The notes below the pieces were generated by a model, which was not told where the DNA came from, did no database searches, and worked only from the letters and a program-made list of their open reading frames with translations. A stretch of DNA of 40,775 bases from positions 1 through 40,775 of the forward strand of contig NZ_NHSJ01000114.1 in the NCBI RefSeq assembly GCF_002937075.1. Direction: 5' to 3'. The position numbers and the translations under genes are program-made. Positions 1-40,775 of this stretch are shown in pieces; position 1 is the stretch's first letter; every line of letters starts with the position of its first letter. Origin of the DNA: Rhodoblastus sphagnicola. GTDB lineage: Bacteria; Pseudomonadota; Alphaproteobacteria; Rhizobiales; Beijerinckiaceae.

Positions 1-3000
1 ACTTTCACCGGCCGGCGCGTTGCGGCGCTTTCCCGCCCATTTCCGGCAAAGCACATAGAAGGCCGGGGTGAAGACGAGGCCGAACAGGGTGACGCCGATC
101 ATGCCCGAGAACACCGCCGTGCCCAGGGCCTGACGCAGTTCCGCGCCCGCGCCCGTCGCCCAGACCAGCGGGGCCGTGCCGAGGATGAAGGCGAGCGAGG
201 TCATCACGATCGGGCGCATTCTCAGGCGCGCGGCTTCGGCCGCCGCCGCAAAGCGATCCTGTCCCTGTTCTTCGAGCTGGCTGGCGAACTCGACAATCAG
301 GATGGCGTTCTTTGCCGCCAGACCGATCAGCACGACAAAGCCGACCTGGGTGAGGATGTTGTTGTCCTGCCCGCGCAGGATGACGCCCGAGATGGCCGCG
401 ACCAGACTCATGGGCACGATCATGATGACGGCCAGCGGCAAGGTCAGGCTCTCGAATTGCGCGGCCAGCACCAGAAACACGAACACCACGCCGAGCGCGA
501 AGGCGAACATGGCGGCGTCGCCCGCGCGGATTTGCTGAAAGGCGATCTCCGTCCATTCCGTGCTGAACCCCGGCGGCAGGGTTTCATCGGCGAGCTTTTG
601 CATGATCGCCAGGGCCTGTCCCTGCGAATAGCCCGGCGCCGCCGCGCCATCGAGTTCCGCCGCCGGGAACAGATTGTAGCGCGGCACGCGCGAGGGTCCG
701 GCTATGTCCCTGACCACCGTGAATGACCCCAAGGGGACCGTGGCGCCTTGCGCGTTGCGGACACGGATCTTGAGAACGTCGGTCCGGTCCATGCGGAAGG
801 CGGCGTCCGCCTGCGCGGTCACGCGGAACGTGCGCCCAAGCAGATTGAAGTCGTTGACATAAGCCGAGCCAAGATAGGTCTGCAAGGCGCTGAAGACATC
901 GGTGACATTGACGCCAAGCAATTGCGCCTTGTCGCGGTCGATATCGAGATAGATCTGCGGCGTGGCGTTTTCGAACAGCGAGAACACCTGGTTCACCCCC
1001 GGCGTCCGCGCCGCCTTGGCCATCATCTCTCCGACCGCCTGTTGCAGCGCCGCCGGACCGGCGCCGGCATGGTCCTCGACCATCATGCGGAACCCGCCCG
1101 CGCTGCCGATGCCGCGCACCGCCGGCGGCGCCACGACAAAGACGGCGCCGTCCTCGATGACGGAAAATTTCTTGATCAGCGCCATGCGGATCGCCGCCGC
1201 CGTCTGCGCCGGATCCTTGGCGCGCTCCTCGAACGGCTTGAGGTTGACGAAAATGGCGCCGGCATTGGGGGCGTTGGTGCGCGTGGCGCCGGAGAAGCCG
1301 ACAATATTGACGGCGTGGGCGACGCCGGGAACGTCGAGCGCCAGTTCGACCACGCGGCGATTGACGGCGTCGGTGCGGTCAATCGCCGCCGCCGGCGGCA
1401 ATTGCGTCACGGCGATGAGATAGCCGGCGTCCATTTGCGGGATGAAGCCCACGGGCGTGCGACGAAACTCGTTGAGGCCGAAGCCAATGATCGCGACATA
1501 GGCGACCAGCGCGACGGAGGCGAAGCGCACCACCCTGCCGACGATCTTGCCATAGCCGAAGGAAATGCGGTCGAACAGCCAGTTGAAGCCAGCGAAGAAA
1601 CCGGTGATCGGCCGCAACAGGCGGCTGGTGTGGCGCTGGGCTTCATGCGGTTTCAGCAGCAGGGCGCACAGCGCGGGCGATAGCGTCAGCGAGACGATCA
1701 GCGAGATGACGGTCGCGCCGGCGATGGTGAGCGCGAATTGGCGGTAGAATTGGCCGGATATGCCGGGAATGAAGCCCGTCGGGATGAAGACCGCCGAGAG
1801 CACCAGCGAAATGGCGACCAGCGCGGAGCCGACCTCCTCCATCGTCTTGCGCGCGGCGTCGCGCGGGTTGAGGCCGAGCCCGATATTGCGTTCGACATTC
1901 TCGACGACGACGATGGCGTCGTCCACCACGATGCCGATGGCGAGCACCAGGCCGAACATGGACAGGTTGTTCAGCGAAAAGCCAAAGACGCTCATCAGGA
2001 AAAACGTGCCGACCAGCGAAACGGGAATGGCGACGATCGGGATGATCGCGGCGCGCCATGTCTGCAGGAACAGCACGACCACCAGCACCACCAGCACGAT
2101 GGCTTCAAAGATGGTGTGGACGACCGCCTCGACCGATTGCTGGATGAACTCGGTCGGATTGTAAACGATTTTATATTCCAGACCGGGCGGGAAGTCCTTT
2201 GACAGGACCGTCATCGTCTTCTTGATCCGCTCGGCGGTGTCGATGGCGTTGGAGCCGGGCAATTGGAACACGCCAAGACCCACGGCGGAGGTCTTGTCGA
2301 GATAGGAATTCACGCCATAGTCCAGCGCGGCCAGGTCAACCCGCGCGACATCCTTCAGGCGCACGACGGCGTCATTGGTCTGCTTGACGACGATCTGACC
2401 GAACTGGCCGGGCTCGACCAGACGCCCGAGCGTCTGCACCGAGATCTGGAAAGCGCCGGGCGTCGTCGTCGGCGGCTGGTTGAGAATGCCGGCGGCGACC
2501 TGCACATTCTGCCGTTGCAGCGCGCTGACGACATCGCCCGACGTCATGCCGACCGCTTGCAGCCGATCCGGATCGAGCCAGACGCGCATCGAATAATCGC
2601 GCCCGCCAAACACGGTGATCGAGCCGACGCCCTCGACGCGGCTGAGCACATCGACCACATTGACGTTGGCGTAATTGGAAATGAACAGGGAATCGCGCGA
2701 ATTGTCCGGCGACAGCAGATGCACCACGATCATCAGATCGGGCGAGGCCTTGGCCACGGTGACGCCGATGTTGCGCACATCGGCCGGCAGGCGCGGCTGC
2801 GCGATCGAGACGCGGTTCTGCACCTGCACCTGCGCCGTATCGAGATTGGCGCCAAGCTCGAAGGTCACCGAGATGGAAAACCGACCGTCGCCGGTTGAAT
2901 TCGACGAGATGTAGAGCATGTGCTCGACACCGTTGATCTGCTGCTCCAGCGGCGACGCGACGGTTGCGGCGACGACCTCCGCGCTTGCGCCGGGATATTG

Positions 3001-3147
3001 CCCGGTGACGTTGATGACCGGCGGCGCGATCTCCGGATATTGCGCGATCGGCAGGCGAACCAGCGAGACCGCGCCGAAGATGACGATGACGATCGAAATC
3101 ACGGCGGCGAAGATCGGCCGGTCGATGAAGAATTTTGAGAAATTCAT
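1..3147 (-). CDS. RND multidrug efflux permease, MexF-like (3' end at window edge)
   Basis: Inner-membrane proton-driven pump of the HAE1-RND family. The frame is open from ATG at 3147 to base 1 (1049 codons), so only the last few residues can be missing; family members are about 1050 aa. The N-terminus MNFSKFFIDRPIFAAV is typical. The TM4 proton-relay motif GIVVDDAIVVVENVERN is present around 1880-1930, and the second-half TM block (GFVVLIGLAAKNAILIVEF) lies near 280-370. The sequence is closest to MexF-type pumps, which work with a MexE-type adaptor and an outer-membrane channel. It is the last gene of a leftward operon, 49 bp after the adaptor stop. The adaptor is truncated, so this pump may be non-functional or may borrow another adaptor. 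No channel gene is visible in the window. Confidence 0.93.
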   Translation of the reverse strand, partial: MNFSKFFIDRPIFAAVISIVIVIFGAVSLVRLPIAQYPEIAPPVINVTGQYPGASAEVVAATVASPLEQQINGVEHMLYISSNSTGDGRFSISVTFELGANLDTAQVQVQNRVSIAQPRLPADVRNIGVTVAKASPDLMIVVHLLSPDNSRDSLFISNYANVNVVDVLSRVEGVGSITVFGGRDYSMRVWLDPDRLQAVGMTSGDVVSALQRQNVQVAAGILNQPPTTTPGAFQISVQTLGRLVEPGQFGQIVVKQTNDAVVRLKDVARVDLAALDYGVNSYLDKTSAVGLGVFQLPGSNAIDTAERIKKTMTVLSKDFPPGLEYKIVYNPTEFIQQSVEAVVHTIFEAIVLVVLVVVLFLQTWRAAIIPIVAIPVSLVGTFFLMSVFGFSLNNLSMFGLVLAIGIVVDDAIVVVENVERNIGLGLNPRDAARKTMEEVGSALVAISLVLSAVFIPTGFIPGISGQFYRQFALTIAGATVISLIVSLTLSPALCALLLKPHEAQRHTSRLLRPITGFFAGFNWLFDRISFGYGKIVGRVVRFASVALVAYVAIIGFGLNEFRRTPVGFIPQMDAGYLIAVTQLPPAAAIDRTDAVNRRVVELALDVPGVAHAVNIVGFSGATRTNAPNAGAIFVNLKPFEERAKDPAQTAAAIRMALIKKFSVIEDGAVFVVAPPAVRGIGSAGGFRMMVEDHAGAGPAALQQAVGEMMAKAARTPGVNQVFSLFENATPQIYLDIDRDKAQLLGVNVTDVFSALQTYLGSAYVNDFNLLGRTFRVTAQADAAFRMDRTDVLKIRVRNAQGATVPLGSFTVVRDIAGPSRVPRYNLFPAAELDGAAAPGYSQGQALAIMQKLADETLPPGFSTEWTEIAFQQIRAGDAAMFAFALGVVFVFLVLAAQFESLTLPLAVIMIVPMSLVAAISGVILRGQDNNILTQVGFVVLIGLAAKNAILIVEFASQLEEQGQDRFAAAAEAARLRMRPIVMTSLAFILGTAPLVWATGAGAELRQALGTAVFSGMIGVTLFGLVFTPAFYVLCRKWAGKRRNAPAGES

Positions 3148-3196
3148 GTGCTGGCGCCTGCTTTTTGCCTTTGCCTGATCGCGTGAGGACGCGCGA

Positions 3197-3700
3197 TCAG
3201 TTCGCCTTCGTTTTCGTTTCGGCTTGGGCGGTCGCCTGCTGCGGCGAGACCTTCGCGCCGGGCCGCACCCGCATCAAACCGACGGTGACAATCGTGTCGT
3301 CGGCGTCGAGGCCGGTTTCGATCACGCGCAGTCCATCGACCAGCGGCCCGAGGGTGACATATTTCGGCGCGACCACATTGTTGGCGTCAACGACATAGAC
3401 GAACTTGCGCACCTGCTCGGAGCCGACGGCTGCGTCGGGAACAAGCAAGGCATCCACGGCGGCCGAGGATGAAAGTTGAATGCGCGCGAACATGCCCGGA
3501 GTCAGCTTGCCATCGGCATTGGAAAATTCGGCGCGCGCGCGGATCGTGCCGGACTCCGTGCTGACGGCATTGTCGATAAAATCAATGCGGCCGTCGCGGC
3601 TGAATGTTTTCTCGTCGAGAAGCTTCAGTCGCACGGGAAGGCTGAGGCCACGATCGGGCGCCTGGTCTCCGGGCGCGGCGCGCAGAGGCGTCCGCTCCGG
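3197..3700 (-). pseudogene. RND periplasmic adaptor (MexE-type), 5'-truncated
   Basis: C-terminal half of a membrane-fusion adaptor: beta-barrel and membrane-proximal domains, with recognisable stretches such as GRIDFIDNAVSTESGTIRAR, LTPGMFARIQL and GLDADDTIVTVGLMRVRPGA. The N-terminal signal, lipoyl and hairpin domains (about 200 residues) are absent. At about 3690-3700 the homology stops and the sequence becomes that of an MFS transporter in another frame. The open frame runs on to 3757, but those extra codons are MFS DNA read out of frame. It sits 49 bp upstream of the MexF-like permease, the usual operon order. I infer a deletion that removed the adaptor 5' end together with the MFS 3' end. 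An assembly error cannot be excluded. Confidence 0.85.
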
Positions 3701-4421
3701 CGTAGCCGAGGATTTTGCGGTTCTTGAGCAGCTGGCCATATCGACCGAAGGCGCCACCGAGGGAGGCTGTCTGACGCCGTGACGCGGGCAAGGTTTCGGG
3801 CAACGTGAACAGCGCCGCGAGCGTCACGAGGCCGACGCCGACCAGCCCCCAGAAAATGGCGCGCCAGCCAGCGAAAACCTCGATCTCGCCGCCAAGGATC
3901 GGACCCAGCAGCGGCGCGATCGCCATGATGGCGATCAGGGTTGAAAGCATCTGGGCCGCGCGCGGCCCCTCGTAAAGGTCGCGCACCATCGCCCGGGACA
4001 GCACGACGCTGGCGCAGGCGCCCAGCGCTTGCACGACGCGCCAGAATATGATCGTCCAGACGCCCGCCGACAGCGCGCAGCCGGCGGATCCGATGATGAA
4101 GAGAACAAGCCCCGCCGCCACGGGAAGGCGGCGGCCGTGACGATCGCTGACGGCGCCCCAGAACAACTGCCCGAAGCTGAAACCGATCAGATAGGCCGAG
4201 ATGGTGAAGTCCACATCGCCGGCGTCGGCCTTGAGCGCGCGCGCCATGGCCGGCATGGCGGGCAGGTAGGTGTCCGTGGAGAGGGAGGCGAACCCCATCA
4301 ACGCGCTGAGGATGGCGAGTACGCGCCATTGGCTCGGCGCATGGTCGGGCGTAGCCATCGCGCGGCCCGGCATGGCCGCCTGGTTGTCGAGCGTCTCGGC
4401 TCCAGCTCCCCGCTCGGCCAA
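3582..4421 (-). pseudogene. Bcr/CflA-type MFS drug transporter, 3'-truncated
   Basis: First half (about six TM helices) of a drug:H+ antiporter. TDTYLPAMPAMA in TM1, GQLFWGAVSDRHGRR in loop 2-3 and the TM5 stretch MAIAPLLGPILGG are Bcr/CflA signatures. Homology ends at LLKNRKILGYA (about 3699); the rest of the frame to 3582 is adaptor DNA read out of frame. Family members have about 400 aa and 12 TM helices, so this one lacks TM7-12. The probable start is TTG at 4421: AGGAG lies 9 nt upstream, inside the end of the preceding SDR gene, and the stop and start are 2 nt apart, implying translational coupling. ATG codons at 4373 and 4358 are alternatives without a good ribosome site. Confidence 0.82.
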
Positions 4422-4423
4422 GA

Positions 4424-5164
4424 TCAGAGCTCCTGCCTAGTCGGGCGGAACAGGATTTCATTGATGTCAACATCGTCTGGCTGACTGATCGCGAAGAGCG
4501 CGCAGCGCGCGAAACTCAAGGCGGGAATGGCGTTCTGCGCGTAATAACCCTGCGTGGCCTTCGCCACTTCGGTCGCCGTGATGCTCCCGGGCAGCTCGGT
4601 GTCGATCGCGCCGGGCGAGAGGATGGTGGTGCGGATGTTGTAAGGCTTGACCTCCTGGCGCAAGCCTTCCGAGATGGCGCGCACCGCATGTTTGGTCGCC
4701 GCATAGACGACATTGCCCGGCCGGACCTTGTGACCGGCGACCGAGGAGACATTGATGAAATGTCCGCTCTTCTGGGTCTTCATGTAAGGAAGCGCGGCGG
4801 CGACGCCATGGAGCACGCCCTTGATGTTGATGTCGATGACCTGATGCCACTCCTTGATTTGCAGCAGTTCGAGCGGCGCCAGCGGCATGACGCCGGCATT
4901 GTTGATCATCACGTCGATCCGGCCGTGGTTGGCGATCGCCTTGTCGACCAGGGCCTGCACCTGCGCGGCGTCGGCGACATCGGCGCCGAGGATCGCGTCC
5001 TTGCCGAGGCCAAGCTCCTCGGCCAGCGCCTCAAGCCGGTCGACACGCCGGGCGCCGAGCACAACCCTGGCGCCGTTTTTCACCAGCTGGCGGGCGGTTT
5101 CCGCGCCGAGCCCGCTGCTGGCGCCGGCGATGACGACGACCTTGTCCTTGATGTTTTCCGTCAT
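4424..5164 (-). CDS. SDR family NAD(P)-dependent oxidoreductase
   Basis: Classical short-chain dehydrogenase of 246 aa, a normal length. The cofactor loop GASSGLG is at residues 14-20, NNAG at 88-91, and the active site is N113, S141, Y154 and K158 (YAATK). The start is ATG with GGAGG 6-8 nt upstream. It belongs to the clade often annotated as clavaldehyde dehydrogenase- or YdfG-like, reducing small carbonyls with NADPH, but the substrate cannot be read from the sequence. It is the second gene of the leftward operon that starts with the aldo/keto reductase at 6179 (25-bp gap), and it overlaps the ribosome site of the truncated MFS gene. Confidence 0.93.
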
Positions 5165-5189
5165 GCTGTCCTCCGGGGCGTCATCGGGC

Positions 5190-6233
<1,044 letters not shown>

Positions 6234-6330
6234 TCATTTGCTGGAAGCTGGCGCGCAAGGAGGCGGTCGGCGGGGTGACATCGCCGAACACTCATTCCTG
6301 ATCGTGAAATAGTCTCAAACCGTTGGCTTG

Positions 6331-6376
6331 ATTAGATCATATATTCCGTATGACCTTATGCGGCAGTTTCATGAAT
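6331..6376 (+). promoter_or_regulatory. 46-bp conserved regulatory element, copy 1
   Basis: Layout: ATTAG, 12 nt, GTATGACCTTAT, 8 nt, TTCATGA. The same blocks and spacings occur at 9293, 13731 and 22415. This copy lies 152 bp upstream of the aldo/keto reductase start at 6179, with the enzyme operon on the ATTAG side. At the two copies with a recognisable LysR gene or relic, that reading frame begins at or next to the TTCATGA block. Here no LysR sequence follows, and the DNA runs directly into the 3' end of an SDR gene. It is probably the binding site and promoter region of a LysR-type regulator. Confidence 0.6.
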
Positions 6377-6423
6377 TGCCGTCCTTGCGCGGGGGCGCGG
6401 CCGGACTGGGGCGCGCGCGCCTG

Positions 6424-7251
6424 TTACTTTTGCGCGAGGTCCCCATACCAATAGGAAGCCGTCACGCCGCCATCGATCAGAAAGTCGGCTCCGGTGATGA
6501 AAGCGCCAGCCTCGCTCATGAGCATGGCGCCAAGCTTGCCGATTTCGTCGGGCGTTCCGGCGCGGCCGGCCGGGCACAGGTCGATCATGCGGCGGTAGCC
6601 GGCGCCGCGCGAACCGGTCAATTCGTCCTTGGCGAGCGGCGTGATCACTATTCCCGGGCTGATCGCATTGACCCGCGCGCCACGCTTACCCCATTTCACG
6701 GCCTCGGCCATGACCCGCAACGAATTGCAGCGTTTGGAGACCTGATAGGCGCGCAGCGGGTCGGCAACCTTATCGGGTTGCAGCATCGGAAGCGCCAACA
6801 GATCGTCGGAGGGCGTCGTCGCCAGCGCCTTGTCCTGGTCGGGCGTCAGCGCCGGAAGGCGGTGGCCGGACATCGAGCCGATCACCACGCCGGAGCCGCC
6901 GGGCGCGATGACCGCGCCGAATTCTTCGAGAACGACCGCCGTTCCATAGAGATCGACTTTCAGGATGACCTCCGGCGGAGCCTGCGAGGGCGAGACGCCG
7001 GCGGCGTGAATCACGCCCCTGACCTCGCCGAGCGCCGTCGCCACCCCGACAAGATCATGAACCGACGCACGCGCGGAAACATCGACTGTCGCCACGCTGA
7101 CCTCGAACCCGGCCTCGCTCAGCACCTTGGCCGCCGCTTCGGCATTCTCCCGACGCAGATCCGCCAACAAAACCTGTTTTCCGGCGCTGACCCGGCGCGC
7201 GATGGCCTGACCAATCGATCCGGCTCCAATGACGACAATGACATCGGTCAT
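6424..7251 (-). CDS. SDR family oxidoreductase
   Basis: 275 aa with an N-terminal GAGSIG nucleotide loop (residues 9-14), a variant of the classical TGxxxGIG motif. AAGVS replaces NNAG, GSMSG is the serine region and YQVSK carries the Tyr/Lys pair. The tail GADFLIDGGV is typical of enoyl-reductase-like SDRs. An AAAGGA ribosome site precedes the ATG. It is a clear paralogue of the SDR at 22569, with the same length and shared blocks DLYGxAVVxEEF, VIAPGG, RGARVNxISPGIV and ITGxDxLIDGG. It is the last gene of the operon alcohol dehydrogenase - NAD(P)H-binding protein - SDR. The substrate is unknown. Confidence 0.9.
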   Translation of the reverse strand: MTDVIVVIGAGSIGQAIARRVSAGKQVLLADLRRENAEAAAKVLSEAGFEVSVATVDVSARASVHDLVGVATALGEVRGVIHAAGVSPSQAPPEVILKVDLYGTAVVLEEFGAVIAPGGSGVVIGSMSGHRLPALTPDQDKALATTPSDDLLALPMLQPDKVADPLRAYQVSKRCNSLRVMAEAVKWGKRGARVNAISPGIVITPLAKDELTGSRGAGYRRMIDLCPAGRAGTPDEIGKLGAMLMSEAGAFITGADFLIDGGVTASYWYGDLAQK

Positions 7252-7305
7252 GGCTTTTCCTTTCGTGACATCGGTGAACGGCGAGGACCGGCTCAGATCG
7301 ACTTT

Positions 7306-8106
7306 TCAGATCGCTTTGGCGTGCGACGCGAATTTTTCCAGCTCTTCGCGGACATAGCGCGGCTCCGCGTCGAGCGGCATATTGGGCAGATCCTGAACGC
7401 CATCGAGAGCGCCTGGGGGATCTGACTCAAGAGAAGCGAACAATGCATCGAGACGGTCCGGCGCCGGGCCTTTTTCCGCGACCAGTTCGAATGTCTTGCC
7501 CAGCGCCTGATCACAGGACAGGCTGCCCACCAGCACCTGGGCGATCTGGCGGCGCGCGATCACGCCATCGCTGGGGTCGCCGGCGCGCCGCGTGTCGCCT
7601 TGCAACAAAACGATACGATGCTGGTCGGGCGCATTATAATCGAACCAGCCGGGACGCACGATCGTATAGGGGAGGCCACTGGCGCGCAGGAGGCGTTCGG
7701 AGCGGCGTTTCCAGTCATGGGCCTCGGTGGCGCGATTATACGGACCGAGGCGTTCGGTGACGCCGATGGCGGTCATCAGCGCAATCCGCGCGCGGCGCGT
7801 TCCCAGCGCCGCCAGCACATTGCGTACGCCGCCATAGCTCACCTGTTCGGCGCCGCGTTTGCCCTGGCCGTCCGCGCCCAGGGTCAGCACGATGGCGTCG
7901 ACGCCATCCACGGCGGCGGCGAGCGTCTCCGGCCGGGTCACGTCACCAACGATCACCTGCGCCGCCGGGGGCAGCTGGCGCGCCTTGGCGGCGTCGCGGA
8001 CAAGCGCGCGCGCCACATGGCCTTGCGCCAGCGCCTCTTCAATGACAAGGCGTCCGATACTTCCGGTCGCGCCGACGACGAGAATGGTCAACGGGACAGA
8101 ACTCAT
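7306..8106 (-). CDS. NAD(P)H-binding protein, atypical SDR (NmrA/SDR_a5-like)
   Basis: 266 aa from ATG at 8106, which has GGAG 8 nt upstream; the longer frame to 8133 lacks a ribosome site. The Rossmann motif GATGSIG is at residues 12-18, followed by ALVRD, VGDVT and IVRPGWF, as in NmrA/HSCARG-type atypical SDRs. There is no YxxxK catalytic motif, so it may sense NAD(P)H or have a weak or different activity. It sits between the alcohol dehydrogenase (45-bp gap) and the SDR at 7251 (54-bp gap), all leftward, as an apparent operon. This family often accompanies stress-inducible oxidoreductases. Confidence 0.87.
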   Translation of the reverse strand: MSSVPLTILVVGATGSIGRLVIEEALAQGHVARALVRDAAKARQLPPAAQVIVGDVTRPETLAAAVDGVDAIVLTLGADGQGKRGAEQVSYGGVRNVLAALGTRRARIALMTAIGVTERLGPYNRATEAHDWKRRSERLLRASGLPYTIVRPGWFDYNAPDQHRIVLLQGDTRRAGDPSDGVIARRQIAQVLVGSLSCDQALGKTFELVAEKGPAPDRLDALFASLESDPPGALDGVQDLPNMPLDAEPRYVREELEKFASHAKAI

Positions 8107-8151
8107 AACCACTCCAACTGTCTGTGGGCGCATCCGTAGGGACGAGGCCGA

Positions 8152-9201
8152 TCAGTCGAGTTTCAGCGAGGCCATGTCGATGACGAAGCGATAGCGGACG
8201 TCCGATTTTTCCATCCGCTCGAAGGCGTGGTTGATCTCGTCCATGCGGATCATCTCGCAGTCCGGCAGGATGTTCTTCTCGGCGCAGAAATCGAGCATTT
8301 CCTGCGTCTCACGAATGCCGCCGATCGGCGAGCCCGCGATCCGGCGCCGGCCGAGAACCAGCGGCACCGTGCTCGGCTCCGCGAGAGGGCCGATCTGCCC
8401 GACGATCACCAGCGTGCCATCGACATCGAGCAGCGGCATATAGGGGTTGAGGTCGTGCTTGACCGGCACGGTATCGATGATCAGATCGAACCCATTGGCG
8501 GCTTTCGCCATGGCGTCGGCGTCGCTTGAAACCAGCAGGGCGTGCGCGCCCAGCGCATGGGCGTCGGCGGCCTTGTCGGGCGTGCGGCTGAGCACGGTGA
8601 CATGAGCGCCCAAGCCGGCGGCGAGTTTGACCGCCATATGGCCGAGACCGCCCAGGCCGATGACGCCGACCCGGCTGCCGGGACCGACCTTCCAGGTCTT
8701 CAGCGGCGACCAGGTGGTGATGCCGGCGCACAGCAGCGGCGCGGCCCTGGCGAGGTCAAGGCTGTCGGGAACCCGCAGCACGAATTCTTCACGAACGACG
8801 ATATGCTTGGAATAGCCGCCGAGCGTATGCTCCTTGGTGAAGCGGTCGAACCCGCCATAAGTTCCCGTATTGCCCTCGCGGCAAAGCTGCTCCTCGCCCT
8901 TCAGGCATTGGTCACAATGCTGGCAACTGTCCACCATGCAGCCGACCGCGACATGGTCGCCGATGCGGTATTTCTTGACCTTTGCGCCGATTTCGATGAC
9001 GCGGCCGACGATTTCGTGACCGGGAATGGCGGGAAAGACCGTCCAGCCCCAATCGTTGCGGGCCCAGTGCAAGTCCGAGTGGCAGACGCCGCAATAAAGA
9101 ATTTCCATCACCACATCATCGGCGCGGGGCGCGCGACGCTCGAAGGAAAAGGGCGCCAGCGGCGCGCGGGCCGATGTGCAGGCAAAGCCACGAGTCTTCA
9201 T
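8152..9201 (-). CDS. Zinc-dependent NAD(P) alcohol dehydrogenase (YahK/CAD-like MDR)
   Basis: 349-aa medium-chain dehydrogenase that reduces aldehydes or oxidises alcohols. Catalytic zinc ligands are C40 (YCGVCHSD), H62 and E63 (PGHE), and the LLCAGITTW cysteine. The structural zinc site is complete with C93, C96, C99 and C107. The Rossmann motif GLGGLGHMA and the CAD-family pattern GGYSKHIVV are present. It is the first gene of the leftward operon under element copy 2 and diverges from the LysR gene with 135 bp between them, so LysR is its likely regulator. A decayed N-terminal copy of the same gene type lies at 13972. Cinnamyl-alcohol-type or broad aldehyde reductase activity is plausible, not shown. 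Confidence 0.94.
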   Translation of the reverse strand: MKTRGFACTSARAPLAPFSFERRAPRADDVVMEILYCGVCHSDLHWARNDWGWTVFPAIPGHEIVGRVIEIGAKVKKYRIGDHVAVGCMVDSCQHCDQCLKGEEQLCREGNTGTYGGFDRFTKEHTLGGYSKHIVVREEFVLRVPDSLDLARAAPLLCAGITTWSPLKTWKVGPGSRVGVIGLGGLGHMAVKLAAGLGAHVTVLSRTPDKAADAHALGAHALLVSSDADAMAKAANGFDLIIDTVPVKHDLNPYMPLLDVDGTLVIVGQIGPLAEPSTVPLVLGRRRIAGSPIGGIRETQEMLDFCAEKNILPDCEMIRMDEINHAFERMEKSDVRYRFVIDMASLKLD

Positions 9202-9292
9202 GGTTCAAACATTTCCTGTTGCGGATCGTGACAAGCCAAGGACCGGGATCGAGGGCTTCAGGGACGCAACATAGCACCAGTGGATTATGGGA

Positions 9293-9338
9293 ATTAGATC
9301 AGATATTCTGCATGAGCCTATGTTTTGGATTCATGAAT
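9293..9338 (+). promoter_or_regulatory. 46-bp conserved regulatory element, copy 2 (ADH-LysR intergenic)
   Basis: ATTAG at 9293, 12 nt, GCATGAGCCTAT at 9310-9321, 8 nt, TTCATGA at 9330-9336. It occupies the divergent promoter between the alcohol dehydrogenase (start 9201) and the LysR gene (start 9337) and overlaps the LysR start. This is the only copy that still has an intact LysR gene, so it is the reference for the other three. LysR proteins usually bind in the divergent spacer next to their own gene. Confidence 0.65.
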
Positions 9339-10230
9339 GCAACGCGACGAACTTGGCGATTTGATCGGATTCCTGGCGGTGGCCGAGGAGCGCAGTTTTA
9401 CCCGCGCCGCCGCGCGCATCGGCACATCGCAATCCTCGCTGAGCCATACGATCCGGCGGCTGGAGGAGCGCATGGGCGTTCGGCTGTTGACGCGCACGAC
9501 CCGCAATGTCGCGCCGACCGAGGCCGGCGAGCAGCTCGTCCAGACGCTTCGTCCCGCCTTCGGCGAGATCCAGGCGCGGCTCGATTCGCTCACCGCCCTG
9601 CGCCACAAGCCGGCCGGCGTCATTCGCATCACCTCGAGCCGCCGCCCCGCAGAAACAATCCTGATGCCGGCGGCGATGCGCCTCATGGCCGATTACCCCG
9701 ACATTATGGTGGAGATCTCGATCGATGGGCGGCTGACCGATCTCGTGGCCGAGCGTTACGACGCCGGCGTGCGCCTGGGCGAGCGCGTTGAAAAAGACAT
9801 GGTCGCCATCAAGATCGGCCCGGAGTTGCGGATGGCCGTCGTGGGGTCGCCAGATTATTTTGCACGGCGTCCGAAACCCGTGACGCCGCACGAGCTGACG
9901 CAGCATGCCTGCATCAATCTGCGCCTGCCGACGCTGGGCGGGCTTTACGCCTGGGAGTTCGAAAACAACGGCCGCCCCCTCAATGTCCGCGTCGACGGCC
10001 AGTTCACCTGCAATGACGCGCCGATGATCGTTCGCGCGGCGGTCAACGGCCTTGGGCTGGCATGTCTTCCCGACGATCAATTCGACGACCTGATCGCGCA
10101 GGGTCGCCTCGTCCGCGTTCTCGAAGACTGGTGTCCGCCGTTTCCGGGCTATCACCTTTATTACCCAAGCCGGCGCCAGGCTTCGCCAGCCTTCGAACTG
10201 TTCGTCGAAGCCTTGCGCACGCGCGACTGA
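9337..10230 (+). CDS. LysR family transcriptional regulator
   Basis: 297 aa, normal for LysR. The N-terminal winged helix (residues 5-65) contains EERSFTRAAARIGTSQSSLS and the wing region RRLEERMGVRLLTRTTRNV. The C-terminal periplasmic-binding-like effector domain runs from about 95 to 295. The ribosome site is weak, and the start lies directly on the conserved TTCATGA block. It is divergent from the alcohol dehydrogenase operon. Because the 46-bp element in this promoter recurs upstream of three more enzyme operons and no other intact LysR gene is in the window, this protein is the best candidate to control all four. The effector is unknown; related regulators of aldehyde reductases sense reactive carbonyls. 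Confidence 0.94.
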   Translation: MQRDELGDLIGFLAVAEERSFTRAAARIGTSQSSLSHTIRRLEERMGVRLLTRTTRNVAPTEAGEQLVQTLRPAFGEIQARLDSLTALRHKPAGVIRITSSRRPAETILMPAAMRLMADYPDIMVEISIDGRLTDLVAERYDAGVRLGERVEKDMVAIKIGPELRMAVVGSPDYFARRPKPVTPHELTQHACINLRLPTLGGLYAWEFENNGRPLNVRVDGQFTCNDAPMIVRAAVNGLGLACLPDDQFDDLIAQGRLVRVLEDWCPPFPGYHLYYPSRRQASPAFELFVEALRTRD

Positions 10231-10369
10231 TTGAAAACCGGCGACGAAGGCGTCTACAGCGCGCGCCAAGCAAATCCGCGAAACTGGACGCCGGTCTTGC
10301 GAACAGGATCGGCGGACTCGCCGACAGGTTTGGGCGAATTCAAATCTGTCAGGGAAGGATGTTTCACCC

Positions 10370-11890
10370 ATGCTGATCTTCGAGACCATCCTGGCCCTGC
10401 TGCTCGGCGCGGCGCTGCTGTCGATGCTGGCGCGGGCGATCGGCGCGCCCTATCCGGTCCTGCTGGCGCTCGGCGGCGCCGTACTGGCTTTCGCGCCGGG
10501 GCTGCCGAGCCTCGATCTGCCGCCCGATCTGATCCTGGCGCTGTTCGTCGCCCCCGTGCTGCTGGACGCCGCGCATGACATGTCGTTCCGGGATCTCAAG
10601 CGCAACTGGCGGCCGGTGTTTTCGCTGGTGGTCGTCGCCGTCGGGCTGACGACCCTCGCCGTCGCCATGGTCGCGCGCTGGTTCTTGCCGGACATGCCCT
10701 GGGGCGCAGCCATTGCGCTGGGGGCGCTGCTGGCGCCGCCCGACGCCGTATCGGCCATCGCGGTGATGCGCCAAGCCAAGCCGCCCCACCGCATCCGCTC
10801 CGTGCTCGAAGGCGAAAGCCTGCTCAACGACGCTACGTCCCTGCTGATTTACCGGCTCGCGGTGGGCGCGGTCGTCACGGGAGAACTGACGTTCCAAGAG
10901 GCGGCGCCGCAATTTCTTCTGGTCGCTTTCGGCAGCGTCATCGTGGGCTGGAGTCTGGCGCGGCTCGCCCTCGTCCTGATCAATCGCATCGCGGATGCGC
11001 CAACGTCGACAGTCCTTCAGTTCATCACCACTTTCGGCGTCTGGCTGCTCGCAGAGCGCCTCGGTCTGTCCGAAGTGGTGACGCTGGTGACGTTCGGGCT
11101 CACGGCCGGGCGCGGTTCGACGCTCGCCGCGCGCGCCGATGTCCGGCTGAAGTCCTACGCCAACTGGGAGACCGTGACCTTCGTGCTCAATGTGCTGGCT
11201 TTCACGCTGATCGGCCTGCAGCTTCGCCCGATTCTGGCCGCGCTGGAAGATGGCCGGCACATCGACTGGCTGCTGCTGTCCCTTGTGATTCTCGCCGTCG
11301 TGATCGCGGTTCGGCTGGCTTGGGCGTTCATTTACCGAGGCCTGCGCCACGCCACCGCGAACGAACCGGGAGAGATGACCCGACCCGAAAGCATGAAAGC
11401 CGCGCTCATTGTCGGCTGGTCCGGCATGCGCGGCATCGTGACACTCGCCGCGGCGCTTGCCCTGCCCGAGGCCTTTCCCTATCGCCCCTTCATTCTGCTG
11501 ACCGCTTTCACCGTGGTGCTGGGCACGCTGGTGATTCAGGGCGCCACGCTGCGCCCGCTGCTCGCCTGGCTCGACTTGCCGGCGGACAGATTGATCGAAC
11601 AGGAGATCGCGCTGGCGCGCGCGGCGACCCTGACGGCCGCGCTGGAGGCGCTCGGCGGCGAAGACGGCCCGGCCGCCGAACGACTTCGCCTGGAATATGC
11701 GTCAATGCTGGAACAGGCCAAGGCCGGGCAAGACCCCTATGCCGTGCCAGACAAAATCTTACGGCGACAGATCATCCCCCATGCGCGCCATGCGCTCGAC
11801 GACTTGCGCTGTCGCGGCGAGATTGGGGATGACGCTTACCGGCAGGTGGAGCACGAACTCGATCGTCTGGAGCTGACCACGCGCGTCTGA
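10370..11890 (+). CDS. CPA1-family cation:proton antiporter (NhaP-like)
   Basis: 506 aa. The first 400 residues form about 12 hydrophobic helices, followed by a hydrophilic C-terminal tail rich in charged residues (from about 405). CPA1 signatures are GALLAPPDAVSA, EGESLLNDATSLL and GWSGMRGIVTLAAALALP, the last typical of bacterial Na+/H+ or K+/H+ exchangers. In the first motif, family members usually have TDPVA, while here it is PPDAV with the Asp retained. GGAAGGA-like sequence precedes the ATG. It is transcribed alone, with 139 bp after LysR, and ends at a strong hairpin. Its role in pH or cation homeostasis is not tied to the neighbouring enzymes. Confidence 0.9.
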   Translation: MLIFETILALLLGAALLSMLARAIGAPYPVLLALGGAVLAFAPGLPSLDLPPDLILALFVAPVLLDAAHDMSFRDLKRNWRPVFSLVVVAVGLTTLAVAMVARWFLPDMPWGAAIALGALLAPPDAVSAIAVMRQAKPPHRIRSVLEGESLLNDATSLLIYRLAVGAVVTGELTFQEAAPQFLLVAFGSVIVGWSLARLALVLINRIADAPTSTVLQFITTFGVWLLAERLGLSEVVTLVTFGLTAGRGSTLAARADVRLKSYANWETVTFVLNVLAFTLIGLQLRPILAALEDGRHIDWLLLSLVILAVVIAVRLAWAFIYRGLRHATANEPGEMTRPESMKAALIVGWSGMRGIVTLAAALALPEAFPYRPFILLTAFTVVLGTLVIQGATLRPLLAWLDLPADRLIEQEIALARAATLTAALEALGGEDGPAAERLRLEYASMLEQAKAGQDPYAVPDKILRRQIIPHARHALDDLRCRGEIGDDAYRQVEHELDRLELTTRV

Positions 11891-11915
11891 GCCGGCGCGA
11901 GACTTTCGCGCCGGC
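11891..11915. terminator. Hairpin between convergent genes
   Basis: Perfect 10-bp GC-rich stem (GCCGGCGCGA / TCGCGCCGGC) with a 5-nt loop, starting directly after the antiporter stop and 10 bp before the stop of the convergent SDR. There is no long T-run on either strand. The position fits a bidirectional transcription end point. Confidence 0.6.
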
Positions 11916-11924
11916 GCGGTCGGA

Positions 11925-12683
11925 TCAGACAGGGATCGGATTGGCGATCACCGACGCGTTGAAACCATTGATCAGCGCGTGCTCGTTGGGGCCCTGATTG
12001 GCGCGCAGCGGGCGCGCCGCCTCGACGATCACTTCCTCGTCCTCGGTTTCCAGTCCCGCCATGGTCTGGGCGATGAAGGCGTCGAGCGGCATGGCGCGGG
12101 GATCGCCGCTCCGCTTGATCAGGTCGGTGTCGACCCACGGCGGCGCGATTTCCTGCACCTTGACGCTGGTGTCGCGCAACATGAAGCGCTGTGACAGAGC
12201 ATAGGAATGCAGCGCCGCCTTGGTCGCCGAATAGACGGCTGTGGGCGCCAGCGGCAGATAGGCGAGCACGGAAGTGTTGTGGATGATCGTCGCCCTTGGC
12301 TGCCGCTTGAGGTGCTCGATCAGCGCCGAGGTCATCAAGATCGGTCCGAGCAGATTGGTGTCGACGATGCGGCGCGCGACCGCCTCGTCAATCTGCCCGC
12401 CGGCATTGTCGAACGGCATGATCCCGGCATTGTTGATCAGCACGTTGAGCGCCGGATAGCGCGCCGTCAGTTCTGTCGCGGCGGCGGCGATGCTGGCGGG
12501 ATCTTCTACGTCCATCTCGATGAAGCCCATGCCGGGATTGGCGGCGGCGACTTCTTCGAGCAGGGCCTTGCGGCGCCCGCCAATCACGACCGTATTGCCG
12601 CGCGCAAAAAAGGCTTCGGCGAGGCCGCGCCCGATGCCGGAGGCGCCGCCGGTGATGAAAATGGTGTTGCCGGTGATCTGCAT
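11925..12683 (-). CDS. SDR family oxidoreductase (DltE-like)
   Basis: 252 aa. Classical cofactor motif TGGASGIG (11-18), NNAG, the Ser region HNTSVLAY and YSATK. The long substrate loop (PPWVDTDLIKRSGDPRAMPLDAF) resembles the DltE/YbbO-like SDR group. The ATG is preceded by AGGAAA. It is transcribed leftward, 55 bp downstream of the SDR gene at 13551, so the two probably form an operon under the inverted repeat at 13599. The substrate is unknown. Confidence 0.92.
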   Translation of the reverse strand: MQITGNTIFITGGASGIGRGLAEAFFARGNTVVIGGRRKALLEEVAAANPGMGFIEMDVEDPASIAAAATELTARYPALNVLINNAGIMPFDNAGGQIDEAVARRIVDTNLLGPILMTSALIEHLKRQPRATIIHNTSVLAYLPLAPTAVYSATKAALHSYALSQRFMLRDTSVKVQEIAPPWVDTDLIKRSGDPRAMPLDAFIAQTMAGLETEDEEVIVEAARPLRANQGPNEHALINGFNASVIANPIPV

Positions 12684-12738
12684 TGTCGTGTTTCCTGGTT
12701 TGCGTGGTTGGTCGTGTGAAACGATGGCCTCTGGCGCT

Positions 12739-13551
12739 TCACGCCGGGAGGCCGTTCTGTTTTCTCAGGCTCTTGTCGAAGGCGGATTCGGGGACGAAAC
12801 GGCGCAGCAAGCTGACCTGCCCGGCCATTTTTCCAGCGGGATAGCGATGCTTCGGACGAAGGGCCGTCGCGGCCTTCAGCACGGCGCCGGCGACGACATT
12901 GGGCATGTCGCCGGTTTCCATGGCTTTGCGCATGACGGCGCTCAGGCTGGCGCGGCCGGAATCATAGACATCAAGCGCCTGATCCGGCTTGACCAGATTG
13001 TCCTCGAACGAGGTGCGTGTATAGGCCGGCTCGACCACGACAACGCGAATGCCCTGCGTGCGCAATTCATGATCGAGCGACTCCGAATAGCCTTCGATGG
13101 CGTGTTTGGTCGCGGCATATAGGGCGTTGAAGGGCGCGGGGATCAAGCCCAGAACGGAGCTCATGTTGACGATGCGCCCGCTTCCTTGCCGCCGCATGAT
13201 CGGCAGCACCGCATTGGTCACGCGCATCACGCCGAACACGTTGATGTCGAACAGGCGTTGAGCCTGGGCGATCGAGGATTCCTCCGCGCCGCCCAGCAGT
13301 CCCACCCCGGCATTATTGACCAGGAGATCGATGCGGCTGGCCTCGCCAATGACGTCAGCCACGAGCTTTGACACCGAGGCGTCGTCCGTCACGTCGCAGG
13401 GCAGCATGGTCACGCCAGCGAGGCCGACGGGCGAGGGCCTCCGGCTGGCGCCGAAAACCCGATAACCCGCCTTGGCCAAAGCCGTCGCGGTTGCGCGGCC
13501 AATGCCCGAGGAGGCCCCGGTGACCAGGGCGACGCGATGGATCGTACTCAT
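12739..13551 (-). CDS. SDR family oxidoreductase
   Basis: 270 aa from ATG at 13551, preceded by AAGGA about 8 nt upstream. A longer open frame to 13749 is noncoding upstream DNA that contains regulatory repeats. TGASSGIG is at residues 11-18, with NNAG, MSSVLG and YAATK. The C-terminal part (KAATALRPKHRYPAGKMAG) is typical of the short-chain dehydrogenases annotated as oxidoreductase/SDR17-like that accept bulky or lipid-like carbonyls. A 13-bp inverted repeat lies 48 bp upstream of the start, suggesting control by a dimeric repressor not encoded nearby. Confidence 0.92.
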   Translation of the reverse strand: MSTIHRVALVTGASSGIGRATATALAKAGYRVFGASRRPSPVGLAGVTMLPCDVTDDASVSKLVADVIGEASRIDLLVNNAGVGLLGGAEESSIAQAQRLFDINVFGVMRVTNAVLPIMRRQGSGRIVNMSSVLGLIPAPFNALYAATKHAIEGYSESLDHELRTQGIRVVVVEPAYTRTSFEDNLVKPDQALDVYDSGRASLSAVMRKAMETGDMPNVVAGAVLKAATALRPKHRYPAGKMAGQVSLLRRFVPESAFDKSLRKQNGLPA

Positions 13552-13598
13552 TTTGGTTTCCTTCAAGACAGGGTGGGGCTGGCTTGGAAGAACGATGG

Positions 13599-13633
13599 TA
13601 TCATTTCGATAGTCAGTCAATATCGAAACGATA
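13599..13633. promoter_or_regulatory. 13-bp inverted repeat, putative repressor operator
   Basis: TATCATTTCGATA (13599-13611), a 9-nt spacer, then TATCGAAACGATA (13621-13633). The arms are complementary except for one position, and each arm is itself nearly palindromic. It lies 48 bp upstream of the SDR start at 13551, where a promoter would be. The architecture suits two dimers of a TetR-, MarR- or HxlR-type regulator. Confidence 0.6.
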
Positions 13634-13971
13634 GTTTCTCGCGGCTTCTTCTGGGGCGCTTGCAGGGACACGCTTGCGCTTGTGCAAGAGAAGCAAGAAC
13701 GACGCCTTGACCATCGCCATCGCGCGCCACACTCATGAATGACATTCATAGGCGCATGCGGATTTTGCTGCCTAATCGAAGCACAGGGAAAGAGCTAACC
13801 TCTCATCACAAAGGGAAAAGTCGCGGCGCCCGCAAATCGTTCGACCGGCCGAGGGGGCGGCTGCCCCCGACTCCTTGAGTAGTTTCCGACTCTGGGCCCG
13901 CAATCGCGCGGCTGTTTCTTTCACGCGTTCGCCCGCCCCAAACGAAAATCCCGCCGGCACGAGGATTTGTC
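13634..13971. other. Noncoding stretch between divergent genes
   Basis: About 340 bp with no convincing gene. It contains element copy 4 (13731-13776). By analogy with the intact divergon, a minus-strand LysR gene should begin near 13736 and run left. In one minus frame there is a weak LysR-like trace (ASFLLLLHKRKR), too degraded to call. The rest (13777-13971) leads to the ribosome site of the alcohol dehydrogenase relic and shows nothing recognisable. Confidence 0.5.
13731..13776 (-). promoter_or_regulatory. 46-bp conserved regulatory element, copy 4
   Basis: On the minus strand: ATTAG (13776-13772), 12 nt, GCATGCGCCTAT, 8 nt, TTCATGA (ending 13733). The spacing equals that of the other three copies. 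On the ATTAG side, 196 bp away, is the alcohol dehydrogenase relic, followed by the cupin and PRISE genes. This is the same gene order and orientation as the intact ADH-element-LysR block at 8.2-10.2 kb, in inverted orientation. Confidence 0.6.
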
Positions 13972-14171
13972 ATGGTCGCCAAGGTTTCAGGATATGCCGC
14001 CCATTCGGCGCAAGGCAGGCTCGCGCCGTGGCGTTTCGAGCGCCGCGAACCGCGCCCCGACGATGTCGCGATCGACATCCTGTCTTGCGGCGTCCGCCAC
14101 TCGGACGTTCACAAGGCGCGCAACGATTGGGGCAATGCGGTCTCTATCCCATGGACCCCGGCCACGCGTGA
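13972..14171 (+). pseudogene. Alcohol dehydrogenase N-terminal relic
   Basis: About 60 codons of the same YahK-like MDR family as the gene at 9201: [29 protein letters not shown] and [15 protein letters not shown]. The catalytic zinc ligand is lost (GVRHSD instead of GVCHSD). A frameshift follows WGNAV; in the next frame YPMDPGH continues the family sequence and ends at a stop exactly where PGHE should be. It keeps a good ribosome site (GAGGA) and start, so it may still be translated as a leader. The open frame continues in phase into the cupin gene, but that is not a meaningful fusion. Confidence 0.8.
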
Positions 14172-14174
14172 TCC

Positions 14175-14208
14175 GTTTCCGCGGATCGAGAGGCGATCTC
14201 GCGGAAAC
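14175..14208. other. Hairpin upstream of the cupin gene
   Basis: GTTTCCGCG (14175-14183) and CGCGGAAAC (14200-14208) form a perfect 9-bp stem around a 16-nt loop that carries further GATC complementarity. It sits between the alcohol dehydrogenase relic and the cupin ribosome site. It could be an mRNA stability or attenuation element, or a scar of the rearrangement. It lacks a T-run. Confidence 0.4.
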
Positions 14209-14226
14209 CGTATGAGGAGCGGAAAC

Positions 14227-14622
14227 ATGGACATCAAACACAATGGCTCGCAGCCCTCCGCACAAGGGCCGGCGGAATGGTTCACCGGCGCGGTGCGGAT
14301 CGACGCGCTCTTCGCGGCTCCGGAGCCCGCTCACGTCTCCAGCGGCACGGTCACATTCGAGCCCGGCGCCCGCACCGCCTGGCATAGCCACCCGCTGGGC
14401 CAGACGTTGATCGTCACCGCCGGTTGCGGCCGGGTTCAGCGCGAAGGCGGGCCGATCGAGGTCATCCGGCCCGGCGACGTGGTGTGGATCGCGCCGGGCG
14501 AAAAACACTGGCGCGGCGCCGGCCCGACGACGGCCATGACCCATGTCGCCGTTCAGGAAAGCCTCGACAGCAAGAGCGCCGACTGGATGGAGCACGTCAC
14601 CGACGCGCAATATTTCGGCTGA
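14227..14622 (+). CDS. Small cupin, GtHNL-type (hydroxynitrile lyase-like)
   Basis: 131-aa single-domain cupin. The start is ATG at 14227 with GAGGAG upstream; the frame also continues in phase from the relic before it. H53, H55, Q59 ([10 protein letters not shown]) and H94 (PGEKHW) match, in residue and number, the metal ligands described for the manganese cupin hydroxynitrile lyase of Granulicella (GtHNL). The flanking pattern [31 protein letters not shown] and [11 protein letters not shown] is also that of GtHNL relatives. Physiological function of the family is uncertain; the lyase activity is a laboratory finding for some members. It is the first intact gene after element copy 4 and is followed by the PRISE reductase. 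Confidence 0.85.
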
Positions 14623-14752
14623 TCGCGCGGATCGCATTGACGGATGAAGGCTTACGAAGAAGCACGAACCTGGACGCAGCAACCCGGCGGAGGCCGCCGC
14701 CTAAGTCCACGGCCCCTTCGTGTTCATCGGACAATATTGGAAGAGCATTGAC

Positions 14753-15817
14753 ATGACTCGATCGGCATTGGTTGTGGGCGTAAGCGGCATCATAGGAAAC
14801 GCGTTGAGCCGCCGTTTGGCTCAACAAGGCTGGCGCGTCGATGGGTTGGCGCGGCGCCCGTCACGCGACATCGAAGGCGTCAATCCGATCGCGGCCGATC
14901 TGCTCGATCCCGCCGGTTTGCGGGCCGCGCTGAACAATGTGAGTCCGACCCATGTGTTCTTCGCGACCTGGATGCGTCAGCCGACGGAAGCCGAGAACAT
15001 CGAGGTCAACGCCGCCATGGTGCGCAACCTGCTGAACGTCACGTCGCGATCCGGTTCGGTGCGACATGTGGCGCTGGTCACCGGCCTCAAGCACTATCTC
15101 GGCCCATTCGAAGCTTACGGGAAGGGCGTTCTGCCGGAAACGCCCTTTCGCGAGGACCAGCCGCGCCTGAACGTGGAAAATTTCTACTACGCTCAAGAGG
15201 ACGAGGTCTTTGCCGCCGCGCTGCGTGACGGCTTCGGCTGGAGCGTGCACCGGCCGCACACGATCATGGGCTACGCCGTGGGCAACGCCATGAACATGGG
15301 CGTCACCCTGGCGGCCTATGCCAGCATCTGCCGCGAGACGGGACGGTCGTTCATTTTCCCGGGCTCAGCCACGCAATGGAACGGCCTGACCGACATGACC
15401 GATGCGCGCCTTCTCGCGCGCCACCTGGAATGGGCCGCCACCACGGAGGCCGCGCGAAACCAGGCGTTCAACGTGGTCAATGGCGATGTTTTCCGCTGGA
15501 AATGGATGTGGCGGCGCCTGGCGGGCTGTTTTGGCATCGAACCCGCTGCCTTTCCGGACCAGACTACACCGCTGGAGCGGCAGCTTGCGGGCGCCGGTCC
15601 CATCTGGGCGAAAATTGCGGCGCGCCATGGGCTGGCGGAGCCGGATCTCGGCAAGCTGGCGTCCGCCTGGCACACCGACGCCGATCTGGGTCGGCCCATC
15701 GAATGCGTCACCGACATGAGCAAGAGCCGCAAGCTTGGCTTCCTCGATTATCAGGCGACCGATGACAGTTTCTTCGATCTGTTCACGCAATTGCGGGCAA
15801 AGCGGATCATCCCGTGA
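14753..15817 (+). CDS. PRISE-family enone reductase (progesterone 5-beta-reductase/iridoid synthase-like SDR)
   Basis: 354 aa from ATG at 14753 with GGAAGAG upstream; the frame is open to 14720 without a better start. The N-terminal Rossmann motif is GVSGIIG (9-15). The PRISE hallmarks are all present: TGLKHYLGPFEAYG with K113, NFYYAQED with Y145/Y146, SVHRPHTIMGY, and NVVNGDVFRWKWMW. These are known from plant progesterone 5-beta-reductase and iridoid synthase, which reduce the C=C bond of activated enones with NADPH through the Lys/Tyr pair. Bacterial members are known but little studied. It follows the cupin gene by 130 bp on the same strand. The natural substrate is unknown. Confidence 0.9.
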   Translation: MTRSALVVGVSGIIGNALSRRLAQQGWRVDGLARRPSRDIEGVNPIAADLLDPAGLRAALNNVSPTHVFFATWMRQPTEAENIEVNAAMVRNLLNVTSRSGSVRHVALVTGLKHYLGPFEAYGKGVLPETPFREDQPRLNVENFYYAQEDEVFAAALRDGFGWSVHRPHTIMGYAVGNAMNMGVTLAAYASICRETGRSFIFPGSATQWNGLTDMTDARLLARHLEWAATTEAARNQAFNVVNGDVFRWKWMWRRLAGCFGIEPAAFPDQTTPLERQLAGAGPIWAKIAARHGLAEPDLGKLASAWHTDADLGRPIECVTDMSKSRKLGFLDYQATDDSFFDLFTQLRAKRIIP

Positions 15818-16024
15818 GCCTTCTCATTGGAGCCTGACTGACTTCGGCTGCTCACGAAGCGCGGTCGTCAAATTCCAAGAGACAGATGGAGACCGTTCAG
15901 GTGTGCTGAATGCGATGATCCGAGCCACGGTCTGGCAGAACACGGTCGCCGGCGAGTTCTGCTGGCGGGAGTCGGACTGGCCGCTGCTCCGCTGATGGTT
16001 GGCCTTGCAAAAGGAGAGACGACG

Positions 16025-17134
16025 ATGATCAGTGAGAACAGGCCACAAGCCGCCGCCACCGAGCGAACCATGCGCGTGGCGCAAATGACGGCGTTCCGGA
16101 AACCATTCCAGGTGGTCGAGCTTCCGGTGGCGGCGCCGCGAGCCGATGGCGCCGTCATCCGCGTGGAAGCCTCTGGCGTTTGCCGCAGCGACTGGCACTT
16201 CTGGAATCACGATCTGGCGTGGCTCGGGATGAACCTCGCCCTTCCGGCCAATACCGGGCATGAGGTCGGCGGTGTGGTCGAGGAGGTGGGGCGCGATGTC
16301 CGCTCGATCAAGGTCGGCGACCGCGTGACGGTTCCCTTCCACGAATCCGACGGCACTTGCCCGCATTGCCGGGCGGGGCTTCAGAACCTTTGCGACAATG
16401 TCATCACGCCGGGCGTCCAGCGCCTGGGCGGATGGGCGCAATATGTCACCGTCACCGCCGCGGACCTGAACTGCATCAAATTGCCCGAACCGGTTGATAC
16501 TTTGTCGGCGGCGGCGCTCGGCTGCCGCTTCATGACGGCCTACCACGCGGTCATCGACCGGGGGGCCATAGAGCCCGGCGAGTGGACAGCCGTGCATGGA
16601 TGTGGCGGCGTCGGCCTGTCGGCCGTCCAGATCGCGGCGGCGGCGGACTCCCTGGTGGTGGCTGTCGATGTCGAGGAGCGCAAGCTGGCCAAGGCGCGCG
16701 AGGAAGGCGCTGTCGCCACGATCAATGCGCGCGGCCTGACGCCCGAGCAAGTCGGACAAGTGGTCAAGGACGCGACCGGCGGCGGGGCGCATGTCTCGGT
16801 CGACGCGCTCGGTCGCGGCTTCACCTTCCACCAGTCGTTCAACTCATTGCGCAAGCGTGGCCGGCATGTGCAGGCCGGGATCACCTCTCAAGAGGAAAGC
16901 GGCCAGGTCTCGCTGCCGCTCGACCTTCTGACCGTCATGAAACTCCAGGTCGTAGGCTCGCTCGGCAATCCGCATCCAAAATATGCCGAACTGCTTGAAT
17001 TGGTCGCACGTCAGAAGCTCCATCCCGCGAGGCTCGTCACACGCCAGATCTCACTCGATGACGTGACCGACACGCTGGAGCGCATGACGCGCTTCGATAC
17101 GGTCGGCTTCGAGGTGATCACACGATTCTCCTGA
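16025..17134 (+). CDS. Zinc-type alcohol dehydrogenase (MDR superfamily)
   Basis: 369 aa from ATG at 16025 with AGGAG about 10 nt upstream. A catalytic zinc site is visible (C53 in SGVCRSD, NTGHEVGG). The cofactor motif is GCGGVGLSAVQ, and the following VDV suggests NAD(H) preference. The structural zinc region reads SDGTCPHCRAGLQNLC and shows three cysteines, with the first of the usual four missing, so that site is reduced or absent. A 15-residue N-terminal extension precedes MRVAQMTAF, and an internal start there is possible. It is closest in style to broad alcohol or aryl-alcohol dehydrogenases. The 207-bp gap before it shows no gene. Confidence 0.9.
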   Translation: MISENRPQAAATERTMRVAQMTAFRKPFQVVELPVAAPRADGAVIRVEASGVCRSDWHFWNHDLAWLGMNLALPANTGHEVGGVVEEVGRDVRSIKVGDRVTVPFHESDGTCPHCRAGLQNLCDNVITPGVQRLGGWAQYVTVTAADLNCIKLPEPVDTLSAAALGCRFMTAYHAVIDRGAIEPGEWTAVHGCGGVGLSAVQIAAAADSLVVAVDVEERKLAKAREEGAVATINARGLTPEQVGQVVKDATGGGAHVSVDALGRGFTFHQSFNSLRKRGRHVQAGITSQEESGQVSLPLDLLTVMKLQVVGSLGNPHPKYAELLELVARQKLHPARLVTRQISLDDVTDTLERMTRFDTVGFEVITRFS

Positions 17135-17145
17135 GGTCCGCTTAG

Positions 17146-18267
<1,122 letters not shown>

Positions 18268-18370
18268 AGGCGGCGGTTGAACAAAACGACAATCGCTTTG
18301 GCCCGTCGAATTCCGGCGGCCAAAAATCACAAGCCATGCGCTTGCATGTTGGCAAAACAGGACAACCATA

Positions 18371-19762
18371 ATGGCCTATGCGACGATCAATCCCTATACC
18401 GGCGAAACGCTCGCGACCTACAAGGACGCCACGGATTCCGAGGTCGCGGAGGCGATTGCCAAAGCGCACGGCGCCTTCCTGAACTGGAAGGAAACGCCGT
18501 TCGCCGAACGCGCGAAGATCTTGCAGAAGGCCGCCGATCTCCTGCGCCGGGATTCAGACCGCTACGCCAGACTGCTGACTCTTGAAATGGGCAAGCTGGT
18601 TTACGAGGCGAAGGCCGAAGTTGAGCTTTCAGCCAGTATTTTCGAGTATTACGTTCGCAACGCCGAACAATTGCTCAAGCCGGAAAAATTGCCCGTGCTG
18701 GACCCGGCGGAAGGCGAGGCTTTCATTGTCTGTGAGCCGCTCGGCGTGCTGCTGGCGATCGAGCCGTGGAATTTCCCCTATTATCAGGTCGCCCGCATCG
18801 TCGCTCCGCAACTCGCCGCCGGCAACACCGTGCTGCTGAAACACGCTTCCAACGTGCCGCAAAGCGCCGCCGCTTTCGAACTCTTGATGAGGGAAGCCGG
18901 CTTGCCCGAGGGCGGATTCCAGAATCTCTACGCCACCCGTTCGCAGATCGATCTGATCCTGAACGATCCGCGCGTGCAAGGCGTCGCCCTGACCGGCTCG
19001 GAAGACGCGGGTTCCGTGGTCGCCGCCCAGGCTGGCAAGGCGCTGAAGAAATCGACGCTGGAGCTTGGCGGTTCGGACGCCTTCCTGGTGCTTGCCGACG
19101 CCGACCTGGAAAAGACCTCCAAATGGGCGGTGTTTGGGCGCCATTCGAACGCGGGGCAGGTTTGCACCTCCTCCAAGCGCATGATCGTGGTCGATCCGAT
19201 CTACGATCGGTTTCTCGCCAGCTACAAGCTTGGCGTGGCGGGACTTGTGGCGGGCGACCCTTTCGATCCGAAGAGCACGCTCGCCCCGCTCTCCTCGCAG
19301 GACGCTGCCGACAAGGTCAAGGACAGGATCCGGCAGGCCGTCGCGCATGGCGCGAAGGCCGAAGAGGTCGGGCCGCCCGTGCCGAACCGGGGCGCTTTCG
19401 TGCAGCCGACGATCCTGACGGATGTCGGCGAGGACAATCCCGCCCGCTATTGGGAGTTTTTCGGCCCAGTCTCGATGCTGTTTCGCGCCAGGGACGAGGA
19501 CGACGCCGTGCGGATCGCCAATGATTCGCCGTTCGGCCTCGGCGGCTCCGTGTTCACATCGAACCCCGCGCATGGCGTCGAGGTCGCGAGGAAAGTGTCC
19601 ACCGGCATGGTCTTCGTCAATCATCCGACCAAGGCCGAGGCCGATCTGCCCTTCGGCGGCATTCGCCGCTCCGGCTATGGCCGCGAATTGATCGGACTTG
19701 GGCTCAAGGAATTCGTCAATCACAAGCTCATCGGCGTCGTCGATATCGACGCCCGGTTCTGA
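18371..19762 (+). CDS. NAD(P)-dependent aldehyde dehydrogenase (succinate-semialdehyde dehydrogenase-like)
   Basis: 463 aa, full length. The catalytic Cys is C265 in GQVCTSSKR, the general base is E231 in LELGGSD, and the oxyanion Asn is N134 in EPWNFPY. The start MAYATINPYTGE and the SSADH-like block QVARIVAPQLAAGNTVLLKH place it in the GabD/SSADH-like clade. Catalysis oxidises an aldehyde to the acid. It lies within the run of carbonyl reductases, so it would offer the oxidative route for the same aldehydes. AGGA precedes the ATG. The exact substrate is not readable. Confidence 0.93.
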   Translation: MAYATINPYTGETLATYKDATDSEVAEAIAKAHGAFLNWKETPFAERAKILQKAADLLRRDSDRYARLLTLEMGKLVYEAKAEVELSASIFEYYVRNAEQLLKPEKLPVLDPAEGEAFIVCEPLGVLLAIEPWNFPYYQVARIVAPQLAAGNTVLLKHASNVPQSAAAFELLMREAGLPEGGFQNLYATRSQIDLILNDPRVQGVALTGSEDAGSVVAAQAGKALKKSTLELGGSDAFLVLADADLEKTSKWAVFGRHSNAGQVCTSSKRMIVVDPIYDRFLASYKLGVAGLVAGDPFDPKSTLAPLSSQDAADKVKDRIRQAVAHGAKAEEVGPPVPNRGAFVQPTILTDVGEDNPARYWEFFGPVSMLFRARDEDDAVRIANDSPFGLGGSVFTSNPAHGVEVARKVSTGMVFVNHPTKAEADLPFGGIRRSGYGRELIGLGLKEFVNHKLIGVVDIDARF

Positions 19763-19857
19763 CGTTTTTCTGAAGAAAGCGGCGAAGCCCTCAAATCGCG
19801 CTTCGTCGCTTCAAGCCATCGCGGACCGCGCGAAATGCGCGAGAAGGAAATTTCGAC

Positions 19858-20688
19858 ATGACCACATGGCTGATTACCGGCTGCTCAAGCGGTCTTGGCC
19901 GCAATCTCGCCGAGGCGGTGCTGAAACGCGGGTGGAACGCGGTCGTCACAGCGCGCAATCCGGCGAAAGTCGAGGATATCGTGGCTCGCTATCCCGATAC
20001 GGTGCTCGCTCTTGCCCTGGACGTGACCGACCACAAGCAAGTCAACGACACAGGAAGGCAGGCGGAAGCCAGATTCGGCGCGGTGGATGTGCTCGTCAAC
20101 AATGCCGGCCACGGATACCGCGCCGCCGTTGAGGAAGGCGAGGAGGCCGAAGTGGCCGCGCTTTTCGCCGCCAATTTTTTCGGACCCGTGGCGCTGATCA
20201 AGGCGGCGCTGCCCGGAATGCGGGCGCGGCGGCGCGGGACCATCGTGAACCTGTCCTCGATCGCCGCGCGAAATCCAGGTCCGGGGTCGGGCTATTATGC
20301 GGCGACGAAATGCGCTCTCGAAGCGCTGTCCGGCAGTCTCCGCAAGGAAGTCGGGCCGCTCGGCGTCAAGGTGATCGCGGCGGAGCCCGGCGAATTCAGG
20401 ACCGACTTCTCCGGTCGCTCGCTGTTGCAGTCACGGACCGCCATTTCCGACTACGCGGAGACCTCGGGGCGCCGCCAAATCGAAAATGACAAGACCGATG
20501 GCCATCAGCGCGGCGACCCGGCGCGCGGCGCGCAAGCCATCGTCGACGCCGTGGAGGCCGCCGACCCGCCCCACCTTTTGCTGCTTGGCAGCGACGCCAT
20601 TCAGGTGGTCGGAGCCGCGCTCGATGCCGATCGCGCCATGCTGGAGGCATGGAAAGCAACCAGTTTGACGACGGATTTTCCAGCTTGA
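19858..20688 (+). CDS. SDR family oxidoreductase
   Basis: 276 aa. TGCSSGLG (residues 8-15), NNAGHGYRA, LSSIAA and YYAATK are intact. The GCSSGLG form and the C-terminal PPHLLLLGSDA are typical of the oxidoreductase/SDR group whose members act on retinol-like or bulky carbonyls. AAGGAA precedes the ATG. It lies 95 bp after the aldehyde dehydrogenase and 44 bp before the carboxymuconolactone decarboxylase-family gene, so it is probably co-transcribed with them. Confidence 0.92.
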   Translation: MTTWLITGCSSGLGRNLAEAVLKRGWNAVVTARNPAKVEDIVARYPDTVLALALDVTDHKQVNDTGRQAEARFGAVDVLVNNAGHGYRAAVEEGEEAEVAALFAANFFGPVALIKAALPGMRARRRGTIVNLSSIAARNPGPGSGYYAATKCALEALSGSLRKEVGPLGVKVIAAEPGEFRTDFSGRSLLQSRTAISDYAETSGRRQIENDKTDGHQRGDPARGAQAIVDAVEAADPPHLLLLGSDAIQVVGAALDADRAMLEAWKATSLTTDFPA

Positions 20689-20732
20689 GACGAACACAGG
20701 CCGGAACTTCATCGACGACCAGGAGATAGAAG

Positions 20733-21487
20733 ATGGCTTCCAATTTACGCGCGCGGAAAAACCACGACGAGTTGTTTCCAGGTCATGTTTCCACTTTGGC
20801 GAAGACCGACCCCGAACTGATCGAGACGTTTGACAATTTCGCCTTCGATGAAGTGATCTCGCACGGCGATCTGGACGCCCGCACCCGACTGATGGTTCAA
20901 CTCGCGGCGATCATCGCCTGCCAGGCCCTGCGCGAATATCAAGTCATGCTCGGCGCGGCGCTTGCCGTCGGCGTCAAGCCTGTCGAGATCAAGGAGATCG
21001 TCTATCAGGCCGTGCCTTATGTCGGCATGGCCAAGGTCTTCGACTTCATCCATGCGACAAACGAAGTTCTCGCCGAGCGAGGAATCGAACTGCCGCTGCC
21101 GTCCCAATCCACCACCACGCCCGAGACCCGCGCGGAAAAAGGGCTTGCCGTCCAGAAACAGATCATCGGGAGCACGCTGGTGGAAAAGCTCTACGCCTCG
21201 GCTCCCGCCGACCAGCTCCATGTCCAACGCTATCTCTCGGCCAATTGCTTCGGCGACACCTACACGCGCAACGGCCTCGACTTGGCGATGCGCGAACTGC
21301 TCACCTTCAGCATGCTCGTCGCGCTGGGCGGCTGCGATCCGCAGGTCAAGGGCCATGTCGGCGCCAATTGCATGTCGGCAACGACCGGAAGAAGCTGATC
21401 GACGTCTTGACCCAGCTTTTGCCATTCATCGGCTATCCCCGCACCCTGAATGGGCTGCGAGCCGTCGATGAGGTCGCCCCGTCTTGA
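20733..21487 (+). pseudogene. Carboxymuconolactone decarboxylase-family protein, frameshifted near the 3' end
   Basis: Two CMD domains, about 250 aa in all when the frame is repaired. The first frame runs from ATG at 20733 (AGGAG upstream) through DARTRLMVQLAAIIACQAL, TTTPETRAEKG, LSANCFGD and GGCDPQVKGHVGAN, then diverges and stops at 21398. The expected continuation HVGNDRKKLIDVLTQLLPFI lies in the next frame to the stop at 21487. A single missing base around 21368 explains this, since family members have ANLxVGNDR there. The truncated product lacks only the last 40 residues, so it could retain function, or this may be a sequencing error. No CxxC peroxidase motif is seen in domain 1. Confidence 0.82.
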
Positions 21488-21561
21488 GCGCACAGGTCGC
21501 CAAAGGAAGGAAAGAGCATGACGAATTTTCGCATGATCCTATGGGTTGGAGGCGCCTGACC

Positions 21562-22284
21562 ATGCGCCCCAGAATCATCTGCCACATGATGAGTTCGATC
21601 GACGGTCGCTTGCTTACGCAGCGATGGACTCGGCCAGCGTCGGGAATTGGCGATGACATCGTTCCGCGTCACTACGAACAGGTCGCGGCCAGGCTCGGCG
21701 GCGACGGCTTCCTGATCGGGCGCAAGACGATGGAGGAATACGCCTGCGTTACGGCCCACGAGCCGACAACCGGCGGCGACGCTCCACGGAAAATTCATGT
21801 CGCGGACCGGAAGGGGCGAGCCATTGCTGTTGTCGTCGATCCGCATGGCAAGCTTCACTATGCGAAAGACGACGCCAGCGGCGACCATATCGTCGCCGTT
21901 CTGAGCGAGACCGTGTCCGATGATTACCTGGCGACGCTCCGGAAAGCGGGTATTTCCTATCTGTTCGCTGGCGCGGATGGAACCGATCTGAGCGGGGCCA
22001 TGGATGTGCTCGGCGCCTCCTTCGACATCCAGACCATCCTGCTTGAAGGCGGCGGGCGTATCAATGGCGCCTTTTTGAAAGCCGGTCTGATCGACGAGAT
22101 CAGCCTGCTCATCTACCCCGGCATCGATGGCCTGGCGGGCGTGTCGAGCATCTTCGAATATGTCGGAACAGGGGATGAGCGCCCCGCCGCGGGCCGCTCG
22201 CTGCGCCATATGGCGACCGAAACCCTGGAAGGCGGCATGGTCTGGCTCCGCTATTGCATGGAAGAAAGCCCGCCCGGCGCGTGA
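21562..22284 (+). CDS. Dihydrofolate reductase-like RibD C-terminal domain protein
   Basis: 240 aa from ATG at 21562, which has GGAGG about 9 nt upstream; the longer frame to 21484 overlaps the end of the preceding gene. MSSIDGRL, FLIGRKTMEEY and LLEGGGRINGAFLKAGLIDE are signatures of the RibD C-terminal (pyrimidine reductase) domain. The deaminase domain of true RibD is absent. Stand-alone versions are NADPH-dependent reductases of mostly unknown substrate. It is the last gene of the rightward series, 74 bp after the CMD-family gene. Confidence 0.87.
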   Translation: MRPRIICHMMSSIDGRLLTQRWTRPASGIGDDIVPRHYEQVAARLGGDGFLIGRKTMEEYACVTAHEPTTGGDAPRKIHVADRKGRAIAVVVDPHGKLHYAKDDASGDHIVAVLSETVSDDYLATLRKAGISYLFAGADGTDLSGAMDVLGASFDIQTILLEGGGRINGAFLKAGLIDEISLLIYPGIDGLAGVSSIFEYVGTGDERPAAGRSLRHMATETLEGGMVWLRYCMEESPPGA

Positions 22285-22329
22285 TCGGCATATTTACGCC
22301 GCCGCCGCCCCGACCAGCGATGGCCGCCC

Positions 22330-22420
22330 GAAGGAAGCGCCGCTGCGCCCGCGAAAAAATCCGTTCCTCCGCGCCGGCGAGAGACAAGGCCAGACCGCTC
22401 AGCTCTTCCGCCGTATTCAT
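22330..22420 (-). pseudogene. LysR N-terminal relic
   Basis: The ATG at 22420 lies in the TTCATGA block of element copy 3. The frame reads MNTAEELSGLALSLAGAEER and then IFSRAQRRF. Against the start of the intact LysR at 9337 (DELGDLIGFLAVAEERSFTR), about half of 25 positions are identical, including the AEERxFxRA core, without gaps. After about 30 codons the similarity is lost. This shows that copy 3 once carried its own LysR gene in the same relative place. Confidence 0.65.
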
Positions 22421-22460
22421 GAACCCCAGAGATAGGCGCATACTCAATTCAGTATCTAAT
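22415..22460 (-). promoter_or_regulatory. 46-bp conserved regulatory element, copy 3
   Basis: On the minus strand: ATTAG (22460-22456), 12 nt, GTATGCGCCTAT, 8 nt, TTCATGA (22423-22417). It is flanked on the right, 109 bp away, by the start of the SDR-AKR operon (22569) and on the left by a LysR relic. The spacing is identical to the other three copies. Confidence 0.63.
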
Positions 22461-22568
22461 ATCACCTGATCCGGCGTCGTAAATAGCGCTTGTCGCGTTG
22501 GCCTGGTCGAGCCTGTCGTTCAGGCCGACGCGAATAACGGGGCGCCGCGCCTTTCAAGGAGATGTGAG

Positions 22569-23396
22569 ATGGCGAACGAAGTAATCGTGGTGATCGGATC
22601 GGGCGGCATTGGCGTGGCGATCGCCCGGCGGCAAGGTTTTGGCAAGACGGTGCTGCTCGCGGACTTCAACGAGAAAGCACTGGGGGCTGCGGCTGATGGC
22701 ATGAAGGCCGCCAGCTACGCCGTCGAGACGCAGGTCGTCGACGTGTCCTCGCGCGCCTCGGTTCGCGCGCTGGCCGACAGGGCGGCGGCGCTCGGCAATG
22801 TCATGCAGGTGGTCAACACCGCCGGCCTGTCGCCCAATATGGCGCCGCCCCAAAAGGTGCTCGAAGTCGATCTCTATGGCTCGGCCGTGGTGTTCGAGGA
22901 ATTCGAGCGCGTGATCGCCCCGGGCGGCGCGGGCCTCGTGATCTCCAGCATGGCCGGGCACATGATGCCGCCTCTGTCGGCCGATCGGGAACATGCGCTG
23001 GCGTTCGCGCCGGCGGACGAGTTGCTCGCCCTGCCTTTCCTGAAGGAAATCCCCAATTCGCTGGTCGGCTACATGGTCGCCAAGCGCGCCAACCATTTGC
23101 GCGTCCAGGCGGCGGCGATGACCTGGGGCGCGCGCGGCGCGCGGGTCAATTCGATCAGCCCCGGCATCGTCGCGACGCCGCTCGCGCAGCACGAACTGAA
23201 CTCGGAGATCGGCGACGGCTATCGCGCGATGATCGCCGCGTCGCCATCCAGGCGGATGGCGCCGCCCGAGGAGATCGCGGTCGCGGCGGCCTATCTGCTC
23301 GGCCCCGACGCCGGCTTCATCACCGGCAGCGACCTGCTGATCGACGGCGGCGTGATCGCGGCGATGCGGGCGGGCAAGCTGCCTGTCCCGGCTTAA
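22569..23396 (+). CDS. SDR family oxidoreductase
   Basis: 275 aa, same length as its paralogue at 6424-7251. The cofactor loop is GSGGIG, the NNAG position reads NTAGLS, the Ser region is ISSMAG, and YMVAK carries the Tyr/Lys pair. ITGSDLLIDGGV closes the domain. AAGGAG precedes the ATG. It is followed after 24 bp by an aldo/keto reductase with its own GAGGAG, a clear two-gene operon under element copy 3. In the copy 1/copy 2 region the equivalent SDR and AKR lie in the same order on either side of copy 1, suggesting a shared ancestral block. Confidence 0.91.
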   Translation: MANEVIVVIGSGGIGVAIARRQGFGKTVLLADFNEKALGAAADGMKAASYAVETQVVDVSSRASVRALADRAAALGNVMQVVNTAGLSPNMAPPQKVLEVDLYGSAVVFEEFERVIAPGGAGLVISSMAGHMMPPLSADREHALAFAPADELLALPFLKEIPNSLVGYMVAKRANHLRVQAAAMTWGARGARVNSISPGIVATPLAQHELNSEIGDGYRAMIAASPSRRMAPPEEIAVAAAYLLGPDAGFITGSDLLIDGGVIAAMRAGKLPVPA

Positions 23397-24410
<1,014 letters not shown>

Positions 24411-24455
24411 GCGCGGGCTCCAAAGCCCCTTCTCCAAAGCATCAGGCGGCAAAAG

Positions 24456-24482
24456 GAGACCCGGCGGTCGGCGCCGGGTCTC
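24456..24482. terminator. Hairpin after the AKR gene
   Basis: Perfect 11-bp stem (GAGACCCGGCG / CGCCGGGTCTC) with a 5-nt loop. On the minus strand it is followed by CCTTTT, so it may best terminate the leftward small gene at 24550 while also marking the end of the rightward SDR-AKR operon. Confidence 0.65.
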
Positions 24483-24549
24483 GCAATGGGGCGCGGGAGG
24501 ACGCCCCTATCGGCGGCGCGCCTGGAATGGGAGCGTGAGCCGCCGAACT

Positions 24550-24825
24550 TTAGCGCGAGCAGATTTCGCCGGTGACAGTGTCGAGCTTGTCATCCGGGCC
24601 GGCGAAGCCCCCCATGATCTGCGCGCCATTGGCCGCCACGCAGCGTTCAGAGCTGCGATAGGCGTAGGCGGCGCGGTAATCGCGTTCCTGGTCGGACAGC
24701 TGGGTGGATTTGTCCGAACGCGCTGTCGCCGGAAGGCCGAACGCGGCAAGCAGGGTTGAGGCCGTCAAGGCCAGGATGGCGCCGCGAAAGCGGAGGGACG
24801 TCTTGGTGGGGAGGGGACGAGACAT
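24550..24825 (-). CDS. Small exported protein of unknown function
   Basis: 91 aa from ATG at 24825, with AAGGAAGA 8 nt upstream; longer in-frame starts lack a ribosome site. A Sec signal peptide is evident: Arg/Lys, then the hydrophobic stretch GAILALTASTLLAAFG, and a likely cut after ATA. The mature part of about 55 residues is polar and contains two cysteines (SERCVAAN and GEICSR), which could form a disulfide in the periplasm. I do not recognise the family. It diverges from the GlxA-type regulator at 24978, with about 150 bp between them. Confidence 0.7.
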   Translation of the reverse strand: MSRPLPTKTSLRFRGAILALTASTLLAAFGLPATARSDKSTQLSDQERDYRAAYAYRSSERCVAANGAQIMGGFAGPDDKLDTVTGEICSR

Positions 24826-24977
24826 TGGATCTTCCTTTCGGTTGCACAAGTCGGCCAGAGGGAGGATCGCGCGGCAGCGCCGTTTCATGCGTTTGGCCTT
24901 GGTGAAACCTTGCCTCAAATGGACTTTGTCTCAAATGTCATATATACGTCGTTTTAGGACATCAGAGGGGGTTCCCC

Positions 24978-25934
24978 ATGCGGCGCATCGGTTTCCTGGT
25001 TTATCCCGGCTTCCAGATCATGAGCCTGTCGGTCACGGCGGTGCTGGAAATGGCCAATCAGATTTCCGAGAAGCCTGTCTATGAGATCGTCGTCGCTTCC
25101 GAGCATGGCGGCCTGGTCGCCACTTCGATCGGCGTCCCCGTGCAGACCTCGCAATTTGGCGAGGCCGAATTCGATACAATCATTGTGGGCGCCGCGTCCG
25201 ACATCCTGCCGTCATCGCCAATCCTGCTGGAGTTTATTCGCGAAGCCGAAGCCGGCGCGGCGCGGCGGGTCGTGACGGGATGCACGGGCGCCTTCGTGCT
25301 CGCCGAGGCCGGCATTCTCAACGGGCGCCGCGCCACGACGCATTGGCGTCACGCCCGAGACTTGCAACGGCTTTATCCTGAAATCATGGTCGACGAGGAC
25401 CGGATTTTCATTGAGGACCGCAAGGTCTGGACATCGGCCGGCATGACCGCCGCCATCGATCTGGCGCTTGCCTTGGTCGAGGACGATCTCGGCGTCGAGA
25501 TCGCGCGGTCGGTGGCGAAAGCAATGGTTGTTTACCACCGTCGCGCCGGCGGCCAGTCGCAATTTTCATCGCTCCTCGAACTGGCGCCCAAATCGGATCG
25601 GATCCAGTCGGTTCTGAACTATGCCAAAAGCCATCTCGCCTCGGCCTTGACCGTCGAGGAATTGGCGAAAGTGGCGCGTTTGAGCCCGCGCCAATTCAGC
25701 CGCGCCTTTTCCCTGGAGACCGGCCAGCCGCCGGCCAAGGCGATTGAAAACCTTCGCGTTGAAGCGGCAAGGCTCGCGATTGAAGACGGGCGGCACAACA
25801 TTGACGAAGTCGCGCAAATGACCGGTTTTGGCGACCGCGATCGGATGCGGCGCGCTTTCCTGCGCACGCTCGGGCAGCCGCCGCAGGTGTTGCGCCGCAA
25901 CGCCCGCCTCGCCAAGGTGCTGGCCGCAGAATGA
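24978..25934 (+). CDS. GlxA family transcriptional regulator (DJ-1/PfpI + AraC HTH)
   Basis: 318 aa. Residues 1-170 form a DJ-1/PfpI-like domain (FLVYPGFQIMSLS) with a cysteine at the nucleophile elbow, C102 in TGCTGAFVLAEAG. Residues 215-318 form the AraC double HTH: LTVEELAKVARLSPRQFSRA and the second helix pair DEVAQMTGFGDRDRMRRAF. Such proteins control catabolic or stress genes and sense small ligands. AGAGGGG lies just upstream of the ATG. In the promoter, ATGTC and GACAT flank an AT-rich centre at about 24935-24962. A target may be the divergent small exported protein. The next gene (TetR) converges on it. Confidence 0.93.
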   Translation: MRRIGFLVYPGFQIMSLSVTAVLEMANQISEKPVYEIVVASEHGGLVATSIGVPVQTSQFGEAEFDTIIVGAASDILPSSPILLEFIREAEAGAARRVVTGCTGAFVLAEAGILNGRRATTHWRHARDLQRLYPEIMVDEDRIFIEDRKVWTSAGMTAAIDLALALVEDDLGVEIARSVAKAMVVYHRRAGGQSQFSSLLELAPKSDRIQSVLNYAKSHLASALTVEELAKVARLSPRQFSRAFSLETGQPPAKAIENLRVEAARLAIEDGRHNIDEVAQMTGFGDRDRMRRAFLRTLGQPPQVLRRNARLAKVLAAE

Positions 25935-25955
25935 ACCCATCGCGCATGCCGGGTT

Positions 25956-26531
25956 TCACGGAGCCGACGCGACCAGCTCGCTGGCGGCGGCGGTGAGAAA
26001 ACGCCGCGACAGGGCCTCATCATTGACGACGCGCGAAAGCAGAAGGGCGCCCGCCATCATCGACAGCGTCGCCAAGGACTTGTCGCGCGTCGGTTCGCCT
26101 TCCGCCGGCGCAACCGACTGATCCAGAATTTCCAGAACGCCCTTGATCCCCGCTTCGAATTCCTCACGCACGGCGTCGCTGTGCCTGCTGGCGTCGGAGG
26201 CAAGCGCGACCAGCGGACATCCCTCCGCGATCTCATCGCGGTGTTGCTCTGAAAGATAAAATTTTACCAGCGCCTGGAGCGGCGCCTCGCCGCCCGCGGA
26301 CGCGGCGGCCACCCATCTCTCCCGGGCCTTCTCGACCGCCCGCTTGCAGGCGCTCGCCACCAGATCGTCCTTGGATGCGAACTGTTTGTAGAAGCCCCCG
26401 TGGGTCAGGCCGGCGGCCTTCATCACATCGGTCAGGCCGATCCCATCGAAGCCATGCTCCTTGAAAAGGCCGCTCGCGACATCAATGACCCTTTGGTGAT
26501 TTTCGGCGGCCTGGGCGCGGGTGACCCTCAT
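25956..26531 (-). CDS. TetR/AcrR family repressor of the adjacent RND pump
   Basis: 191 aa. The N-terminal HTH has FKEHGFDGIGLTDVMKAAGL followed by THGGFYKQFASKDDL, the form typical of the TetR_C_16/AcrR-like group with GGFY. The C-terminal ligand domain contains a CPLVALASD block. It is divergent from the RND adaptor at 26643, and the 111-bp spacer holds a palindromic operator. The usual arrangement is repression of the pump operon and of itself, relieved by a pump substrate. Confidence 0.93.
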   Translation of the reverse strand: MRVTRAQAAENHQRVIDVASGLFKEHGFDGIGLTDVMKAAGLTHGGFYKQFASKDDLVASACKRAVEKARERWVAAASAGGEAPLQALVKFYLSEQHRDEIAEGCPLVALASDASRHSDAVREEFEAGIKGVLEILDQSVAPAEGEPTRDKSLATLSMMAGALLLSRVVNDEALSRRFLTAAASELVASAP

Positions 26532-26545
26532 CGCGAACTCCCGTA

Positions 26546-26600
26546 ATTTAGATTGTGTTCAAAATCTATATCAGTCATATATGACGATAGCAATCTAAAT
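26546..26600. promoter_or_regulatory. Palindromic operator in the TetR-RND divergent promoter
   Basis: Outer inverted repeat ATTTAGATTG (26546-26555) and CAATCTAAAT (26591-26600), perfect over 10 bp. Inside it lies a perfect 12-bp palindrome, GTCATATATGAC (26574-26585). The region is strikingly AT-rich against its surroundings. It lies between the TetR start (26531) and the adaptor start (26643), so it is the likely TetR binding site. Confidence 0.72.
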
Positions 26601-26642
26601 GCGGTGGCGGGATTTGACCCGTCCTTTCCTGGGGACTTCAAC

Positions 26643-27746
26643 ATGAAACCCTCGCGTCGTCTGCTCTTTGTCGCCGCCCCGCTCCTGGTCGCCGGCGGCG
26701 CGGCCTTCTTCGTTTCCGGCTCGGCGAAGGAACGGCAAAAGCCGGACGATCCCCGCACATCCGCCCCCCTCGTCGTCGTGGTCGAGGCCAAGGCGATCGG
26801 CGCGGTCGATCGCGGCCTGACCGGCTCGGTGTCAGCCCGCGTCCAGAGCAATCTCGGCTTTCGCGTCGCGGGCAAGATCGTCGAGCGTCTGGTGGACGCG
26901 GGCGAACGGGTGCGCGTGGGGCAGCCCCTGATGCGCATCGATGTCGCCGATCTTCGGCTGGCGCTCGCCGCCAAGAAGAACGCCGCTTCCGCCGCGCGGG
27001 CCGTCGCGGTCCAGGCCAGGGCCGACGAGAAGCGCTATGCGACACTCGAAAAGCAGGGCTGGGCGACACATCAACGCTATGAGCAGGCGAAAGCCGCGAT
27101 GGACGGGGCCGAGGCCCAGCTCGCCGCCGCCGAAGCCGACGCCAACGTCGCGGAAAATGAAGCGGGATATTCCACGCTAAATGCCGATGCCGATGGCACG
27201 GTGGTTGAGACCTTGGGCGAGCCGGGCCAAGTGGTCAGCGCCGGTCAGATCGTGGCGCGGCTCGCCCATGCCGGCCAGCGCGAAGCCATTGTCGCGCTTC
27301 CGGAAACGCTCAAGCCCGCCATCGGCTCGCAGGCTCAGGCGAGCGTCTATGGCCTGGGCCAGCGCCGCTGGCCCGCCCGGCTAAGGCAACTTTCGGATTC
27401 CGCCGATTTGCAGACGCGAACCTATGAGGCCCGCTATGTGCTCGATGGCGAGGCGGCGGCGGCGCCGCTCGGGGCCACGGTGACGATCTGGGTGGCCGAT
27501 CCCCGCGCGCCCGCGGCGGTCGAGGCGCCAATCGGCGCCATTTTCGACGACGGGCGCAAGACCGGCGTCTGGATTGTCGACCGCGCCGCATCCACGGTCA
27601 GCTTCAAGCCGGTGACCATCCTGCGGCTCGCGGGAGAGACCGCGATCATTTCCGGCGTTCACGCCGGCGAGCCCGTCGTCGCCCTTGGCGCCCACTTGCT
27701 CCATGAAGGCGCGGCGATCCGTTCTCTCGTTGCGAAGGGCGCATAG
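26643..27746 (+). CDS. RND efflux periplasmic adaptor (HlyD/MFP family)
   Basis: 367 aa. An N-terminal hydrophobic anchor or signal (residues 7-26) is followed by a beta-barrel/lipoyl half-motif (VSARVQSNLGFRVAGKI), a short alpha-helical hairpin rich in Ala/Glu (about 95-165), the second lipoyl half (ADADGTVVETLGEPGQVVSA) and the membrane-proximal domain. There is no lipobox cysteine. GGGGA precedes ATG at 26643; upstream codons to 26553 lie in the operator. It is followed after 2 nt by the permease gene, a tight operon. It bridges the inner-membrane pump to an outer-membrane channel not encoded in this window. Confidence 0.93.
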   Translation: MKPSRRLLFVAAPLLVAGGAAFFVSGSAKERQKPDDPRTSAPLVVVVEAKAIGAVDRGLTGSVSARVQSNLGFRVAGKIVERLVDAGERVRVGQPLMRIDVADLRLALAAKKNAASAARAVAVQARADEKRYATLEKQGWATHQRYEQAKAAMDGAEAQLAAAEADANVAENEAGYSTLNADADGTVVETLGEPGQVVSAGQIVARLAHAGQREAIVALPETLKPAIGSQAQASVYGLGQRRWPARLRQLSDSADLQTRTYEARYVLDGEAAAAPLGATVTIWVADPRAPAAVEAPIGAIFDDGRKTGVWIVDRAASTVSFKPVTILRLAGETAIISGVHAGEPVVALGAHLLHEGAAIRSLVAKGA

Positions 27747-27748
27747 CC

Positions 27749-30700
27749 ATGACGCTCAACCTTTCGGCGCTCGCCGTGCGCGAGCGGGCGGTCACGCTGT
27801 TCCTGATCGTCCTCGTCGCGCTCACCGGCGCCTTCGCCTTCTTGAAACTTGGCCGCGCCGAGGATCCCGCCTTTACCGTCAAGACATTGACGGTGACGAC
27901 GGCCTGGCCGGGCGCGACCGCACAGGAAATGCAGGATCTCGTCGCCGAGCCGCTGGAAAAGCGATTGCAGGAGCTGCGCTGGTACGACCGCGTCGACACG
28001 ATGGCGCGACCGGGTCTGGCTTTCATGATCCTGACGCTGAAGGACAACACGCCGTCCGGCGATGTGCAGGAGCAATTCTATCAGGCGCGAAAAAAACTGG
28101 GCGACGAGGCGAAAAACCTGCCCGCCGGGGCGATGGGCCCCTTCATCAATGACGAATATTCGGACGTCAGCTTCGCCCTTTACGCTCTCAAGGCCAAGGG
28201 CATGCCGATGCGTCTGCTGGCGCGCGAGGCCGAACGCCTGCGCCAGGAGCTGCTGCACGTGCCCGGCGTCAAGAAGATCAATATTCTCGGCGAAAGACCG
28301 GAGCGCATTTTCGTCGAATTCTCCTACGCCAAGCTGACGACGCTCGGCGTCTCGCCGCAGGATATTTTTACCGCGCTGCAAAGGCAGAATGCGGTGACCC
28401 CCGCCGGCTCCATCGACACCAGCGGCCCCCAGGTCTTCATTCGCCTCGACGGCGCCTATGACGATCTGCAAGAGATCGCCAACACGCCCATTGTCGCGGC
28501 CGGCCACACCATGAAGCTCGCCGACATCGCCGACATCCGGCGCGGCTACGAGGATCCCGCGACCTTCATCATTCGCCATCAAGGCGACCCCGCGCTCATG
28601 CTGGGCGTCGTCATGCAGGACGGCTGGAACGGCCTCGACCTCGGCAAGGCGCTGGAAGCCAGGGAGGGGGCGATATCCGCTTCCCTGCCGCTTGGGATGA
28701 GTTTCAGCAAGGTGACGGATCAGGCGGTGAACATCAAGGAGTCCGTCGATGAGTTCATGCTCAAGTTCTTCGTCGCGCTCATCGTCGTGCTGATGGTCAG
28801 TCTGATCAGCCTGGGATGGCGGGTGGGCCTCGTGGTCGCGGCGGCGGTTCCCCTGACCCTGGCGGTCGTCTTCGTGATCATGCTGGACACCGGGCGGTTT
28901 TTCGATCGCATCACGCTCGGCGCCCTCATCCTGGCGCTGGGTCTCCTGGTCGACGACGCCATCATCGCCATTGAAGTCATGGTGGTGAAAATGGAAGAGG
29001 GCATGGACCGGATCGCGGCCGCCGCCTATGCTTGGAGCCATACGGCGGCGCCCATGCTCTCCGGGACGCTTGTGACGATCATCGGCCTGATGCCGGTCGG
29101 TTTCGCGCGTTCGGCGGCGGGCGAATATGCCGGCAATATTTTCTGGATCGTCGGCTTCGCCCTGATCGCCTCCTGGTTTGTGGCTGTGGCCTTCACGCCC
29201 TATCTGGGCGTCAAAATGCTGCCGAACATCAAACCGGTCGAAGGCGGGCATCTGGCGATCTATGACACGCCGAACTATCGGCGCCTGAGGCGGGTCATCC
29301 GCTTCGCCGTAGACCGCAAGTTTCTCGTTTGCGGCGCGGTGGCGCTGGCTTTTGTCGGCGCCATCGCCGGCATGGGCGCGGTGAAGCAGCAGTTCTTTCC
29401 CGCCTCGGATCGTCCGGAAGTTCTGGTCGAAGTCCGCATGGCCGAGGGAACGAGCATAGAGGCGACGGAGAAAACGGTCGCCAGGCTCGAAGGCTGGCTG
29501 GCGCGACAGCCCGAGGCGGAGATCGTGTCCAGCTATGTCGGACAGGGCGCGCCGCGCTTCTTCCTGGCGATGGCTCCGGAATTGCCCGATCCGGCTTTCG
29601 CCAAAATGGTCGTGCTGACCGGGAACGCCGAGACGCGCGAAGCGTTGAAGCGGCGCATGCGCGCGGCCTTGGCGGAAGGGCTGGCGCCCGAGGCGGATGT
29701 GCGGGTCACGCAATTGGTTTTCGGTCCCTACACGCCATTTCCGGTCGAGTTCCGCCTCATGGGCCCCGACCCTGTCGAATTGCGCAAAATCTCGGACGCG
29801 GCCCTCACGATCATGCGCGACGTCCCCGATGTGCGGCAACCGACGCGCGACTGGGGCAATCGCTCGGCGGTCGTGCATTTTGTGCTGGATCAGGACCGCC
29901 TGCGCCTGATCGGTCTGTCGCCTTCGGAAGCTGCGCAGCAGCTTCAGTTCCTGTTGACGGGCATTCCCGTCACCCAGGTTCGCGAGGATATTCGCACCGT
30001 GGACATAGTGGCGCGCAGCGCCGGCGGCGAACGGCTCGATCCGGCGCGGCTGACCGATTTCTCGCTGACGAGCCGCGATGGGCGTCCGGTTCCGCTCGAC
30101 CAGATCGGTCATTTCGAGGTGCGCATGGAAGAGGCGATCATGAAACGTCGCGACCGCACGCCCACGATCACCCTTCGCTCCGACATCAATGAAACCACCC
30201 AGCCGCCGGAAGTGTCCACGCAAGTCATGGCGGCGCTCCAACCGCTGATCGCCTCCTTGCCGGAAGGCTATCGCATCGAGATGGGCGGTTCGATCGAGGA
30301 GGCGCTCAAGGCGAATGTCGCGCTGGCGGCGGTCTTTCCCATCATGATCGCGCTGGCGCTCCTGGTGATCATGTTCCAGGTCCGGTCCTTCTCGGCGATG
30401 ACCATGGTCATTCTGACCGCGCCTCTCGGCCTGGTCGGCGTTGTGCCGATCCTGATTGCGTTCAACCAGCCTTTCGGTTTCAACGCTATTTTGGGGCTGA
30501 TCGGGCTTGCGGGCATACTGATGCGCAACACGCTGATCCTGATCGAGCAGATCAAGGAAAACAAGCACGCGGGCCTGAGCGATTATCAGGCCGTGATCGA
30601 GGCGACGGTGCAGCGCGCGCGCCCCGTCGTTCTGACGGCGCTGGCCGCCGTGCTGGCCTTCATCCCGCTGACCCATTCGGTGTTTTGGGGATCGATGGCC

Positions 30701-30874
30701 TATACATTGATCGGCGGGACCGCCGGAGGGACCCTGCTGATCCTGCTGTTCCTGCCGGCGGTCTATGCGGTCTGGTTCAAAGTCTCCAGCGCGCGTGAAT
30801 CACATTCGGCGGCGCCTCTGCCTGATGGGCTTGGCAAAGCGACGGCATGCGCGCGCTTAGCGCGCATGCCATAA
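27749..30874 (+). CDS. RND efflux permease (AcrB/HAE1-type)
   Basis: 1041 aa, full length, with 12 TM helices in the usual 1+5 / 1+5 layout. The proton-relay motif is LLVDDAIIAIEVMVVKMEEG in TM4, and the second half has GLAGILMRNTLILIEQ. The porter loops are full size. It differs clearly from the MexF-like permease at the left edge; the N-terminus LSALAVRERAVTLFLIV and the PAFTVKTLTV block belong to the subgroup often paired with TetR-controlled adaptors. The gene overlaps its adaptor's ribosome site (2-nt gap). The last codons fall inside a strong hairpin. Confidence 0.95.
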   Translation: MTLNLSALAVRERAVTLFLIVLVALTGAFAFLKLGRAEDPAFTVKTLTVTTAWPGATAQEMQDLVAEPLEKRLQELRWYDRVDTMARPGLAFMILTLKDNTPSGDVQEQFYQARKKLGDEAKNLPAGAMGPFINDEYSDVSFALYALKAKGMPMRLLAREAERLRQELLHVPGVKKINILGERPERIFVEFSYAKLTTLGVSPQDIFTALQRQNAVTPAGSIDTSGPQVFIRLDGAYDDLQEIANTPIVAAGHTMKLADIADIRRGYEDPATFIIRHQGDPALMLGVVMQDGWNGLDLGKALEAREGAISASLPLGMSFSKVTDQAVNIKESVDEFMLKFFVALIVVLMVSLISLGWRVGLVVAAAVPLTLAVVFVIMLDTGRFFDRITLGALILALGLLVDDAIIAIEVMVVKMEEGMDRIAAAAYAWSHTAAPMLSGTLVTIIGLMPVGFARSAAGEYAGNIFWIVGFALIASWFVAVAFTPYLGVKMLPNIKPVEGGHLAIYDTPNYRRLRRVIRFAVDRKFLVCGAVALAFVGAIAGMGAVKQQFFPASDRPEVLVEVRMAEGTSIEATEKTVARLEGWLARQPEAEIVSSYVGQGAPRFFLAMAPELPDPAFAKMVVLTGNAETREALKRRMRAALAEGLAPEADVRVTQLVFGPYTPFPVEFRLMGPDPVELRKISDAALTIMRDVPDVRQPTRDWGNRSAVVHFVLDQDRLRLIGLSPSEAAQQLQFLLTGIPVTQVREDIRTVDIVARSAGGERLDPARLTDFSLTSRDGRPVPLDQIGHFEVRMEEAIMKRRDRTPTITLRSDINETTQPPEVSTQVMAALQPLIASLPEGYRIEMGGSIEEALKANVALAAVFPIMIALALLVIMFQVRSFSAMTMVILTAPLGLVGVVPILIAFNQPFGFNAILGLIGLAGILMRNTLILIEQIKENKHAGLSDYQAVIEATVQRARPVVLTALAAVLAFIPLTHSVFWGSMAYTLIGGTAGGTLLILLFLPAVYAVWFKVSSARESHSAAPLPDGLGKATACARLARMP
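30844..30870. terminator. Hairpin at the 3' end of the RND permease gene
   Basis: Perfect 11-bp stem GGCATGCGCGC / GCGCGCATGCC with a 5-nt loop, overlapping the last codons of the permease. No T-run follows. It may be a terminator or an mRNA-end stabilising structure. Confidence 0.5.
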
Positions 30875-30926
30875 GACAAAGCAGTCGTATCGAGCCGGCT
30901 GGCGCGACAGATCTTCACCACATGGG

Positions 30927-30977
30927 CTAAGCAGGATTTTCGAAAATCGGTGGCCACTTTTCGGAAATCCTGCTTAG
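30927..30977. repeat. RIME-like palindromic intergenic element
   Basis: 20-bp inverted repeats, CTAAGCAGGATTTTCGAAAA (30927-30946) and TTTTCGGAAATCCTGCTTAG (30958-30977), matching at 19 of 20 positions around an 11-nt spacer (TCGGTGGCCAC). The architecture (18-20-bp arms, a central GAAAA/TTTTC with a TGGCCACT-like centre) is that of the small palindromic elements scattered between genes in Rhizobiales. The flanks 30875-30926 and 30978-31167 show no gene. Confidence 0.65.
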
Positions 30978-31167
30978 GATCGATTGATGTCGCCAGCTTG
31001 CGCGGCGCGCGGCTTGCAGCTGGTTGTGGATGGCTCCCCGCCTCGCGGTCGGATTTCAGCAACGGTTACGGCGCGACGCCGGCGGCGCGGGCTTTGGCGT
31101 CGGGTTCGTCGAGGCGGCGGATCGGCCAGGGTTCAACAGTCCTTTGGTCGGCGGCCTGCCGGGACGC

Positions 31168-31821
31168 TCACGGGCCGAATGCCGCGGCGGTGATCGGCGC
31201 GCCGGCGGGAAAATGGAGGAATTCCGACCCGTCCCACGGGCCGTTGATCAGCCGCTCCAATCGACCGCGCCGCGCCTCGAAGATCTCCAGCGGCAAGCGC
31301 GCCCGATCCGCCAACGCCTGCGCCTCCTGTTGGCGCTGCTCCCGGCGCGGGTGATCGGTGCGAAGGAAGACGAAGCCGTGGTAGCCGTCGAGCATCGTAT
31401 TGAGCACGCGAAGCGCCCGCGTCTCGCCATAGGAGCGCACCGCGCGCTGATGTTCGGAAGCCAGCGTCCGCTTGCCCTCCATCCACCCGCCGCTCAAGTA
31501 GAAGACGCCCTTCTCCAGCGCCGGGCCGTCCACGGTCAACGGACCGCCCGCCAGCAGTGGGATGCAATCGTGGACGCGGGGAACAACCAACGGGGCGTGT
31601 GGCGAGATGAGGCTGTCGAGCGCGTTGCCGCACAAGCCGAAGCCGAGGATGACGCGCTCGAACCCGCGCGACTTGGCCAATTCCTCGGCGATGGCGTCGC
31701 GTAGACGCAACGGGAACGTATGCAGCCCCATCGATAGGAATTCGAGCTGCGTGGTCGGCGGGGTGGGGATTCGCAGCAGTTCCTCGCGCATCACTTCGCA
31801 GGCCAGCAGCAGCGTCGACAT
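31168..31821 (-). CDS. DUF1638 domain protein
   Basis: 217 aa from ATG at 31821, with GAGGA about 12 nt upstream. The DUF1638 core is visible as LLACEVMREEL near the start, VILGFGLCGNALDSL in the middle and PRVHDCIPLLAGG after it. Cys, His and Asp in those blocks could bind a metal or cofactor. Elsewhere this family often sits beside corrinoid-dependent methyltransferases, but its function is unknown and no such gene is here. The frame continues upstream in phase into a relic of an EmrA-type protein, so a longer 290-aa membrane-anchored product from 32040 (GGGAGG ribosome site) is formally possible. Confidence 0.75.
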   Translation of the reverse strand: MSTLLLACEVMREELLRIPTPPTTQLEFLSMGLHTFPLRLRDAIAEELAKSRGFERVILGFGLCGNALDSLISPHAPLVVPRVHDCIPLLAGGPLTVDGPALEKGVFYLSGGWMEGKRTLASEHQRAVRSYGETRALRVLNTMLDGYHGFVFLRTDHPRREQRQQEAQALADRARLPLEIFEARRGRLERLINGPWDGSEFLHFPAGAPITAAAFGP

Positions 31822-31889
31822 CGTTTGAGCATCCTCGTTCTTGGGTGTTTCCGCCGGGAAACCCGAGCCTTCAATGCGCGTCCGCCGCG

Positions 31890-32040
31890 GACCGAACCAC
31901 CAATGGTGGCCATACCAAGAGCCCGCCAAGGCGATCAGCGCCGCGAGGCCCGCCGAACTCAGCTGTCGGCGCGACCACGGCCGCGTCGCCGCGTTGGGAA
32001 GAGTTGCCGCAATCTTGTCGACCTGCGCCGCCGTCTCCAT
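31890..32040 (-). pseudogene. EmrA/HlyD-type secretion protein, N-terminal anchor relic
   Basis: From ATG at 32040 (GGGAGG upstream) the frame reads a hydrophilic start, RPWSRRQL, and one TM helix (AGLAALIALAGSWYGHHWWF). This matches the N-terminal membrane anchor of EmrA-like adaptors, which continue GRFIESTDDAYVGG. Here that continuation is gone, and after about 20 unrelated residues the DUF1638 gene begins in the same frame. The identification rests on the anchor pattern only. Confidence 0.42.
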
Positions 32041-32051
32041 GCGTCCTCCCC

Positions 32052-32493
32052 TCAGCCTTTTAACGGTTCGTTTCGGCGCGTATGGCGCAGCCGCGCGTGC
32101 TCGTCGGCGGCCGGTCCCGGCGCGGAGCGGAACACCGGGTCGGACAACGGCCGGCCGCTGACGCGGTCGATCATCGCCGGCTCGACGACCTCTCCGATTT
32201 CCCGGTTGACGATCAGCACGCTCGCCCCTCGGGAGCGCAATGTTTGTTGCCCCAGGTGAGCAGCGCTTGCAGCATCGGACGAAAATCGCGTCCGCGCTCG
32301 GGTCAAGCACATAGGCAATGCGCAGCGGAGGCTCGGCGTAAGCGCGCCGCTCCAGCAGGCCGACCTCGACCAAGCCGTTCAACCGCCGGGTCAGCATGTT
32401 GGGGGCGATGCCAAGACTTTTAGAGAACTCGCCCACCCGCTCCAGGCTGCGGGCGATCGAACATTGCATGTCGCCGAAGCTCTTGCGCTGCAT
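32052..32493 (-). pseudogene. HxlR family transcriptional regulator, decayed
   Basis: Starts MQRKSFGDMQCSIARSLERV as HxlR proteins do, but then jumps from VGE directly to FSKSLGIAPNMLTRRLNGLV. The expected WWSILILRDA-type block of about 20 residues is deleted in frame. After RIAYVLDP the frame shifts: DFRPMLQALLTWGNKHCAPE lies in a second frame and ASVLIVNREIGEVVEPAM, then DRVSGRPLSDP, in a third, ending at 32052. At least two frameshifts plus the deletion make it non-functional. It was divergent from the aldo/keto reductase relic at 32609, with an inverted repeat between them. Confidence 0.83.
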
Positions 32494-32511
32494 AGGATCA
32501 GGCCATGGTCA

Positions 32512-32557
32512 CTTGCATGAAGAAAGTGAATAGAATAAGTCACAATCATCATGCAAG
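32512..32557. promoter_or_regulatory. Inverted repeat between HxlR and AKR relics
   Basis: CTTGCATGA (32512-32520) and TCATGCAAG (32549-32557) form a perfect 9-bp inverted repeat with a 28-nt AT-rich centre containing a smaller GTGA/TCAC pair. It lies in the divergent spacer between the two relics and is presumably the former HxlR operator. Confidence 0.55.
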
Positions 32558-32608
32558 CGCTTTCTTCGACGCGGTCGTTAGCGTCGCTGCACCAAAGGGA
32601 CCCCCGCC

Positions 32609-32689
32609 ATGCGCTATCGCGTTCTCGGCAAGACCGGCGTTAGGATCTCCTCCCTCGCGCTAGGCGCCGGCAATTTCGGCCAGCGCTGA
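32609..32689 (+). pseudogene. Aldo/keto reductase N-terminal relic
   Basis: 26 codons, MRYRVLGKTGVRISSLALGA then GNFGQR and a stop. This is the start of a full-length aldo/keto reductase of a different subtype from the three intact ones (MRYRxLGKTGVxVSxLxLGxxNFG). The rest has been replaced by DNA that leads into an IS1380 transposase fragment, which probably caused the truncation. Confidence 0.75.
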
Positions 32690-32796
32690 CAAACGGAGAG
32701 GTTCCGATCAGTTGTTGCTTTCCACTTGATTATGAGAATCAGAGACCAATGATTTGAGACACATACGTTGCCGCTTAATTTGAGAACGTACAGACA

Positions 32797-32916
32797 CATC
32801 TGGCCGCCGACCGCACCTCATGCTCGAAGGCGCCCGCCAACCAGTTCCGGCTGGTCTTGCATGTCGGGGCGTACTGGCTGATGTGGGTCTGCGTGTTAAT
32901 CGGCGCGGCAGCGTGA
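32797..32916 (+). mobile_element. IS1380-family transposase, C-terminal fragment
   Basis: Forty codons reading HLAADRTSCSKAPANQFRLV and then LHVGAYWLMW before a stop. The DRTSCxxAxANQFRLxLHxGAYWLMW block is characteristic of the C-terminal part of IS1380 transposases. The N-terminal 300-plus residues are missing and the extreme C-terminus is altered after WLMW. It is a scar of an insertion between the aldo/keto reductase relic and the porin gene. Confidence 0.72.
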
Positions 32917-33283
32917 CCCCTCCCATACCAAATAGATCAACGCCTTACGACGCCGATCGGCGTCCGGACCCCAGGCCGTTTCACAACCAGTGACATCGGC
33001 CGCGACCACGCGTTGAGCGCATCCAAGCGCGGCAACGCAATTCGCTCCAGACTCTTTTAGTTGATAAAATCTGTCGACTTTATTGACTGTTAGTCAGCTA
33101 GAACGTAAGGGTGGAGCCTGGAAACATGGCGATTTGAGGCGGCGCGCGCCTCCGAAAAGTGGGCATGGCGATACGACCGGCTTTCCCGCGATCAAGCAAG
33201 GATACGGTCATGTCGCGGCGTCGCACGACCAGGTTGTCGTCGTCCCCCGGCAATCTGTGTGGACGACGTCCCACGGCCGAAAA
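32917..33283. other. Noncoding region upstream of the porin gene
   Basis: About 370 bp with no gene. An AT-rich patch at 33055-33095 includes TTGATAAAATCT and a TTGACT hexamer and is the likeliest porin promoter. The open frame starting at 33159 is the porin frame extended upstream, without porin-like sequence before 33348. Confidence 0.45.
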
Positions 33284-33307
33284 CGGCTGGGCGGCAATGC
33301 CCAGCCG
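33284..33307 (+). promoter_or_regulatory. 5'-UTR hairpin before the porin gene
   Basis: CGGCTGGGC and GCCCAGCCG form a perfect 9-bp stem with a 6-nt loop (GGCAAT), ending 40 nt before the porin start codon. Given its position it may affect translation or mRNA stability. It is not followed by a T-run. Confidence 0.45.
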
Positions 33308-33347
33308 TCACATCAAAACCCGCGCGAAGGCGGTCATGGAGAATAAA

Positions 33348-34244
33348 ATGAATTTCAAGAAAGCGTTGGTTACGGCGGCGATCTCTGCAGCCTCGTTGAT
33401 CGGCGGAAATATTGAAGCGCAGGCGGGTTCGGAAATCCTGCCCGGCATCACCACCGGCATCGCGCTCGGCGCGCCGCTGCCGCAGGGGGTGTATGTGTTG
33501 CAGTTGCCGAGCTACGGCTACACGAATTCGAAACCCGCCGTGAACCTCGGCGTCGTCGTCCCCGCCTGGGTGATCTGGTCGACGCCGTGGGATATTCTCG
33601 GCGGTCATCTCTTGTTCGACGCCGCTTCGCCGCTCGCCAACGCCGCCATCCATGGCGCGCGCAGTTGGGCCGGCGTATCCAATCCGCTCATCGAGGCGCA
33701 GTTGAAATGGAACCTTGGTGGCGGCTGGTTCGGCGGTGTGCAAGCCGGCGGCTATTTGCCGGTGGACAATGATTTGACGCAGATCAGCGCTGCCCGCGAT
33801 TTCGCCTCCTTTCAGACGGTTGCAGCGGTCAGCTATCTTGCCGACGGCTACAACCTCTCCGCCACGTTTATCTACGGCACGGGCCAAAACGCCAGCTACA
33901 GCAGCCCGGTCCACAGTAGCCTGACGGCGAACCCCGGCTCCTGGGGCACGAACTGGATCAACCTCGACCTAACCGCGACCAAGAAGTTCGGCAAGGTCGA
34001 AGTCGGCGCTGTCGGCTATGGCTCTTGGGATCTCGACCAGCCCTATGTCGGTTATGCCAAGCAGAGCCAGTTCGTGCTCGGTGGTCTCATCGGTTATGAT
34101 TTCGGCGCCGTCAATGTCGCCTTCAAATTGACCCGCACATTGGCTGAAACCAATTATGGCGGCTTTGAAACCCGTGGATGGGCTAATATCATCATCCCGC
34201 TCTGGGTCGCCGCGCCGTCGACGACGATCGCCGCCAAATACTGA
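33348..34244 (+). CDS. Outer-membrane transporter/porin, phenol MetA-pathway family
   Basis: 298 aa from ATG at 33348 with GGAG 7 nt upstream; ATG at 33336 is in frame but has a poorer site. The signal peptide is MNFKKALVTAAISAASLIGG with a cut after AQA. The mature part alternates aromatic and small residues as in beta-barrels (GYTNSKPAVNLGVVVPAWVI, GGWFGGVQAGGYLPV, NWINLDLTATKKFGKVEVG, VNVAFKLTRTL). This matches the SphA/MetA-pathway outer-membrane family, which lies near aromatic or solvent degradation genes and is thought to take up hydrophobic substrates. No degradation genes are adjacent here, and mobile-element debris flanks it on both sides. Confidence 0.85.
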   Translation: MNFKKALVTAAISAASLIGGNIEAQAGSEILPGITTGIALGAPLPQGVYVLQLPSYGYTNSKPAVNLGVVVPAWVIWSTPWDILGGHLLFDAASPLANAAIHGARSWAGVSNPLIEAQLKWNLGGGWFGGVQAGGYLPVDNDLTQISAARDFASFQTVAAVSYLADGYNLSATFIYGTGQNASYSSPVHSSLTANPGSWGTNWINLDLTATKKFGKVEVGAVGYGSWDLDQPYVGYAKQSQFVLGGLIGYDFGAVNVAFKLTRTLAETNYGGFETRGWANIIIPLWVAAPSTTIAAKY

Positions 34245-34370
34245 GCAAAGCCTGGCGGCGCCGCCTGATCGATTACACGCAAATCGCTCGAAGGCTCCGC
34301 CGGCAATTTTCAACACAAGGCGCGACAGCACCCCAGTTCATCCGGCCAGTTCGGTTCATAAGACAGGTTA

Positions 34371-34396
34371 GCCCTCCGGCCGGGGCGCTGCTTTTT
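34371..34396 (+). terminator. Candidate rho-independent terminator after the porin gene
   Basis: GCCCT and GGGGC pair around CCGGCC, and GCTGCTTTTT follows (T-run 34392-34396). It lies 127 bp downstream of the porin stop and upstream of a small gene. The stem is short (about 5 bp), so this is tentative. Confidence 0.4.
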
Positions 34397-34468
34397 CGCC
34401 CAACTGCGGCGCGCGCTCCATTCTGGCCCAGTCCCAGGCTGGTTTCAAGGCGTCGTGAGGAGAAGATG

Positions 34469-34615
34469 ATGAGCACGTATATTCAGATGGCTGCGGCTGT
34501 TCCGCCTCCGCCTACGGCTCCCCCCGCGGCGCCAGAGGACATGGCGCCGGAGGTGTGGGAAAAGGTGAAGGATCACCCCCGCTATCAGCCCGTTGACGAA
34601 GTCGCCGTTGGCTGA
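34469..34615 (+). CDS. Small proline-rich protein, unknown
   Basis: 48 aa from ATG at 34469 (49 from the adjacent ATG at 34466). A strong GAGGAG ribosome site with 6-nt spacing favours 34469. The sequence has a proline/alanine-rich middle (AVPPPPTAPPAAPEDMAPEV) and a charged end (WEKVKDHPRYQPVDEVAVG). No signal peptide or membrane segment. Not recognised. It ends 13 bp before the IS1182 transposase frame, so the natural gene could have been longer and cut by the insertion, although it has its own stop. The strong ribosome site is the main argument that it is real. Confidence 0.5.
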   Translation: MSTYIQMAAAVPPPPTAPPAAPEDMAPEVWEKVKDHPRYQPVDEVAVG

Positions 34616-34628
34616 TTCCATCTCATGA

Positions 34629-35963
34629 TTGGGAATAGGGCTGGATTATTGCGATGGCGATGAAGCGGGATGCCGGAATGACCTCATCGCCACATGGGCG
34701 GATATGCCGCGCTCTCCCGGCCACGCCTTTTACGACCGGTTGAACAAGCTCTTGAGCGACGCCGGCTTCGACGCTTTTGTCGAGGAGGTGTGCAAGCCAT
34801 TTTACGCGGCGACGATGGGCGCACCCTCGCTGCCGCCGAGGCGGTATTTTCGCATGCACATGGTCGGATATTTCGAAGGCATCGACTCTGAGCGCGGCAT
34901 CGCCTGGCGCTGCGCCGACTCTTTCTCGCTGCGCGATTTCCTGCGGCTGTCGAAGCCGCGGGCGCGTCTGTCTCACGAGGCGCATGAGAAGATTTTCGAC
35001 TGGGTGTTGAAGCTGATCGCCGAGCGCGGCCTGGTGAAAGGCGAGCGGATCGGCGTCGACGGTTCGACCATGGAAGCCAACGCGGCGCTGCGCACCATTC
35101 TGCGGCGCGACAATGGCGAGACCTATCGCGCGATGCTGACGCGCATGGCCAAGGAGAGCGGCATCGAAACGCCGAGCGCCGAAGAGCTGGCGCGGCTTGA
35201 CCGCAAGCGCAAGGGCAAGAAGCTTTCCAACGACGACTGGAGGAGTCCGACCGATCCGGACGCCAGGATCGCGCGGATGAAAAACGGGACGACGCATTTG
35301 GCCTACAAGCCCGAACATGCCGTCGATCTGGACACGGGAGCGATTGTCGCCGCGCCGATCCATGCGGCGGACGACGGCGATGTGGCGACCTTGCCGGCGA
35401 CCTTGAAGGCGGCGGCGGAAAATCTGGCGGATATCAACCTTGCGCCGACGCGCGAAAGTCCCTGCGAGTTGATCGCCGACAAGGGGTATCATTCGCGCGC
35501 CGGGCTGAAGGATCTGGACGACAGCGTCTGGAAGACACGGATCTCCGAACCCAAGCCAGCCAAGGGCTATTTGCGTTGGCATGGCGACGAGGCGGCGCGC
35601 TACGCCGTTTACGCCAACCGGGCGCGTTTGAAATCGGGTGTCGGGCGCAAGGCCATGCGCCGGCGCGGCGAATTGGTCGAACGCAGCTTCGCCCATGTGC
35701 TCGATCGCGGCGGCACGCGCCGCGCCTAGCTGCGCGGACGCGAAAACGTTCACAAACGCTACCTGATCCATGTCGCCGGGTTCAACCTCGGCCTGCTGAT
35801 GCGGGCGCTGTTCGGCGCCGGGGCGCCAAGGCAGGCGTCCGATGCTAGAAACGCCCTGCTATTCACGTATCAGGCCGACGAGACTTTCATCTTCGCCATA
35901 CTCGCCGCTGTCGAGGGCCAATGGGCGTGTTGCCTCACCATCATCACGCCCGAACCAAATTGA
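34629..35963 (+). mobile_element. IS1182-family transposase, inactivated by amber codon and deletion
   Basis: DDE transposase: DMPRSPGHAFYDRL, RYFRMHMVGYFEGIDSERG, GERIGVDGSTMEANAALRT, YKPEHAVDLDTGA, ADKGYHSR and ERSFAHVLDRGGTRRA. The first frame stops at TAG (35727-35729). The same frame continues LRGRENVHKRYLIHVAGFNL and on to TGA at 35963. Relatives have Trp (TGG) at the TAG position, so this is a nonsense mutation. A second defect is an in-frame loss of about 13 residues at FLRLSK/PRARL, where relatives have a VPDHSWLSKT-like stretch between two LSK repeats. The frame opens with TTG at 34629; ATG at 34704 is an alternative. Terminal inverted repeats were not resolved. Confidence 0.88.
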
Positions 35964-36056
35964 GCGAAGAAGACGACTTCAGCCACGGCCTGCTATACCC
36001 CGATTCCTGGATGAACCGTTTTTGACGGGGGTCGGAGAATCACCGAATGATCCGAC

Positions 36057-36170
36057 ATGATTCGAGCGGGTTTCCTCAGCGACGTCGAAAGGAAGGCCCT
36101 TACGCGCATTGCACGGGACGGGCTTGAGGAGCCGCGTGGGCCGGCGAGCCAACTCCCTGATCCTTCTCCG
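36057..36170 (+). mobile_element. IS630-type N-terminal HTH relic (tentative)
   Basis: IRAGFLSDVERKALTRIARD then GLEEPR, followed in the next frame by GRRANSLILL and a stop, resembles the start of IS630-like transposases or their HTH partners, whose pattern includes ARRANALLLLDDG. A frameshift and a stop follow within 40 codons. The rest of 35964-36327 shows no gene. Confidence 0.42.
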
Positions 36171-36327
36171 ACGGTCGTTGAAATAGCTGAGAACGTCGCC
36201 TCGAGCCGTTCCGACCCGTTGAACCTTCTTACGCCGCAGCCTTGGAGCGCGATCCGCGCGCCTATCGCGCCGCCTGGAGCTTCCGCTAATGGGTCGGGGC
36301 GAACGGCGCGGCCAAGTCCTGGCCTCG

Positions 36328-36633
36328 TCAAGCCGCGCCGTTGGGTTGGACATCGCGATAGCCGCGACGTCGTTTCGCAGTCTCCAGTCGCTTGAAGGCG
36401 CGCTTGGCCGCGTCCGGTTCGGAAAACGTCATGATCATGCGGCGACCCGGCGCGCCGATCCGTACCCAGCTTCGCACCAGCGCGTGTTCGCCGAACAAGG
36501 TCGGATGCACCTCGAGTTCGTAGTAGCGCCACATGTTGCGCGTGGCGTCGATGCGTTCGAGGTGGAGCGGGTGATCGGCGGGGCCATTCATAGGCTTGAA
36601 GGTCGCGGCAAATCCGCCTGCTGTCCAACGCAT
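36328..36633 (-). CDS. WGR domain protein
   Basis: 101 aa from ATG at 36633; ATG at 36591 would give 87 aa and begins just before the domain. The WGR fold is visible as LERIDATRNMWRYYELEVHP then TLFGEHALVRSWVRIGAPGR and RAFKRLETAKRRRGYRD. The eponymous Trp-Gly-Arg appears as W-V-R here. WGR domains occur in eukaryotic PARPs, where they bind DNA, and as small stand-alone proteins in Rhizobiales plasmids and islands. No clear ribosome site. The surrounding mobile-element debris suggests accessory DNA. Confidence 0.72.
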   Translation of the reverse strand: MRWTAGGFAATFKPMNGPADHPLHLERIDATRNMWRYYELEVHPTLFGEHALVRSWVRIGAPGRRMIMTFSEPDAAKRAFKRLETAKRRRGYRDVQPNGAA

Positions 36634-36801
36634 AAACTGAATCAATCAGCCCGCGATTGATTCAGTCCGTCGATGACGCCCGCGCGGCGCATGCCGCGAA
36701 GCGGCTAAGCCGGCGCACCGGGCCGCCGGAAAGAGCTTGCGGGCAAAACTGGGTGATGCGCGAAACGTCACTTGACCGCCAGACCTCACATGGTCTGCCC
36801 G

Positions 36802-36960
36802 TCATGACAGCCTCCTGCGCGCGATATCGTCGTTCCTGTCCTCCATCGCGCTGACGCCGCACTGATAGAGCATGTAGCCAGCGCCGAACAAGACTGCCGT
36901 CAGTCCGGCAAAAAAGGTGATCAAGGCACCGTATAACAGGTATTCCAGCATCACGCTCAT
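36802..36960 (-). CDS. Small single-pass membrane protein
   Basis: 52 aa from ATG at 36960 (GAGGGG just upstream); ATG at 36951 is an alternative. One strong TM helix (LLYGALITFFAGLTAVLFGA) is followed by GYMLYQCGVSAMEDR and a charged tail (DDIARRRLS). Not recognised. It is downstream of the 37149 gene on the same strand, 188 bp away. Confidence 0.5.
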   Translation of the reverse strand: MSVMLEYLLYGALITFFAGLTAVLFGAGYMLYQCGVSAMEDRNDDIARRRLS

Positions 36961-37148
36961 ACGCCCCTCGAAAGAGCCCTGGCGGCGGGGTTGAGTAGAC
37001 CCAAGACCCGCAAGGCGAGCCATGTCGTCATGCCGGGCTGCATCTGGACTGCGGCGCCAATGCTGACGCGCGCGCAAAGGAAGGCGGCAAAACAAAGCAT
37101 CCTCATGTCCTTGCGGGAGGCGCCCGGTTTGTCACGGGCGCAGGTTGA

Positions 37149-37928
37149 TCACTGGGCGACGAAGGAATGCCGCGAATGTTGGAAAAGTCGCTCCGGAGCG
37201 CCGAAGATGAGCCACTCGTCTGTCGTCACCGCGAATGTTCCGGCGCCTATGGCCAAATCAATGCCATCGCTCAAAGGCTTGAGAGCAGCTGAAGGCTTGG
37301 TGACTTCTGCCGGTGTGCGGTCGGTCACGAGAGGAACGGCTGTTTCCGCTTGCGCGCTCGGCGTGATTGAATTCACCGGCAGACTTGTCGCGGCCGGCGG
37401 CGGGAGCAATGCAAGGCGGTGGGCCGCTTGCTCAATGGGCATTCCTTTCATCAAATTCGGCGCATGTCCGAAAAAACTCGACCTTGGCGGGGGCTGCGGC
37501 GCCGACCCAGCGCTCTCTTTATGGCGGCGCGGGGGCGCCAGATCGACAGCCTTCATGTTGATTGGAGGCCATGGCGGCGCACCGATCCGTTGGGTGGTCG
37601 CCTGCGCCGGAACCATCGAGAGAGCGGCCCGAATAAACAAATCATTTTCGGCCGAACCCATGGGCGGTAATGTAACCGACATTGAAGTCTTCGCCAACGA
37701 AGCGCTCTGCGGCGCGGCGCGGCTGAACTTCGGTAACGCTTGCTGGACTTGCATGACGATCAAGCCTGCGATGACCGACAGCGCGACTTCACGCGCCATC
37801 TTTGTTACGCTCGGGGTGCTGAACACGAATCGGAACCGTTGTTTCCAATCGCCGGAAACGCGTTGTTCGCCTGCCTCGACAACGAAAGGATATTGCGTCG
37901 GCGCCTGCAGGGCGGGAAGCGTTTCCAT
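37149..37928 (-). CDS. Hypothetical protein with one possible TM segment
   Basis: 259 aa with AGAGGTGG upstream of the ATG. A moderately hydrophobic stretch lies at residues 45-63 (AREVALSVIAGLIVMQVQQ). The remaining 190 residues are rich in Pro, Ala and Ser (LAPPRRH, APQPPPR, ALLPPPAATSLP), consistent with an extended periplasmic segment. No family recognised. It lies 65 bp downstream of the DUF3313 lipoprotein, so it may be co-expressed under the TetR at 39359. The opposite strand also has a long open frame, but this frame has the better ribosome site and context. Confidence 0.55.
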   Translation of the reverse strand: METLPALQAPTQYPFVVEAGEQRVSGDWKQRFRFVFSTPSVTKMAREVALSVIAGLIVMQVQQALPKFSRAAPQSASLAKTSMSVTLPPMGSAENDLFIRAALSMVPAQATTQRIGAPPWPPINMKAVDLAPPRRHKESAGSAPQPPPRSSFFGHAPNLMKGMPIEQAAHRLALLPPPAATSLPVNSITPSAQAETAVPLVTDRTPAEVTKPSAALKPLSDGIDLAIGAGTFAVTTDEWLIFGAPERLFQHSRHSFVAQ

Positions 37929-37993
37929 TGACCACCTCTGAGACTGAACGTTTGGTGAAAACAGAACCGGGAGCGCGAAACACGCGCGCGCCC

Positions 37994-38665
37994 CTACAGC
38001 AACCGCGCGACAAGTTCGTCCGCGCCATTGTCGATGCCGATCCTTGCAGCGGCGAGCGATCCGAACGCCGCGCCCAAGTGAAGAGCGTTAGGGTATTGTT
38101 TGGTGGTATAAGCAAGAAGGAGCCGACCCTTCGTTGAATCGTGAATCTCAACGACGTACATCACCCATCCGCTCATGAGCCCTTCCTTGTCGCGAGCGGC
38201 CGCCACGCCGTTATAGACATTGCCGGCCATGTCAGCGTGGGCAAGTTCGCCGAGCAGCGGCGTCGCGGCGGCGCCGGTCAGGCTGAGTGTGATCCGCAGC
38301 GTGTCAGGTCCGGGTTTCGATATGATCGTGAAGCGCTTGGCGAGCGTCGCTGAGAATTTCTCCTGCATGTACCGCGCGAGTTCGGCGCGATCGCTTTCCG
38401 CCATGTCGCCGAACTGATGGTCCGGCCCTTGATAGAGCGACACCGGATCGACGATCGCTTTGGAGTAGGCCGCCCATTTGGTTTCGGAGGAATAGATGAA
38501 CGGGGTCGATCCACCCGGGTCCTCGGAGTTTGGCTTCATCAAGCGCGAAGACGGAAGACCGGCGTAGGCGATCGGTTCGACCTCGGCGCACGCTGTCAGC
38601 AACGCGCAGACCGAAAGCGCGGAAAGCGCCCCGAGCAAAGGCGATTTCGGTACATCTTTCCCCAC
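37994..38665 (-). CDS. DUF3313 domain lipoprotein
   Basis: 223 aa starting at GTG (38665) with GGAGAG 8 nt upstream. The lipoprotein signal peptide ends in the lipobox LLTAC (Cys26). The rest matches DUF3313: SSRLMKPNSEDPGGSTPFIY, a YQGPDHQF block, ARYMQEKFSATLAKRFTI and RITLSLTGAAATPLLGELAH. The family is envelope-anchored with unknown function. An inverted repeat immediately upstream (38717-38740) resembles one upstream of the TetR gene, so the TetR at 39359 probably controls this gene. Confidence 0.85.
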   Translation of the reverse strand: MGKDVPKSPLLGALSALSVCALLTACAEVEPIAYAGLPSSRLMKPNSEDPGGSTPFIYSSETKWAAYSKAIVDPVSLYQGPDHQFGDMAESDRAELARYMQEKFSATLAKRFTIISKPGPDTLRITLSLTGAAATPLLGELAHADMAGNVYNGVAAARDKEGLMSGWVMYVVEIHDSTKGRLLLAYTTKQYPNALHLGAAFGSLAAARIGIDNGADELVARLL

Positions 38666-38716
38666 AGGACTCTCCCCACCCGCCGTAACGCATATGAAGG
38701 AGACTATGCTGCTTTT

Positions 38717-38740
38717 TACAAACCGTCCAGATGGTTTGTA
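38717..38740. promoter_or_regulatory. TetR-type operator upstream of the lipoprotein gene
   Basis: TACAAACC (38717-38724) and GGTTTGTA (38733-38740), a perfect 8-bp inverted repeat with an 8-nt spacer GTCCAGAT. It lies 52 bp upstream of the lipoprotein start and just past the TetR stop. The core matches the site at 39428 (CNGTCCNGANGGTNTGT). Confidence 0.65.
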
Positions 38741-38741
38741 A

Positions 38742-39359
38742 TTAAAGAAGTTGTTTTTCTTTTTGCGGAGCCGCCTCCTTCCGCCGTCGGATGCAGGACT
38801 GCGCGCTATCCCAGAGGGCGTCGTCCCGCAGGAGGTCGAACAGACTCATCCGCTCCTGCTCGGACAGCGGACAAAGGCCGAGGATCGAGGACAGCGCCAG
38901 CCCCCTTGCCGCGGACCATCGCACCATCGCGACACTCGGATCGGCAGCCTCCTTCTTCATGGCTTCCACGTGCTTTGCTTCCCTCTCGCGGACGGCGGCG
39001 ATGAGTTCTGGATTATCGGCGAGGGCGCTGGCGATTGCGAAGGTCGTTGATTTCGGATGGGCGGCCGCCGTCCTCAACGACTCAATTTCGGCCTCCAACG
39101 CAGGCTCATGGCGTCCCGGGAGCGATTGAGCGAGATATCCGTCGAAAAGGGATTCGCCCTGTTCGATCTGATGTTCCAGCAGCGCCTTCAGAACCGCGTC
39201 CTTGGTGCGAAAATGGTGGAGTATGCCCCCTTTGCTGCTCCCGCATTCACGCGCAATGGCGTCGATCGTGAGCCGCCCTGGGCCGTCTCGCGTGATGATG
39301 GTCAGGGCGGCCTGGATCGCGGCGGCGCGGGTGCGCTGTGACCGGGCGCTATTTTCCAT
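38742..39359 (-). CDS. TetR/AcrR family transcriptional regulator
   Basis: 205 aa. The HTH is LTIITRDGPGRLTIDAIARE followed by CGSSKGGILHHFRTKDAVL, the SKGGxxxHF type of the TetR_C_37/YbiH-like group. The C-terminal domain contains HVEAMKKEAADPSVAMVRWS. GAGG lies 6-8 nt before the ATG. It is upstream of, and co-directional with, the DUF3313 lipoprotein. Similar operators precede both, implying self-regulation and control of the lipoprotein operon. The ligand is unknown. Confidence 0.92.
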   Translation of the reverse strand: MENSARSQRTRAAAIQAALTIITRDGPGRLTIDAIARECGSSKGGILHHFRTKDAVLKALLEHQIEQGESLFDGYLAQSLPGRHEPALEAEIESLRTAAAHPKSTTFAIASALADNPELIAAVREREAKHVEAMKKEAADPSVAMVRWSAARGLALSSILGLCPLSEQERMSLFDLLRDDALWDSAQSCIRRRKEAAPQKEKQLL

Positions 39360-39427
39360 AAGAACCTCGGGTCTCTATGTTGGATGTGGCTAAGAGCCAG
39401 TGAGTATAACGGACACGATGAAAAAAA

Positions 39428-39445
39428 ACAGTCCGGACGGTCTGT
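39428..39445. promoter_or_regulatory. TetR-type operator upstream of the TetR gene
   Basis: ACAGTCCGGACGGTCTGT, a near-perfect palindrome 69 bp upstream of the TetR start. It shares the core of the 38717 site. Its distance from the IS630 relic end (39465) is only about 20 bp, so the insertion spared the operator. Confidence 0.6.
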
Positions 39446-39464
39446 ATGCAATGGATAATCGTGA

Positions 39465-40433
39465 TCAAGCTCGAGCAATGCCCGGCCAACATGATCCATA
39501 TCCATCATGTCTGAAGAAGTTTGAGCATTCCAGGGATCTGACCTCGGCGAGAATGGCGCCGATGCGGTCCCAGAGTTCGTCGACGGTTCGTTCCTTGGCT
39601 TTTCGCAGGAGGGCTTTGAGCCTGGCGAACATCATCTCGATGGGGTTGAGGTCGGGAGAATAGGGCGGCAGGTACAGCAATCTTGCTCCCGTCTTCTCGA
39701 TGATCGCTTGGACGCCGGCAACCTTGTGCGCGGGCAAGTTGTCCATGATGACGATGTCGCCTTCCCTCAGAGTTGGCGCGAGGCGCTGGGCAAACTAAAC
39801 CTGGAAGATCGCCCCGTTCATTGGCCGGTCAGCCACCAGGGCGCGGTGATGGCGTCATTGCGCAATCCCGCGACGAAGGTCGTCGTTTTCCAATGGCCAT
39901 GCGGCGCATAGTCGACAAGCCGCTTCCCCTTGGCGCAGCGGCGGCCGCGTGTCCGCGTCATCTGCGTGTTTGTGCTCGTTTCATCAATGAATACAAGCCG
40001 GTCCGGATCAAGCGCCGGCTGCATCTTTTTCCAGTCGTCGCGTGCTTACGCTACGTCTTCGCGATGCTGCTCGCTGGCGTGCAGCGTTGTTTTTATAGCT
40101 GACGTTGTGGCGTTGAAAGAACCGCGCGATCGAACTGTCCGAGGTTTTGACCTGGCGCTCGTCCAGAAGCCGAGCTTCGATCTCAGCCAGCGTCAAGTCA
40201 CACTCGCCCGAAACCAAAGCCAGAAGCCATTCCGCGTGCGCGTCCAACGGCGAGGGCAGAGCCTTCTTGCCGGGCTTCTCGGCAAAGCTCCCCGTTTCCT
40301 TGTAACGCCGGAACCATTTTATCGACGACGATTCCGACACCAGCAGCTGACGCGCCGCAGCCCGCCGCGACATGCCCCCTTCAATCAACGCAATCGCACG
40401 CTCACGCAAATCGAAGGAATGCCCTCGCGACAT
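39465..40433 (-). mobile_element. IS630-family transposase pseudogene
   Basis: The N-terminal HTH starts at 40433: SRGHSFDLRERAIALIEGGM then SRRAAARQLLVSESSSIKWF. After HNVSYK the frame shifts; TLHASEQHREDVA is followed by a TAA stop, then ARDDWKKMQPALDPDRLVFI, DETSTNTQMTRTRGRR and HGHWKTTTFVAGLR. After APWWLTG a further frameshift and a TAG interrupt before APTLREGDIVIMDNLPAHK, then YLPPYSPDLNPIEMMFARLK. The DDE residues are the Asp of FIDET, the Asp of VIMDN and the Glu of NPIEM. At least two frameshifts and two nonsense codons make it dead. It lies just upstream of the TetR promoter. Confidence 0.87.
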
Positions 40434-40532
40434 GCTGCGCCTCCAAATCAATGCGAAGCGCAGAGTCGCTCATTCCCCAGCTTAAGGGAATCCCGACCCT
40501 GCAAAAATTCCGAGTCAGCATAAGCGGGGATT

Positions 40533-40542
40533 GCTCTAGAGC
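40533..40542. repeat. Short palindrome in an intergenic repeat-like stretch
   Basis: GCTCTAGAGC is a perfect 10-bp palindrome within 40530-40565 (GAGCGGTTTCTGTTCATTTG). The stretch resembles one half of another small intergenic repeat common in Rhizobiales. It separates the IS630 and IS110 relics, and no second half was found here. Confidence 0.3.
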
Positions 40543-40616
40543 GGTTTCTGTTCATTTGGATTCGGTCAGGATTCCCAAATAGCTTGGCTTGTGCGAATCT
40601 TCGCGTGTGATTGCGA

Positions 40617-40775
40617 GGGAGGCTCGCCGCTTTCATCTGTCAGCGACCTCAAATACTGGTCGAGCGCGCGCTTGCCCTGAGGCACAACGATGCCGCGCTC
40701 CAGCAGGACCGCGCGCACCTGATTGATCAAGGCGGTCCGTTCGGCGACCAACCTATCGCGTGATCGATGCAGCGT
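40617..40775 (-). mobile_element. IS110-family transposase fragment (runs off the window)
   Basis: From the window edge the minus-strand frame reads LHRSRDRLVAERTALINQVR then AVLLERGIVVPQGKRALDQY. The RTALINQxRAxLLERGIVVPQG block is characteristic of the middle of IS110 transposases. Similarity ends near 40617, after which the frame continues to a stop at 40566 with unrelated sequence. The C-terminal transposase domain is therefore missing on this side. The N-terminal part lies beyond the window. Confidence 0.75.

Follow-up and report, generated by a model that had tools for sequence, protein, structure and literature searches.

In the textbook layout of LysR-type promoters, the recognition box lies near −65 and a second contact near −35 of the target promoter. 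The available parts of published accounts include a LysR divergon with its lys box at −74 to −53 (PMC3382589), LysR-type protected regions of 50–60 bp (PMC9068703), and a LysR-type box, CTATA-n9-TATAG, consisting of five-base arms and an n9 spacer (PMC5002191). For CatR, ClcR, CatM and BenM, which are divergent homologous regulators, the motifs are so alike that possible cross-regulation and partial substitution are described in the accessible sections of PMC6449761, and the sites of CrgA of Pseudomonas aeruginosa SJTD-1 are given as mirror-like repeats in those of PMC6422896. In the literature covered, which is only part of the whole, no description was found of the putative operator reported here for Rhodoblastus sphagnicola.

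This operator is contained in a block of 44 bp (rather than 46 bp, as first proposed), ATTAG-N12-GYATGMSCYTAT-N8-TTCATGA, which occurs four times, with 0 mismatches at each site, in the window, that is, the whole analysed stretch of 40,775 nucleotides. The original prediction of a pattern repeated with identical internal spacing is thereby confirmed: at ≤3 mismatches there are four matches in the window and none in 100 shuffles, and these four sites are the only matches in the whole genome (5,086,506 bases, 141 contigs). The predicted starts on the plus strand (6331 and 9293) were correct, whereas those on the minus strand were 2 bases too low; ‘dispersed’ is too strong a word for the proposed regulon, since the four sites together span about 16 kb. 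The sites and associated genes are:

6331–6374, plus strand: copy 1, putative satellite (LysR-free) operator before AKR-SDR; no LysR relic (z 0.4); matrix score 48.9
9293–9336, plus strand: copy 2, putative operator between LysR 9337 and the ADH operon; matrix score 53.5
13733–13776, minus strand: copy 3, putative satellite operator before ADH relic/cupin/PRISE; no LysR relic (z 0.3); matrix score 42.0
22417–22460, minus strand: copy 4, putative satellite operator before SDR-AKR; matrix score 44.5
9337–10230, plus strand: LysR-type regulator, intact, with HTH_1 (Pfam PF00126, E 3e-22) and LysR_substrate (PF03466, E 3.3e-41)
22339–22416, minus strand: frameshifted relic of a LysR gene start without its start codon, adjoining copy 4
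4424–6179, minus strand: copy 1 operon, aldo/keto reductase (AKR) 5190–6179 and SDR 4424–5164 (Pfam)
6424–9201, minus strand: copy 2 operon, Zn-ADH (Ahr-like) 8152–9201, NmrA-like 7306–8106 and SDR 6424–7251 (Pfam)
13972–15817, plus strand: start of copy 3 operon, ORF 13972–14622, then PRISE-like 14753–15817
22569–24410, plus strand: copy 4 operon, SDR 22569–23396 and aldo/keto reductase 23421–24410 (Pfam)

The Pfam content of all four modules agrees with the earlier description of an enzyme operon on the ATTAG side of every copy, and the LysR expected on the TTCATGA side of copy 2 is indeed intact, with the T-N11-A box of that copy extending as far as its start. The ADH at 8152–9201 scores 321 bits against the NCBIfam model Ahr, under the cut-off of 470. 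In the first ORF of the copy 3 operon, an ADH N-terminal relic (13981–14226; 48% over 82 aa to ADH 8152, without a Pfam match) is in frame with a cupin (14227–14622). A transporter gene is located at 3582–4421.

Comparison with relatives identifies the block as the predicted, conserved operator of a LysR clade seen here in alpha- and gammaproteobacteria, in keeping with the LysR control originally proposed. In most of 79 LysR homologues (59–94% identical), the block occupies precisely positions −44 to −1 relative to the start codon; the 24 specified positions carry ≤3 mismatches there in 38 of the 79 homologues and ≤5 in 55. A matrix of 69 distinct sites, obtained from the 71 of 78 homologues with ≤9 mismatches and leaving out the window and R. 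acidophilus, gave the four copies the scores listed above (in bits), against a best of 8.2 bits in 1,811,690 shuffled positions. Likewise, a 71-position sequence model built without the window and without R. acidophilus recovers the four copies in their own genome at E 1.3e-11 to 2.5e-7, aligning to copy 4 only from position 25 onward. A fifth, partial match of this model (C63:19395–19433; 26 bits, E 2.8e-5), without ATTAG and placed between the 3′ ends of two genes, has a matrix score of 15.0, above the shuffled maximum, and is treated as a vestigial half site.

The motif also follows this LysR across genomes. Among 298 family genomes, the motif (≤3 mismatches) occurs in 42 and the LysR (E ≤ 1e-90) in 78, with 40 of the 42 motif-bearing genomes also carrying the LysR (Fisher p 2e-25); a reversed control pattern gave no matches. 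Of the 66 motif matches, 33 are located ≤100 bp upstream of a LysR start and 20 at up to 30 kb from one, while 11 are elsewhere in a LysR-bearing genome (several of these being weak, with three mismatches) and two are in genomes without the LysR. No motif was found in six Rhodoblastus genomes that lack the LysR, nor any match at E ≤ 1 in the four of them searched with the 71-position model. Since 38 of the 78 LysR-bearing family genomes have no match at ≤3 mismatches and 24 of the 79 homologue starts exceed five, part of the clade has either a drifted operator or a misplaced start. Given that the motif follows this LysR, it is very unlikely that a different, unlinked LysR reads each satellite in place of LysR 9337. 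The genome does contain 20 LysR-like matches, strong satellites in two relatives (G364 and G400) are far away from the LysR, and a second clade LysR (64%) in R. acidophilus is accompanied by a separate model match at C34:54480; however, LysR 9337 is the sole close clade member in its own genome, where the next best LysR is 33% identical.

Relatives, too, have satellite sites without a LysR, most of them located before genes of oxidoreductase type. Defining satellites by the absence of a full LysR N-terminus in a profile search gives 87 LysR-linked sites and 35 satellites; the rule used for labels in the AKR tree (no LysR start within 150 bp) gives 86 and 36, the difference being L063, which has a LysR fragment of ~65 aa (64% identical). 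The site at L026 may belong to a LysR gene that starts ~196 bp after it. For related genomes, in which the original prediction had proposed a scan, placement was compared with random positions. Of the 33 non-window satellites, 22 have a gene homologous to one of the window’s enzymes beginning on the ATTAG side and 3 have one on the other side; such a homologue was found at 399 of 4000 random positions. The 22 include the counterpart of copy 3 in R. acidophilus and two homologues that are weak (identities of 27% and 31%). Six of the other 11 satellites precede a [2Fe-2S] subunit (3), a cytochrome c (2) or a carboxymuconolactone decarboxylase-like protein (1), and the ATTAG side of 5 of the 33 is without an assigned gene. 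Several near copies within a single region might also be expected of a small mobile or repeated element with no regulatory role, but this directional placement before enzyme genes and the lack of full copies elsewhere in the genome speak against such an element, and the conservation of only a subset of positions, at a constant geometry relative to LysR starts in both alpha- and gammaproteobacteria, already refutes it, leaving this explanation extremely improbable.

T29 and A41 are present at 87/87 LysR-linked sites and 35/35 satellites, and, among the 79 homologue starts taken without selection, in 96% and 94%, respectively; as satellites were selected by matrix score, their agreement at matrix positions is partly by construction. 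Outside the matrix, TA at −20/−19 is found at 66 of 87 LysR-linked sites and 28 of 35 satellites, compared with means of 1.1 and 0.7 (maxima of 7 and 4) for TA at 54 other offsets; all four window copies have both this TA and the T-N11-A box. The transcription start of the enzyme genes is predicted from the −10 consensus and, counted from it on the enzyme strand, the T-N11-A box (motif positions 26–44, YTATG-N9-CATRA) is centred at about −66, the inner GCATG lies at about −49 to −53, ATTAG falls on the −35, and the −10 (TANNTT) follows 17–18 bp downstream, a predicted geometry that fits the textbook LysR-type layout. The predicted −10 elements in the window are:

6306–6311, minus strand: predicted −10 of the AKR-SDR promoter (copy 1), with ATTAG at its −35
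9268–9273, minus strand: predicted −10 of the ADH-NmrA-SDR promoter (copy 2)
13796–13801, plus strand: predicted −10 of the copy 3 enzyme promoter
22480–22485, plus strand: predicted −10 of the SDR-AKR promoter (copy 4), the most divergent (GTAAATA)

On this sequence evidence, it is very probable that the block combines the cognate operator for LysR 9337 and the promoter under this regulator’s control, that LysR 9337 serves all four operons, and that separate divergons were gathered here, with redundant LysRs decaying. A LysR tetramer would bind the T-N11-A box and, in the presence of an inducer that may be aldehyde-like, slide to the inner sites and bring RNA polymerase to the enzyme promoter. 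When bound in this way at copy 2, it would also mask the ribosome-binding site and start codon of the LysR gene, resulting in autorepression. Copies 1, 3 and 4 would retain operator and enzyme promoter; as they are without a working LysR, control of the four operons in trans by LysR 9337 is to be expected. The modules would have begun as separate enzyme/LysR divergons of one clade with a common operator code, and would have lost their redundant LysRs after being gathered in one cluster; former LysRs at copies 1 and 3 are assumed in this scheme.

Satellites differ from LysR-linked sites in a distinct set of features: A11 is present at 76/87 LysR-linked sites versus 11/35 satellites, R35 at 84/87 versus 17/35, R36 at 80/87 versus 20/35, and G47 at 82/87 versus 15/35, with three of the four features falling inside the matrix. 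These are probably features that only LysR expression needs, lost at satellites. Such decay on the LysR side would also suit satellites that are dead leftovers, no longer used by any protein, yet this is very unlikely: the enzyme −10 and the T-N11-A box are retained, and between the window and R. acidophilus, in which the site corresponding to copy 3 is present, copies 2 and 3 differ at 7 of 88 positions, copy 3 accounting for 5, with the pattern unbroken. A leaderless LysR start, an idea derived from the position of the ATG, was dropped because most LysR-linked sites have purines (GG/GA) ahead of TTCATGA, whereas satellites have lost them.

Alignment of the relic adjoining copy 4 gave a score of 68.5, against 29.5 ± 3.6 in shuffles (z 10.9; 0 of 100 shuffles as good). 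At copy 3, to which a relic had originally been assigned, none is detectable by profile search or nucleotide alignment (z 0.3; 39 of 100 shuffles as good), and none was detected at copy 1 by nucleotide alignment with shuffles. Loss of a LysR, as originally proposed, is directly visible at copy 4; copies 1 and 3 show no relic. In relatives, LysR relics are also found at L145 and, weakly, at L033. The copy 4 relic resembles Microvirga-type LysRs and not LysR 9337, aligning to LysR starts with scores of 68.5 for L157 (from a family genome), 66.5 for L063 (Microvirga massiliensis) and 34.0 for LysR 9337.

This bears on how the four modules came together. The original model, in which repeated duplication of a single enzyme/LysR divergon within this genome was followed by the loss of three LysR copies, would explain four like operators in one cluster, the relic at copy 4 and the related enzyme families (AKR, SDR) in several modules, but is now very unlikely. 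The window’s three AKRs are 61–67% identical to one another versus 73–81% to their best relatives in other loci, and SDR 22569 and SDR 6424 are 54% identical versus 76–79% to relatives elsewhere. In an AKR tree with 10 satellite, 48 LysR-linked, 3 neither and 3 window rows, the window’s AKRs fall into three separate supported clades, with rows from other genera or families, which largely refutes copying in place; moreover, two of the three satellites in the window have no relic. From the AKR clades and the likeness of the relic, the modules do not appear to have been copied in this genome. Relatives of SDR 22569 at E ≤ 1e-90 were found in 1 of 289 class genomes, the own one, and the class sample therefore yielded no further copy 4 loci.

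A possible but doubtful alternative is that the operator moved alone, with short operator/promoter segments recombining or arising anew and most satellites never having adjoined LysR genes. For 32 of the 35 satellites, copies 1 and 3 among them, the real sequence is equalled in its alignment with LysR starts by at least 3 of 100 shuffles. Against this stand the relics at copy 4, L145, L063 and, weakly, L033, and the AKR relatives of copies 1 and 4 that precede an intact LysR in other genera; satellites also carry the enzyme −10 at the same spacing, so that at least the promoter moved along with the operator. The best model is one in which a single LysR would serve modules that share its operator, at least one of which would have lost its own regulator.

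More tentatively, and somewhat short of probable, the LysR clade may provide a shared operator code for the trading of enzyme modules, whereby a regulon grows by regulator loss and not by binding-site gain. A module would arrive as a divergon complete with regulator; with the same operator already read by a resident clade member, the incoming LysR would be redundant and decay, and the regulon would grow through this loss. Signs of repetition are the six matches within 27 kb in one Microvirga genome and the AKR tree, in which satellite rows (10 rows from 8 sites, three of them, at L146, behind one site) are scattered among LysR-linked ones, with nine label changes, at least seven of which are forced by supported branches, and clustering no greater than for shuffled labels. 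The lack of a relic at most satellites counts against module trading.

For an unnamed LysR clade, the comparison provides an operator defined base by base, together with a promoter arrangement and a predicted oxidoreductase regulon, and the clade’s satellites offer a natural dissection of bases for binding and enzyme activation from bases only for regulator expression. With its visible gene relic, the locus offers a tangible example of bacterial regulon growth that may proceed through regulator loss. Comparison with relatives suggests that such switchboards can grow: enzyme sets bring a matching switch, which later decays.

By sequence, the best solved relative of LysR 9337, as the best of 12 PDB sequences listed, is CrgA of Neisseria (3HHG, E 2.5e-33, residues 8–276). 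The highest-scoring named model is YafC of Escherichia coli (NCBIfam NF040888), yet LysR 9337 remains far under its cut-off (147.7 versus 470 bits). The yafC gene presumably adjoins an aldo/keto reductase gene in that species. In PMC9068703, as far as the available text extends, YafC is listed by name alone. The mirror-like repeats of P. aeruginosa CrgA, as given in the accessible part of PMC6422896, are unlike the operator here. With CatR, ClcR, CatM and BenM the clade shares homologous, divergently transcribed regulators with similar motifs; however, the operator consensus here differs from the AkACC-N5-GGTAT given for CatR, ClcR and BenM (available sections of PMC6449761). Those regulators, moreover, are associated with catechol genes, whereas oxidoreductase modules are found here, with the extra regulators absent or reduced to a relic. 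General LysR divergons, known for the T-N11-A box, RBS/ABS sites and activation by sliding dimers and portrayed in the parts available of PMC3382589, PMC9068703 and PMC5002191, resemble this locus in the divergent arrangement of regulator and target and in a T-N11-A box upstream of the target promoter, and the CTATA-n9-TATAG box of PMC5002191 has an arm and spacer design like that of YTATG-N9-CATRA. By contrast, the box here overlies the ribosome-binding site and start codon of the LysR gene, and the full predicted operator and promoter are repeated before three further operons without a LysR.

The original prediction of a four-fold 44-bp pattern, a putative LysR operator opening with ATTAG-N12 and closing with N8-TTCATGA, was borne out in the window:

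6331–6374, plus strand: copy 1, pattern match with 0 mismatches
9293–9336, plus strand: copy 2, pattern match with 0 mismatches
13733–13776, minus strand: copy 3, pattern match with 0 mismatches
22417–22460, minus strand: copy 4, pattern match with 0 mismatches

At up to three mismatches, the window contains no fifth match, 100 shuffles gave 0 matches, and the whole genome (5.09 Mb, 141 contigs, of which the window is contig 114) holds exactly these four. A sequence model of 70 sites, with the window left out, recovered the four copies at E values of 1.3e-11 to 2.5e-7, together with a partial fifth match (C63:19395-19433, E 2.8e-5). This partial operator lacks ATTAG and is flanked by the 3′ ends of another LysR gene and of a gene that reads, from its sequence, as deacetylase-like.

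Copy 2 adjoins LysR 9337 (9337–10230, +), a LysR-type regulator by its domains. Among 79 loci of its homologues (59–94% identity, the best 80 of 243 relatives being taken; 94% for Rhodoblastus acidophilus DSM 137), the block mostly occupies exactly −44 to −1 relative to the LysR start, with at most three mismatches to the 24 specified positions in 38 homologues, at most five in 55 and more than five in 24. A weight matrix of 69 distinct sites, built without the window and R. acidophilus from the 71 of 78 homologues with no more than nine mismatches (seven dropped), scored copies 1–4 at 48.9, 53.5, 42.0 and 44.5 bits; the best score among 1,811,690 shuffled positions was 8.2. In an order-level sample, the motif was present at up to two mismatches in 9 of 199 genomes, R. 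sphagnicola included. Within the family (298 genomes), 42 genomes carry the motif (≤3 mismatches) and 78 the LysR (E ≤ 1e-90), with 40 of the 42 also among the 78; the two exceptions (G432 and G445), GC-rich and with three mismatches, look like chance hits, and the reversed motif, used as a control, had no match in the 298 genomes. Of the 66 family matches, 33 stand no more than 100 bp upstream of a LysR start and another 20 no more than 30 kb from one (copies 1, 3 and 4 of the window among them); 11 are elsewhere in a LysR-bearing genome, several of them weak, and 2 are in genomes without the LysR. Both motif and LysR are missing from 6 of 11 Rhodoblastus genomes; a search with the model covered four of these six and gave no match at E ≤ 1 in any.

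In L153 (2651–2720), a LysR of the clade follows the operator, with ATT at the expected start codon position and the LysR frame one base off, which may reflect an unusual or a lost start. Two genomes (G364 and G400) have a strong site without a clade LysR nearby (L151, 6788, −; L152, 6523, +), their LysRs lying elsewhere; a sulfatase-like open frame, read from sequence only, adjoins both sites. A Microvirga contig (G480 C177:26255-53366; L138 and L139) holds six operator matches within 27 kb and three LysRs of the clade.

We aligned 87 distinct LysR-linked sites, which precede a LysR start, and 35 distinct satellites, which adjoin no LysR gene, all with a matrix score of at least 28 and drawn from the window, the 79 loci of LysR homologues and 20 additional stretches. 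T29 and A41, which form a T-N11-A box inside YTATG-N9-CATRA, are invariant in both sets (87/87 and 35/35) and occur in 96% and 94% of the 79 unselected LysR starts. TA occurs at −20/−19, on the side of the enzyme genes, in 66/87 LysR-linked and 28/35 satellite sites, compared with mean counts of 1.1 and 0.7 (maxima 7 and 4) at 54 other offsets. We read it as part of a putative −10 element (TANNTT) on the enzyme strand, which is at the expected place in all four window copies, most weakly in copy 4. A 17–18-bp spacer would then put ATTAG on the −35 element of the enzyme promoter, with transcription predicted to start near motif position −31, the T-N11-A box centered near −66 and the inner GCATG at −49 to −53. 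LysR-type regulators usually contact −65 and −35.

The two classes of site differ in what appears to serve the LysR gene itself. A11, in a TATAAT-like stretch, is found in 76/87 LysR-linked sites versus 11/35 satellites, the purines at 35 and 36, directly before TTCATGA, in 84/87 and 80/87 versus 17/35 and 20/35, and G47 of the start codon in 82/87 versus 15/35; the first LysR codons are likewise conserved only at LysR-linked sites. These features may be read as the −10 element, ribosome-binding site and start of LysR. The core (ATTAG, GCATG, YTAT and TTCATGA) showed no significant difference at the positions tested, as expected because satellites were selected by matrix score; free of this bias are the retained enzyme-side −10 element, which lies outside the matrix, and the loss of A11, R35 and R36, which lie inside it. 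Because the T-N11-A box overlies the ribosome-binding site and start of LysR, its occupation should repress that gene.

The blocks also keep particular company. Of 33 satellites outside the window, 22 are followed on the ATTAG side, at a distance of up to 700 bp, by the start of an outward-facing gene homologous to a window enzyme. On the other side this holds for 3 of 33, and for random points drawn from these loci the figure is 399 of 4,000. Among the 22 are the copy 3 counterpart in R. acidophilus and two weak homologues (31%, L053; 27%, L152). Pfam was run on six of the remaining 11 satellites (the other five being L027, L062, L088, L141 and L147), and placed a [2Fe–2S] subunit behind L026, L046 and L151, cytochrome c behind L025 and L060, and a carboxymuconolactone decarboxylase-like protein behind L148. 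In L151, the open reading frames after the [2Fe–2S] subunit look, from their sequence, like the remaining subunits of an aldehyde oxidoreductase of the xanthine dehydrogenase type. These counts and redox neighbors together indicate that block placement is non-random, with redox chemistry as the theme, probably involving aldehydes and alcohols.

The cupin beside copy 3 (14227–14622) scores 188 bits against an NCBIfam equivalog cut-off of 140 for (R)-mandelonitrile lyase. At this LysR operator, the window-enzyme homologue closest to the site is often a relative of the cupin, which links a bacterial family of cupin hydroxynitrile lyases to operons of the aldehyde-reductase type. An N-terminal alcohol dehydrogenase relic (48% identity over 82 residues to ADH 8152 of the copy 2 operon) shares the reading frame of the cupin, and together they form a 216-residue open frame (13972–14622); R. 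acidophilus (L188) has a similar relic beside its cupin.

It had been proposed that one enzyme–LysR divergon was copied several times here and that most of the regulators were then lost. The copying is contradicted by the window aldo-keto reductases (AKRs), which share 61–67% identity among themselves and 73–81% with relatives elsewhere, and fall into three separate supported clades, each holding rows from other genomes. The stretch after copy 4 aligns with LysR starts from the first base (68.5 versus 29.5 ± 3.6 for shuffles, 0 of 100 as good), as a relic with a lost start codon and a broken frame, and scores 68.5 with L157 from a family genome, 66.5 with L063 from Microvirga massiliensis and 34.0 with LysR 9337. 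L063, treated apart from the 35 satellites because its fragment passed the LysR profile, is itself a relic of ~65 residues preceding relatives of the copy 4 SDR–AKR pair (76% each). The modules are therefore separate older divergons brought together; they would have shared one operator code, with at least one redundant regulator decaying after assembly. Regulator loss thus stands for copy 4; the relic proposed at copy 3 did not emerge (z 0.3), nor was one detected at copy 1 by alignment against shuffles (z 0.4), and decay there is assumed. Clear relics among the 35 satellites are copy 4 and L145 (z 7.9), with L033 weak (z 3.5); in each of the remaining 32, 3 or more of 100 shuffles aligned equally well. 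On the AKR tree, the 10 satellite rows (8 sites) require 9 changes of label, of which supported branches force at least 7. Shuffled labels give the same level (mean 9.4); the satellite state therefore spans more than one lineage.

Copies 2 and 3 are retained in R. acidophilus, whose DNA aligns with the window at 3688–5802, 7595–14529 and 20220–21480, and lacks 5803–7594, which holds copy 1, and 14530–20219; from 21480 to 26000, the end of the stretch compared, the window had no match in the 36 kb of R. acidophilus DNA used. Elsewhere in the window, what looks like a deletion joint connects the 3′ portion of an HlyD-type fusion protein with the end of an MFS transporter gene, into which it runs (3197–3757 and 3582–4421); a DUF1638 protein (31168–32493) has an HxlR-like N-terminal stretch, and the RND pump region has a transposase (DUF772/DDE_Tnp_1, 34629–35729) downstream of it.

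As for one regulator acting on four sites, no close paralogue of LysR 9337 was found in its own genome, the next LysR being 33% identical. Copies 2 and 3 together show 7 differences in 88 positions from their R. acidophilus counterparts, none of which breaks the pattern; the R. acidophilus genome also has a second clade LysR (64% identity), itself accompanied by a model match. The regulatory reading of this operator is a prediction with good support from comparisons between genomes.

The best named model for LysR 9337 is YafC, with a score far below cut-off; among proteins of solved structure, the best relative by sequence is Neisseria meningitidis CrgA (3HHG). The part of the literature searched yielded no account of this operator or of its regulon. 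The locus has the same build as other LysR divergons, and the predicted layout agrees with the distal recognition box and proximal activation site known for LysR proteins, as given in PMC3382589 and PMC9068703. Operator sharing has its nearest parallel in the CatR/ClcR/BenM group, where similar motifs and possible cross-regulation are described (PMC6449761).
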